This document shows positions 1 through 64,000 of a stretch of DNA of 64,000 nt, piece by piece. The DNA lies in the NCBI GenBank assembly GCA_017506865.1, contig JAFCMP010000536.1, forward strand, positions 1,488,001 to 1,552,000, written 5' to 3'. The DNA comes from Tribonema minus. Taxonomy: Eukaryota; Sar; Xanthophyceae; Tribonematales; Tribonemataceae. Positions within the stretch are counted from its first letter, which is position 1; the number at the start of each line of letters is the position of its first letter. Made by a program: the position numbers and the translations under genes. The notes beneath the pieces are model-generated. The model was not told the origin of the DNA, searched no databases, and worked only from the letters and a program-made list of their open reading frames with translations.

Positions 1-189
1 TGAGGGCGCTGACAGGAGACCGGGGTGGGTGGCGCAAAGGTACGTCCATCTGTCAAGGCACAGAGGTTCTAGTTGAAGATGCACGGCTCAGTATTTTGGT
101 GGCGGTGTGGGCGGCGACAGCATATACAAACCTCAACAACGGCAGGCAACAGTTCGTATCAACTTCCACCCCAGTGGCTACTCCAGGGC

Positions 190-590
190 TTGCCTGCATG
201 AGACGATGTCGCAGCGACGACTACGGCCGCAGCGTCATTGACAATCGCCATTCAAGTTATATCCAACCCCTGGGTTGGGCTCATCTGCATCAGATCGCGT
301 TGAAGCAGAGGCGGCGGCGGCATGAGCGAAACACGTTATCAACTCCCAATTACATGTAAACCTAGCATCCACCCTGGTGCTAGGGCTCACCTGCGTGTAA
401 CGACGTCGCAGCGGTGACGGCAGCCGCGCAGTGAGACGACCATTGTCAACTTCAACTTACATCAAAGCCCTAGAGTTAAGGTCTCACCTTGATGAGACGA
501 CGTCGCAGCGGTGACGGCAGGAGCGCCGTCGGCGACGATCCCTGTCAACTTTAACTTATATGTAAAACCTTGTGCTAGGGCTAACCTGCG
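190..590 (-). repeat. Partial tandem copies of the receiver exon end and its donor
   Basis: Downstream (on the minus strand) of the receiver exon there are at least three decayed copies of its last 40-90 nt with the donor region, near 190-260, 385-455 and 485-540, plus a short remnant near 575-595. The shared core is the stretch encoding AAAVTAATSSH (plus-strand look: gacgtcgcagcggtgacgg). Copies differ by substitutions and small indels and the spacing is uneven. None of the copies is needed for the gene model. Confidence 0.75.
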
Positions 591-645
591 TGAGACAACC
601 TCCCTATGCTTCAACTTACATCCAAACGCTAGACTTCGGGGTCAC

Positions 646-775
646 CTGCGTGAGACGACGTCGCAGCGGTGACGGCAGCCGCGCCGTCGGAGACGATCGT
701 CGGCGCGTGCCCCATGCGCCGCAGCATCGAGTCGAGCAGGCGCTGGTTGAGCACGCTGTCCTCCACCACCAGCAC
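646..775 (-). other. Receiver (REC) domain, first exon
   Basis: This exon encodes VLVVEDSVLNQRLL followed by an amphipathic helix and SDGAAAVTAA. The Glu-Asp pair (Mg2+ site) and the N-Q motif are typical of receivers fused to eukaryotic hybrid kinases. The acceptor (ggcgcag) and the donor (GTGACC, phase 1) are clear. The strand with the phospho-acceptor Asp and the Thr/Lys switch residues must lie in later exons left of position 1, so activity of the receiver cannot be judged here. Confidence 0.82.
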
Positions 776-3700
776 CTGCGCCGAGGCAGTTGCGAACGAT
801 GTGTCCGGGGGAAGCAGTGCTCAGCATGCATTAGCAGCGGCACACACGCAGATGCGTGCGTCGAAGTGGCATGCCGAGATTTCCGAGGTGCATGCTTCAG
901 AAGGACTGCTGGCTTAGAAGAACGGATGCACGTGAGGCGGTGAGGTGTCCTCCACCACCAGCACCTGCGGCGAGGCAGTTACAAATGTGGTGTCGCAGAA
1001 GTACTTAGGGGGGGGGAGATGCCCTATGGCGACGTCGTTCGAAGTGATCGGCAATGCGCACTGAGACTTTGAGGTGTTCACAAAGACACGTGTAGACTTC
1101 TGGTCGCAAGCCCATGGGCATCCACCACCTGGGCTTCTTCACGCCCTGGGCAGGATTTGATAAGAAGCACGTAGTGCTCAGCACGCGTTGGCAGCAGCGC
1201 ACGCGCAGATGCGCGCTTCGAAGCGCGCGCCGAGAATTGCACTGGCGTACGCAGACTCCAGACGCACGGTTCACGTTTCCGAGGGACTGCATTGTATGAC
1301 GAACGAATGCGCGTGGCATGGTGAGGTACCGCTGTGCATGCATCAAACGCCTCATGCATCACGTAGCGAGGCATGGATACGCAGCCGCTTGCGCCTGCAC
1401 AGACGGACTGCAACCCTAGGAAAAACGATCTTCAACCCTAGGGCCAGGGGATACCTATAGTACCTACGACACAGCGCGCGCGCGCGCGCCCCTCACCTGC
1501 AGCGGCACCGCCTGACCGTCCCCCAGCAGCACTTCGCCACGCGCGCTGGCAGCAGCGGGCGGCGGCGGCGGCAGCTGCGACGGCAGCGCCGCCAGCGCCG
1601 GCAGCGGCGCGCACAGCGCCTCGCGCGCGCCCGCGCAGCTGGCGACAGGAGCGCTGCCGCCGCCGCCACTGCCGCCGCTGCTGTCGCATTGCTCGACGAC
1701 TTCCGCGGGGAAGATGACGGTGAACGTGCTGCCGCGGCCGAGGGTGCTTTCGACGAGCAGTTGGCCCTGTGTGAAGGCGGGAGGGGGGGGGGGGCGGGGT
1801 CGTGAGCACTGTGTCTGGATGCGTCGCCGCCTGGTACTTCAACTACTTGAGGTACATGCTTTGGTGGTGGTGAACGTGCCGCCACAGCAGAGCGTCGTCG
1901 CCACGAGCAGCTGACTGTTGAAAGAGAGGGCCATGGAGTGCACATGCGTGGACGTGTTTGAAGTCTCAAGCATATGTGCGCCCAGGTGTCGATTCAACGC
2001 ATCTCGGTATCTGTGTACGGTGCTGTCGATGCAACGCATCTCTCGGTACCTGTACAAATGTCAGCGCATCTCGGTACGTGTACCAGTGTCGTACAGGCAC
2101 CGAAAGGTGTTGCATCGACAAACCCTGTGCTCATACATGTGAGGATGTGGTTTGGGCGGCAGTGCACCACTGCAGCCGGCACGGTGGATGGCCCGTCTTG
2201 TGACGACAGGCCCCAGTGCGCCATGCATGCCATTGATGATGTGGGAAAGCCCTCCTGGACCAGTAAGTTCAGTCACTCTTCACTGATACTTTGCAGCACG
2301 ATACCTAGTCCTTCAACAAGTTTTCCCTGGCGTCTTCATCCAAAAGAGCACTCGCCTTCATGAGGTCCACCACTTGTTTTGTGACGGACAGGCCGAGCCC
2401 CGTGCCGTGCGCCATGGTCTCGTTGGCGTGCCCCTTGCAGCGGTTGAAGCGCTCAAAAATGGCAGGCAGCGCGTCCGTCGGTATGCCGATGCCCGTGTCG
2501 GCGACTTGCAGCCGCAGCAGCACCGTCTGCACGCAGTGAAGTGAATGAATGAATGATCAAATGGGTGAATTCGTGAATTCATGATGTGCCGACACCTTCG
2601 CCAGCGATTTGCAGCCGCAGCAGCACCGTCTGCGCGCTGTGAAGTGAATGAATGAATGAATGATGGGTGAATTCATGATTTAGTGAGAGCCCGTGTGATT
2701 ATGAACATGCAGCCGCAGAGGAGGGTGCGGCGGCGCACATGAACGAACCATTGCATGAATTCGTAAACTTATTCATGATTCACCGATGAACAGGGCGAGC
2801 GCAGGAACGCCAATGCGCCAGCACCGTCTGCGCGAGCGCGTGCCACAAATCTGAGGAGGGGCACGAGTGACTGCGTCGACGGACGACGACAATGCTTCAG
2901 CACGTGCGAGCCCCCGTTGTCCGCGTTTTGTTGCTGCAGACGCACACATGGCGCCGCCGCCTGCACATGCTACACATGGCTGCACAGTCGCGCCGGAAGG
3001 CGCACTGCAGCCGGTGTGCACTCCCACCGGCGCCCTTCACGCACCCGCTCCCATCGCATCATACAGTGATTATACTGTACGGTGACCGCCGGCCGCGTCA
3101 AGCGCTACCCTGCCTGAACGTAAGCGCGCACACACGCGCATGCCTACGCACCTGCGGCCGCATGCACCCGCTCCCCTTGAACCAAACAAAAGTGAAAGCC
3201 CTATCGCCCCTGAACCTAACTCTAAGCGCGTACATGCCTGCATACCCATGCAGCAACCACCTGCACCTTTGCCAACAGTAGAAACCCTGCCGTACCTGCG
3301 TGTAAGCGTACACATACCTACACACTTTCTCCGTCCTATGAGTTGTTGCCGAAAGTTCTGACCAACTACATCAATGCAGGAGCACGCAGAGGCACACAGC
3401 TTCTTACTTGATGCCTACGTACCCGCGGCGGCGGCCGCCAACGGTAGAAACCCTATCCTACCTGCATGTATGCACACCCACCTGCACCTTGCCAACAGCA
3501 GAAACCCTACCGCACCTGCGTGTAAGCGTACACATACCCGCATTCTTCCGCCGTCCCTTGAGTATGTTGCCCAAAGTTTCAACCAACTACATCGACGCGG
3601 GAACGCGCAGTTGCACACAACTTTCACTTATCCCTAAGTACCTGTGGCGGTGGCCACCTGCCGTCCCTAAATTCAACCCTACTCCTAACCCTAACCGAGT

Positions 3701-6700
3701 GAGCATGCACATGCGTACATACCTACATACACCCACATACGTACCTGCGGCGGCGGCCGCCGTGGCTCCGGCGCCGCGTCGCTGCCACCACGTTCGCAGT
3801 CACCATCCCACGCGGACGCCTGCGTGACCGCGTCCTCGCCGCCCCCCGACTCCACCCCGAGGGCGTGCAGGGGGTGTGCCCCTGCGGCGCCGCCGCCGCA
3901 GCACCAGGCGCCGCCGCCGCCGCCGCCGCCGCTGGTGCGTTTTCTGTCGGACACGGGGTTCCGGGAAAAGCTGATTGCACATGAATGGTGCTGAGCAGTG
4001 AGTATGTGGCTGCGCTGCGCACTACGCGGGTTTGTACGAGCTTGCACCGCGCGCCAGTAGTGCTGCCAGCGCCGCTGCGTCCGCCGCTGCAGCGCTGCGC
4101 CAACGCTGCCGCCGCCGCCACTGCGCTGCCCGGTCATCATCCGCGCCGGCAAAGGGAACAGAAGCTCGAAAAGCGCGGCATATCGTCTAGGAGTATACGG
4201 CAGCCATTACCGCGATTGGAAGCGGGGGTTTGGCGTGGGGCTCAGAGCCATCCGCCCATCTGTCGCCGCAGTCCCCACCGCCGCCGCTGCCGCCGCCGCT
4301 GTCGCATCCGGCCGCGGCGAGGGGCGCGATCAGTCTGAGCGACGGCGGTACTACTGTAGTCCTGCAAGCTATGCTCGCCAGGGCTCGTGATCGCACTCGC
4401 CGTCACCCCCTGCGCATGATACAGTTCAACGCCCATGACCGTTGCTGAAAAGCAGCACGGTGCTGGCGTGCGTTATGACGCGAGCCACTTTAAAGTTGGG
4501 GCTATGATTATGGTTCGGATTAGGGCTATACTAGGGTTAGGGCTACGTTGATGGCTAGGGCTCTCACCTTCTTTGCCACCCCCACTGCCGCTGCGGCGCG
4601 GGTCTCAGGCTCGCGTCGCCGCCCTTCGCGCCGCTCGCGGCGGCGCCGTCCGCGGCGGTTACGGCGGCCGTAACCCCTGACCTGCGGGGGTCCTTCAGGG
4701 TCAGCGAGAGCGTCACGCGCCCCTCCTTGGAGTACTTGACGGCGTTGCTGCCGAGGTTGTACAGGATCTGAGGGGTGTGTGTGTGTGGAGGGGGTGATAC
4801 GCGGGCACATGTTGCACGTTGAGAGATAGTCATCAGGTGCAGCTACTATGAAAGTTGAACATGGATGGGAAATGACGCTCGGTGTGGTGCACCGAGTTGT
4901 GAGTCTCGGGCGCGCAGACCCTAACCCTGACCCCACTGGACCCTAGCACCTTAACCAAGCGCCAAACGGCTGCAAGACGCGGAAATCGATAGCGCACTCA
5001 ACACCAGGAAAAGTGCATGCGCGACGCAACCTGCTGCAGAGTCTCAGCACAGCACCTCGGGGGTATGTCGAATTTGACGATAGGGCTACCGTATGGGCTT
5101 GAGTTGCCACAGACCCTATGCCGCGCACGAACACAGAGTGCGTGGGTGCAACAGGTAGCCACCCATCCTCAATCGCGCACAGTCCTCACAAGCCTGGTAT
5201 ACTGCTGAGCACTGACCTGATACACTACTGGTACACTACTGAGGTGTCCATGAAGACACAAGTAGATTCCGGTTGCAACCTGGACACCCAGCATCTGGGC
5301 TTTTTCGCGCCCTGAGCGAATTTGAAAAAAAGGCCACTGCTGAGCACTGACCTGCTGCGCGCGGGTGAAGTCGATCTTCACGCGCTCCGGGACCCCCGCG
5401 CCAACGTGGTACGTCACCTGCGGCAGTGCGGCAGTTCACAGTTAAAGTTGCAGGCACGGCTCAGTGGTGATTGCTTCCGCACACATGCATCTTGACAGTG
5501 CCTGTTTTGCGAAAGCGTTCAGCAGGTAATCCCCTTTTGCGCAACGGCGACAGTTGCGGCAGCGGCGGCGGCAGCGGCGCAGCAGGTATGCAGCATGCCA
5601 GCCATAATTATTAATATAATGCAGAATTCCCAATCATTGACTGCTACTGTAGCACTCGCTTGTCAACATCGACGGGTATTCCGCAACGTATAGTTCTGCT
5701 TGTTGCTGTCACTGGGCATAATCTGGGGTTTGGGGCAGGGGCTAGAATTGGCTTTACCCTCAGTTTGGCCCAGCTCGCGCTAGGCATGCAGCCCTAGTTT
5801 AGGTTTGCGGCAGGGCTGCCCTAGCGCTAGGGTTTGCCTAGGGTTAGTGATACGCTCACATTTGCCTCGTGTGGGGCAAGCAGCCTTCTAGCGTTTGCAG
5901 TGTGGCACGTCAAAAACTGTACCTGGAGCTGCGGCTTGAAGCTGGCGTACTGTTGAATGCCCTGCGAATGCAGCAGCAGCGGCGGCGGCAGGCAGTGCAC
6001 GCAAAGGAAGGAGAAGCAGCGACTGTAAGTTCCACTGCTGTCCTAGGGTGAGGGGTAAGGTCAATGCGATGCACGTATTTGTTGAGGCATCCACAGCGGT
6101 GAGGCTTTCTGCGCCCCGACATGAAACCACAAATTACAACCAGAAAAAACAAAAAGCAACAGAAAAATATGTGAGCATACCTCAACTCAACACATGAGCA
6201 GGCTGCAGGCCACTGCTTGACGTGGCTAGCTGGCGACAAGCGTTGATAGCAGGCCATTGCTTAGCTTGACCATTTGTCAATAACAGTCAATGATGATTGT
6301 CATTCCGCAGCCGGCCGTTCTGGGCCGGAAGTGATGGCAACACAGGTCCAGGACTGCATCGATTAGTTCTGCTGAGTCAAGAAACAGTGATGAGACTGCT
6401 GCACTTGCATGCAGCAACACCGTGCCTGTCTGCTGAAACGAGGCCTTGAGTTCTTTAAGTTAAACTGCATACGTACCCAACAGCTGAAGTTTTGCGTACC
6501 CGACAGCAGTGCTCAGAATGGCCGCAGGCGCCCATCCGTTACATTGCGTAACTGTTGAAGTATCAACATTGAAGTGCTAACATACATACAAGCGAGGACT
6601 CAGTGTTGCAGTGCGTAGGTACCCGGCAGCAGTCCTCGAAGAACGGGCGCAGGCATGTGTCGTGCATGTTATTGTGAGAGTCACAGTGCGGAAGTGCACT

Positions 6701-9700
6701 TGCGGCGCTGTTGCAGCCTCAGCGCTGAATGTGGACATGTGCCCGACTACGGCAGTCCTCAAAGCGCAGCCGCAGGCACGCATCCTGAGCATCGCTGTCT
6801 AGAGTCACAATATCGAAGTGCACATGGGGCTGTTGAGGTTAAGTGGTGAAGCGCAATAAACACCCGACAGCAGACCTCGAAGAACGGGCGCAGGCACGGG
6901 TCCTACATGTTATGTTACTGTGAGAGTCACAGTGTTGCAGTGCACTTGCGGCGCGCTGTCACAGTCTCAGGAGTGGCCCTCAAAAAACAGCCAAAGGCAC
7001 ACATCCTGAGCATCGCTGTCTGCGTTCATCGCGTTGAAGTGCACACATGTAGCTGTTGACGTCGAGGTGTCGAAGTTTATACGTACCCGGCAGCAGTCCT
7101 CGAAGAACGGGCGCAGGCACGTGTCCTGCATGTTGAGCGTTGCGCGCCCCACCTCCATGCGGAACAGCTCCAGCAAATCGTCAACGATCATTGATAGCAT
7201 GGAACCTGGTGCGTGCAGGTGCCGCAGAGTGGCAGGCATGACAACGCGTAATACGGCATGTCAGCGTGACGGGCGCTGCGGCGTCACAGGATGCAACACG
7301 AACATGTGCATCAACCAGTCAGAGTTGCAGCACTTGATGGCACAAGCACGAACGCTGGGCTGCTGCGCGTGTGCTGCGCATGCGCAGCACCAACCTCAAA
7401 CAAGCTCTTGGCACGCGGAGACTGCAGGCTCGCACCTGATGTCCATCCTGCCTCTTGCATGCATACAAACCCACGACGGTACTTCGCAACGATCCAGCAT
7501 CACCTCCGCATGCTCACCTCCGCATGCTAAACCCAATCCTGACCCTGACAAGGTCAAATGCGTGAGCACGAAGGAAGTGCCTGCAGCATGCGCCCTCACA
7601 AAACCGACTGCATGCGGCTGTGCGCTGTGACAGGCTTGAGTGTTACAGCAGCCTTAGCGTTAGCATTGGTTGGGGAATAACCTAACCGAATCCCTACCCC
7701 AAACCCTATACCACCGTAACGCCAACCCTCACTCCGACCCCAACTTACTCGCCCTCGTACGCAGGCAGGCGTCTGTGAGCCGGATGCCGCATGACGAAAC
7801 AGCGGCATCTGCGACCACCAGCATCGCACAGTCACACACACGCAGAGAGCACGCAGCACCAAGACAGTCCCTCCGGGGTCACGGGTTCGGAGCGCGAGCA
7901 GGGCAGCGCGCCATCGCCAAACGACAAAGCTCTGAAAGCCGTGTTGTTCAATCCAAGCTCTTACTGTTTACGGGGTTTTGAGGCACGTCGTTTTGAGCAG
8001 GGCATCATGCAGCAATGACTGCTTTGTCCAGTCCACTCTGGCGCTCTTGTTCATTTGGGTTTCGAGGCAGCCGCCGCGCACGCACCTGCGGACGACATGC
8101 AGCGCACTTGGTCCTTCTGCTGAGGCGTGAGGTCGCCCTGAATGCGCAAGAGAGAGAGAGAGAGAGAGCGCCGCGCGGTGAGGTTCGCGCGCGCACGGGC
8201 CGTTGAAGTTGAAGTTGGCAAACATTTGGAGCCGAGGGGCACACCAAAAGCGCCAGGTGGTGAGCTTCGCGAGCACATGCCATTGATGTTAAAGTTTGCA
8301 AGCATCGGACGCAGTCGAGAGGCACACCAAGAGCGCCGCGCAGTGAGCTTCACGGGCGCGGACCATTGAAGTTGAAGTTCAGAAGCACCGGAAGACAAAG
8401 GCGATGGCGCGCGGCGCGAGAGACGCCCCGCAGCGGGGAAGAGTGAGCAGTGAGCAGCTGTACGAGCAGTGAACTGCGAGCAGTACACAAGTACACAAGC
8501 AGTACTCGCAGCGCCGCGCTGCGGCCGCGGCGGCATGGGTTCGCGCAAAGGCGGCAGCGATGAGGAGATGCGAGACGCGGCCTGGCAGCAGCGGCGGCGC
8601 CTGACGACGCGCCTCGCCGACTGGGTTCTACATATGTATGCATGGGTAGGTGGGGGTCAAAGGTATGTAAGTATGTAGCCCATCATCTCCACGTCCTTTG
8701 CTGCCGCTGGCTCTGACTCCACCCCGGCCCCCAAGGCCCCAGGAACCCAAGTGGCGCCTGCCTGTAGGCTACTTGCCCCATCAGCGTCTCGCCATGTTCG
8801 CGGACCGCGTTGCCCCTCGCGTAACGCGGAGGCGCGAGGGCTGCAGCGGAATCGCTGCCATGAAGCGCACGTGATGCACTTAGGGTTAGGGTTAGGGTTA
8901 AACCCTAAGCTTGGTGTGCCGCGCGATGTACATGCAGCGCGGGATGGCCTACTTCTTCTTGGTACGTAAAAGTGGTTTGCTCCGGCGAATTCCAGCTGGA
9001 AATCGCTCACCTTCCTCATTCAGCAACTTTTAACACAACGGCACCGCGCTCCCTGTGCCTTCGCAGAGTACTTCATATTGTCGTGGATTGGATTGCGGTC
9101 GTGTACAAACTTCAGCTACCGCAAGTGGCACTCACCATTTCGAGGGCTTCGCAAAAGCCGATGATGACGCTCAGCGGCGTCCGAAACTCGTGAGAGATGT
9201 GCTGCAAACGCAGCGGCGGAAAGTTGGCAAAATGGCAAAAGTGAGCAGCTCATAGCCGGCGGAAGTGGTGAGAGTGTACGCGAACCAGCGCAAGAGTGTA
9301 TGCGCACCAGCGCAAGAACAAGTGATGTTGATGGCTTGCACGGTGGCATGTATCAGGGCGCCACACGGCGCAGACAGCCACGCAATGAGGTGCAACTGGC
9401 GGCACACACAGCTACGCCTGTCTCACATGCTCTCCAAAGCCAACCAAACCGCCAGTCACAGCAGCCAGCAGTACATGGCACGACGGCAAGGCGCCGACCA
9501 TTGTCAAGAACCCCAAACCGCCTGCCGGCATGCGCGCAGCGGCGCACATATTTTAAGTTGAAGTTCGCCCTGGCCCTGAGAGAAGCCACCATAGTACGTT
9601 TGTACACTAACCCTAACCCTAACCGTAACCCTAACACTAGGCCAACCAACAAGCGACCACGATCCGCTGCAGCATGCGTGTGCGTCCAATCACGAAGCCC

Positions 9701-12700
9701 ATGATCTAGAACAGATGTCTGATTGCGCGCGCACCAGTCTGCTGCGCCGCGCGCACAGCTGCTGGTGCGCATCTGTGCGGGCGCGCATGCGTACATACAC
9801 GCGCGTGATGCGTTCATCCAACCTTCTTCCACAGGGTACCGCTGCACCAACAATTCACCAAGCGTGCCGCGCTGCGAATGGCACGAAAAACAGATGTGTA
9901 GAATTCATCTGCAGTTGCATCCTGGGCGAGCGTGCGCGCGCGTCATGCGCACCTGGAAGAAGGCCTGCTTCTCCGCAACGGTGCGCTTCATGTCCCGCAG
10001 CGCGCGCTTCTTGGCTGCGCGCGGCAAGAGAGGTGGGAAGCGCGGGCAGGCGGAACATGGATGTTTATGCTGAGCATCGAGGCTTAGGCTTGAAGTTAGG
10101 GTTTTGAGGATTGGAGATTTGACACTACAACACTACCGAGGCCTCTGCCAGGAGAGGCTGTTCACCTTGAGGTGTGTGTGTGCAGCAGGACGGCACGAAT
10201 GCTTCAGTGCTGAGCATCGCGGCTTTCGTTTAGTTTGAGTGTTGTTATGTCGTTTAGGTCAGTACTTACAGTCCCGCAGCGCGTGCTTCTTAGCTGCGCG
10301 TGGAGGGAGCGCGGCACGGCAGGGGGGCACGTACGTTCAACTGCTGAGCATCGAGGCTGAGGCTTGAAGTTAGGTTTTTTAGGGTTGGAGATTTAACACT
10401 ATCGAGACCTCTGCCAGGCGAGGCTGTTCACCTTGAGGTGGGGCGCGCGGGGCGGGTGGGCACGGATTTGTTTTAGTGCCGAGCATCGATGCTCAGGCTT
10501 AGGGTTAGGGTCAGTTGTTTGTTTTTTGGCAGAACTTGAACACTGCCGAGATGTCTGCAAAGCGGTGCTTTCGCAAACGGACCGTCTCAGGAGCGAAACA
10601 GGTCACCCAAAAATGAAAGGCGAGACAGATGTATGTGCCATGCGATCCAGTGCAGGCATCCATGGGCTACCAGTGATTTAAAGGCGTCACAATTATAGAC
10701 CCTTGCTTTCAATGAAGGCCCATCCAGTCTACTGCAGGTCACGAATTTGTGCATGGCTGCGGCAGAGGGACAAACCAAACAGAGCTACAGTATAATCACA
10801 AGGAAAGCGTCGTCTACGCAGTACAGCCAAACGTTGGCAGAAGACATTATGTCATCTTCAGCCATCAACGCCAGACGCATGCCTTTGAGGTCAGCGTGGG
10901 GCTAGGGCTGTTTCGCCAAAACACCAGCAACTTTGAGCATTCAAAACAATCATTTCGAATCCCCAATATTCCGACGCAAAGTCTGACCCTAACCCTAACC
11001 CTCACCCTCAGGCTCTGTCAACGTCCGACCCAAACACCTAGACTACTAACCCTAACCCTCAACTCAATGTTAGCACCAAATCACGGGCTTTCTGGGTCCT
11101 CACCTTGAATATTTGTGCTCACAAACTGCGTTGGCGGCAGGACGCAACGGCAGCGGAACGAGGCAGCAGAGCTCAGTGCGATGCAACACACGTGATTGGA
11201 GTGCGCTCCGTAGTATCACCAACAGCAATACGGCGGGTGCGGGGGTGTGTATGTGCATGCATATATACACCTCAGTACATGTATGCCAGGTACAAAAGGC
11301 CTTTCTCTCCGATCCCCCCGATTTGTCACAGTTGCATGCAATGATGGGGAGTCACGCACATGGACACGTGCACCCCGGGGCAACGAGTCACTGAGACTCC
11401 CTCGCTGGGGCGAATCTCACTCATACAACTGCGTTGAACAGGCATTCATTCATGAAGCTCATCAGCGCATTGCCGTTGGTTTTCTTGAGGCAGATACTGG
11501 CACCTGCTGAGCATCACCCCATCTGCGTCGTGAGCACACTCAGACAGAGCCCCGCGCGCACGCACTACGATCATCAAATCCAACGAAATGTCTGCAGCCT
11601 CCGAGGCGCGCGCTGGCTGGCGCTGAGCATCACCTCACCTGCGCCGTGAGCACGCTCAGGAAGAGCGCCGCGTGCATGAAGCTCATCATCTGAGCGGTTG
11701 CCTACAAGGTATGTATGCATCTAGGCTCTAAAGCGCGCGCTGGCGCTGAGCATCGCCTCACCTGCGTCGTGAGCACGCTCAGGAAGAGCACCGTGTGCAT
11801 GAAGATCATCATCTCGATGGTGGGCTCGGGGTGGTCACCGTCGCCGTTGAGCCAGATGGCGCGCCCCTCCATGACGCTCAGCACTACGGCCAGCGACACC
11901 CACGCGTCCATCAGGGCGCTCGCGAGCTGCACCACATTGCGCAGAGAAAGCGATCGGTGAGTGTGAGGCTGCGCAGCACACAAAACAAAGAAGCAGTCGC
12001 CTGAGCTGAGCTTGATGTGTATTTGATCCGTTGAGCCAGATGGCACGCCCGTCCATGACGCTCAGCACGACGGCCAGCGACACCCACGCATCCATCAGGG
12101 CGCTCGCAAGCTGTAAGACACAAATAACATACATCAACATATATTCTCTGAGTCAAGAGAACGAGAAATAAACGCTCTAATCATGTTGCAGACTTCCTGG
12201 ATGTGTTTTGCCCTTCCATGGACGGCCAGCGACACCCGCGCGTCCACGAGGGCACTCGCGAGCTGCACGACAAATAGTGAAGTGCTTGTTGCTGAGTGCA
12301 AGACAGCGATGAGCGTCGTTTCTGTGCTTGATGTGTGTGTGGTCCTTCAGGAAGCTGCCCATCACGGTCAGCACAACGGCCAGCGACACCCACGCGTCCA
12401 TCAAGGCTCACGAGCTGCACGACACCCAGAAGAGAGACCCAGTGCTTGCTGAGCACACGCCACAAATGACTGCGTACCTCCTGCGCATGCTGCGCGTCTC
12501 CCAGAACTGGACAGGATGACAAGAACACCCACGCGTCAATCCGGGCACTGGCGACTGCGAGATACAACAGAGAATACTCTTGAGCCATCGCAGCAAGGGA
12601 CACACATTTGGAGTGGCCGAATGGACCATGTACCTCAAGGGTACTAGCTGCAATGCGCGCCTTGAGATCCTCAGGATGGCTTGCTGCCTCGCAAGATTCG

Positions 12701-15700
12701 TCATGACAGCGGTGCAGGGCGCGCGCATGCTGCGTTGGAGCGCGATACCGCGGTCAAAACGGCAAGTGGCATCCGGACACGCTCCTGAGCTGTTGCACGT
12801 ACAACCGTGGCAGCGAGAAGCACGCGACCCCCGCCTCCTGTAGATTGCCAAACCCTAAACCTTCGCAGGTACAGATCACGTGCAGGTTCGACTTCAGATG
12901 TCGCTCCGTATCTACCGGAGTCCACCACCTTCATTCGGCTCCGCACATGATGCTACGCCTCAACGCGTTGCTGCAAGAACTTCAGGTGTTGACCATCGCA
13001 CGCACAAGTCTGCCGTGCTTGCCTGGTGCAGCGCGACCCACGTACCCCAACTGTCTTTGGTACTGTGCAATTGTTATTGCGTGGCTTGCCACTGTTGCAA
13101 GGAACGACCAAGGCGCTGCTTCAAGTATGGCCAACTTCAATCCTCACCTGCGAGAAGCGCAGCGCGACCCACCCTTGCAGGGGGAACATGAGCAGGCTTG
13201 CCACCTGCGGCAGCGTTCGAGGGGGGAGGGGAGCCGGGGGTGTAGGGAGGCTCAGCATCAAGTTGCTGGGAAGCCGTCTGTCGTCATCACATTCAGCCCA
13301 CGCCATATTCTACTGCTGCAACTGCAACTGATTTGGCAGCAGAAGAGAGCAACACCGTGTCTGTAAAAGGTTGGCTGAGACAGATTGCGGCGGTACTCAA
13401 CTGTAGCACATCGCAACTCTAACTTCAATGCATCTTGCGGACGTGGCAGCGACGACAAAATCTGCTGCAGGCAACATCAAGTCTGCCATATTGATGCTCT
13501 CATGGTGTATACATGCGCGCATCTGGGAGTGGAACGAGCCATTGGAAATCCATGCAATACACTCCATAGGAATCACATGGCTTTGTCCACCGCACGCGTT
13601 CTGCAACGGCAACTTGCACTACGCCAGAACTGCAACCGAACCGCAAGCGGCGACTCACCGGCACCAGATTGGAGAGGAATATGAATCCCATGATGAACAG
13701 GCACGCCACATACTCAAAGATGTGCAGCAGCTGCTTGCGGTTCAGCTGGTGCACCCTGCACGGCAGCACCAAGAAGGAGCATGCACAACGTTGACCCTCG
13801 GACCTGGTGTTCAAGTGCCCATATTCAAATGTCTAGACCCAGGCAGGGTCTACAGTAAGCCATGCTCCGAAGCGCAACAACTGGCCGGAAGGAGCGTAGA
13901 CAAGCGAAGCCACTGCTTGATGACGGCGCAAGTCCTTTTATTCACTTGACAGCGTAGGGTACCGACCGCGCGTGTTGTGTAACATGCATGCATGCATGTA
14001 CATGCATGCGTGCATGTGCAGGAGGAGTCCTGTGGAGCGACTCACCGGTTGCGCAGCGCGGGGAAGAGGTGCAGACTGGGTATGCCGCTGCCCGTCTCCT
14101 CAAATATCGCCATGCGCATGACCTGACGGAAGAGGGCGGAGGCGGCAGTCAGACTTTTATGTTTCGCACAAAGGGCATCTATGAGCTCTCAGCGCATGAG
14201 CGTAAAGAACTGACGGCGTTGGAAGCAGTCACATGCTTAAGGATAGCGTTGGTCGCTGGGCGTGTCGCCCTGCCTACCGCGGCTCGTGCCGGCAGCGCAG
14301 ACGGCACATGAAGCCGGGCGGCAACACTGCAATTACGCACACGTCAGCAGCGCTCCGCAGCCGACGACCGGAGGCGTACGCGACCCCGCGCGAGCAGCCG
14401 ATGCGGTACGTATGGAGCGCCGTCAGGCCACCAGCGCCGCCGCCACCACCGGCTGTGCAACGTGCGGGCATGTCTCCGAGCCTACTTGCGTAGCATGCGC
14501 GCGCTGCCTACTGCCACGGCCAAGGCGTGTGCGTTTTGAGAGCTGCTCGACCCTGAACACGCAAAAAAAAAAAGACCTCACAACGGCTGCGCGCTCAATC
14601 ACAGCCCCCCCCGCCCCCTTTTATCGCACGCATACCCACCCCCCCGCCCCCCAGTTATCACAAGCCCCCCCAGCCCCCCCCCCTTTGTTCTCACCATGAT
14701 GAGGTAGAAGGTGATGTAACTGCCGCTCGAGTCCGCGAACGCCCAGCTCAGGTAGAAGTGCACCCAGCTGCCCGTGAGGAACGACGCGTTGAGGGCGAAG
14801 GCCGCGGGCACCGCTGCCGCCGCCGGCGCCACCACCATGATTACCACGAGCCAGACGAGGAAGCGCTCGTGGCACGCGTACAGCGGGTCCTGCGCGCGGG
14901 GGGGGGGGGGCGGGAGGGGGGGGGGGGGGGGGGAAGTTGAAGTTGAAGTTGATGAGGACGGTGCAACCGCGATGAGGTCCACGAGAGGGGCGTGAGATGC
15001 ACGAGGGGGGCGTGATCCTGTTGTAGTCGGCGTTTGAAGCAGGACACTGTCTCCGAATCGCCACCAGCACAGCGGTGACCGCGACTCAGACGAGGAAGCG
15101 CTCGTGGCAGGCGTTTGCAGCGATTCCTGCAGCAGTCAAACTTGAAGTTGATGGTGAGCATGGCGCCGCCGGACTGCACAGGCTGCCGCAGCGCGTGCCC
15201 GTGCGCCACAGCCAGGGTGCTTTGTTCCAGGCCTGCGAGGGCTGCGGAACCCAGGCACCAACTGCGCCAGTTCCTCGCAGAATCCTGCCTGGCGCCATCT
15301 TCCACGCCCCCGCCACAGAAGGCGCCGCACGACCGATGTCCACCTGCAGACGCACCGCAGCTGCGCACACGCGCTGCTCAAATACCCCTGCTCATGGGGA
15401 CGAGGTGCGTTCCCAAAGGAAGTCGCGCGTGCGCCAGCGTTTTGCGTCCCCGATCCGACAATGAAACTTTCTTTTTGAAACTGCGACCGCCACAAGTCGA
15501 GGTTTTATCGTCCTCGCGCAAGGGTCCCGAGGACCGACCAGCAGACACGCAACGCTTGCACGCAGCGTAGCGCCCGCCCCCGGCGACCGCGCTTGCTACT
15601 TCAGTATTATGTGTGCGTCACAGTTCTTCAAGTGAGACGCTCCTGCATGGTCCGCGATCACCCGCGACCCAAGTCAGACGACGCCAACGGCGCACGGCTA

Positions 15701-18350
15701 CCCATCAGCTCTCTTAGTAAGCTACTTCTCGCCGACGGTGCAGCGCTCCCCCTAGCCCCACCTGAGGCAAACGACGATACTGGCGTACGCCCAGCTATCG
15801 GGACTCTTGATAAGCTACTTCTCGCCAGCGGGGCAGCGCTCACCCTGACGAGCGCGTGCAGCTTCTATCAGGACTCTTGATAGGCGACTTCTCGCCGCCG
15901 GGGCAACGCTCACCCTGACAAGCGCGTGCAGCTTCCAATTGAGCAGCAGCCCCCCCTACGTGCAGCGTATCATGACTCTTAATAAGATACTTCTCGCCGC
16001 CGATGCAGCGCTCACCCTGACGAGCGCGTGCAGCTTCCACTTGAGCAGCAGCCCCCCCACCAGCAACTCCACGCAGCTGCACAGGCTCAGCCGCAAACTG
16101 TCTTAACAAGCTACTTCTCGCTGCCAGTGCAGCGCTCACCCTGGCCTTCACCCGAGGCAGACAACGACACTGGCGTCCGTTCAGCTATCAGGACTCTTAA
16201 TGGAGACCAATCAAACATCGTAGAGCTCAAGGTGACAAGGTGCGGTCAGCTGCAAATGCCTCCCAACAATAACCGTGGTCGCGGCTGCTGCGGCAGTTGG
16301 CCACAAGTCAAACAGTGCCGCCATTACTAAGCTACTTCTCGCCGCCGGTGCAGCGCTCACCCTGACGAGCGCATGCAGCTTCTATCAGGACTCTTAATAA
16401 GATACTCCTCGCCGCCGCAAAAGCGTTCACCGTGACGAGCGCGTGCAGCCTCCACTTGGACACTGGATAAGCCACTTCTCATCGCCGGTACAGACAGCAC
16501 TCACCCTAACGAGCGCGTGCAGCTTCCACTTGAGCAGCGCCCCCCCCACCAGCACCTCCACGCAGTTGCACAGGCCCAGCTGCAGTGTGAGCAGCGGCGG
16601 CGTCACGCCCACGCGCGCCGCAAACAGCCCCGCCACCACGCCCACTGCAACAGCGGCGTGCGTGAGACAGTTGAAAACGAGTACATTGTATGTGTAGGTA
16701 CGGTCAGAGCTTGGTCAGGGTGTTCACATGCGTACGGACAGCAAAGACCCCGCCACCACGCCCACTGCAACGGCAATGGCGAGCACACGCGCGCACGCGT
16801 GACAGGATCGCGTGAGTAGGCATGGGTGCAGACAGAGCTTGGTCAACTCATGCATGTATGTGTGCAGTCATGGCTGTGTATGGATGCGCCGAGGTGCGGG
16901 TCAGGTTCCGAGGCTAAGCTGTGGGCGGTCCGTGCGAAGCTGGCGGTAAACCTCTGATCCTTTAACACATATGGCGGTGACAGTGGTCACAAGCAGGCGA
17001 CCAACTACGAGTGACACACACTGACTGCCAGTAACACTGCGTCGCAGCCGCTGACAAACTAAATGCAAGCAAGCCTGCGTCGCAGCAGCAGCGCCGCGAT
17101 CGCGCCCGCTTGAACTCCGCTGCCGCTTCATGCATGGCAGCGAGGGATATAACACACAGACTGCACTCGCACGCGCCTGCATGTGTCGCAGAGTGGTAGC
17201 GCTCCGACCACAGCACCAGCAGCAGCAGCGATGGCGAGTCTCGGATCTACACGTAAGCTCGCCGCTGCGTGTGCAGAATGCGCCCGCTGCATTGCAATTG
17301 GAGCGCTGTGCGAGTTTCGTGCCAGATGCGGAGCGGCTGCTGCAGTAGCGGAGGCGTTGACAGGTCATGCGATGCTCAACTGTCGAGTCAGCGGGATCGC
17401 GAGAGGTGCGACGTGCCAGACCCGGTGCGCAAGTGCTCTGGTGGGGGCAACGAAAGGACGAATTGTTTGAATACGTTTCAGGTAGGCAGCGCTGAAAACT
17501 TCTTACTCACCCATATAAAGCGGCCACTCCCAGTACGGCGAGAAGAGCAGGAACACAAAGGTGATGCCATTGCCGCACCTGCGAGCGCAGGCGAACGAAG
17601 GGCACTTGAGTGTCAAATGGCGTCGCCCCCACAGGGCCGTCCTAGAGCTCATCTGTGAACGCGCATCTTGCATGACCAGACGCATCTGAAAAGCATGTGT
17701 GAACGCCTTCATCACAGCAAACAAAGCAGGGCACTGCAACTGCGTGCAGCTTGCAGTGTGCTGCACTGGCATAAGCAGAAGTGGTGTCCACAGCGCCTTG
17801 AAGGCTGGAGCGTGCAGATTTCTGCAGCCCATGAATCCTGCATCCCGTTGACGCAATCGATCGGCTGACCATGCTTCATAATGTCGACCTCGCATCACGC
17901 ACCAAGCGAAAAAAGCTAGGTGGATCCGCATCGTGTCATCCTCACATCCATATGCTCGCCGATTCTTCAACGCGTAATGTGTAACGCAGCTTAGGGCGAT
18001 GTGTGCACTGCGTAAAAGAAATTGTAATGCTCCGGATATCACTTGCAACCGCAACCAACCAAATCACTGAGCCAGGCTTACCAGAAAAGTGCCACTCGGC
18101 TGATCCGGCTACTGGTCAAACTCAGCAGCAGCCGCGCAGCGAGGAAGTAGAGTGTCGCCTGCAGCACCACGAGCCCAAGCACCAGCCACCACGGCCTGCG
18201 CCTCATGACCTGCTGCTGCTTCTGCAGCCATGTCTGCTGCAGGCGTCCTGGGCTCTCGCCAATCGTGAAGTGCGACACCGTGGGCTTTTCCACCGTACCA
18301 CGCGCGCGCACCGCCATCTCCACTCCTGTGCCAGAGGATCTCTCGCCCAT
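646..18350 (-). CDS. Hybrid sensor histidine kinase with MASE1-like membrane sensor (3' part lies beyond left edge)
   Basis: Exons, 5' to 3' on the minus strand: 18350-18082, 17578-17511, 16644-16505, 14889-14695, 14122-14046, 13755-13659, 13204-13148, 11926-11762, 11125-11104, 10014-9953, 9201-9136, 8137-8086, 7205-7087, 5961-5923, 5417-5352, 4767-4568, 3970-3745, 2526-2356, 1766-1497, 775-646. All joins keep frame, giving 830 codons before the window ends in phase 1. Domain order is MASE1-like membrane region (about 50-356), coiled linker (357-384), HisKA with SHEFRTPL (phospho-His about 388), HATPase N-box NLGSNAVKYS, G1 DTGIGIP, G2 GTGLGL, a Gly/Ala/Pro linker, then a receiver start (VLVVEDS...NQRLL). 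The start ATG sits in GAGCAATGG and precedes a basic cytoplasmic N-terminus. Role: membrane sensor that autophosphorylates on His and passes phosphate to its receiver and then to an HPt protein. The receiver Asp lies outside the window. The ligand cannot be inferred. Family and frame are secure; single exon edges less so. Confidence 0.85.
945..985 (-). repeat. Upstream copy of receiver exon start with acceptor
   Basis: The plus-strand segment repeats the start of the receiver exon (VLVVED codons) together with its acceptor (ctgcggcgaggcagtt versus ctgcgccgaggcagtt at 776). It is about 180 bp upstream of the true exon on the minus strand. This is one of many acceptor-side partial copies in the window. 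Confidence 0.65.
1870..1927 (-). repeat. Upstream decayed copy of the exon starting GQLLVES
   Basis: Reading the minus strand gives an acceptor-like cag followed by codons for QLLVATTL and then GGTFTT, a damaged echo of GQLLVESTLGRGSTFT in the exon 1766-1497. It is a partial acceptor-side duplication about 150 bp away. Confidence 0.6.
2583..2870 (-). repeat. Copies of the G-box exon acceptor region
   Basis: The sequence around the acceptor of exon 2526-2356 (plus-strand gcagcagcaccgtctgc and the following gtgaagtgaatgaatg) recurs at 2610-2660. A shorter piece (ccagcaccgtctgcgcg) recurs at 2818. Flanking ttcatgattcatgaatt-like AT-rich words repeat with them. The copies cover the acceptor and only the first part of the exon. 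Confidence 0.65.
3140..3660 (-). repeat. Repeats flanking the donor of the low-complexity linker exon
   Basis: The donor area of exon 3970-3745 (plus-strand tacgtacctgcggcggcggcc) reappears in weaker form at about 3150, 3415 and 3640. A longer unit containing gtagaaaccctaccgtacctgcgtgtaagcg-like sequence repeats at about 3280, 3440 and 3500. This intron is built mainly from decayed tandem units; no coding exon is seen inside it. Confidence 0.6.
6600..7025 (-). repeat. Four donor-side copies of the HisKA end exon
   Basis: The 3' end of exon 7205-7087 (plus-strand cggcagcagtcctcgaagaac) is repeated at about 6618-6670, 6745-6790, 6865-6910 and 6970-7010. Each copy spans some 40-55 nt of exon end plus donor. 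Two share the tail catcctgagcatcgctgtct, showing that they amplified together as a larger unit. The copies are decayed and not required for frame. Confidence 0.75.
7087..11125 (-). other. Linker and HisKA dimerisation/phospho-acceptor exons
   Basis: A 22-nt exon (11125-11104) carries frame from phase 0 to phase 1 and allows the next exon (10014-9953) to read AKKRALRDMKRTVAEKQ, a helical linker. The exon 9201-9136 contains QHISHEFRTPLSVI, the H-box with the phosphorylated His after Ser. Exon 8137-8086 gives the second HisKA helix (LTPQQKDQVRCMSSAG) and exon 7205-7087 reads SMLSMIVDDLLELFRMEVGR, the usual end of the HisKA hairpin. Reading frame closes exactly through all five exons, which supports the microexon. 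Confidence 0.85.
11510..11700 (-). repeat. Donor-side copies of the last membrane exon
   Basis: The 3' end of exon 11926-11762 (plus-strand cctgcgtcgtgagcacgctc) recurs at about 11522-11560 and 11640-11695. The latter also keeps the aagagc...gtgcatgaagctcatcatc part. The copies include the donor position and are preceded by a recurring gctgagcatc word. Confidence 0.72.
12030..12560 (-). repeat. Four acceptor-side copies of the exon starting LASALMDAW
   Basis: The 5' part of exon 11926-11762, which encodes LASALMDAWVSLAVVLSVM, is repeated with its acceptor at about 12030-12112 (nearly intact, extends to the IWLN codons), 12215-12265, 12350-12418 and 12500-12557. Divergence rises with distance from the true exon. 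Some copies keep an open reading frame over more than 20 codons, so alternative acceptor use is possible. Confidence 0.8.
14903..14935 (-). repeat. Poly-G tract (poly-C on the minus strand) ahead of an acceptor
   Basis: A nearly pure G run on the plus strand lies immediately upstream (minus-strand sense) of the acceptor of exon 14889-14695. On the transcript it reads as a poly-C tract and probably serves as the polypyrimidine tract. Similar C runs precede several acceptors in the plus-strand genes. Confidence 0.7.
15710..16460 (-). repeat. Donor-side array of the MASE1 exon end
   Basis: The 3' end of exon 16644-16505, encoding LLKWKLHALVR with its donor, is repeated at about 15841, 15911, 16013, 16358 and 16430 (plus-strand ctgacgagcgcgtgcagctt). 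It is joined to an intron unit with aagctacttctcgccgcc that itself repeats about eight times, with further fragments near 15750 and 16130. The 16013 copy also carries about 65 nt of exon. A single acceptor-side copy lies at 16745-16785. Confidence 0.8.
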
Positions 18351-18429
18351 TGCTCCTGCCTGGCGGGTGCGCGCCGGTCAAGCCGGCTAAAGTTGCGCGT
18401 AGTAGGCGCGTAGGGCGATTCAGGAATTG

Positions 18430-19330
18430 AAGTGACCTTTTGTCAATCAACTTCACGTTGAGTGTGTGCAGGTGCTCTGCAGGTGCTCTGGAGTGTGTGC
18501 AGGTGCTCTGTCCATCGTATTCAAGATCGTCTGTACATGGTCGTCCAAATTGGACAGTGTGCGTACATCAGCACTCTCCTTGACAGTAGGACATCCCACC
18601 AGCAGCGTTCGTTCGCCAGCCTGAGAGTCTGACCCGAGATTTGCTGCCGTGCTGACCTAACCATACGGTGTGATGGCATGTATTGTTAGCATATGCATAT
18701 CCATGTTCGGGATAGGTGTGGGCATGGTCCTACATACCATGAGGGCGGCCGCCGCAGTCAACATACCTGCATGTAGCCGGATAAGCACGACCTATATGGT
18801 GACCATGGTCAGAATGGTGCGAAGGGGAGCTGCACCATCGTGGTCAAAACAGCGCTGCAGCATTGCGTAGGTTAAAACGAAACTCTTTCAGGTGGGAATT
18901 GAAGTGTGACCTGTTGTCAACTTCATATTTGAGTGAGTGTCTTGGACAGAATTTGTACGCCATCGTGATGATCTGCCATGGACAGACGCACAAATGTTCA
19001 TTGTGTGTACATCAGCACTCTCCTTGACAGTAAGACACTGTGGCATCCCACCAGCGTTTGTTTGCTAGCTTGAGCGTCTGGCCCGAAAGGTACCGACCGT
19101 GGTATTGACCATGGCTGCGATGCTGACCATAACTTATTGTTGGACTATACAGTGTAATGGCATGCATGGGTCAGCATGTGCATAGTCACCATGATGTTCG
19201 GGAGGAGTGTGGGCCTGGTCCTACATACCATTGGGGCCCCTTATGTACTGGGCACCTGGATGGGCACTGATATTTGTGGTGATTAAGGTCAGGACGGTGC
19301 CTCAGGCGACATCAGCTTGTCAAGACGCAT
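18430..19330. repeat. Two tandem copies of a ~450-bp block (third partial copy at 22390-22640)
   Basis: Shared landmarks in order are: ttgaagtg followed by gacctgttgtcaacttca or a close variant, tgtgtacatcagcactctccttgacagta, catcccaccagc, a tcagcatgtgcat/agcatatgcat word, the gggcatggtcctacatacca word, and a gtggtgattaaggtcagga-like tail. Copy one spans about 18430-18880, copy two about 18885-19330. The third copy near 22390 begins inside the unit (gaccatggctgccatgctgaccataa). The unit may hold a minus-strand exon (see 22564-22629). Confidence 0.7.
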
Positions 19331-22300
19331 GTGTCTTGCAGCTACAGAAAATATGGCATCACCGCCCCTGTGTGTGTGTGTTTTGTGCAGGCAGCGGCGC
19401 AGCAGTTGGATCATTTGCAGACTGGGGTATCGCAGGTGAACCCAGTGTGACGCTATAGTAACTGTGGGCAAATGGCGTGCTGCCAGTGTCACTTTATGCA
19501 GCGAATATGGTCATGGCAAGCTGATTGTGACAACTCCCTAAAGCAATGTTGTGGTGGAGCTTGTCTCAGCCCTCACATGTGGCATTGTGAGATGATCTCC
19601 CACAGCGAGCTCAAGCACAATGGTAACAGAACTGTGACACTGATGTTCACACAAAAACTTCAAGTTGTCTTTTGACAGTCATCATTGATGTTTGTAACAG
19701 CACCTCGCAGCAGAGCTGAGCCAACAGAAAACCCATGTGCCCAATTGCAGAAGTGGAACAATCTCTTGACCACTCAATCTCATCACTGTCATAGCACTAT
19801 GAGGCTGATTGCAACTGACAACACCCCCTCCACTGTCCCTAAAGAAGCCCCTTCCCCTTGCGCCTGGGTCTGCTGCCTGGCTGACAGATGAGCTTGCCAC
19901 CTGTACACAACGGCGCAGATCGGAAGCGTTGTCAGTCAATAGCTGGTGCCTCACTGCTGGAGATCACTGCAAGATGAGAGGCTTCAAGCTACCGACACAT
20001 TCCATTCGCATCGTTCTACATGTATGTAGCTGAATACTGCTGCTAAACTGTGGATATGGCGCAACGAGGCCTTCCAACTGTAGCTTGTTGACAAGTGCGG
20101 TGTACCCTGCATTGGTGCGTGGCAACACGCATGTGTGTGGCACTGAAGTCTGCAACATGTGTAGTCATCTCACCTGAAAGTTGAAGTTTTCCATGGGGGT
20201 TGATTGGTACGCCTCCCATATCTCCCGTGTCCCTCCCCCGAGCCAAGGCCGCCATGAAGCACTTACCCGGGTCTCTGTTGGTGCAGCAGCGAGCTTGGCC
20301 AGAGCTCGTCACCAAGCCCCCGCACCACAGCAAGGTCGAGACCATAGCGGGGGGGACTATACCATCCTACGCAAGCAGCTATATTTGCTACGGCTGCCAT
20401 CGGACATAGGGACGGCCCGGGTGATATGGAGGTGACGGAAGTACTCCCATACCCCCAGAGAAAGGAAAACACAAAGTGCTACCCTCCTGCGATTCAGTGT
20501 TGCTTGAACATCGCCAACCGCCGTCAGTGCCAGGGAACTATCGTGAGGCAATCACGCGGTGTCCACAGAGGCCTCTGCGAGGGCAGCAGGTTGGGGGGGC
20601 CGCCTCTAGGACGTCACCCTTATCCCCTTCCACGCCGCAGGAGGTTCTCAATCCAGGCTGAAGAAGCCTGGCCTATGTCCGATGTGTCAGCTAGTGTTTG
20701 GTTTGCCTACAGTAGCTCATGGGCCACTGTGTGCAGTTGCTCGCTACCAGCCCAGGCCAGGGTGCCCCCTTCGTGCTGTGCAACCCAAATGTATTTTGAT
20801 GTTATGGGCACCTTGGTACCTCTGGGCTCTATTCCGCCATCTCATATGTCAGTAGAGCACAGAGAGCACCGTCATCTGAACAGCAGAAGGCGCCTTGGAG
20901 CAGCAACGATATAAGTGTGATGCTGCCCCAAAAGAACGGCACGAATGCCTCCCAGCACACCAGGCTGATTCCAGGTGCCAGCGCCCTTGTGTCGTGCCAT
21001 TATCAGACATCATTTCAGCGCCTGGGGCGTGTGTCATCCCATTTGAGGATCTGTTGCATCGCTTTAAGCTACACAAACCTCAAGCTCGCAGTGCAAGAAG
21101 CCGCGAACCGCTTACACCTCCAGGAAGTTGCCCTGAGGGGTGGTCACGGTCGTAAGCCATTCACATGACAGTGCTCTCTGCGCCCTGTGCTCTTCACTGA
21201 CTGCTGCTGTCAATCATAGCGCGTACTTTGAGATCGTCTGTCACCTGCACCTGGCCTGCTCTGCAAGATCTTGGAAGCACAGGCCGAGCTAACCGCTCTT
21301 GGTTGCAGCGTGGCGCTGATGTTGCCTTCAGCATCTTCTCGCTCGCTGCTTTTCTCTCTGCCTCTGTCCTCCTGCAGCGAAGCAGCAGCCAGAGACGTCG
21401 AGAGTGATTTTTGCTGTCTCGAGAGCTCGGCAGTGACATTTCGCCAACCTTGTAGCAAAGGAGAGGCTCAGAGCTATTGCTATTGAAGATGTGCAGATCA
21501 AAATGTGCAGATCATTTTATGACAATGCAAAAAACAGGCACCTTCAGGATGATATGCATCATTGCGGGTTATGTGGTGTTCTATATCATTATTGCAGTAT
21601 GTAATTGAGTCTGCAGTGAGAGCGGACGTCAGAGCTGGCCGTGCAGCCCTCAGCTCGGGGGGGGGGAGATGAACAGAGGTTACAAAGATCTTGAGAGACT
21701 TGTGCTAGGTATGAGGTTGACCAACAAGTCATTTGCAGGTTTGGCTCAGACTGGTATCAGGTTTAGGCAACGCGCTTGCGGGCTGGGCTCGAACTGCTGC
21801 ACTTTGTGGTATCGTGACACCACCACCACCACTCCAATATCATACTCATCATGTGGGATGGCTTGTTCGCGCTCTACTTCCCCCCAAAGAAATGTGTCTA
21901 CTGTATGTTAACGTCGAGTTACGCTAATACTTGACTGCGCCGCAGCAAGAGCGCACATCCGACTGAGCTCGCAACGCAGTGTCTATTTTGCTCAGTGGGC
22001 CTATCATGCCAAATAAGGCATTCTTGACAAGCGTCACTGCTTGAAGTTGAGGCTGCGCGAAAAGTCGCAGTGCATCACCATGGATCACATACATGCGGAG
22101 AGCACAGTTGCTGAGGTGTGTAGCAGCTTGAGAGCCAATGTCTAAGAACTTGGGGCAATGACGTAGGTGATGTGGACCCAAGCCCTACTAGGTGCAGGCT
22201 CCCAAGTTCAAGCCCAGTTGGAGTGTCACCTCCACAAGCCTCAACTGTACAATCACTCTCAGTCCCAGTCACAGCAAGCACTGCTGTTGTGGCCCCCACC

Positions 22301-22563
22301 ACCACCACCTAATTGACCAGTGTCGGCCTTTCTGCTGCTCTGCTGTTCGCCTACGACCCCCAACCATGTCATTGTTGTTGATTGCCACTGCAGTTTCTGC
22401 CAAGTGAGTGTCTGGCCTACATGATAGGTGGCGCCGACCATCGTAGCTTGGTATTGACCATGGCTGCCATGCTGACCATAAGTTTAACTATGCATTAGCA
22501 TGCCTGGTCAGCATATGCATCCACTGGCGTGGTCAGTGTCACCATGGTGGGCCATGGTCCTAC

Positions 22564-22629
22564 CTCTTGGGCGGCTCCAGCATATGCTTGATGATCACGG
22601 TCGATATGGTGAGCATCATGATGGTCAGG
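22564..22629 (-). CDS. Candidate exon of an unresolved minus-strand membrane protein
   Basis: Minus-strand reading gives acceptor accag, codons for LTIMMLTISTVIIKHMLEPPK and donor GTAGGA. The segment is hydrophobic and then turns basic, like the end of a membrane helix. Diverged copies of the same region occur at about 18785-18835 and 19240-19320; they keep the hydrophobic L-T-x-x-T pattern but one has an in-frame stop. No protein family is recognised. It may be an upstream exon of a separate gene or a relic; the evidence is one short open segment plus conservation of the repeat. Confidence 0.3.
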
Positions 22630-22866
22630 CTGGTACCAAAATATCAGTGAGCTGCTAATTATGCCAAATAAAAAAAAAAAGTACGTGCACCAAAACTTAA
22701 CTGCGACTTGAAGTCGGCGCGTTAACTTCACCCAGATTTGCGCACATTTCGTGTCCCCTGGTGTGGTTTTCTGGTCAAAATCATATTGCATTGCGTGAGG
22801 ACACCTTGACTGGCACCTAGCATTGACCCGAAGCCTCAGGCGTGAGGCAAGGGGCTGTGCGGCGGC

Positions 22867-23483
22867 ATGCTGGGCAGACTGCGGGGCAAGACTCGCAAGA
22901 GGGGCAAACATGACGAGAACATCGAGCTTGTCACAGCAGACCGCAGCGATGCCCAGAGCTTATCCACGCTTGAATCCGGGCACCATGGACAGCACACGTA
23001 CGCCGTCACGTCCCTGTTGACGCTGTTTGTTGTCGATCAGGCGATTGCCGCATTTCAGCTCGAGGCGCTCCTGCTCACGTGTTGGCATGTTGTGTCTGCC
23101 TGCGCAGGGCGGGTCTGAGTAGCAGCGGAGGTGGAGGAGGGAGATACAGCTCTGCTCCCTTTGCGAGCGTCCCGGCCAGGTCTGATGGAGGCTCGGAGCT
23201 GTCGGCGGGGCCTGAGAAGTGGCGCAGGGTCAGGTGCAGCCTTGTCCTCTCGTTTGTCAACTGCCTGCTGCTATTGACCCACCTCCTACTGCAAGTTGAT
23301 GTGTGCCATCCTGTGCCCGAGGTTTGTGTCAAATCGCTCTTATTTAAGTGCCTCTGTTGCTTGCGTGGTTTCCCTGTTGCTGCTGCTGGCGGGCGTGATG
23401 GCGATGCTGCTGCTGGCGCTGCCGGGGAGGACAGGCGCGGAGCCCACCTAAGCTACATGCCATTTGATGTAGAGGATTACCAG
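22867..23483 (+). other. N-terminal exons 1-2 of the SCAMP-like gene
   Basis: Exon 1 starts at the ATG of a basic segment (MLGRLRGKTRKRGKH) and ends at the donor GTACGC. Exon 2 opens after gcgcag, completes a Thr codon, and reads AGLSSSGGGGGRYSS, ending MPFDVEDYQ before GTTAGT. That join puts DVEDYQ directly before DLDEEGRLRDE of exon 3 in phase 0. The middle of exon 2 (CSLVLSFVNCLLLLTHLL and on) looks intron-like. It could be removed by a donor after KWRR (GTCAGG) and an acceptor before DRRGAHLSYMP, which also keeps frame. No SCAMP-type NPF repeats are visible. Confidence 0.5.
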
Positions 23484-26400
23484 GTTAGTATTGAATGAAG
23501 CACTCATGAATACGTATACTTACCTATAGCCATTTTCATAGATACTTGTCTACCAGCTAAGCCACCCGCACGACGATGCGAAGCACTTCGTATAGCAGGT
23601 CTCGGCTGTTTGCACCAGTCTTGCCCACGGTGCTCCAGCGAGCAGTGGGATCAGCCAAGCAGGCTGCAATGGTGTCTCTATCGCTCAGCAGATGTTGACG
23701 GGGAGAGAGCACATCATGCGACGGGATGACTAGATCGCCAGCGTGTATCTCGCCTTTGCTATTTGACGGCATCCCTGTGCTGGACTATTTGCTGTGCTAT
23801 GCCACAGCAGTTGGCAGAGTTCAGACTAGACGGTGAATGTACGATACAAGCCAAGCAGAGTGGATGCTGCACAGAAGCAACAGCTTGAGCGTGTGTGTGC
23901 GTGTTGTGGGCCACAGCAATGTCGCACCGCGCCACGGCAAGGCTCCCATGCAGCGCAGCAGCAGCAGCGACAGCAGCATCGGCAGCAGTGGTGTCCACGG
24001 CACGCCGTTCAAAGCGCCACGTGAGCCGTAGCATGCTTATGGCCAGGCAGCGTGGCTCAACCTCGCTCGCAGTCAAGCGGACCGCAGAGCTGCCTTCAGC
24101 CTACCGACCACGAAGCAATCTAGCGCATGCAAGCACTGGTGTGTCAAGAGAAGAGGCTGACAGTGCAGCGGACTGCGCCCGCCTGTGTATGCTCCGCCAC
24201 TGTGGCGCACAACAGCGGAACACGCGCGCGCGTGGCGGTGACGCTGCGCGCAGCGCTCAGCGAGGAAGCCCTCGTATACATGCCGCATGTACATGCATAC
24301 ATGGAGTTGCAGACGGACACGCATGTCCATGCGGACTTTTGAGCCGTGCTTGTACATGCAGTGCTCCCCCACGTCAGAGAGGGCCGTGCAAGGCCCGCCG
24401 TCCAAACGCTTGCGAAAAATTCAGATAATCAGATATGTACCTCTACAAAACTATGATTTTTCTTGTGTCGGCACATTCTGTGTATAGACCGAGGCCCGCA
24501 CCAGACTAGAGCACTCCGTTCGAAGTGGCGCTGAGCTGCGAGCTGCGCCGAACCGCTCGCATTCTTCATGTGCGGTCACATCGCTACTTCAAAGTTGCAG
24601 TATACGGTTCAGTGCTTAGTTGCGCACTGCGGCGGGGTGGCGGTTTCAGCCGGCTGTGAGCGGTGCTGCTTGAATTCCGCGTAGCAGCAGGGCGGGACGT
24701 TGCTACGCTCGCAGTCGTGCCACCCAGCTGTCCATGGCGGCGCCAATGTCGTTGGTGCCCATGTTGAAGTATGCGGTTTTGGTGCTTGTTGCGCACTGAA
24801 GCGGGGTGGGGGTTCCAGCTGGTGATGAGCGCTGCTGCTTGAACTCGCGCACAGCAGCAGGGTTGATCGTCGTCTCGCTTGTTGTCGTGCAGCCCAGCTG
24901 TCCATCAGCAGCGAACGTTGCTGGTGCCCGTGGTGAAGGCCTCTCCTTGTGGCGATGGGGGGCGGTGGTCAGGGATCTGAGTGTCTATACAAGACTTGGT
25001 GGCTCTTTTCAGGCATCAAGTGTATAGATGGGCCGGGACATGAGTGTCTTCACAACACTTAGGGGCTCTGTTGCGGCCATCAGATGTGACGTCACTGCAA
25101 CGTACAATCTACTTGTGTAATGTTCATGCTATCCTGCAGAGCAGACAAAGGGTGCAATCTTCAACTTCAACAGCAGCACATAAATCACCAGTGCTTCATC
25201 AGTCAGGCCGAGCTCAAATGAAGCCGAGCTCTCAGTGCACAGTGCTTGTGGCCTCTGCGTTCTGGCTTTCAGCCGCACAAGTCACATGAGTGCCACTGCA
25301 TGGGATGATATCGCACTCCACCATATGAGACATCGGGTATGAGACGAGGTCCGCGGTGAAGTATTGGTGACAATAGGTGTTTTTGTTATCGACGCCCGAT
25401 ATCAGCTGCAAATGGTAGCAACGAAGATGACATACGCTGTACACGCATTCCTCGCGTGCACGACACTGAGGAGGCCTGTTGCACGCCAAAGGCCTTGAAG
25501 CTGACTTCCCCAGAGCTGACACACACGTGCGTGATGAGCGGGGCTGGCCCTAACCCTGAGCCTTATCACTGACCCTTCCTTACCTGAAGCACGCAGTTCA
25601 CAGGACCCCCGCTACATCAAACGTCCATGCTCCGTAAAGACACGATGCGACTGTCTCAGCGCTCAGCAGCGCTCGCTGAGGGTTAGATTTAGGGTTAGAG
25701 TCAGGTTAGTTAGGCTAGAGCGATGCGACTGTCCTCAGTGCTCAACAGCGCTTGCTGAGGGTTAGATTTAGGGTTAGAGTCAGGGTTAGGGTTAGGGTTA
25801 GGGTTAGGGTTAGGGTTAGATGCGACTGTCCTCAGCGCTCAGCAGCGCTCGCTGAGGGTTAGATTTAGGGTTAGAGTCAGGGTTAGGTTCGTGACCGTCC
25901 TCAGCATTCAGCACAGACTGGCTGCACGTGCGCGTGTGTGTTCCCAGCACACCTGATGCAGTTGACTTCAAGTAGTCGCCGCGCGCCGCGCTGAGGTGTG
26001 TGATGAACGCCTCAGACCCCCTCGGCACCCCTCGCCCCTGATGCAACCGACGCTGCATTTGTGCGTTCGTGCATGATCACGCCCGGTGTGCACAACGCGA
26101 TGCGTGCCGCCGGCTCGCCGGTCACAAGGCAGTGCCCGCTGAGAGCAAATGGCGCCATCGTGAATCGCATTCATTTACGGCGCCTTACGTCATGCGCAGC
26201 GCAGGACATGGATGACACTGGGCGCCCGCGACATGAGTACATGACTACATTCGTCCACAAACCTCATTACCAATTACTTTGTATACCGTTTACATACATG
26301 CCCGTTGCAGGACGTGGACGAGGAGGGGCACCTGCGCAATTAGATGTTCCGGTTTCTACATTCTTCCACGAAGCTCATCATCAATCATTTTGGACATTCA

Positions 26401-29400
26401 TGAATGAAAGGTAGAAAATGCTACGTGGTTTGCTGATCTGTTGCTTCTCTTAAAAGAACTCGATTATTCTGAGAAGCAAAATCCCACAAATGACTGCTTT
26501 TCCAGTAGCTTTCTAAACGCATTGCCTTTATGCCCGCCGCAGGACCTGGATGAGGAGGGGCGCCTGCGCGACGAGACGTTCCCTGCGCGACGAGACGTCA
26601 GATGAGCATGTTCACGCACGAAGCTCATCCTCAATGCTCTTATATACTGTATTATACAGTCTGTATACATGCATGCCTGCCGCTACATTCGCTCACACAC
26701 CATCAATCATCCTGTACATACTGCATTGCGGCCGCAGGACTTGGACGAGGAGGGGCGCCTGCGCGACGAGACGTTCCCCCCCGAGTCGGAGACGGCCGAC
26801 ACCACCAAGAACTGGCCCGGGCCGTGCCCGTTCCTGCACCTCAAGTTCAAGGACTTTGCCATCATCGAGAAGCAGAACTTCATCAGGTGACGCGCGCGCG
26901 CGCGCTGAGCGATGATGTCGATGCGCCTGTCCCCGCTTTTGGGACAGGGTTAGCAGCGGGGGTTGGTTGGTGTGGGGGGGTGGTTCGGGAGGGGCGCGCT
27001 CTGCAATTCTTTGGCTCAGGATTAGGCCTAAGGTTAGGATTAGGGTAAGGGCTAGGGTTAGAGTTAGGGCTTGTGCGTGGTTTGGGGGGGCGCGGGGGTG
27101 GTGGTTCGCGAGCGGCGCGCTCTGCAAATTCTTAGGGTTGGGGTTAGGGTTAGGGTCAGGGCTTTTCGGGGGGTTGGGGGGGCAGGGATGGTGGCTTGTG
27201 AGCGGCGCGATTGCAAAAGTCTTCGGCCTTTGGTTAGGGTTAGGGTTAGGGTTAGGTCAGGGTGCAGGGCTGGGGTCGCGCTTTCCATCTCCGAGCGCGC
27301 GCTGGAGGGCGATGACGCCGTTGCGGCCTGATGCACGCGCGCCTGCAGCGCGACCGGCGCCGCCGCTTTCTCTTCTATCTCTCTTGTAGCTGCGCATCTG
27401 GCAGCGGCAGCGCGGCGCACCGCCGCGGCCGTTGGCGTTAAGAATGTGCAGGAGGCGCAGCAAGTAGTGCGTGATGATAGGGTGCGAAGGTCGGAGACGG
27501 CACCGACGTTGGGAGCTGACGCTGCAGTGCACAGAACCAAATTGCATTTGACGTCCATCAGAGGGGACGGAGCATGAGGCTGCACTGATGCAGCTCTCTG
27601 TGGTCGCCCAGCTCGTGGCACTCCCTTTGTCTTGTGTCATGGTGATGTCACGCGGTAACCCTCACCCTAGCCCTAGTCATAAACGTCCAGCTCGTGACGT
27701 TCCCTTTGTCTTGTGTCATATTAATGGCATGCGGCAACCCTAACCCCAACCCTGATCCCAAGGGCACACAACTTGCACAGTAGAGGTAGGGTTAGGGACG
27801 TGTCATGTTGATGTCACACAGAGCCGGCCAGCTAGTACCGTGCTGCAGCAGCGCGCCGCCTTGTCTTGCCGGTCTTGTGAAGAAAAGGAGTGCTACGCAC
27901 ATCGCAGCAGCTTCAGCTGCTTCACGCTTCGTTAGGGCCGGTGTCCTCTTTCCGATGTCATGTCGATGTCACACTTCTGAAACGGCCTGTCTGAGGTGTG
28001 CGCCGTTTCTCACCGACATTCCGAAGTACGTTTGAAATGTTCAGCGAACAAGCCAGGTCTCACAGTCCTGCGCAGATGTGAAGTTTGAGGTTACACTGAC
28101 GATGAGGCGGCCCTGGCCCCCCCTCTGCCATATTGCGCTGACGATGATCCCCCCCCCCCTGTCCCCTGTCGACATGCCCCGGCTTCCACTTTCTGCACAA
28201 CGGCGTACTACCCCCTCTTCCAAGTTGCTGATGATGAAACCGCCGCCCCCCTCCCCCCCCCCCCACGGTCGCGATGCTCCGGCTTCCTCTCTATGATGCT
28301 GGCATTGTGCTGACGATGACCCACCCCCCCCCTCCTGTTGCTGTGCTCCTTCTTCCTCCTCTCCGCAGGACGGCGTACTACTTCTGGTTCTTCCTGACGT
28401 TCCTCTTCCTGTGGAACATCATGAGCGCCGTCGTGGCCGCCCTCATTTCGCCCACGTGAGTGCCAACGTCAACTTGTTGATGTTCAACTTGTTGATGTTC
28501 AACTTGTTGTTGTTGAAGTTGTTGATGTTGAAGTTGTAGAGCACGTCACTGTCAAAACGTGGAACATCATGAGCGCCGTCGTGGCCGCCCTCATTTCGCC
28601 CACGTGAGTGCCAACGTCAACTTGTTGATGTTCAACTTGGTGTTGTTGAAGTTGTTGATGTTGAAGTTGTAGAGCACGTCACTGCCAAAATGTGGAACAT
28701 CATGAGCGCCGTCGTGGCCGCCCTCATTTCGCCCACGTGAGTGCCAACATTAACTTGTTGATGTTCAACTTGTTGTTGTTGAAGTTGTTGATGTTGAAGT
28801 TGTAGAGCACTTCACTGCCAAAATGTTTGGGATGCCCTCAGTCTAGGGTCTTGTTCATGTTCATGTTATCACCGACATTATTGCCAAAATCAACTCGATG
28901 CTGAAGTTGTAGAGCATGTCCTGTGTGGGGGGTGCCTTCGGTGTCTGGGTCACACTATGCGCGTGATCGCCAATGCCAACGCCACAAACCTGATGTTGTA
29001 GTTGTAGGGCACGTCCTGCGGGATGCTAACTTCAGTGTGTTGGTTGCTCTTTGCATAATCGCAGGCTTGAGTGCGTGCCGTATTTAACTTCGTATTGAAG
29101 TTGTAGAGCCGCACGTTCGACACTCAGACAGGGGCCGCTCACGCTGCGCGCCAGTTGCCAGGTGGCCAGGGCTACGGCGGGGGTCATGATGGTTCAGCTG
29201 CGCTGCGTGCTGTGACGCCCCGCCTCCGTTTGCTCGACGCACGCACGCACAACACACACACACACACGCACACACACACGCGCGCTCCAAACGCGCACTA
29301 ATCCATTCGCACACAAATGCATCGTTCGTAAAGCATAAGAATGTGTCGCTGACATAACTGCGCCTGCTGCCGCTGCACGCTCCCGCAGGCCGAACACCAC

Positions 29401-30066
29401 GCAGGTCTGGATCTCCTTCATCGTCGGTTTCTTTGGCTTCTGGTGGTGAGTGGCCGCGGTGTGCGTGCCCCTCCGATTGAAGTTAAAGGTTGACACGCAC
29501 TTGCAGCAGCAGGTGCGGCGTTGCTCGCTGCCATTTGAATGCCTGGACATTCGCGCCGGCAGTGATGCGCGCTGGGCGCGGTCTGCTTTTTGAGATTTGT
29601 CCATTGCGTGGTCATTATGCAGAGCATCCTGGCATTGACCGCACGTCAAACAGAATCGGACACAGAGTTCCATCTCGGAAGATGTTGCGATTCGCGTAGC
29701 GCACCCTTGTACACCAAAGATTTGTGCCATGCACCAACTTCAAATTGCCAAACAATGTTGCGATACTGCGCTCTCGCGCTCACGAGCGCGCTCAAGGACG
29801 CGGCTATGACGGTTCGCATCGCAGTACAACAATGTAACATAACGCGCGCATACCAACCTCCATGTCCTCAGCTGGGGACAGAGGTAGCATCTCGTGTGGC
29901 TCGCGACTGTTACTGCCTGTATGCTGCCACGACAACCTCCTGCTGCATGAAGCTGAAGTATTACTGCATGAAGTTGAAGTGCCGCACGCGTCCCATGCGC
30001 GAGCTGGCAGCTCGCACTGCTTTCTCGAGTGTACTGCTGCAGGTGGCCTGGATCAGCGTCGGCGCG

Positions 30067-30126
<60 letters not shown>

Positions 30127-30133
30127 GCCGCCG

Positions 30134-30168
<35 letters not shown>

Positions 30169-33100
30169 GCTGCTGCTGCTGCTGGATGCTGAGCGCTGCT
30201 ACGTGTCTGCTGCTGCCTGCCCTCGGCCTCGATGCAGGTTCTTCTTCGCGCACTTCCGCCTGCTCTACTTCGCTATGTGAGTCACTCGCGCGCACACGCG
30301 CCACCCCCCCTCATAGCTCAGATAGTCGTCACGTGCGCGTGCGGCGGCAAAGCCACAGTGCTCGACACTTGTGGGTTGCGGTAGCAGCGCAATTGGGCTC
30401 ATGTAACGGATGCGCTTCAGCAAGAGGCTGAGGGCGACACATGTTATGAGAGGCCTGCGTTCGCTTCATGCGTGTAGTCGCACCTGCGAGTGGCGGCTCA
30501 CGATCATTGTCACGTGTGTGCGGCGGCCAAGCCTAAGTGCTCGACACCGGGTACCTGTGCGTTTCGGTCGGCAGTAGAGCGATTGGGCTCATGTCGCGAG
30601 TGCGCTCCCATGCAGCGAGTGGCCGGGCACGTCACACGTTCCGAGGCGCCTGTGACTGTGCTTCATGCGCGTGCAGTTGCACCTGCGATTTGCGGCGGCA
30701 GTGCGCAATGCCGGTGGCAGTGCTCCCCGCGTGGCACACAAGGCGCGCTGCTGCCCGATACGCCACTTCCAATCTCTCTCTGCGGCAGCGCCACCGCGAT
30801 CGCAAGCTAACCCCTTAGAGCGCAGGCGCGCACGCTCCTGCGAGTGCCCGCGGCAGCCGTCCCCGGTCGCTACTACAGTAATAGGCTCAGGGCTGGGAGC
30901 TGGGCACATGGCAGAAAGTACAGTAGAAGTGCTGCGTGATCTGACTAGATTGTGCACCGCGGCGCCCGTTGCACGTGTGCAGCAAGTGTTAGGCAGGCAG
31001 GCGAGTTCCGCTGTGCGAAACGTCAAACAACTGTGCAAGGCGCATGGAGCCAGCAATTTCGCCGCTGCGTCTCACACACTGCCCCCCCCCCCACCCCCAC
31101 CCCCCCATCCCCCCTCGCAGGCGCTACCGCAAGGGCCTGCTGTACACGCTGTACGAGCTCGAGACGGTGGTGCTGTTCTTCATTGCGTGCTTCTTCGTCT
31201 TCAGCCTGCTCGGCAACATGACGCAGCTGCTCGCGCCGCTCGCGCCCGGCAGCCCGGTGCCCGTCCGGCAGGTAACTTCAAGTTGAACTTTGCCCTGTCC
31301 TGGATCATGGCATGTAATTTTGAAGTGTATAGACTAGTGCGCAACGGTGCGCGCTGTCACGCCAATGCCTTCGCTCTAGGCCTTCCTCACACGACGCGCC
31401 GCTGGCGCCTGGCGGCGCCTGAAGTAGCTTCAAGTTGAAGTATATTATGTGTACAACCGCTCCCACATGGTCAGTAAGACGCAGTCCATCGGCAGCCGCA
31501 AGCAACGGCCTACAGCCGCACCACTCCGCATCCTGAAAGTCTCCTCACTTGCGAAGAGCATGCCGCGCATCCCCAAATCTGCTGCTCAACCGCAGCGCCA
31601 ACGATGCCGCCCGCGGCGCGGCGCGGCGCATCGCTGCGCATTACCGCCTCCTGATCCCTTGAGGCATGTATGTATAGTGAGGATGAGGGTCATGGCCCTG
31701 CAGGGCGCAGAAGCGAGCTCGCGGTTTCACATTCCGCGATGGTCCCTAGCCGCGCGTTAGTACACATGGGCGTGTGTGGAGCGCGCGCTAACGCGCACAA
31801 TCAGGTCCTGCCGCAGACGCCTCCGTGTGTTGTGCCGCATATTCAGCAGTTGCTATGAGCTCCTGACGATACTGTGAACAAGCTCAGGGCGCGACAAGGG
31901 CGGAATGAGCAGAGCAGGGCTCGCTACCAGGTGTCAATGTCGCTGGTGGCGAAACCGCACGCAGTCTTTCAGCACGCGACATACCTACATATCTGCATGA
32001 CGTCGCCGCACGGTGTCTCTCCCGCACTGCGCACATGCGTACGCGCTGACTCCTCTTGCGCTTGCGGCAACCGCTGGCGCTGATGATTCTTCAGCCCGCG
32101 AAGCGTTTTTCACTAAGACTACCAGACGATGACAGTGACAGCACCAATTGATCGTCTTGTATGTATGCACGTGTGCTGTTCATTTCTCGCGCGCGCAGCA
32201 ACCGCTGGTGTCGACGATCCTCCAGTCTACAACTAGTAGTGTTCTTCGCTAAGACTACGGCTCCATGACATGTAACAACACCAATTGATCGTCTTGTACA
32301 TTGCACGTGTATTGATTCCTCGTGCGTGCAGCAACCGCTGGTGCCGACAATCCTCCAGTCCATCGGCGTGGGGCTGTGGCTCTTTGTCATGGCCTTCTGC
32401 TTCTTCTTCATCCGCAAGGTAAGCGCGCGTTCGCTCTGCTTGGCAACCCCTGCTTCATTCGAAGGTACAGGCGCGCTCACTGTACTCGTTGGGTCGGCGC
32501 CAGCCACTGCGCACTGTTGAAGTTTGTTCAAGCTCTGAATACGTTGTTGAAGTATGCACTTCTTCTTCATCCGCAAGGTATGCGCGCAATTACCCTTTGG
32601 TGGCAGAATCGGCTCCTCTTCTGTGCTCGCTCCCCGCCACCGCTGCTTTGAAGGATGCTATGAGGGACTTGAATTTTTATGGCTTTACTGCGCGAAACCC
32701 TGCTCGACAACCTCCGCTTCTTGTTCTTTAGCAAGGAACGGGCGCGGTCACTGTACTCGGTTGGGGCCAGCGCCGCCGTGCGCTCTTTCAAGTCTTTGGA
32801 AAAAACTGTTGAGGTACGCACCCGTATGCTCCGCTCTTAGGCGGGCTGGCTCAGCTGCTGCTGTGCTTGCTTCCTGCTACCGCTGCTCTGGAGCTTTGGA
32901 GGACTTGGAGTTGTCTGCTTTGCTGCGCCTCTGCCTCCTAGCCCTGCCTACTGGTTTGTAGTCCGTTGTCTTTGCACTAAGAGACACGACGCGCTGGACC
33001 ATGCATTCCCACGCAACAAGTAACTCAGGAACAGCACTGTGCCCAGTGCCCAGCGTGTCCGAGGCGATACGTCACCAATTTCAACACACGCTGAGCGCTG

Positions 33101-36100
33101 ATGTGTGAGACCCTAATTCCTCACTCCCAGATCAACCCAATACGACTTCCCCTGCCACCCCCTGTTCAGGGGCACACACCCTTTCCCCCGTAATCGCACC
33201 GCCTGAAACGCCTGCCTCTGCAGGAGATAACGATGCGGCTGAGCGCTGCTGTGTTGCCCCCCCCCCCCCCCTCAACTAAACCCCATACTAAACCTCCTTC
33301 GTTCCGCCATGAGCCACGCCTCTTCCCGCAGTCGCACCACTTCACGAACATGTCGGTCGCGGCGGAGGAGGAGATCTTGCTAATCTCAACACGTGCTGAG
33401 CGCTGCTGCCCAAGACTTCAACAACCCGCGCATATGCTGATCAAGACTTCAACAACCCGCATGCTGAACCCCCTTCGTTCCGCCCACGTGCGCTGCGCCT
33501 CCCTCCGCAGTCGCACCACCTCAAGCACATGCCGCTCGCGGTGGAGAAGGAGATCTGGCTCAAGGAGCAGCAGCCGGGGTACGCCGCGCTGCAGCGCCGC
33601 AAGTTCTCACAGTGGCTGACGGACCTGTTTCGCGAGAAGCCCGATGCGCCGCTGGTGAGCTGCTGAGCGCTGCTGCTGTGAGCGTAGCTGAGCGTTGCTG
33701 TGTCGGCTCATGCTGAGCGCTGCTGAAGTTCGCACAGCAGTGGCTCACGGACCTTTTCCGCGAGAAGCCCGACGCGCCGTGTGTGCTGAGCGCTGCTGCT
33801 GCTGTGAGTGCGCACGCGCTGAGCGCTGAGCGCTGTCATGAGCCGAGCGCTGCCGTGAGCGCGTGCCGAGCGCTGCTTTAAGGTTGTGCTGAGCGCTGCT
33901 GTGCGCTCATCTGAGTGCTGCCATAACTTTGTGCTGAGCACTGCTTTGAGATTGTGAGTTGAGCGCGCGCTGCTTTGAGCATGTGCTGAGCGCTGCTGTG
34001 AGCTTATGCCGAGCGCTGCGGTGGGCTCATGCTGAGCACTGCCGTACTCTGTACTGGTGTACTCTGCTATGAGGTCGGTCTGCAGCCCTGCCGCTTGCCA
34101 GTGCAGGTCACCTGTGCCTGCGTAGTCAGTGATTATCCAGTCAGCGGAGCGTTGCTGTATGTGCAGGGGCAGCATAGGGAGTGGTTGGCTGTCGGCACAG
34201 GAGATGCATCACGCATCCCAGGGGGCTCGCTTTTTCAGACAGTCAGGGGCGTGTTCAATGGTGCTGATGCAGATGCGGCGGACGCTGCGCTGTTCAATGC
34301 AGGCGCAACTCAAGTCAATTTTAAGTGCGGCGCCGGCCAAGCAGGCCACGTGGAGACGTGGTGCCGGCAATTGCATGAATCAGTATCGCTCTCCCAACTG
34401 CTGTGGCTTCAACTCCCAACTGCTGTGGCTCTAAATGAGTATACTGACCGACCTGACACGTTTAATTTGTCCCCCCCCATTGACTACGCTGACTGACATT
34501 GCACTTTCAATCTGTCTGCTCTCTCCGCGTGCGCGTGCGCAGTTCCCCGTGCGCTGCGGCATGCTGCAGGGGCGCGACCTCTGGCTGCAGGGGCAGATCA
34601 CCCTCGAGTCGGTCTTCCTGGAATTCAAGGTACGGAAATGGAATACAAGGGGGGGGGGCAGGCTTTGCAGGTGCATGATGTGTGGTAGGCACCCTCAAGC
34701 CCGTCCTAAGTGCAAGTTACTGGAATTAATCCGGGATAAAGGAGGATGGGGGGGGGGGGGGGGGGGACTTGCATTGCTGGCCGCCATTCCTTGGGCTGGA
34801 AGCTTGATTGACAGCACTTTTGCAAGTACTGTGCCGCACCGCTGGTTGGAGCTGCTTAATGCACATGCGACTCTATCACCGTCACTCTGCACGCCATGAT
34901 ACATTACAGAACACGCGCAGTTCATCTTTGCTTGACCACTTGGTCTGGGAGAGCGCGTCCACAACCAGCAGGTCTGGAGTACATCAAGAGTACATCTGCA
35001 AGTATTATGCACAGTTCAAAATACATTCAAAAGCCCATGCATAGTTCATCTGTGGTTCACGCAAATTGTCCTGCATCAGCAGTACACGACCCGCGATAAT
35101 CAAACCACCCTTCTTCACTCCATGACAGGCACATGTCACCGTGTTTGACCACCTCGGCTTGTGGGAGCGCGTCCTCTAGGTGCAGTACATCAAGAGTACA
35201 TTTGCAGTACACACACAGTCCATGTGTAGCAAACTCACCGTCCTTGCATCAGCAGTACACGACCTGTGATACTCACACCATCCCTCTTCACCTCATAACA
35301 GGCGGACGTCACCGTGTTTGACCACCTCGTGTGGGAGCGCGTCCACTACCAGGAGGTCCTGGAGATCCGCAAGTACAGCGAGAGTACATATGCAGTATAC
35401 ACACAGTACATCTATAGCAAATTTACCCTGTCGTAGCATCAGCAGGACACGACCCGCGATACTCACACCATCCTTCCTTTCGCCATGACAGGCGGACGTC
35501 ACCGTGTTCGATCACCTCGTCTGGGAGCGCGTCCACTACCAGGAGGTCCTGGAGATCCGCAAGTACAGCGAGACGGGCATCCTCTTCAGGGTCGTCAACC
35601 CCTCGCGCAAGGACCTGGATGACGTCGAGCTCATCTTTGACTACAACGACCGCAAGCTGCGCGCCGCGCAGTACAAGGTGCGTCAGGCAGCGCTCCGCAC
35701 CGTCTCTCGATGCCATGGCTTTGAAGTTTGAGACTCTCGATGGTTGTCTGCATGATGCAGCTGCGCCTGCGGGTGGCGGTCAGGAAATGCGCATGCGCGT
35801 TAGCGCTGTGGCGACTGTCTACAGGGGCGCCGTTGAAGTTTGAGCCCTGTTGAAGACGGAAAAGCATTCGAACTGTTGATGGCCTGGATCCGCCGCGTGG
35901 GGCTTAGGGGGAGGTGTACTTTTATTAACTTCGCTTCGCAAGGGGCGCGAAAAGCCCTCTCTTTGGATGTGCACTCAATGCAACATTCCTTCTCCGAAGA
36001 GAGACTCAAACGCAAACAGGCTTCCCCCTCTTCACACTACCACCAACACCGCACAACCAAACCCTACTTAGGGTTGCCCAGCCGCGAGGCACACTTGTCC

Positions 36101-37595
36101 TGTCCGGAAGGTGTACTCTTCATGCGTTTCTGACAGTACGTTGTGCGTAGCTGGCAGCAGGTATTCGCTGCGCTTGCGTGCGCCGTCGCAAGCTGTCATC
36201 ATCATGCAAACTTGAACTAAGCTCGCCGCTGATGCTTCATTTGCTCAAGCACAGCCGCTGTGCAGTACGCGACATGCGCGCAGCGTATGCCAAGCTGCAG
36301 GCTCCAACTGCGTTGCCAACTGCGTTGGCATTTGCGCGCGCCATACGCTCTCTGCACCTGTTGTTTGCAAAGCACGAATTGCAGTTTCTCTGCCCGATCC
36401 TTGCCCTTAAACCAAGACTTCTACTTCTTGAAGTACTTGTTGAAGACCTGATTCAATTGCTTTCGATGTTGCTTTCTCAGGCGGCGCGCAAGCTGTGGCG
36501 GCGCGTCGGGCGCAACATGGACCTCATGAACAAGCTGCGCCTCGAGAAGATGAAGAAGATGCGGCGCCCCGTGGACCTGTCCGACGTGGACCAGGTCGAG
36601 GTGAGCGGTGAATTCACACAAGTGAATTTACAACAATGAATTCACAGAAGTGATTCATAGTTGCACGAAGAGTGCTACTATGAAGATTGTCCCGTGTCAC
36701 AGGGCGTCTGGTTGCTCACTGACAACTCAACTGATTGTGCCCAACAGGCGTTTGCCAAGGCGCCGCGCAAGGAGACGCGCGAGCGCCTCGACTCACCTAC
36801 TGCGCACCCTTGATTTGTACTTGCTCCTCATGGCGCAAAAGAGCCTGGGTGATCGATCCAAGCTCACTGCCCAAGCCTGTACCAGGTGACACCGTGCCTT
36901 GGTGCTCACTGACGCTAATCGATAACCGTGTACTGACTGCAACTGCAGGCATTTGCAAAGGCGCGTCGCAAGGAGACGCGCGAGCGCCTCGACGCGCACA
37001 TGGTCACCTACAGGGACTGGCAGAAGCTGCTCGGCGGCGTGAAGGTCAGTGCCCAGCCCTGGCCGTGGTTTGCGGACCTGGGTCTAGGGTTAGGGTTAGG
37101 GCTAGGGTTAAGCTAGGGTTAGGTTAGGGTTAGGGTCAGGATTGAACAAGCAGGCGCGCACAAGACACAAGGCGTGCGAGCACCTGGGCGCTGGCGTGGT
37201 CGGCGCAGGCGTCGCGATCAGTGCTGACAGGTACTGTCAGAAGCTGCTCGACGGCGTCAAGCTCAGTGCTCAGCTCAGAGAATGCATTCAGCAGTCCAGA
37301 TTTGCCTTGAAGTGCGCTCACGGTCGCGAGCGCCAGCATGAGGTTTAACTCCTGTTCATGTGTGTGGCTGGCGACGAGGAGTGCGCTCACGGTCGCGAGC
37401 GCCAGCACGAGGTTTAACTCCTGTTCATGTGTGTGGCTGGCGACGAGAGTCCGAATCTGTGCGCAAAGTACAGTTCCGTGGGGCCTGCCGTGGTGTGCGC
37501 TTGAGGAACCACACCGAGGCCGCTTCGCCGCAGACCTTTCACCTCACTTTGTGCGACAACGCTCCGCCGCACAAAATCCACATCCTCCAGAAGAC

Positions 37596-37628
<33 letters not shown>

Positions 37629-40600
37629 TGTGTGCGCGCGCGCGCGCTCACGTGCGACCCTGTACGAGTGGATGACGACGGAGTTCGCGCGAGGACGAGG
37701 GAGGCATAAGCACCATTATCGCATCTATTTCAGTTGAACTTCGCTCACTGCGCGTTGCGACGCTCCGCGCTGCGCAGATCCACATCCTCCAGTCCGGCGA
37801 GGCGCTGCTCAACGCGGGCGAGGACTTCAACAAGCTGTACCACGTCGCGCAGGGCCGCATTGAAGTTTCGGAGATTGTCGACGGGGCCTTCTCGACCACG
37901 GATGACAGGACCGCCGCCTCCGCGGAGGAGGCGGACTCGATCTTTGGAGATGCCGACGAGGAGTACAAGCAGGTACGCGCGAACACCCGCAGTTCACAGA
38001 AGCGCAGTGAGTAGTAGTAGCTCGGTCCTCGTTGGTGGACTCGATCAGTAGGGATGTCGACTAGGAGTACCAGCAGGTACACGTGGACTGCTGGCAGTAC
38101 AGAAGTGCACTTAGAGTTTGTCGGTTATTACGACGCCGACGAGGAGTACAAGCAGTACACCTAAACTGCTGTACTTGTTTGAGTGCAGGTGTGTGCTCTG
38201 GGCAGCTCATTGGGAGGCTCAATCTCTGGCGGAGCCCAATGAGGAATATGATAGAGTACCTACATGCCCCACCCGAACTACGTGTACTCGTCTGAGTACG
38301 GAGGTGTACCTACTCTCTTGAGCTTTGGCCACGCTGCTGAAGAGTACAGGGCAGCCACCTAGCGGGCTCGATTTATGGCGAGCCCACCTAGGAATACGGA
38401 CGAGTACCTACATGTTGCACCTGAACTACATGTCTTCTGAGCACCGAGGTGTACATACCTATTCTCTTGGTCTTTGGCAACAGGCAGACACCTACGCACC
38501 ACGCCACTTGAGCCCGGCGCGCCCTGACTTCCCGAAGCCCTCGGCCGTGAACTGCCGTGCCCCGCCGTTGCTGCTCTTGACGCCTTTTCAAAATGACGCA
38601 CTGACGTGCCCCGCCATTGCCGCCATTGACTCCTTGTCAGAACCCCGATGAGCTGGAGGCCAAGACGTAGGCGCGCCACTCGCTTGACCTCTCTGCCAGA
38701 GCCCCAATTCTATACATGAAACTTGAAGTATAATAACTACCCCTATTTTATGCACTATTCGCGGAAGCGGTCCACCATGCGCTGACCCCCCCTTCCCCCC
38801 GCCCCCCCCCCCCGTCTTCCCGGCTCTCCCCCCCCCCCCCCCACTCCCTACCCTACCCCTACCCCCCGCAGAACCCCGACGAGCTGGAGGCCAAGACGTG
38901 GGCGCGTCACTCGCTGGCGCGCCAGTCACGCGGCGTCGGCGCCAGGGGCAAGGGCGCCGCCGAGGACCCGGAGCTCGAGTACGAGGACCCGCGCTACGAT
39001 GAGGCGGGCGAGGTGCGTGACTTCAACTGTGACGTGCACCACATACTTCAATACCAGCATTTGCACTGAGTGTGAGTACATGCGGGCCCGTAGCGTGGCC
39101 CCGGTGCCAACAAGGGCACGGGCTTTGCTGAGGTCCCAGAGCTTGAGTACGGCGACCCGCGCTACGAAGAGGCGGGCGAGGTGCGCGCGTCAGCGCTCAA
39201 GCGCGCCCTACGCGGTTTTTAGCGCCGTTCCTCTGTCCCTGCAGACGACCGTACATCAGCCAGTCCGCTGATGCTCTAGTTCTGGTACTGTACCTGCACC
39301 GCACGTGTACCGTGGCGCTGATGTACTCGCGCTGCACCGCACTGTACTCATGCTGTACTGCACCTGTACCAGGACGTGGAGGCGGGCTATGGCAAGAGGC
39401 GCGCCGCCTCTGACGACGACGACGACGACGAGGAGTACAAGGACGAGGAGTCCAACTACACGAGCGAGAGCAGCAGGTGAGAGAAGGTCATTACGCCGCG
39501 CTTGCAAGTTCAGTATGCTTTCTTTGATGCTTCCTTGAAGTATCGCCTTGGAGGCAAGAACGAGCAACTACATGAGCGAAAGCAGCAGGTGAGAGAGGTA
39601 TCTGCGCCGTTCTTGCAAGGAGTGCGTCCGTCAACCTACGTTTTGTTTCTATGCTGCTTTGAAGATTGGCCACGATGTGCAAACGAGGACTTCAACTCCA
39701 CACAAGCAAACGCAGCAGCAGGTGCGGAAGGATTCTGCGCCGTTCTTGCAAGGAGTACCCGTCACATCTACTTGTGCCATTCCTGGACACCCACTCTCAA
39801 TTCTTGCGCATGCCTGCTGCCTGTGACACCGCTCAGCATGTATGGCAGCAGCAACAGCTGCTGCACCTGCGCATCTCCTCTGCGCACTTAGCCATCCGTG
39901 TTCACTCGCTTTACCCAGCCATCCGTGTGCACATGTTTGCTGATGTCAACGCTTGGCATGTCCAGCAACAGCATGGCAGCGAGCAGCATGTATGGCAGCA
40001 GCTGCAGCGCCCACCGCTGCTGCGCCTGGGCCACCTAAGCCCTTTCTCCCTGCGCACCACTACGAAGTGCGTGTATGTACACTCACTCTCGGTGTGCTCG
40101 CGCTGCGTGACTCAACGCTCAGCATGTCCAGCAGCAGCATGGCAGCGAGCAGCATGTACGGCAGCGTCCACCGCGCCCTCGACGCGCCCGAGTCTGTCCT
40201 CCTCGGCACGCTGCGCAAGGACGACATCTTCGGCGTCGTGCCCTTCCTGCTGAGCCGTGGCGAACAGGTCAGTGCTCAGTGCTCTGAGCCTGTGGTGGTT
40301 GCTTCGGTGCATTCTGCGGGAAGAACCACTGCCAGTGCAACACCAGGGGGCGGGGGTTGCGCCTGCTTTGTTCCTTCAGAGCTCAGAGCGTGTTCGTCAC
40401 CGCACTGACGCATGTCTGCGGAAAAAAAACACTGCGAGTGTGACACCTTGGGGGGGGCAGACGAGCCAACAGGTCTGTGCTCGCGGTAATTACGTCATTG
40501 CATGCCGCTTGACTGCCGGTGTATTGACTGCAGGTGTATTTGAGCCATCACTCCCCCCCATGCCCCCTCCCCCCCCCCCCCCCCCCCCCCCCGGCGTCCC

Positions 40601-43600
40601 CCCCTCCCTCCCTCCCCCCCATCCTGAGTGTCATGCTCCCCTCACTTCTACGCACATCTTGCTAACACGTCGGTGCTCTTGGTAATCGCATTATCGCATG
40701 CATGATAAAGCCACTCCTGTCTGGAGTTTGCCCCAAGTCAGGGCAGCGTGCTGATCGCTGCTGCCTGTGACTATTGCTGAGCGCTGCCGCAGGTGCCCAA
40801 GTCGGGCCTGACGTTCACCGCGCGCGACCCCATCACGGTGGTCTTCTCCATAGACGCCGAGTACGCCAAGCGCGAGGTGCTCAAGCCCAAGAAGGTGAGA
40901 GAGGCGTGCGTATGTGTGAGCCCTGGTGTGGCAAACGTGCTTGCCCCCCCCTTTTGCCCCCTTCACAGTGTTCCGCTACGGCGCATGGGAAGGCGTCTCA
41001 TTCTCTCTCTCTACTGAATGCGAAACGAGGCTTGTGTGTCGTGTCATATGCGTGCAAGAACCGAAACGCTAAGGTTGGGAGTACGCCAAGCGTGAGGTGC
41101 TCAAGCCCAAGAAGGTGAGAGGCGCGTGTGTGTGCGCACTTCGAAGTGAAGTGTGCGCGTAAGTTGCGGCTGTTTTCAACAGGAGCCCCTTTCTGACACG
41201 TGCCACACTTGTCAGGACGCCGCACTGACGTTTTCGTCGTCGGACGTCGCCATACGCCCTAGTGCGCGGCTCGCGCTGACGGCTGTGCAGCAATGCTCAG
41301 CAACTGAGGCGTGTCCCGTAGCAGCGCAGCGCTCCGGCCCCGCTCCGTTCGTCAACTGCGTCTCAGGCAGTCGGCCCTGCAGGCTTGCGCAAAATAGAGC
41401 GGTGTTCGCACGTCGTGTCCTGAACGCTGCTTGAGCGGGCTGCGCCGGCGCCTTTAGCACTGTTGCTCACCCCAATTCCTGCCCCCATCCTCGATATTCA
41501 GGGCGTCGCCGCGGCCTCCAACAAGTACACACTTGTGCGCACCTTTTTCCTGCACCAAGTGCTGCTCGAGCACGCTCTGCAAGTCAGCTGTACAGCAAAA
41601 CTGAGACTTGATGAACCCTAACCCTTACCCTAACTCTGGCAGCTTGTGCAACTGAACACAACTGAGAAGCGTTCCTCACCCTCAAGTCAACCCCAGTCCT
41701 TTCATCTGCAGGACGTCACCGCGGCCCTCTGCAAGTACGCATGCGTGCGCGCGTTGCGTTTCTTGCTCAAGTGCTCCTCGTGCGGGCTGTGCCACGGCTC
41801 AGCTATCGTGGTGCACCTGCGAGCAGCTGTCCTCACTCACTCGTGTGTGTCGGGCTTTTTGCAATTCCTGTTGTCAAGGACGTCACCGCGGCGTTCTACA
41901 AGTACCTGGCGGTCATCCTCGGCGAGCGGACGGAGGCAGCGGAGGACGCCATGTTCATGCGCAAGGTGACACGCGCAGCTCGCACGCTTCAGCGCAGGGT
42001 GTATGTATGTATTGGTTGTTGACAAGGCGTCAAGGTACCGATGGTATGGATGTGTTACTGGCAGCGGAGGACGCCATGTTCATGCGCAAGGTAAACCAGT
42101 CCTGCCGCGGGTGTGCTTCGTGAGGTGGTGTGTATTGGTAGTATGCATGTATTGCTTGTTCACAAGGCATTCAGGTGCCGCATTCAGGTGCCGCATTCAT
42201 GTGCCGTATTGGTAGTATGTATGTATTGCTTGTGGACAAGGCATGCAGGTGCCCCGGCGGGCGCACGCACGCGCTACTGTAGGCACGCAGCAGGCTCCGT
42301 GCCTGTGACTTTGGAGTAAAGTTGTGTGAAGGTTGCCAGCAGGTCACCCGACCTTGCCGCGCACGTGTTGCAGCGCAGGTGGCATGTATGTATTGCTTAC
42401 TGGCAAGGCATGTATGTATTGCTTACTGGCAAGGTATGTATGGTGCCCCGGCGCGTGTGCGCACGCACCGCCCGCACGCAGCCCTGCATGGGTGATGTTG
42501 AGGTAAAATGCTCTGCAGCAGCTCATCTCAAAGGCCAAGCAGCAATATTCAGTTGCAAGCACTTACGTCATCATTTTTTAACCGCATCAGGTCCGCGAGA
42601 AGCGTCTGGAGGTGGCCAGGGCCGAGGAGGCGCTTCTGGCGCAGCGCAGGCAGGCGGTGAGTGCAAGGGGTACAAACATGAACTTATATGTACTTGTTCG
42701 TGCACTGCCACACTGCGGTTCCTGCGACCTGTTTTACCTCTCAGCGTGTGCGCAGGGGCACGTCGACGGCAGGTGGTGAGTGCAAGCTGTACACGCATGA
42801 ACTCGCATGTACTTCTGTCACTGAAGCAGCGCGCACGCGCACTTCCAACTATAGTTCATGCGTGGCCAGTGTGCTTCCGGCGCCGCGCAGGCAGGCGGCG
42901 CGTGCAAGCGGAACACATGCAGTACACGTATGTACCTGTACGTACTTGTGCACTGTTAACCTGTGGTTCAGTCTGTGACCTTCCAGTGCGTGCATGTGCA
43001 GTACAGGCTTCAGGTCAGCGTGCGCCCACTCAGCGAGGCGAGCGTGTTGCCCATAGCGGGGCGAGCGCGTCATCCATAGTGATTTCGCAGGTGGCTCGTG
43101 TGCACTGAGCTTCTTACGCGCAGCACGCGTCACCATGTCCTAATCCATCTCTAACCCTAGCCCTAGCTACCTGGGCATGAGGCGGAAGCCGCTTTCGCTG
43201 CAGATTGCGCTGGTAGGACTGCCTCCATCGCCGCCATGCCGCAGTGCTTATTAGAAGTAGGTTTACCAGGCAACAGGAGGCGGCTGCGTTCGCTGTCAGC
43301 TGCGCTGCCATCTTCCGGCCCCAGAAATTACTACAGAGTTGTTGAACTTGAACTTCAAGAGGCTGGAGTCAGCTTGACGTGTTCGCCTACCTGGTCTCGC
43401 AGCGAGAGGAAGTCTCGTGCATCCTCTGGAACCTCAACTAATTCGATGAAGCACCAGGGTTTGAGGTTTCAAGTACACTCACCTGCCCCACCTGCCTGGT
43501 CTCGCAGAAGAGGAGGCCGCGTGCACTGCGGGCATTGCTGCAACCACTTGAACTTAAATAATTTGTTGAAGCACCAGGACTTGGTTTTTTCGTAAGCTGA

Positions 43601-46600
43601 AGTACACTTCCGATCTGCCTGACCTTGCAGGAAGAAGAGGCCGCATTCACGGCGGACGGCGCCGGCGGCGACGGCGAGACGACCTTCACGTCCGCCATGC
43701 AGCACACGCTCGCGGTGCGGCGCCTCTTCAACCTGTCGGCGGCGGAGGAGATCGCGTCGGAGATGAAGGGCAGCTACACGTTCAGGGACGTCACGGACCC
43801 GAAGAAGCGCATCATCAAGGCGCCGGGCACGTTCTACGTCACGACGCACTTCCTCGCGTTCGCCGGCAAGAAGTTCATCGACGCCAACCACATGGAGATC
43901 AACCGGCCGGTGAGTTCGTGATGAATTGTGGACTGGAATCGCTGCTGGCGGTCTTACGCAAGTGCGTGTGTAATGCGTTTGAGCTGAGAGGTGGACATGG
44001 AGGTGCTGGGGGATGGTTTGGTCACCAGTGTACTTCAACAATGAACTTCAACAATGAACTTCAAACAACGAACACATTGTACGTCACGACGCACTTCCTC
44101 GCGTTTGGCGGCAAGAAGTTCATTGACGCCAACCACATGGAGATCAACCGGCCGGTGAGTCGATGATCGATCTTGGAGTCCTATTCCTCACGTCTGCATG
44201 CATATTTAGCACTACTTCATCGAGACTTGGAGTTAAAGCACGTGGCGCGCAACCGCGAAGCGCGTGCTCAGCGAGCGCGTACCGTGCCACGTGCTGAGCG
44301 CCGTGCATCGCCCCTCGTCGCTGTCTCTCGCGCGCGCGCTGCGCAGGTGAAGGACGTGATGCGCCACGACGAGGTCATCTCCATCCGCTTTGAGGGCAAG
44401 AAGGGCGTGCTGTTCACCGACATCAAGGTATGAGGGCGTCGATGCGGCATGTATGTATGCATGCATGACCTGTGCACCTGAGGTACGGTTCACTCGGATG
44501 TACCACCGCGCTGGTCCTGCCACGCGCTGCCAGTGAGTCGACGCTCGCTTTGTCATTGCACGGGTCATCTCCATCCGCTTCGAGGGCAAGAAGGGCGTGC
44601 TGTTCACCGACATCAAGGTGCGTGCGCACCCAGAGGGTGTGTATGTGTGCATGCGCCTTGTCACTCTGATGTAGTAGCCCGCTGGCCCTGTCGCGCTGTC
44701 TGTGTGCCAATGCTTGCTTTGTGACTGTACGGGGCTGGCAGCGGCAGCGCAAGACGCGCGGGTGGTTGCGCCACAGCGTGATAGCAGTTGTGAGGCATGT
44801 GGGTGATTGCGTAGTAGCTGCCAATAAATTGCGTAACAGCTTGGCAATTTGGGGTAGGCGCAGGGTGGGCATAGGTGTGAAGTTGGTGAAATGCAGGCCG
44901 CTGCTCGAAGGGCGCGCAGTCAAGGTCGTCGGCGGTGCATGCGCTTGCAGCGGCGTTGGCCTGCGTAGCATCCAGAGCTTCAGTGTGCAGGAGATGGAAC
45001 AGGATCTAGTTTGCTGACTTCCTTCTTGCGCTGCGCGTGTTGCTTCCCGCGTCTCTTGCAGCTCGACCGCAAGATGTTTGAGCCCAAGAAGCCGGAGGTG
45101 AGAGGCTGAGCGTCATGCCATGTTGAGCTACGTTGCATGCGTTCCCAGCGTCAAGGCAACATCTTGTTCCTCGATACAACCCTAGTCTGACCCCAAAAGG
45201 GCAGGCTCACACATGCGCCGTTCATCCACAAACACTGAGTTGCACTGCCCAAAAGCCCAAGCTGAGCCGACCATGAGATCACGCGTTTGTTGGCGGTGGC
45301 TGCTGCGACTTTCAGCCCCCCGCAGTGTCAACGTACGCCAACACTTTCAGCCCCCCGCAGTGTCAACGTACGCCAACACTTGCGAGCATTTCGAACGTGA
45401 GATGGGTGTGTGTCTTTGCCAGGGTTTCAGTGCAAAACATGGTAACTTTTATGCTATTCTGTCCGAAACCGTAAGCAGTGCTTCCTTTCATTACCAGACT
45501 TGTCCGCAACACTTTCTGCACTGCTAATGCTGCTATTGCTGCACACCCTTCTTGCAGCTGCGCATCAGCCAAAATTTGAAGCAGAATCAGGTTAAGAACT
45601 TGTCATCATTGAACTCATTAGCTGACTTCACCACCTTGTGTGCTGTGTGCGCCCCCTTTGCACAGGAGAGGGAGCTGTTCCACCGCCAGGTCATGAGCAA
45701 GTGGCGCAGCGAGAACGAGGTCACAAGCAAGGAGGTGAGCACTGCCATGTTAGCAGTAGGGTTTCAAATAATTAGGGCTAGCACCTGATGATGCTCAGCA
45801 AGGGAGTGAGCACTGCCTGCAGCAGAAGTAGAGTTAGGGCTGACGCCCGAGGCTCAGCAAATAGGCGAGAGCTGCCTGCGTTGATGGAAGGCATTTGGCC
45901 GGCGAGCGCGCAGGTCGGGTTGTCGTTGTAGCGTTCAGATGAGCATCATAGCCTGCGCATCATCGCCAGTGTGGGACTGCTGCGGCTGCTCCAGGCGACG
46001 CACGACTCACCATGGGTCAGCTCTGTGCAGCAAAGTGCTCACACTCTGAAGGCATGGCCTAACCCCATAGAGTTATAGGATAAACTCGCTGGATTCTGCA
46101 CTGTCATGATGTGGTTTGTCAGGTTCCAGTACCCACGCCAGAGGTTCCATGCCTACAAAGCTTCATCACACCGTTTCACTTCCCTGTACACCCTGCAAAC
46201 GGGCACTCCCGCCCCCTCCCACCCCCCTCCCCGCCGTCAACTGCAGATGCGCAAGCTGCTGCGGCGCAAGATGACGCGCCTGAGCCAGTTTCTTCAAAAC
46301 TATAGCGTAATGACACCGTTCTCACTTCCCTGTACGCCATGCAAGCTGCTCCATCACATCACCCCCCTTGACCCGCCCCCGCGTGCGACTGCAGATGCGC
46401 AAGCTGCTGCGGCGCAAGATGACGCGCCTGAGCCTGGGCTACCTGAACCAGGCGGAGCGCCTCACGCAGCAGTCCATCGAGGGGCTCATGGCGGACATGA
46501 GCGAGCGCGAGAAGAAGCAGCTGTTTGCGGGGAGCGTCCCCATAGGGCTCAACCGCAACCAGGTCGTCATCGGCGAGCACAACTTCAACGACAACCTGTT

Positions 46601-47687
46601 CCTGGTGAGTGGCCGCTGATGTTGCTGGCAGCAATGCTTTGTGTAACAGTTTTTGGGCTGGTAGGGTCAGAACATGCTGTGCGCGGATATGCGCACCTCT
46701 GCTCATCCCTGCATTGCACCCAGTGAACCACTGCTGCAACTGCTAATAAAACCACGCTCCCCCCGCCGCCTGCGCCCCTGTTGCGTGCTTGCCGCCGCAG
46801 CTGTGCACGGGCATCGTGCGCGTGCAGCGCGTGCAGGAGCACGCGCAGAACGCCCTGGACTCCGGCAGGGCCATGAACCGCGTGGTGAGTGCGGTGTGCG
46901 GCGAGTTTGAGCATTGCTGCGGCCGGTTTCAGCGCTGCCATCAGCGCTGTCACACTTTATCCGCGGCGTGAACGCAGCTTCGCATTGCCTCTCTCGGAGG
47001 TTTGTGACGCAACAAGCCAAAGAACGGGCATGGCACGCTGCGCAGCTCGCAAGCTGCCACAGTGGACCATGGCCGCCCTTCCGCTCGTGCTCCTGCGCAT
47101 GCTTCAGGGCGAAGTTCAGACTCTTTTCAGACACGGTCAAGCGCATGCGCCACATCTGTGACTGGAGCGTGTGCTTCAACAGGACAGGGTTGCAGCGGAG
47201 TTCGAAGCGCCCTGGCTTGATGCCGTTCTGCTGGGCATGCGCGCTGCCTGCTCCCTCTTGCGGGCGCTTCAATCGGTGCATGCTGGCTAGAACTCATCAC
47301 AGTTCCTGCCCTGCCGAACAGACGCCTTTTGCTCAAATAATCAGAGCGCTCGCGCTGCCCCGAAGACAGCTTGATAATCTTTTCACGGCGCCGGCCCTAA
47401 CTCCAGCTTCAATTGTGTTTGACGGACGCCTTTTGATTTTAAAAAATGATTAGAGTGCTCGCGCTGCCTGAAGAAAGCTTTATCATCCACTGCGCCGGCC
47501 CTGACCCCAGCTCCAATTGTGTGTTTGCGCAGGTCTTCCAAGAGATCCACAGCGGCCAGATCTTTGGCTTTGACAGCTTCCTCACGGGCGCGCCCGCTTA
47601 CAGCTCGGTGGTCGTGGACAGCGAGAAGTGCGTGGTGCGCTCGTGCACCAAGGACCAGGTGAGCACCGCTGCTGCCGCCGCTGCCGC

Positions 47688-47736
<49 letters not shown>

Positions 47737-48378
47737 AATGGTGGTTCCACTGGTGGTGGTGGTGGTTGTGCTGCTGCTGCCGCTGCGTATATGAGCGCTG
47801 CCGTAGCTTGCCGCACACGCATGCCTCGGTGGCAAGTGTTGTCGGTAGCGGCGGTGCATTGCGGGGGCAGCAGGCATGAGCGCTGCTGCTGCTGCCGCCG
47901 CCGCCGCTGCTGCTGCTGGTGTTGCTTGTGGTGGCGCGGTGATGATGGTGGTGCTGGTGAACCATTGGTTTCACTTCTATTGGTGCGGCAGTCTGGCAGC
48001 CGATAGGACATCAGTAGGCATCAGTATCACGCAAACATGGCCCTTGTATCTCCACCAGTAAGGTCCAGGGCACAGCGAAGGTGACTCCATCTTGCAGACA
48101 AAGCCAACATGGCGCTTGCCTGCTTCAGTGTCCCGCTCATTGGCTGCCACATTTGCACCTTGCTGCCTTTGGCTCGTCGTTCAGCGCTGGGACTCTGGCA
48201 CGCCCGCTTGCTCTCACTTACGCCGTGCTTGCCCTTGCCCTCTGCAACGTGCTGAGCACTGCAGATCATGGCACGCCTCCGCGAGGACCGCAAGCTTTCG
48301 GCCAAGTTCTACAGCGTGGCGGCCGTCAGCATCGCAGCACGTCTCAGCGAGCTGTCCCCCCTCGACCTGTTCCTCTAG
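22867..48378 (+). CDS. SCAMP-like membrane protein fused to two GRAM-like/cyclic-nucleotide-binding-like modules
   Basis: Exons: 22867-22997, 23108-23483, 26738-26886, 28369-28455, 29389-29445, 30238-30276, 31121-31271, 32332-32418, 33511-33654, 34543-34629, 35492-35677, 36481-36600, 36949-37044, 37778-37972, 38872-39012, 39373-39476, 40123-40267, 40793-40894, 41879-41965, 42591-42656, 43631-43909, 44347-44427, 45062-45097, 45558-45590, 45666-45734, 46395-46604, 46801-46884, 47533-47658, 48265-48378 (TAG). The frame closes over all 29 exons (1,193 residues). Order: Ser/Gly-rich cytoplasmic N-terminus, SCAMP-like four-pass region (about 190-360), GRAM/PH-like 1 (408-510), split CNB-like 1 (571-799), coiled coil (800-850), GRAM-like 2 (851-985), CNB-like 2 (1030-1193). 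SCAMPs act in post-Golgi and endosomal membrane traffic; a regulatory role for the tail is inference. The first two exons are least certain, and exon 2 may hide an intron. Confidence 0.8.
23557..23775 (-). CDS. Candidate terminal exon on the opposite strand inside the SCAMP-like gene's second intron
   Basis: On the minus strand an acceptor-like cacag precedes a 72-codon open stretch reading MPSNSKGEIHAGDLVIPSHD, later LSPRQHLLSDRDTIAACLAD and LLYEVLRIVVRVA, then TAG. Composition is even and protein-like, unlike the low-complexity shadows around it. Upstream on the same strand (24012 leftwards) a start codon opens a signal-like hydrophobic stretch (MNGVPWTPLLPMLLSLLLL). No family is recognised. 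It could be a small nested gene or an old transposon piece. Confidence 0.3.
   Translation of the reverse strand, partial: GMPSNSKGEIHAGDLVIPSHDVLSPRQHLLSDRDTIAACLADPTARWSTVGKTGANSRDLLYEVLRIVVRVA
24590..24945. repeat. Tandem duplication, unit about 175 bp
   Basis: Two adjacent copies (about 24597-24770 and 24771-24942) share in order tatgcggtt...gtgcttgttgcgcactg, gcggggtgg, gctgctgcttgaa, agcagcaggg, cccagctgtccat and gttggtgcccatg-like words. They lie in intron 2 of the SCAMP-like gene and have no clear coding frame on either strand. Confidence 0.7.
25650..25905. repeat. Tandem units with an interstitial telomere-like TTAGGG run
   Basis: A unit of gatgcgactgtcctcagcgc followed by tcagcagcgctcgctgagggttagatttagggttagagtc appears three times (about 25645, 25722, 25828). 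Between the second and third copies the TTAGGG hexamer runs uninterrupted for about 50 bp (25770-25819). Confidence 0.85.
26190..26610 (+). repeat. Three acceptor-side copies of SCAMP-gene exon 3 start
   Basis: Exon 3 begins after gccgcag with codons for DLDEEGRLRDE. Copies lie at about 26205 (DMDDTGRPRHE), 26312 (DVDEEGHLRN then stop) and 26544 (DLDEEGRLRDETFPARRD). The intron sequence between copies (attc.tccac.aagctcatcatcaatc and tacatacatgcc words) repeats as well, so whole junction-spanning units were duplicated. The closest upstream copy is the best preserved. Confidence 0.8.
26990..27265. repeat. Three imperfect ~110-bp units with TTAGGG runs
   Basis: Each unit holds a G-rich ggttcg(c/g)gag(c/g)ggcgcgctctgcaa word followed by a variant TTAGGG stretch (near 27030, 27140, 27235). 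It lies just after the donor of SCAMP-gene exon 3. Confidence 0.75.
28456..28835 (+). repeat. Near-identical donor-side copies of the exon encoding FLWNIMSAVVAALISPT
   Basis: The last 44 nt of exon 28369-28455 and about 95 nt of following intron are repeated with very few changes starting at about 28560 and 28692; a third, truncated unit starts near 28820. The gtgagtgccaac donor context and the ttgttgatgttcaacttg intron words are kept. The low divergence marks this as a recent event. No acceptor is visible in front of the copies, so they are probably not exons. Confidence 0.9.
29225..29285. repeat. CA-rich microsatellite
   Basis: An imperfect CA/CG dinucleotide run in intron 4 of the SCAMP-like gene. 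No other feature is seen in it. Confidence 0.9.
30068..30185. repeat. Long CTG/CAG trinucleotide repeat in an intron
   Basis: The run holds about 35 CTG-type triplets with a few CCG, GGT and TAC interruptions. It sits within 50 bp of the acceptor of the 39-nt exon 30238-30276. It produces long Leu, Cys or Ala open frames, but those frames lead nowhere and the run is intronic in the gene model. Confidence 0.9.
32060..32235 (+). repeat. Two acceptor-side copies of the exon starting QPLVPTILQ
   Basis: The acceptor and start of exon 32332-32418 (gcagcaaccgctggtg) recur at about 32065 (caaccgctggcgctgatgatt) and 32198 (caaccgctggtgtcgacgat). The intron stretch accaattgatcgtcttgta before the exon repeats as well (32140, 32280). 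A donor-side copy (cttcttcatccgcaaggtatg) lies at 32556-32582. Confidence 0.8.
33290..33380 (+). repeat. Acceptor-side copy of the exon starting SHHLKHMPLAVEKEI
   Basis: The copy reads cccgcag then codons for SHHFTNMSVAAEEEILL, a diverged match to exon 33511-33654 that keeps frame for 17 codons. A donor-side remnant of the same exon (QQWLTDLFREKPDAP codons) lies at about 33727-33780. Both sides of this exon were therefore duplicated. Confidence 0.78.
33655..34050. repeat. Degenerate minisatellite built on GCTGAGCGCTGCTG
   Basis: About 15 imperfect copies of a 20-35 bp unit centred on tgctgagcgctgctg followed by tgagc. It begins exactly at the donor of exon 33511-33654 (the donor itself reads GTGAGCTGCTGAGCGC). 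The same core word is scattered elsewhere in the window. Confidence 0.85.
34543..35677 (+). other. First GRAM/PH-like domain (exons 10-11)
   Basis: The exons read CGMLQGRDLWLQGQITLES, then VFLEFKADVTVFDHLVWERV, then EVLEIRKYSETGILFRVV and LDDVELIFDYNDRKLRAAQYK. The following exon starts AARKLWRR. The pattern of a G-x-L strand, a membrane-facing strand, an I-R-K-Y turn, a hydrophobic F-x-F strand and a closing helix suits a GRAM or PH fold, which commonly binds phosphoinositides. No diagnostic binding residues can be named from sequence alone. Confidence 0.5.
34915..35395 (+). repeat. Three acceptor-side copies of the exon starting ADVTVFDHLVWERV
   Basis: Exon 35492-35677 begins after acag with gcggacgtcaccgtgttcg. 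Copies lie at about 34930-34995 (most decayed), 35128-35200 and 35302-35388. The last copy matches over about 85 nt, through the KYSE codons, with only a few changes. The units also share intron words (acacgacccgcgatactcacaccatcc). Together with the true exon this is a four-unit array of about 170-200 bp period. Confidence 0.88.
36740..36800 (+). repeat. Acceptor-side copy of the exon starting AFAKARRKETRERLD
   Basis: caacag followed by codons for AFAKAPRKETRERLD repeats exon 36949-37044 about 200 bp upstream; the frame stays open a further seven codons and then stops. A donor-side remnant (QKLLDGVK codons) lies at about 37238-37265. Intron words such as gtgctcactgac also repeat. Confidence 0.82.
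37080..37140. repeat. Interstitial telomere-like run
   Basis: About 55 bp of imperfect TTAGGG repeats in the intron after exon 36949-37044. Shorter runs of the same type, in either orientation, occur near 3680, 8880, 9605, 10985, 27800 and 55375. Confidence 0.85.
37345..37450. repeat. Direct repeat of about 68 bp
   Basis: Two nearly identical copies of agtgcgctcacggtcgcgag followed by cgccagca(t/c)gaggtttaactcctgttcatgtgtgtggctggcgacgag (about 37312 and 37380), intronic. Confidence 0.88.
37597..37645. repeat. GT/GC dinucleotide microsatellite
   Basis: A GT run passing into a CG run, about 130 bp before exon 37778-37972. Just upstream (37571-37592) is a short copy of that exon's start (atccacatcctccag). 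Confidence 0.85.
38030..38170 (+). repeat. Donor-side copies of the exon ending DADEEYKQ
   Basis: Two decayed copies of the end of exon 37778-37972, around 38036-38080 (gatgtcgactaggagtaccagcaggtac) and 38128-38162 (acgccgacgaggagtacaagcag). Other fragments with gaggagtac-like words recur to 38400. The first copy has a stop inside. Confidence 0.75.
38635..38690 (+). repeat. Acceptor-side copy of the exon starting NPDELEAKTWARHSL
   Basis: gtcagaaccccgatgagctg followed by gaggccaagacgtaggcgcg repeats the start of exon 38872-39012 with a TGG-to-TAG change. A donor-side copy (EDPELEYEDPRYDEAGE region, diverged) lies at 39090-39182 and keeps the GTGCGC donor. Confidence 0.82.
39555..39725 (+). 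repeat. Donor-side copies of the exon ending NYTSESSR
   Basis: Exon 39373-39476 ends in the tccaactacacgagcgagag region. Copies lie at 39560-39597 and 39690-39722, each ending in an agcagcaggt donor and followed by a repeated intron word (tctgcgccgttcttgcaag). Confidence 0.75.
39825..40060 (+). repeat. Acceptor-side copies of the exon starting SMSSSSMAASSMYGS
   Basis: The start of exon 40123-40267 (gctcagcatgtccagcagca) recurs at about 39833 and 39952. Both carry the accompanying intron words and the atgtatggcagcagc core. The copies are Ser-rich in the same frame. Confidence 0.75.
40566..40620 (+). repeat. Poly-C tract in intron 17
   Basis: A run of more than 20 C with few interruptions. 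Comparable tracts precede or lie near acceptors at 28255, 31081, 38800-38830, 52565-52590 and 60290. Confidence 0.85.
41075..41118 (+). repeat. Donor-side copy of the exon ending YAKREVLKPKK
   Basis: gggagtacgccaagcgtgag followed by gtgctcaagcccaagaaggtgaga repeats the end of exon 40793-40894 with its donor, about 200 bp downstream, with one or two substitutions. Confidence 0.88.
41498..41745 (+). repeat. Two acceptor-side copies of the exon starting DVTAAFYKY
   Basis: Copies at about 41499 (GVAAASNKYT) and 41711 (DVTAALCKYACV) precede exon 41879-41965. A donor-side copy of the same exon (AAEDAMFMRK codons plus GTAAAC) lies at 42060-42093. The acceptor of the chosen exon is AAG rather than CAG, so use of the upstream copies cannot be excluded. 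Confidence 0.8.
42745..42912 (+). repeat. Donor-side copies of the exon ending LLAQRRQA
   Basis: Two diverged copies of the end of exon 42591-42656 with gtgagtgcaag-type donors, around 42750-42785 and 42868-42908. They share the flanking atgaactcgcatgtact-like intron word. Confidence 0.7.
43395..43530 (+). repeat. Acceptor-side copies of the exon starting EEEAAFTADG
   Basis: cctggtctcgcag followed by Arg/Glu-rich codons occurs at about 43390 and 43490 ahead of exon 43631-43909. The intron words tgaagcaccagg and acttgaactt repeat with them. Confidence 0.65.
44072..44160 (+). repeat. Donor-side copy of the GRAM-2 exon end
   Basis: About 80 nt from the end of exon 43631-43909 (FYVTTHFLAFAGKKFIDAN then HMEINRP and the GTGAGT donor) are repeated almost exactly, about 245 bp downstream, with codons for LYVTTHFLAFGGKKFIDANH. 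Confidence 0.92.
44564..44622 (+). repeat. Donor-side copy of the exon ending GVLFTDIK
   Basis: About 53 nt from the end of exon 44347-44427 (VISIRFEGKKGVLFTDIK codons) are repeated, with one synonymous change, about 190 bp downstream. The donor is GTGCGT rather than GTATGA. The gap between the two includes a repeated tcactcggatgtaccaccgcgctggtcctg-like word. Confidence 0.92.
46240..46295 (+). repeat. Acceptor-side copy of the exon starting MRKLLRRKMTRLS
   Basis: ctgcagatgcgcaagctgct followed by gcggcgcaagatgacgcgcctgagc is repeated exactly about 150 bp upstream of exon 46395-46604, with the acceptor. Frame then stops after five more codons. Confidence 0.92.
47660..47735 (+). repeat. GCT trinucleotide repeat after an exon
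   Basis: About 22 GCT/GCC triplets begin immediately after the donor of exon 47533-47658, followed by GGT and GCT mixtures to 47790; a second GCT run lies at 47881-47920. The open poly-Ala frame that results is intronic in the model. Confidence 0.88.
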
Positions 48379-49341
48379 TGCCCCCCCCAACCCCCGCGTG
48401 TCGAGAGCGACGCGCGCTGCGGTTCAGTGCTTCAGTGTACTGTACCCTTGAAGTAGAGTCTAGCATGTACTTCAACACGGAGTGGCGACGCTCCGCTCCG
48501 GCGTGCGGCGCCGAGTCTGTCGATTCAGCAATGTTTTTCCCACAGGGCAGGCGCAGTGGAGACAAGCCTCTTGCACAGCATTACCGCGCATTCATTCCCT
48601 GCCCTGGCAAAGCGCGTTTGCACTGCAATACCGTTTCCCCTGTCGCACACTCTTTTATCGCTCTCTGCAGCAGCAGCAACAGTACCATAGCCCACGGTGC
48701 TGGTAGTACTTGCCTTGGGTGTCGAGGCCACGCGCTTGCAGCACTTGCGCGCACGGCAGCACTCAATGGACACACAGCACTTGAGATTTGAACCTGGTGG
48801 GTTTCTCGCATCTGCACTGTTGCCTCTGCCTGCTGATGCTCTGGTATGGTTTGCGCATTGCTACTCCTGCTGTACAGCTGTGCTCGCATCGCTGGAATGC
48901 AACACTGAGGCCCATGCTTGCAACGAGGCAATTCTATGACGAACTGCCTTTGTGGCTTTTGTGCATGCAACATGGCTCCAGCGCTTGCAATGTTGCAACT
49001 TCATCACATACATCCCTGCACTTCGAGAGAATTATGTAACTTCAACAACAGAGGCAGTCTGTGCATGCAGGGCGAGAGCGCCGTGGATTCAAATTTGGTG
49101 TCCTTGTCGCAAGTGATTCCGAGCTGCTCCTCCATGCATGTAGTGAAGACAGGAGTCCCTCTGCCCACACTGCATCAGCAAAGTTAAGGTATGTTGTGGG
49201 GAACCACAAGGCAAACACGCATTTTCTACTGGCAGCAGCAATTTCCAGCTCATTTGCATGCATTGCACCGCCGGCAGAGCTGTCGTAGCCATACACATAC
49301 CTCGACAGCAGCGACAGCAGCATCAGCAACCCAGATCAAGC
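48379..49341. other. Intergenic interval between the SCAMP-like and BtaA-like genes
   Basis: About 960 bp. It must hold the terminator of the first gene and the promoter of the second, which share the same strand. I see no clear polyadenylation signal, TATA-like box or RNA gene. Scattered short words such as cttgcaa and acttcaac occur. Open frames here lack splice partners. Confidence 0.6.
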
Positions 49342-52300
49342 ATGCTCGCACGCGTAGCAAGGCGCAGCGTGGCCATGACGCACATCGCCTGCATGAGGAA
49401 TCTCAGCACTAGTGCTGTGCGCGCGTTCGAAGATGCTCCCGTGCCTGACAGCGTGCCGGATGGCAACGCCGGCCTGCCTCCTCAGCTGTACATGTTTGGC
49501 ACGCACAATGAGGATGCCGAAGTGGAGATGGTAAGCCGCTCTCAGTGAAGCACATCTGTCCCAACTTGAAGTGCAGCATTTTTGAACCACCACATGATGT
49601 CATGAACTAAACGTTACATGCCCCAACCTCGTATAGAATCTGGAAGGTAGATGATGTCTTGCTTGAAAGCTCCAAAGTTTGAACAGTAGATGATGTCTTT
49701 CTTGACAGTCTCAAGCCCTGAACGGCGTGCACATCATTGGTACCTGGTTCGCTGCCTTTACATTACAGTGGAAATGAAATGAAATGAATCCACATGTTAC
49801 CTAGTAGCACATTTCAACCACAAGCATGGGTTCATCTGAAAAACAACTCATCTGGCAGGGATGCGACGCGACTCACTCAAAAGCACACAAAAGTACCCTG
49901 ACCCCCCTCCCCCCTTCCCCCCTTTCCTTCCTTCGCCCCCTCACAGCACGCCCTGGACATAATCGCCGCCTCCCGGCACACCGCCGCGGCAGCCGAGATG
50001 CGATGCAATGCCATGCGATGCACTCGCAACACACGTTGGACCCTGACCCACCTTCTCTATCCCCTCCCCTCACCCCCCTTGACAGCACGCCCTAGACATG
50101 GTCGCCGCCTCCCGGCGTGCCACACAGTAACCCCCGCCCTTCGCGTCATGTCCATCGTCGCCTCCAACCTGACCCCGCCCCCCCTCCTCCCCCTTTCCTT
50201 CCCCCACCCCCCCGTGACAGCACGCCCTGGATATCGTCGCCGCCTCCCGGCGCGCCGCCGCCGCCGCAGCCGCAGCAGCGCCCAGCCTTCGCGTCATGTC
50301 CATCGCCGCCTCCGGCACGCACGCGCTCGCCATGTGCTCCAACTCCCTCGTCAAGTCCATCGACGCGGTCGACATGAACCCCAATCAGATCCTGCTGAGC
50401 AAGCTGACGGCGGCGGCGGCGGCGGGGCTGGCGAGCGCTGATGACCTGGCGGCGTTCCTCGGGTGAGCGTGCCACAATTGAACTTGCAACTTCAAGACAC
50501 CTTCCGTCTCGTTGCTCGTATCGCGGCTCAAGCTACTGCCACTTGCCATTCGTGCCGCGTGCGTGCGTGTGGGATTCGCTGAGCGGGCGCGTCATGTGCG
50601 CAAATTGGACTAAAATTTTGATGTGATAGGCCGACAAATTTATGGAAAACATGCTGCAGAGGGCGCAAGCGACCAAGGACTTCACACACGCTCGCGAGCG
50701 TATAGCGATAGCCAAGGAACAGAAGTCCAGCATGTGATCGACTTGCCAAGAGGGCTCGACCACGCTGCACCTCCCTCAGCAACGCGGCGGTGGGGGACGG
50801 GAACGCGCACGTGTGCGCGTGCCATGGCGCGCTCGCAAAGTGCATCATCTCATGATGGTCGTCATACTGCTGCAGGCGCCGCTGCCTTGTTGCGCGCCGA
50901 CGCAGTGCGCAGCAGTGCACAACCCCGCCGTGCTTACCTACCCCCTGCAGCACGGGCAGGGACGCGGATGCATACATACTTCAATTGGTCTGGCATCTCT
51001 CGTCAGTAGATGAAGCTAGTGCTCTCACGACATATAGCCTTCGTGAGTTCAGGAAAGAGACCTACATGTGCATAGCGCGTGCGGTGATCCTGCCACTGCA
51101 GGAGCCGATGCCGCGACGCGCGCTGGCGCAGCGCGCAGTGCGCAGCAGCGCTCAACCCCGCCGTACCTACCGACCTACTGTACCCCTGCAGCACGGACGG
51201 CGACGCCGACGCGCGCGCCGCGGCCTACATATCACTATCACATCACTGCAGGCGCCGCTGCCCCGTCGCGCACTGACGCAGCGCGCATCACGCAGCAGCG
51301 CTCAACCCCACCGTACCTACCTACCTACCTACCCCTGCAGCACGGGCAGCGACGCCGACGCGCGCGCCGCGGCCTACATATATCAATATCATATCAGTGC
51401 AGGCGTCGATGCCGCATCGCACGCAGTGCGCAGCAGCGCTCAACCCTGCCGTTACCTACTTACCTACCCACCCCTGCAGCACGGGCGCCGACGCTGAGCA
51501 CACAACAGCCTTCAACACCACAGGACCGCGCTGAGCTGCAGCGCAACAGTGCAACATTCAGTCCTGCGTGTTTGTGAACTGCTGCGAAACACACACAGCA
51601 CTGACAGTTCAGCGCCTCTCCCCCACTGCAACGCGGCAGCTCGGGCGGCGACGCCGACGCGCGCGCCGCGGCCTACGCGCAGCGCGTGCGGCGTCACCTG
51701 GACGCCGAGGCGGCGGCGTTCTGGGACGCGAACGCCGCGACGGTGCGCGCCGGCACCATGCGCTGTGGCGCCATGGAGCGCTTCTATGTCGTGCTGCGAG
51801 CGTACATGGCGCGCTTTGGCGCGTCGCCGGAGGGGCTGCGCAGCGCCGTGCACGCGACGTACGGCGCGCCGGCGATGTGGAACAAGTGAGTCGTGTCGTG
51901 TAGTGACGCTGGGTGTGTTGGAGCGTCACCCGTGGCTGTTGCAGTTTTATTGAGGTTGTGGCAGTTGCATGCGCTGTGGCGCCATGGAGCGCGTCGCCGG
52001 AGGGCCTGCGCAGGGCCGTGCACGCGACGTACGGCGCGACGGCGACGTGGAACAAGTGAGTCAGTGTTGGCCGCGGTGCGGGGAGAGCTTGCCGCTGCCT
52101 GTGTGCCTCGTGCAGCGAATCGCAACTTGGCGTCTCGCGGCACGCCTCCCCTTGCACATGACCGCCAGCCTGTGCCTGCGCCACCTTCACCTGTCTATGT
52201 ACCCACCTCACTACCTACCCTTACACTTCGACCTCTCAATACCTCAACTGTTGTCGGCCTCACAACAGAAACAGCCTCAGGGACATGTTGCCGCTTCGAC

Positions 52301-53651
52301 CAGCAGCTTCATTGCCAAGTTTGATACTCCTACTGTTCTACCTCAGTCACAACGAGAACTACACTAACTAACAGCACAGAATCATATTGCCTGCCCCCCC
52401 CCTTCCCCCCCCTATATTGCCTGCCCCCTCATTTCCCCGCCCCTGTATTGCCTGCCCTCCCAACCCCCCGCAACAGCAACCATTGAGTCTTTTGTTGACT
52501 TTTATTTTAGCCTACAAAGATACGAGCCAAACTCGCACTTGTAGCACCTGAAAGTACTGCTCCCCTCCTCCCCCCCCCCCCCCCCCCCCAAGGTACATGC
52601 CCGCTATGCCCGAGCACGCCACGCAGCGCCTCGTGGAGGGCCTGCCGCCGGTCGCGAGCGCGGGGCTCATAGAGGCCATGGCCGCCGCGCAAGCGGTGCC
52701 GCCGCGCGCGAACCTCGTGCTGCATACCCTGCTGCACGGTACCTACCCCATGGACAGCGACGCGCACCGTCCCGTGTTCCTGCGCAAAGAGCGTTTCGCT
52801 GCGGCACGCGCGCACGGCACGCTGTCGCCGCGACTTAACTTCCACGTTGGCCCGATTCAGGTGAGCGCGCACGCGGGCGGTGCAGCAAGTAGGCAGGCGC
52901 TGCGCAGCAGGGTGTGAGCGCTGCCTGCAGTCGCGTGCTGCGTTCTAGAGAACAGCGCGCCGCCGCACGTGCGCTAAACACGCTGCCGCCGGGCTCAACT
53001 TCCACGTCGGTCCCATCCAGGTGGGCACGTAGAATGTAGCATGCGCATTAGAGATCGGTGGCGACCCGAGGCATTTGCATGCCGTGCGCTGCATGGCAGA
53101 ACGGTGATGCAGTCCCATGGGCGGCGCACCGCAGGGACCCAGGTTCCTAAAGGTGTCTGTCAAGCCAGCAAAGGACGTGGGCCAAAAAATCAGCAGCGGA
53201 GCATAAAGGAAACGCTGACATTTGTCACCGATGTTGTTCCCCGAAACCTATCTCGTGTCACCAACACCGCCCAAGCACCTCACCCCACGCTGCCCCCGGC
53301 GCCGGACGCCCGCAGGAGGTCGGCCCGCGACTGGCGGCAGCGCTGCGCAGCGGCAGCGGCAGCACCGCCGCCGCCGCCGGCTACGACCTCATCACCATCT
53401 CCAACATCCTGGACATGCTCGATGACGTTGCAGCGGCGAAGCCCGTTGTGCAGGCCATCGCGTCGTGCCTTGCCCCCGGGGGAGCGCTGCTGTGCCGCTG
53501 GACGGGCTCGCACGCGCGCCCGGGGTTCGTGTCCGAGGTGTTCCGCGCGTGCGGACTTAAGGTGGATGACGCCGTTGACGCGCGCCTCATGGCGCTGGAG
53601 ACGTCCTTCTACATGCCCGAGGTGACGCTGGGCGTGCGAAGGCAGCAGTAG
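49342..53651 (+). CDS. DUF3419/BtaA-like 3-amino-3-carboxypropyltransferase family protein
   Basis: Exons: 49342-49530, 50221-50462, 51640-51885, 52593-52860, 53316-53651 (TAG). The frame closes to 426 residues, near the usual 380-420. The N-terminus (MLARVARRSVAMTHIACMRN then LSTSAVRAFED) is basic and lacks acidic residues for about 30 positions, like a mitochondrial presequence. Next are THNEDAEVEMHALDI (the family's E-D motif), an Ala-rich loop and VMSIAASGTHALAM (SAM-binding turn). KSIDAVDMNPNQILL follows, the D-x-N-P-x-Q motif. The C-terminal half has YDLITISNILDML and a late strand CLAPGGALLCRW. BtaA moves the aminocarboxypropyl group of SAM to diacylglycerol, the first step of betaine-lipid synthesis. 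The family is well supported. Substrate is not, and an organelle-targeted N-terminus would be unusual for an ER-type enzyme. Confidence 0.85.
49940..50150 (+). repeat. Two acceptor-side copies of the exon starting HALDIVAASRRA
   Basis: acagcacgccctggacataa and acagcacgccctagacatgg, at about 49945 and 50085, repeat the start of exon 50221-50462. The second copy also keeps the LRVMSIVAS codons (50136-50165). Poly-C intron words repeat between copies, so three junction units lie in tandem at about 135-bp spacing. Confidence 0.88.
50865..51500 (+). repeat. Four acceptor-side copies of the exon starting SGGDADARAAAY
   Basis: Units at about 50945, 51187, 51337 and 51476 carry gcagcacgg(g/a)c followed by the gacgccgacgcgcgcgccgc core in the two middle copies. 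The units also contain ctgcaggcgccgctgcc, gcgcagcagcgctcaacccc and taccta words. The true exon starts at 51640. This is the largest acceptor-side array here; its middle copies preserve the DADARAAAY codons. Confidence 0.88.
51965..52065 (+). repeat. Donor-side copy of the exon ending AVHATYGAPAMWNK
   Basis: The segment repeats MRCGAMER codons, skips about 45 nt, then repeats ASPEGLR and AVHATYGATATWNK codons with the GTGAGT donor. The internal deletion relative to exon 51640-51885 shows that the copy decayed or was rearranged after duplication. Confidence 0.9.
52978..53032 (+). repeat. Donor-side copy of the exon ending LNFHVGPIQ
   Basis: cgctgccgccgggctcaact followed by tccacgtcggtcccatccaggtgggc repeats the end of exon 52593-52860 about 140 bp downstream. 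Confidence 0.88.
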
Positions 53652-53810
53652 ACGGGGTGTTACAGCAGCGACCAAGGCTGCTTGCGAGCGCGGCAGTGCA
53701 GCGCAGCAGCGCTCAAGAAAGCAGTAGACGGGGTGTATTGGCGTTTCTGCGACCGAGGCTGCTCGCGAAGGTGGCGGGGCAGCGTAGCAACGCTCAAAGC
53801 AGCGCGCATG
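53636..53810 (+). repeat. Tandem duplication across the BtaA-like stop codon (unit ~86 bp)
   Basis: The stop-spanning agcagtagacggggtgt word at 53645 recurs at 53730, followed in both copies by cgaccgaggctgct-like sequence and gcg(c/a)gcgctcaa words. The 3' end of the gene was duplicated in the same way as exon edges. Confidence 0.8.
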
Positions 53811-56800
53811 CAAAGAGAAAGAAGCGTGCATGCTCGTTTGCCCCTCGCGCAGGGTGGGCTGCGTGCCGGCGGCGATTGGTGTGGGGCGCAGGCCTTAGGG
53901 TGGGGGTCAGGCATGGGGTGCTGCTGTCTTGTGCGCTCTTTCGTCCGCAGAGCGCATGTGATGCAGGGCCGGGACGCCCCTGGTTGTTTGTTGGGGGTAT
54001 GGCATATGTAAGTGTTGTTTAGTCTCGGCTCAAGGGCAGGGAATGTGACTTGGGTATACGTGATGCTCCGCTGCAGCACTGGTGGTAGCAGCAGCAAGCG
54101 GTTGCCCCCAGTTCTCATGTGTGTTGGTATCTCAAAGGAAACCATGTAGGATTGTGCTTCCTTCCCCCACCGCTGTGGCTGAGTTTATGGTTTGTTTCCA
54201 GTCCCATTGCCCATAATGCTTCCCTTCTCAGGTGATGTGCAGCAGCAGCGGTCGCTTCTCATTGTTGTCCCTGACCATGGTCAGGGTTATGCGGCCGCAG
54301 AATGCAGAGCGCAAGGTCGTGAATGGCTTCCGCGCAAAGCTTCCTGACTGCTTGGATTGCTGCTATGGGCTACAGAATCAATAAATGACAGTACTCACAC
54401 ATGCAGTTTTTGTTGTACATGTTTGTTGTGCCTCATATTGCTTCCTGGTGCATGTCCACAACTTGGTGGCAGGCATTGGCACCATTGTATCGCAAGCATG
54501 CGGTAGCGTGTTGCATTGTTGCGCATGCACAGGGCAGTGGCGCAGGAGCGAGCATGCCCTTAATTGTAACAACCACACCGTGAAGCAGTGACCATCTGGA
54601 AATGCACAATGCTTTCATGGCTTGGTAGTAGGGGTGATGTTGACGCGTGCGAGTACGCGCACCAACAGCAAAGTGCACCTTGCTTCGGTACTGTGGTAGG
54701 CAAAGCACACCGTCCAGATTCCTAGCAGGCAGATGCAATTAAAAAACGTGCACGCTGCAGGGGCAACGAGGCAGAACGACACAGCGACCACAGCTGCAGC
54801 GCAGAAGCAGTCGATATGACTCGCCATTTGCGTCACCTCATTGGCGTGCGTGTCTCACCCGGATGAAATATTTACTGTACTTGAAACCAATGACCCACAT
54901 GCGTAAGACGGGGTGCTGATGAAAACTTTGGTGGAACAAACGACCCCGTAGGCATGGGGTGCTACTCAAAATTGGGCCCCTTTTTTTTCGGCGCGTCCTC
55001 TTGGTTTGGGGTGAGGGCTAGGGTCAGACTCCCAGACCTCGCTCGAAGCTCTCGGCGCATTGTCTCACTGCGCCTGTCACAGCAGTGTGGAACAGCGCAC
55101 TGGCGTCAGATGCGACGTGGCTGATTTAACAGGTTCGAAGTGCATGAGCAAGAGAAGGCACGGATCAGAAACACAGTGCGACAACCAGGCGAGCCTATGT
55201 ATGCCAAGCACAAGTTGAGTAGGATCAGGGTTGTGCTGCATCCCCCCCCCCCCCCCCGGTTCCCCCCGCCCCTGTGCACAAACACACGTGTTCAATTCAG
55301 CGCAGCGTGGCAACAAAAACAGTGCACACGTGTTTGGCAGCGGCACCTTGTCGCGGACGCAAGCAGTAACCTAGGGTTGGGGTTAGGGTTCGATTAGGGT
55401 TAGGGTCAATGACCATTCATAAGCGCATCCTGTTCTGCGGAGCGCGTCCATGAGACGCACTCAAATGAAGTCGTTGTTACCATGCACTCTCATTGGCGGA
55501 GCCCTGTGCATGTCGAAGCAAAAGGCGGAACGGTCACTGCTGGCGCTCCGCTATTCACCCTGACCATAATCTTATCCCTAACCCTGACCCTGCATCATGG
55601 TTCGCATACCCCTCGGAAGTATTGACGAGCCAGCCCGCAGCGACTAGATCATAACAGCAGTCTGAACACGCTCATACATTTAAGGCTCTTGTGCGCTTGC
55701 CTGAAATGATATCTGCGCAGAGTTCAGATACTGCATTAAGCTCGCGGGGATTTAATGCCATTGCAACGGCTGGCCACGTGACTTCCTGGCGAGCCTGATA
55801 TACAGCGGTTGCGCCACCTCCGGCAGCAGAAGCGACGGCAGCGGCACGAGACAGCATCAGTTCTTGGCACACGGGCAGTGTTACCGCTGCTTCAATGCGC
55901 AAGGTGCAATGGGAGTGCCAGCAGGCGTTGATGTGAGCACAGACAATCGCCATACTTCAAGAGACATGTGTACATACCAACGCAATGTGAAGCCGTCCTG
56001 GCATGTAAGTTCGTAAATGCGAGCTCTGGGAATTGCAGCAGTGCACCTCAACTCCATCCTACGCTATGCCTTATGGCGGATTACCAAACATGCAACCGGT
56101 CGCGCTAGCCACGTTAGGACAAGCAGCACGGTTTCGACCTGCACCTAGTCAGCACAGATCCCACTCGTGTGCTGCACCTGTCGTAACACTTTCGCGTTCA
56201 ACCACGCGCGCTGCTGCGTAAATGGCAGATTTTGCTTGTCTCATTACATCACCGTCCCTGATACGTGGATCAAGTACGCTAGTAATCGGTCGCGTGGTCT
56301 ATATCATACCATAGCTGCAGGAGTGGTCCAAAGCGCGCCACGAACACTTCTCGCACTGACTTTGTGCCCTGTTTCTGCGCAGCACATGTACACGCCATTG
56401 ATCTTGCGTTCGCGCCACCCATGCAGCCCTGAGGTGAGCGTTAACATCCTGAGGTGCTCTAGTCCTTGCTCCTTGACCCATGCTTTTTTACGCGGAACGG
56501 ATGGGAACGTCAAGTTAGATTTGGAAGAGTGTCTGCTTCTGCCACTTCATGACGCTGGTCAGCTTACACAGCAAAGCGGTTGCCACAGACAGGGGTGTAC
56601 GTTTACATATGCTACGGGGTACGGGTGCTCGCTAGAGCGGTCTGTGAACCATCTTGGCCGACGCCCTGCATCCACTAGCCTGAGCCCGCTGCAGGGAAAA
56701 GTCTGATGCCCACTCTGCTCAGCTTATGCATTATTTGAGGTGGCTCTGCGCTTCAGCAGGCGCCCTTCTGGGCCTTGCGCGGCTTCCACCACTAGGCGAG

Positions 56801-59400
56801 GGAGGATACAATTTCACATCAACAGCATGATCGGATGAAGATGTAGTGGGGGGCACTTGCTAGTGAGGGATGGCTCAGCACTGCACCTCGCTGGGTAGGA
56901 TGCAGAGTTTCGCTCTGCCTGCTGAGCCACTCAAAGGAGGCAACCGTGGGCAACACAGGCCGTCAGCGGGATCAGAATAGAGACTGGTGGCATGACTGCG
57001 TGTTCTGCGACTTGCGTTTCATCCTTTCAATTTCATGGGCACATGGCACAAGACAAAATAACTTGCACCATGAGCGTGCACGTACATTGGCATTGGTACA
57101 GAGTCCTAGTTGATTGGTACCTGCTACGCCTTGGCCTTTGTGCAGATGATCAGCAGTCAACAGCAGTGAAGATGGCGTGGTGATGCTGCATGTTGCAGGC
57201 TAGGGCCTTGTGTGCTCCAATGCATATATGTTGGCGGAGGCTTGAATCGAATGCTCATGATGCAGCAGCTGCCGCAGGGCATGGCAGCGCACGCAAGCGC
57301 TTGCCCGATTCCGGTTGCAGCCACATGCACTCCATCGGCACAGCTTTCCTCAACGAGTCTATGCACCCCACAACGGCTGCGTTTGACGGAATGCCCTGGC
57401 AGCTGGCTTTGGCAGCTGGCTTTGCGCTCCGCGGAGTGGAGCAGCGCATTGCAGACTGTGCAGGAAGTCGCCAGTGGCAGTTTGCAAGTCGCGCCGGGCG
57501 GCGGTCTACACGCATGCCCTTGTTCAGCACCACGCGTCAAGGCACATGACACTATCGTGCACAACAGCGCCAAGCGGGGCACGCAGCGCATCCGCGGCAG
57601 TGTCTCAAGGCAGGGCTTTGTCGACGAGGCATACGCGCCGGATCGCAGGACGGCCGGTACTGCAAGTCTCAAGAGATGACAGCAAAGGACAGAGTCGCAT
57701 AGCACATCCCAGAGGGAGACCCCATCAGTTCCTGAGTCGTCGGCGGCGGCGGGAGCAGCTTGCAATTGGCCGGCGCCGTCGGAAAACTAACTTCAATAGA
57801 AGTTTGGGATTTTTGATCCAAACATGATCACACGATCCTGCACGTGATTGGGCTGCATGGACAGGAGCCTGGCTGCTGCTGCGTTTGCTGCACGAGGCGC
57901 CTTCCATCCTGCACCAGTTGGGCTGCTTTCTCGGCACTCGTGTGTTTCGGTAAGCATGCCGATGTGTTTTTGGTAAAAAGTGGCTTAGATAAGTTGCAGC
58001 TTCGTCTCACGATGTCATCTACTGCATGCGCAGTACTGTCGGTCTATGTTTTGCTGACATATCCTTTTAAAAACAGGCAGACTTGATGAACAGATCCAAC
58101 ATCGCTTCGGGCATGCAGTGCCCGCCGCTGCAGCAGGGTTCCAGATCGCTTCGGGCACGGAGTGCCCGCCGCTGCAGCAGGATTCCTAATACCACCAGCT
58201 ACATTGAATGCTCCAGGCCAGGCCAAAACCTTAATTACCAGTCCCAGTTGACAGTTTTCACTCGCTCATTTGGTGAATGACCTTGGACATGCATGCTTCC
58301 ACAGGGCTTTGCGACCTTCACAACTTCGAGAGAGCTCATCATGGAGGCTGTGCCATCAGCGGACGAGAGGAAGGCGCGAGCAGCAGAAGGTGCAGTGCTC
58401 AACAATTTGCACGCGTGCCAGCTTCTATATCCATGAAGCTTAGCTCAGAGAACCCTCAAAACGAAGACACCGCGCTCGTGCGCATGCAACTCAATTGCAG
58501 GCGAGGGATCCCGGAGAGGTGCCAGGGTGGTCCCGAGCCTCATAGATCGTGCATGCGCGCGTATTTACGTAATTTTTTTTCAATTTGTAGGGGGGTTCCA
58601 ATTCTTGGGCCATTGGGTCGATGGTGTGTGTCGCATGTTTAAAAACCTTCAACTTGCGAAATGCTGATTGCTCAGCACAGTAAGCACGCGCTCGCTGCAC
58701 AGGGCACCTCAGAGGGCGCTGGTGGTCAGAGCCGCATCGCTGCTGCTGTCGCCGACTGCCCCTACCGTACCGCCGTTATCCCATGTGATGGCTGGCGAGA
58801 ACGAAGCCTCAATCAGTTTGATCGGGGCTGACACGCTTGGCGTTTTTTGTTGAAGTAGGCTGTCGCTGGTTCAAATCCTGTGATCTTGATGATGCTTTTC
58901 TTTAGTGATCCCGGAGAGGTTCGCATCTTACATGAATCAAGTTCCCGCTGGCTGTATGCAAATACCGCTTTGAGCGCACCTTATCTTTGGGCTGACAATG
59001 ATGAACATCAACGCAGTTGCAAGATATGTAATGGGCAGCTGCATAAACGCAATTGCAAAGATATCTAAATAGGCAGTTAATGATCCCAAGCCCACCCCCC
59101 TCTGGGGGGTCCTGCTGGTACACAGGAGCATAGTAGTATATCCAGTAGTATATCCCCAGTTGGCACAATTTCGAAGTTATCCAGAGTGCTACACCTTCTG
59201 CTAGTGGTAAATCCACACAGGCACTTCCAAATGACGTCTGTGACGGGTTTGTCTCTAGAACGGGCATCAATGAATGCGTACCTTCCATTCCGGCGCTTTC
59301 AGTTTTCAACGCACCCAAGTATTTTTTTGCCAGCGGCACTCCTATATTGCGCAGCTGATCTGCTCCCACTTGTCTACCAGGCGACTCAGCAACACGCCTG
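53652..59400. other. Interval without a confident gene
   Basis: About 5.7 kb. Several frames stay open for 100-200 codons (56167-56706 plus, 57190-57679 plus in two frames, 57157-57765 minus, 58277-58642 plus, 58902-59369 minus), but none shows a known domain or good splice partners. The plus-strand stretch 57325-57540 (HSIGTAFLNESMHPTTAAFD and on) has protein-like composition and is the best candidate. A short telomere-like run lies at 55370-55410. A 55-bp tandem pair lies at 58099-58190. 5' exons of the downstream methyltransferase probably lie near the right end. Confidence 0.5.
58099..58190. repeat. Tandem pair, unit about 53 bp
   Basis: atcgcttcgggca followed by gtgcccgccgctgcagcagg appears twice in direct tandem (58102 and 58145), with small differences. 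Confidence 0.9.
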
Positions 59401-59414
59401 ATGCAGCGCTAGAC

Positions 59415-59760
59415 TCCCATCGCCTTTGCCATACACTGAAAGCCTCGGTCGCGCTGTGATGCGCACTCGCCCACTGCGCATCTTTCTGGACCGTTCTTCA
59501 TAATTCTCAGTCATGCTCTGATGCGCGCCCGCCCGCTGCTTGCCGCGCAGCTTTCAGGACAATGCAATTGAACTTTCAGTCGTGCTTCATGCCCGCCCGC
59601 CCGCCCGCTCCTTGCCGCACAGCTTTCATAAGAGTTTGATGAGATCCTCAGTCGTACTTTGACGCCCGCCCGCCGCCCGCTCCTTGCTGCGCATCTTTTA
59701 GGGGATCCAATCAGCACCTCAGTGGCGCTTAACGTTTCACGCCTGCCCGCGCGCCTGCTC
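59415..59760 (+). repeat. Acceptor-side array ahead of a methyltransferase exon
   Basis: Five units of about 70-90 bp, each with a gatgcgc-cgcccgcccgctgcttgc-gcgcagctttc pattern ending at an acceptor-like cgcag or cgcat, at about 59460, 59530, 59605, 59685 and the true site at 59765. Between them are cctcagtcgtgctt-like words. Only a few exon nucleotides are included in each unit, so this array is mainly intron plus acceptor. Confidence 0.78.
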
Positions 59761-59769
59761 CTTGCGCAG

Positions 59770-62542
59770 CGTTTGGGTCCGCCGCCTCCACGTATCTGGG
59801 GGACAGCAAGTGGAAGGCGCCGATGACGCCCATGTACGTGCGCGCAGCAGAGGTGAGCGCGCACAGTACAGCACAGTACAGTGAGCGCTGTGCGCTAATG
59901 AACTGTGGGTGGATCGGTGTACCCAGGTTTTGCGCGCCGCCGCGCTCCGCCTTTGATCAAGGGGCTCACCTGAAGTAGTTTCTACCTCTTGAGTGACTTC
60001 ATGAAGGCACTACTAAGCATTGTTGATCGCTTTCAACTTCCCAGAACAGATTTCACGGCCCGAAAATATATACTTTGAAGTACATATGCCACAATCACCA
60101 CCTGAAGCCCTCCCCTTGGTCATGGCAGAATGCCTCAAGCACAGTGATTTGCGCCTGTTGTGCGCTAGGCCCAACTGTTGGCTTAGGTCGACATCCCGAA
60201 GTCGGCTCGTTGAGGCTGTGGAAAATGAATCATCCAGCGCCGCACAATCGTTTGATGCGAGACACATACTGGTCAGACTTGTAAACACTCTCCCCCCCCC
60301 CCCCCTCTTGCCCATCGCCCTCTGCCGATCCTGGGTTCTGAGGCTACCATGGAGCTTCCGATTGCATAACAATTTTTTTTCACTGCATGCCACAAATTTC
60401 AAGGTTTGTAGACTAGTGCAAGATGCTCCAAGAAATCAACCAAGGCCAGCTTGAAAGCTCTTGCAACGCGTGGCCAGTGCGTGACGATGCCGCCTGCACA
60501 TCCCGCTCAGTAATAACTCCGCTGGCATGTGCATGCAGGTTGTGACCAAGGTGGTGGCCGAGCAGCACTCCACAAGCTGCGACGGCACGAGGTGCGCAGC
60601 CTCAGGCAGCATCACATTATGGAAAAAAATGTTGCTGCATTAAACTACGTCGAGAAGTACACAACTTTGTCAATCGTTTGGGCTTTAGTGCGCCCTGAGC
60701 GAGCATCACAGCCAGTGAGTACGCAACGTAAAGAAGCAGAACATATGCGCACCGAGGTCAAACGTAAACGTGACAGCGTTTAGAGACGTGTTGTGACTGG
60801 TGCAAGTGCATACCTTTCCAGGGCCTGTTCCAGGGCCTGTTCAGCCCGCAGTTGATATCTTCAACCACATGAAGAAGCTGATACGATGCCAGTGAACCCT
60901 TCATCAAAGGGCGGATGAGGGCTGCGGATGGACCCCAAACGTCAGGCAGCGCATCACGATCACCACACGCTTCTGCTTGAAACACTGATCGACAGATAAT
61001 GCTGACAGTCTTGCAATCAAGACCTACAAATGCAATAAAGACCTATAAATGGGCGATCCGCTGGTCCGTTTGTGCAGTGCAGAGTTTCAGCTCGTCGCAA
61101 GTAGGAGGTTCGGCTACGTAGGCTCACGCATGTCTGCACCAGTTGCTGCGCAAAGTCCACAACACTGTGGCTCTGCGCCACGCACACCAGGAACAGCATT
61201 TTGCACTCTGCAGTCACGTGCCGGCGGTAGCGTTATTAGGTCTCTTTTAGCCACTAGTTGTGCATCGCTGCGTCATTATCCACGCCCTTGCTCCAGCCCT
61301 CGTTCAATGGCCTCTCAGAGCCTCACAGCAGCCGTAAGCCTCACTGGTCTGTTATATCCATGACTCGAGTACTCGCAGTTATCAGTGCTGGCCACCGCGC
61401 AGAGTGCAGAGTAGGCACCAGTAGACCCGACCCCACTTCAATTTGCGACGCGCACCGGTATAAGATGTTACCAGCAGCGCATCACCACTCAGCAACAGAC
61501 ATCATTTGCTGCAAGCTTGCTGCATACACTTGCATTGCTCTTGGTGGCACAGAATGCGTCCACTGTGAAAAACCATGTCATTCACGTCGACAGCAAATCG
61601 CTGCTATCATTTCCACGGCATGTCTTATCATGACCTCATTGCTGCTGTTGGTGGCGCAGTGCGGATGACAAGAGCCAGTGGACGCCTACCATCCTGGATA
61701 TTGCGGCAGCAAGTGGCGAGCCTTCCGTCACACTGGCAAAGGTCAGAGGGAATGCAGCCGTTGATGTTCTTCGGCACTGCTGCGGGGTCCCGCGGACGTA
61801 CGAGCGCTTGAGTACATTAAGAAATCTGACTTGTGGAGGTTCAGACTGCAGATGGACAGTTTCAAATAAGACTTTCGAGCATCACTTATAAATGCCTGAA
61901 GGCAACTACTGTAGCAGCTGTAGGCTTGAGCTCACAGGACGGCTGGTATGCCTGCAACTTGCGTTTAGAACACGCATGCAAGCCTCACTTGAAGTACTCT
62001 TGCTAAAATGGGCAACTCGTGCTGTTCACGCCAATAACGCTCACTGCAATCATGAACAGCTCTTGGTGCTTGATGATATTTTTCTTTAAGCGCAGTACAG
62101 GGACCTGCAAACAACGCAACCTGCAAAAACTTGCAGCACCTTTCTTTATTTACATCTTTAAAGAAGGTGCCCTTAAATCATCAGGTGCTTCAGTCTGCGG
62201 GACTCTTGTGGCGATCAACGCTGAGGACTGGCCGGAGGCTTCCATGTTCAACAGAAGCTTCCATGTTCAACAGAAGTCGCTCAGGGGTTTTCTCAGTTTC
62301 CTCGACGACTGTTTGTTTTCCTGCACTGCAGTTTGCACGTATCAAGAGTGTACATGACTACATATGATTACAGGTACCGTGACATTAAGTGCGCTATCCG
62401 TGCTGAGCAGATTATGCCACGCGCCAAGATCATCGCGACGGACTACAGCGCGGGCATGATTGAGGCCATGCGCGCGCGCATCGCCAAGCTGCGCGACTCG
62501 GACGGCATCGCCAACGTGCACGTCGACGTCGCCGACGGCGAG
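59770..62542 (+). CDS. Class I SAM-dependent methyltransferase (partial; ends unresolved)
   Basis: Exons recognised: 59770-59852 (FGSAASTYLGDSKWKAPMT then PMYVRAAE), 60539-60591 (VVTKVVAEQHSTSCDGT), 61660-61741 (SADDKSQWTPTILDIAAAS then GEPSVTLAK) and about 62374-62542 (RAEQIMPRAKIIATDYSAGM then IEAMRARIAKL and NVHVDVADGE). LDIAAASGE is motif I (SAM loop), ATDYS ends motif II with the ribose-binding Asp, and VDVADGE is motif III. The first three exons join in frame. The fourth either starts after an AAG acceptor at 62390 (phase 0) or needs an unseen short exon between. The exon before 59770 must end in phase 1 and was not found; later motifs lie beyond 62542, perhaps outside the window. Substrate is unknown: ubiquinone-type, betaine-lipid N-methylation and small-molecule methylation all remain possible. 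Confidence 0.72.
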
Positions 62543-62699
62543 GTATGTATGTACTTCGAAGTATGTACTTCAAGTATGTATATGCTATGGTACTTGAAAA
62601 CACAAAAACCTTCTACATGTTATGGTGCTTGAAACAGTAAAGCCGACCACTGCCGTGTCTGAAAAGAGTAAAGCCTTGTACAAGATGTGGTGCTTGAAA

Positions 62700-62780
62700 A
62701 CAGTCAGCGCGCATCGCCAAGCTGCGCGACTCGGACGGCATCGCCAACGTGCACGTTGACGTCGCCGACGGCGAGGTATG
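62700..62780 (+). repeat. Donor-side copy of the methyltransferase exon end
   Basis: About 70 nt encoding RIAKLRDSDGIANVHVDVAD with the GTATG donor are repeated with a single synonymous change, 235 bp downstream of the original. A shorter remnant (VDVANGE codons plus gtatgtatg) lies at 63228-63260. Confidence 0.92.
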
Positions 62781-62814
62781 CATGCATGTATATGTTGTGT
62801 GGTGCCTGAGAACA

Positions 62815-63050
62815 GTGAAGCCTTGTACATGCTATGGTGCTTGAAAACAGCACCATGCCATGGTGCTTGATAACAGAAAAGCCTTGTACATGTCATGGTG
62901 CGTGAAAACAGTAACATGTCATGGTGCTTTAAAACAGAAAAGCCTTGTACATGTCATGGTGATTGAAAACAGTAACCTGTCATGGTGCTTGAAAATAGAA
63001 AAGCCTTGTACATGTCATGGTGCTTGAGAACAGTAAAGTAAAGCCGACCG
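62815..63050. repeat. Intronic minisatellite, unit about 58 bp
   Basis: About four units of agccttgtacatgtcatggt followed by gcttgaaaacagtaacatgtcatggtgcttgaaaacagaaa. Looser members start from 62590. The unit is itself a doubled catggtgcttgaaaacag word. Confidence 0.9.
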
Positions 63051-64000
63051 CTACTTTTACTGTAAAGGTAGTGGTCTGCTTGGTTGAAAACAGTAAATCT
63101 GGTGATCTGCTTGGTATCAAACCTGTGTTGACGTGAGTGGACGCGCTAGCATGCCGACATTGCCGATGGTGATGTTAGTCATCGAAAGTTTGGGAGAGGG
63201 TTTGCAAAATTGAAGGCCACGCAATGGGGCTCGTCGACGTCGCCAACGGCGAGGTATGTATGTATGTATGTACATGTGGTGTGGTGCTTGAGAACAGTAA
63301 AGCGTTGTATATGTTATGATGCTTGAAGGCAGTAAAGTAGTGGTCCTGAAACGTCCGTGGTACATTTGGTAGAAAGCAGTAAATGTAGTGGTCTGCTTGG
63401 TGTTGAGTGTATGACAAGGTGACTGGACGCTGACCAGCACCCGTGTGCATCGCCATGCTGGGTTGGCGTTGCTGATGGTAATGCAAACCATCAAGCAGTG
63501 TGGAGAACTTGGTGCGCAATCGTAGGCCGCGGACGCGGGGCGGCCGTTTGACGCGGGGCGGCCGTTTGTCGCGCACACGCAGCCAGACTCCATGCCGCAA
63601 CAAGCGGTGCGCCTTGCCCTCCAAACTTGAACATTAGCTGTGCTACACCCGCCAGGCTGTGCAATTCTAATGTTTGCTGTGTGCTGGGATTTTTTTAACT
63701 GTTGTTGAAACCTGTGCACAGATTGCAAAGTGTCGCCGAAGCACTGCTGCAGCATGCAGTGGTGCGGATGGTCAGGGGCGTTGCTCATAAATAGTGGTAT
63801 TTGATTGCAGGCTCCACTCATCACGGCAGTCGATAACATTAGGGCTATTGAGTTTCCAGCAGTATAAATGCTCTATTGTTAAAGCTACATAGTTAAAGCC
63901 AAGGTAACACTAGGGGGTAGGGTCACCGAATCTGTGAATGGCTTCAATTACACTGAAATTCTGGTCAGGGTTTTACAGAACTACTTCACAGTGGACAAAT

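Follow-up and report, generated by a model that had tools for sequence, protein, structure and literature searches.

Truncated copies of exon edges in introns of Tribonema minus, probably left by short tandem duplications across splice junctions

Results

The window, by which we mean the whole stretch of 64,000 nucleotides analyzed here, comes from the yellow-green alga Tribonema minus. Gene 1 (26738-48378, plus strand) encodes a multidomain protein with a cyclic-nucleotide-binding domain in an exon chain without internal stops, and its homologs (P0004-P0010) include proteins of brown algae. Our tests used 26 curated exons of this gene, with further 5' exons left uncurated, and a mini-exon at 45558-45590 was removed from the set because it is absent from P0004. 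Gene 2 (49342-53651, plus strand) encodes a PF11899-type protein in exons 49342-49530, 50221-50462, 51640-51885, 52593-52860, and 53316-53651. Two uncurated genes also carry copies of exon edges: gene 3 (62468-63337, plus strand), with the donor GTATGT at an exon end near 62542, a copy at 62707-62775, and another from 63229 on (the copy pair being placed at 62474/62707), and a minus-strand gene (11506-12425) in which, by eye, apparently a single exon has three additional copies of its acceptor edge and two of its donor edge. An Rfam scan of the window returned zero families at gathering score.

In the two curated genes, partial copies of exon edges lie upstream of acceptors and downstream of donors, all on the plus strand (overall spans are given in brackets). 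In gene 1, the acceptor edge of exon 26738 has two upstream copies at 26310 and 26538 (26310-26779), and the donor edge of exon 28369-28455 has two downstream copies at 28559 and 28692, with periods of 148 and 133 (28411-28826), the exon-like part being identical across 45 bp in all three copies (28411/28559/28692). Exon 35492 has three upstream copies, at 34930, 35112-35178, and 35302-35383 (34929-35573). Single acceptor copies lie at 32199-32227 for exon 32332 (32199-32360), 33332-33381 for exon 33511 (33332-33560), 36748-36792 for exon 36949 (36748-36993), 38641-38684 for exon 38872 (38641-38915; in-frame TAG), 39957-40012 for exon 40123 (39957-40178), 41712-41738 for exon 41879 (41712-41905), 43507-43531 for exon 43631 (43507-43655), and 46247-46286 for exon 46395 (46247-46434; 40/40 identical), while the weakest listed is a short match at 37576-37590 (15/15, AG lost) for exon 37778 (37576-37792). 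Donor copies lie at 32559-32577 for exon end 32418 (32400-32587), 33712-33779 for 33654 (33588-33782), 37227-37261 for 37044 (37010-37274; GT lost in the copy), 38034-38076, with a stop codon inside, and 38132-38155 for 37972 (37930-38155), 39082-39180 for 39012 (38917-39185), 39555-39588 and 39694-39720 for 39476 (39438-39720), 41079-41114 for 40894 (40859-41134), 42060-42090 for 41965 (41935-42092; exon part 31/31 identical, intron part diverged), 42752 and 42873-42897 for 42656 (42632-42943), and 44073-44154, copied from 43828-43909, for 43909 (43828-44160). Exon end 44427 has a full tandem unit at its donor (44373-44752), with 54 of 55 bases identical in the exon part and a strongly diverged intron part. 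In gene 2, acceptor copies lie at 49950 and 50086 for exon 50221 (49950-50313) and at 51194, 51343, and 51484 for exon 51640 (51194-51676), and donor copies at 51968-52055 for exon end 51885 (51819-52067; the public protein model treats part of this copy as an exon) and at 52958-53020 for exon end 52860 (52797-53029). Exon-edge copies were thus present at all seven places that the first-pass annotation had listed.

Given that these copies are known from assembled sequence alone and that those at 28.4-28.8 kb are nearly identical, we considered an assembly artefact, including haplotypes joined head to tail. This is highly improbable: copies differ from their exons by 0-22%, some stand alone and others form arrays with private changes, at least nine contigs carry them, and none of the 46 non-redundant local repeats of the gene region contains a whole exon.

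Across the 31 curated exons, the neighboring intron contained a significant partial copy for 29 of 58 exon sides, the cut-off being the 99.5th percentile of 1116 comparisons of exons with non-adjacent introns. Of these 29 matches, 24 extended exactly to the exon edge (offset 0) and 26 came to no more than 3 bp from it, on the side where a tandem unit would place them. Exactly one junction fell inside 27 of the 46 local repeats, against 9.3 ± 2.9 expected from circular shifting (1 of 2000 shifts was as high, though repeats within one array are not fully independent), so that enrichment at exon edges over random placement, as the first-pass annotation had proposed, holds. One of the 46 repeats was exon-only and none joined exon to exon; whole-exon tandem duplication was rejected on the zero count of whole-exon repeats; in locus L003, one predicted exon was copied almost whole. 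The enrichment needs no junction-directed mechanism, since a tandem duplication places an exon copy in an intron only if it spans the junction, and since exon-internal and whole-exon duplications (0 exon-exon and 0 whole-exon repeats among the 46) would face counter-selection. The edge test and unit alignments were run with exon end 28459, which was afterwards set to 28455.

The unit-level analyses used a hand list of 27 units, composed of the edge-scan matches plus the 26738 unit and minus the off-edge matches at 31121 (downstream), 50221 (downstream), and 52593 (upstream); some copy boundaries vary by a few bases between analyses. For exon 51640, copy 51343 (51341) entered the register, splice-site, and intron-length analyses and copy 51194 the codon count. 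An ungapped view of the pairs, in which a few are off by at least one base, served for inspection only. Tandem units were 104-299 bp long, and in 14 of the 27, about half, the intron part was also homologous in tandem register, which points to tandem duplication as the likely origin of the units; in the other 13, spacer homology did not exceed all nulls. Together with the edge matches and the junction enrichment, this register supports the proposal of junction-spanning tandem duplication. An RNA-mediated origin of edge-ending copies was dropped because the 44374 unit and others are homologous through the spacer.

The window held 112 same-strand repeats less than 1 kb apart, against zero in one dinucleotide shuffle, and 204 kb of sequence gave 248 direct, 13 inverted, and 0 shuffled local HSPs less than 1 kb apart. 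Non-tandem templated insertion, in which nearby sequence is copied into introns during break repair (strand annealing or end joining), is known in vertebrates at a similar scale (PMC2671141) and would accommodate the 13 units without clear spacer homology as well as the few off-edge matches outside the window. However, random templates would often be junction-free exon interiors, and the single exon-only repeat, the rarity of inverted copies, and the tandem register of 14 units make this origin very unlikely. Erosion has affected most breakpoints, where microhomology or filler would mark repair-mediated duplication.

The copies range from identical to barely visible, as the first-pass annotation had described. 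Mismatches between exon and copy fell at codon positions 1, 2, and 3 in 28, 33, and 55 of 417, 418, and 424 pooled columns, and the codon changes comprised 55 nonsynonymous and 3 stop against 43 synonymous, the pattern expected if the extra copy is unconstrained and the exon constrained; the copy looks neutral. Unit 52860/53020 had suggested coding constraint on both copies, an idea that was dropped after this pooled count, and selection keeping the reading frame in the copies was not found in the 28/33/55 pattern with its 3 stops. Splice sites were retained at close to the neutral-decay expectation (GT in 12 of 14 copies, AG in 10 of 13). Arrays were star-like around the exon: summed over 13 arrays, the exon differed from its copies at 129 of 1249 positions and the copies from each other at 131 of 815, with 7 columns changed on the exon alone versus 79 variable among copies.

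That GT or AG persists in 22 of 27 copies, and that the public gene model includes a stretch of one copy in frame, could suggest that the copies serve as alternative or regulatory exon ends under selection. Such a function is very unlikely given the codon-position pattern of an unconstrained copy, the three stops, and some gaps. The one copy that a relative's transcript protein (P0002) could show is absent from it, both extra segments are missing from the paralog P0003, and the copies are not common to the paralog at the compared junctions. In the gene 2 paralog (locus L030), exon breaks match at three of its exons, and over these three the copy set differs from that of gene 2 and is smaller. 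Matches to P0003 break near residues 57, 140, and 225-230 in both gene 2 and the paralog, and these introns of gene 2 are therefore older than the copies.

Erosion of the intron spacers ran at about 2-3 times the rate of the exon-like islands. Under duplication and neutral decay, spacer divergence of about 18% is expected where exon-like copies differ by 9%, but the similarity seen was much lower. Equal-rate simulations reached the observed spacer similarity in 0 of 100 runs at each indel ratio up to 0.6, and spacer rates 2-3 times higher were needed to match it, both in simulations without an ascertainment effect. Similarity was 0.91/0.89/0.84 on the exon side and dropped sharply at the splice site to 0.71 and down to about 0.6 on the intron side (null about 0.53); the 44374 unit was 98% identical in its exon part versus about 72% in aligned spacer, and at locus L009 the exon-like part was nearly identical among intronic copies while most of the spacer was unalignable.

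All three observations would fit exon-to-copy gene conversion, in which tandem duplication makes the copies and the constrained exon later keeps their islands young while spacers diverge. Spacers that were still similar would be converted too, however, older copies have stops, indels, and lost splice sites, and a 2-3 fold rate difference is enough, which unstable spacer sequence might supply; we regard conversion as unlikely. In its fuller form, exons would evolve in concert with the ghosts in their introns: exon edges would be a standing source, and repeated exon-to-copy transfer after junction-spanning duplications would refresh edge islands in a fast-changing spacer. This form is at least as doubtful. 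Gene conversion, spacer instability, and ascertainment may each contribute; provisionally, we attribute the fast spacer erosion to repeat-rich, indel-prone sequence plus ascertainment.

Outside the window, predicted splice sides were screened at strict thresholds that were high (control maximum 85-104), so that the counts are probably conservative. Among 11 fetched 10-kb loci whose predicted splice sides could be tested, 5 had edge copies (5 of 64 sides); among 13 kinesin loci, 3 did (5 of 30 sides). The genome-wide habit suggested by the first-pass annotation thus stands in that edge copies lie on many contigs, but it is patchy: 10 of 94 predicted splice sides had them at the strict threshold, a count that leaves out weaker edge copies (the L025 donor) and L009 exon 3349-3597 (offset 14), and most predicted exons were without copies. 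Off-edge matches made up 6 of the 16 above the strict threshold, one edge match in locus L003 spanned nearly a whole predicted exon, and a narrower exon rule gave 7 edge matches in 48 sides. Exon prediction for these loci was ab initio and rough, unvalidated beyond its training set (the two curated genes only); some curated exons were overlooked or split, and at least two copies were called exons (L023 1074-1100 and L024 1074-1139). The locus sample was hand-picked, L002 and L003 share the window's contig, and the sample leans to larger contigs because contigs were too short at 11 of the 20 places chosen. Searching the genome at the Pfam level, for kinases and ABC transporters, was too coarse to reveal partial copies. 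In the kinesin list, two overlapping partial matches were seen by eye, at C511 561699/562024 and C246 700950/701357 (loci L023 and L024). Introners were rejected as the source, given that window positions 28000-29000, the one stretch searched, match one place only in their own genome in a search that skips simple repeats and very common words.

The further suggestion that this process is the main route of intron growth was not supported. Introns with listed copies (n = 20, median 720) did not significantly exceed in length those without (n = 9, median 648; P = 0.41); in this comparison intron 26887-28368, which holds a junction-spanning repeat, was scored as lacking a copy, and the 26738 unit falls upstream of the listed introns. 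Recognizable local repeats made up 29% of non-exon bases in the window's gene region; in 14 loci placed arbitrarily, they covered between 1% and 37% of all bases, with a median near 5%. Continuing duplication is plausible from one array, the near-identical one at 28.4-28.8 kb.

Discussion

We propose that frequent short tandem duplications, combined with splicing-out of the spare copy, explain the exon-edge ghosts, a reading to which we give a probability of roughly 0.7. Short tandem duplications (about 100-300 bp), presumably arising from break repair or slippage, would hit Tribonema minus genes often. One running from intron into exon, or the reverse, would leave the exon and its splice site intact and add, on the intron side, a truncated edge with a spare site. 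Splicing would hold to the intact junction, presumably via exon definition, and the spare copy would then act as intron, decaying neutrally and open to further duplication. Duplications within exons or of whole exons would break the protein and mostly be lost, and the expected outcome would be ghosts placed upstream of acceptors and downstream of donors.

Short within-gene tandem duplication with copied splice sites was reportedly described by Gao and Lynch in 2009. Tandem exon duplication copies whole exons next to themselves, often in usable form. Both it and the process in Tribonema minus duplicate exon sequence adjacently, but the Tribonema minus copies are partial edges. Within-gene tandem duplications with copied splice sites have been reviewed (PMC3443670), and in a potato case an intron-exon edge was copied by tandem duplication (PMC4974935). 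As in Tribonema minus, splice sites are copied in such systems and splicing hides the extra DNA; however, they yield a new intron or exon, whereas in Tribonema minus the intron pre-exists, formation of a new intron was not observed, and the duplicated edge persists as a decaying ghost, many times over within a gene. Vertebrate repair-mediated duplications are closely linked and tens to hundreds of bp long, a few include exon/intron edges, and two duplicated exons that were tested showed no constraint (Pace et al., 2009; PMC2671141). Partial exon/intron sequences account for 4 of 824 donors there (Table 2, PMC2671141), whereas in Tribonema minus a junction lies within 27 of the 46 local repeats of a single gene region, and half of the units are in tandem register. 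Introners copy themselves between genes and change intron content at genome scale (PMC9860276); the Tribonema minus copies likewise alter intron content, but are local to their own exon. We found no published description of such an exon-edge ghost pattern in open-licence PubMed Central.

In two genes of this alga, half of the exon sides bear intronic ghosts of themselves. Such exon-like copies can enter gene models, and the public model of gene 2 probably holds part of one falsely, a warning for annotation. The ghosts could be used to test how splicing disregards strong decoys lying 100-300 bp away, and the comparison of copy with exon, exon third positions, and spacer could serve as a within-genome clock for intron turnover.

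Exon-edge copies and their probable tandem origin

Tribonema minus is a xanthophyte, and the window spans positions 1488001–1552000 of contig C533 in its 158 Mb assembly. The curated part of gene 1 (26738–48378) carries the domain accessions PF00027, PF04144 and PF02893, among them a cyclic-nucleotide-binding domain, and has homologues, including those in Ectocarpus, Pylaiella, Choristocarpus and Chrysoparadoxa, at 53–60% identity. Gene 2 (49342–53651), a PF11899 protein, matches the public T. minus protein JKP88DRAFT_335551. Self-comparison of the window revealed 132 same-strand repeats, 124 of them spaced by less than 3 kb. Across 204 kb (the window plus 14 fetched 10-kb loci), repeats less than 1 kb apart were direct in 248 cases vs. 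inverted in 13, and one shuffle per sequence left none.

Many of these repeats were decayed intronic copies of the adjoining exon's edge with its splice site. At the 31 curated exons of genes 1 and 2, 29 of 58 exon sides matched the adjoining intron better than the 99.5th percentile of a control set in which exons were compared 1116 times with non-adjacent introns. These matches met the exon edge at offset 0 in 24/29 cases and within 3 bp in 26/29, the other three lying 18–175 bp off; acceptors were copied upstream and donors downstream. The gene region held 46 non-redundant local repeats, of which 27 spanned exactly one junction vs. 9.3 ± 2.9 under circular shifts of positions, and this count was equalled or exceeded in 1/2000 shifts, which kept coding-disrupting placements in, with repeats of one array being partly dependent. 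Exon-exon and whole-exon repeats were absent from these 46 (shifts, 4.3 and 1.3), while 18 were intron-only (26.7) and one exon-only (4.4). At ≥85% identity, 12/14 repeats were junction-spanning vs. 2.2 expected. Edge copies are thus commoner than random placement predicts, as the first-pass annotation had proposed.

Its proposal of junction-spanning tandem duplication also found support: among 27 hand-listed units of exon edge plus intron spacer (104–299 bp, mean 176, s.d. 46), the spacer was homologous in tandem register in 14, beating all 24–26 null comparisons with 12 nt at the splice site left out. Because an intronic tandem copy of exon sequence requires a junction-spanning unit, edge-bounded copies need no junction-directed mechanism. 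Loss of exon-internal and whole-exon duplications, together with this geometry, would account for part of the enrichment over random, and slower visible decay of exon-like copies adds to it.

Other arrays were also present: telomere-like GGGTTA hexamers occurred internally, in introns or near genes (25758–25886, 27024–27256, and 37080–37140), an array of diverged 70–100 bp units had no link to a curated exon (15672–16584), and donor-edge copies of gene 3 adjoined a 61-bp plus 35-bp tandem array of intron sequence (62547–63038).

Decay of copies and spacers

The 27 exon-copy pairs were aligned over 1259 columns, in which codon positions 1, 2 and 3 had 28, 33 and 55 mismatches, and changed codons were synonymous in 43 cases, nonsynonymous in 55 and stops in 3. 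Positions 1 and 2 changed at similar rates, with a surplus at position 3, the pattern expected when the exon is constrained and its copy evolves freely. Summed over 13 arrays, in which some short copies were poorly aligned, exon and copy differed at 129/1249 columns and copies among themselves at 131/815; 7 columns had changed solely on the exon and 79 varied among copies. The arrays are star-like, with the exon at the center. Splice dinucleotides were retained in most copies (GT 12/14, AG 10/13). For the exon that ends at 51885, the copy retains R and T, as does a relative's transcript-derived protein (P0002), where the exon itself has changed; read by eye, this would be one polarized case with the change on the exon side.

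Spacers diverged further. In 16 junction-crossing alignments, which retain alignable columns only, identity was 91.5% in exon-like columns vs. 82.9% in intron:intron columns, approximately the ratio expected if, of each exon-like pair, one member is under constraint. In a best-of-shift profile of 10-nt windows, exon-side windows had similarities of 0.91/0.89/0.84 and intron-side windows of 0.71, 0.66, 0.68, 0.61, 0.61, 0.59, 0.58, 0.56, and 0.58 (null ∼0.53). Equal-rate tandem simulations gave 0.81, 0.76, and 0.70 for 10–60 nt at indel ratios of 0.1, 0.3, and 0.6 vs. 0.623 observed, a value reached in 0/100 runs at each ratio; a ratio of 1.0 gave 0.66, with 2/100 as low, and the exon side then fitted badly (0.78). 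A spacer rate 2–3 times the copy rate fits in a model that leaves ascertainment out. Candidate causes are faster indel turnover where spacers are rich in repeats, gene conversion of copies by the exon, and ascertainment of copies through their exon-like part.

Donor-edge arrays with a conserved exon-like part and diverged spacers also occurred at fetched loci L009 (3534–4313, four copies), L023 (1993–2608) and L028. The exon-like part was common to all four intronic copies in L009, where the spacer was mostly unalignable, with a recognizable stretch in two; spacer similarity was better kept in L023 and L028.

Occurrence beyond the window

Local repeats covered 22.6% of the window and 1–37% (median ∼5%) of the 14 fetched loci. 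Under a strict threshold, edge copies were found at 5/64 predicted splice sides in 10-kb loci (L003, L007, L009, L010, and L014 had one each, and the L003 match spanned almost a whole predicted exon) and at 5/30 in kinesin loci (three in L023, the others in L024 and L028); six above-threshold matches outside the window lay away from an edge. Kinesin exons were also chosen by rule (best match ≤375 bp per contig; 20 qualified, first six taken), and self-comparison revealed edge copies in L024, L025, and L028 and none at the matched exon in L026, L027, and L029. Among the eight best-match kinesin loci, L023 had copies at three exons; at the others none was seen at a recognized edge, exon prediction there being poor. 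L003, L006, and L013 had 64–67% GC, dense predicted coding sequence and few local repeats, and could represent intron-poor genes or foreign DNA.

A gene 2 paralogue breaks at about the same residues as gene 2. Three of its exons (L030) had one acceptor-side unit, and the copies of gene 2 were absent from the corresponding junctions. Given this absence and the unevenness among loci, copies apparently originate independently of one another, in some places and not in others. The suggestion of a genome-wide habit therefore stands insofar as several other loci have copies, but their distribution is patchy.

Annotation, intron growth and relation to known work

Relative to our curated model, JKP88DRAFT_335551 (484 aa) has two extra stretches, corresponding to a donor copy ending at 52055 taken as exon (51968–52055) and an intron stretch taken as exon (∼50775–51190). 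P0002 spans the place of the 52055 copy without that segment, and the paralogue protein has neither stretch. From these protein comparisons, we infer that both are probably mis-annotation.

Duplication as the main route of intron growth, also suggested at first pass, was not borne out: introns with listed copies had a median length of 720 (n = 20) vs. 648 (n = 9) for those without (P = 0.41), and local repeats covered 29% of non-exon bases in the gene region. The 27 units, one outside the listed introns, totaled 4761 bp vs. 21,628 intron bases. Edge duplication is a contribution to intron growth.

In 2009, Gao and Lynch reportedly described how tandem genomic duplication can create new introns. 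Such an origin of introns is established (PMC3443670, PMC4974935). In contrast to T. minus, vertebrate local repair-mediated duplications included few partial exon/intron donors (4/824; PMC2671141). In open-licence PubMed Central literature, mostly titles and the beginnings of abstracts, we found no description of exon-edge copies as a genome habit. The kind of process is known; what looks new in the T. minus lineage is how densely the copies occur, their bias toward junctions and their multi-copy arrays.
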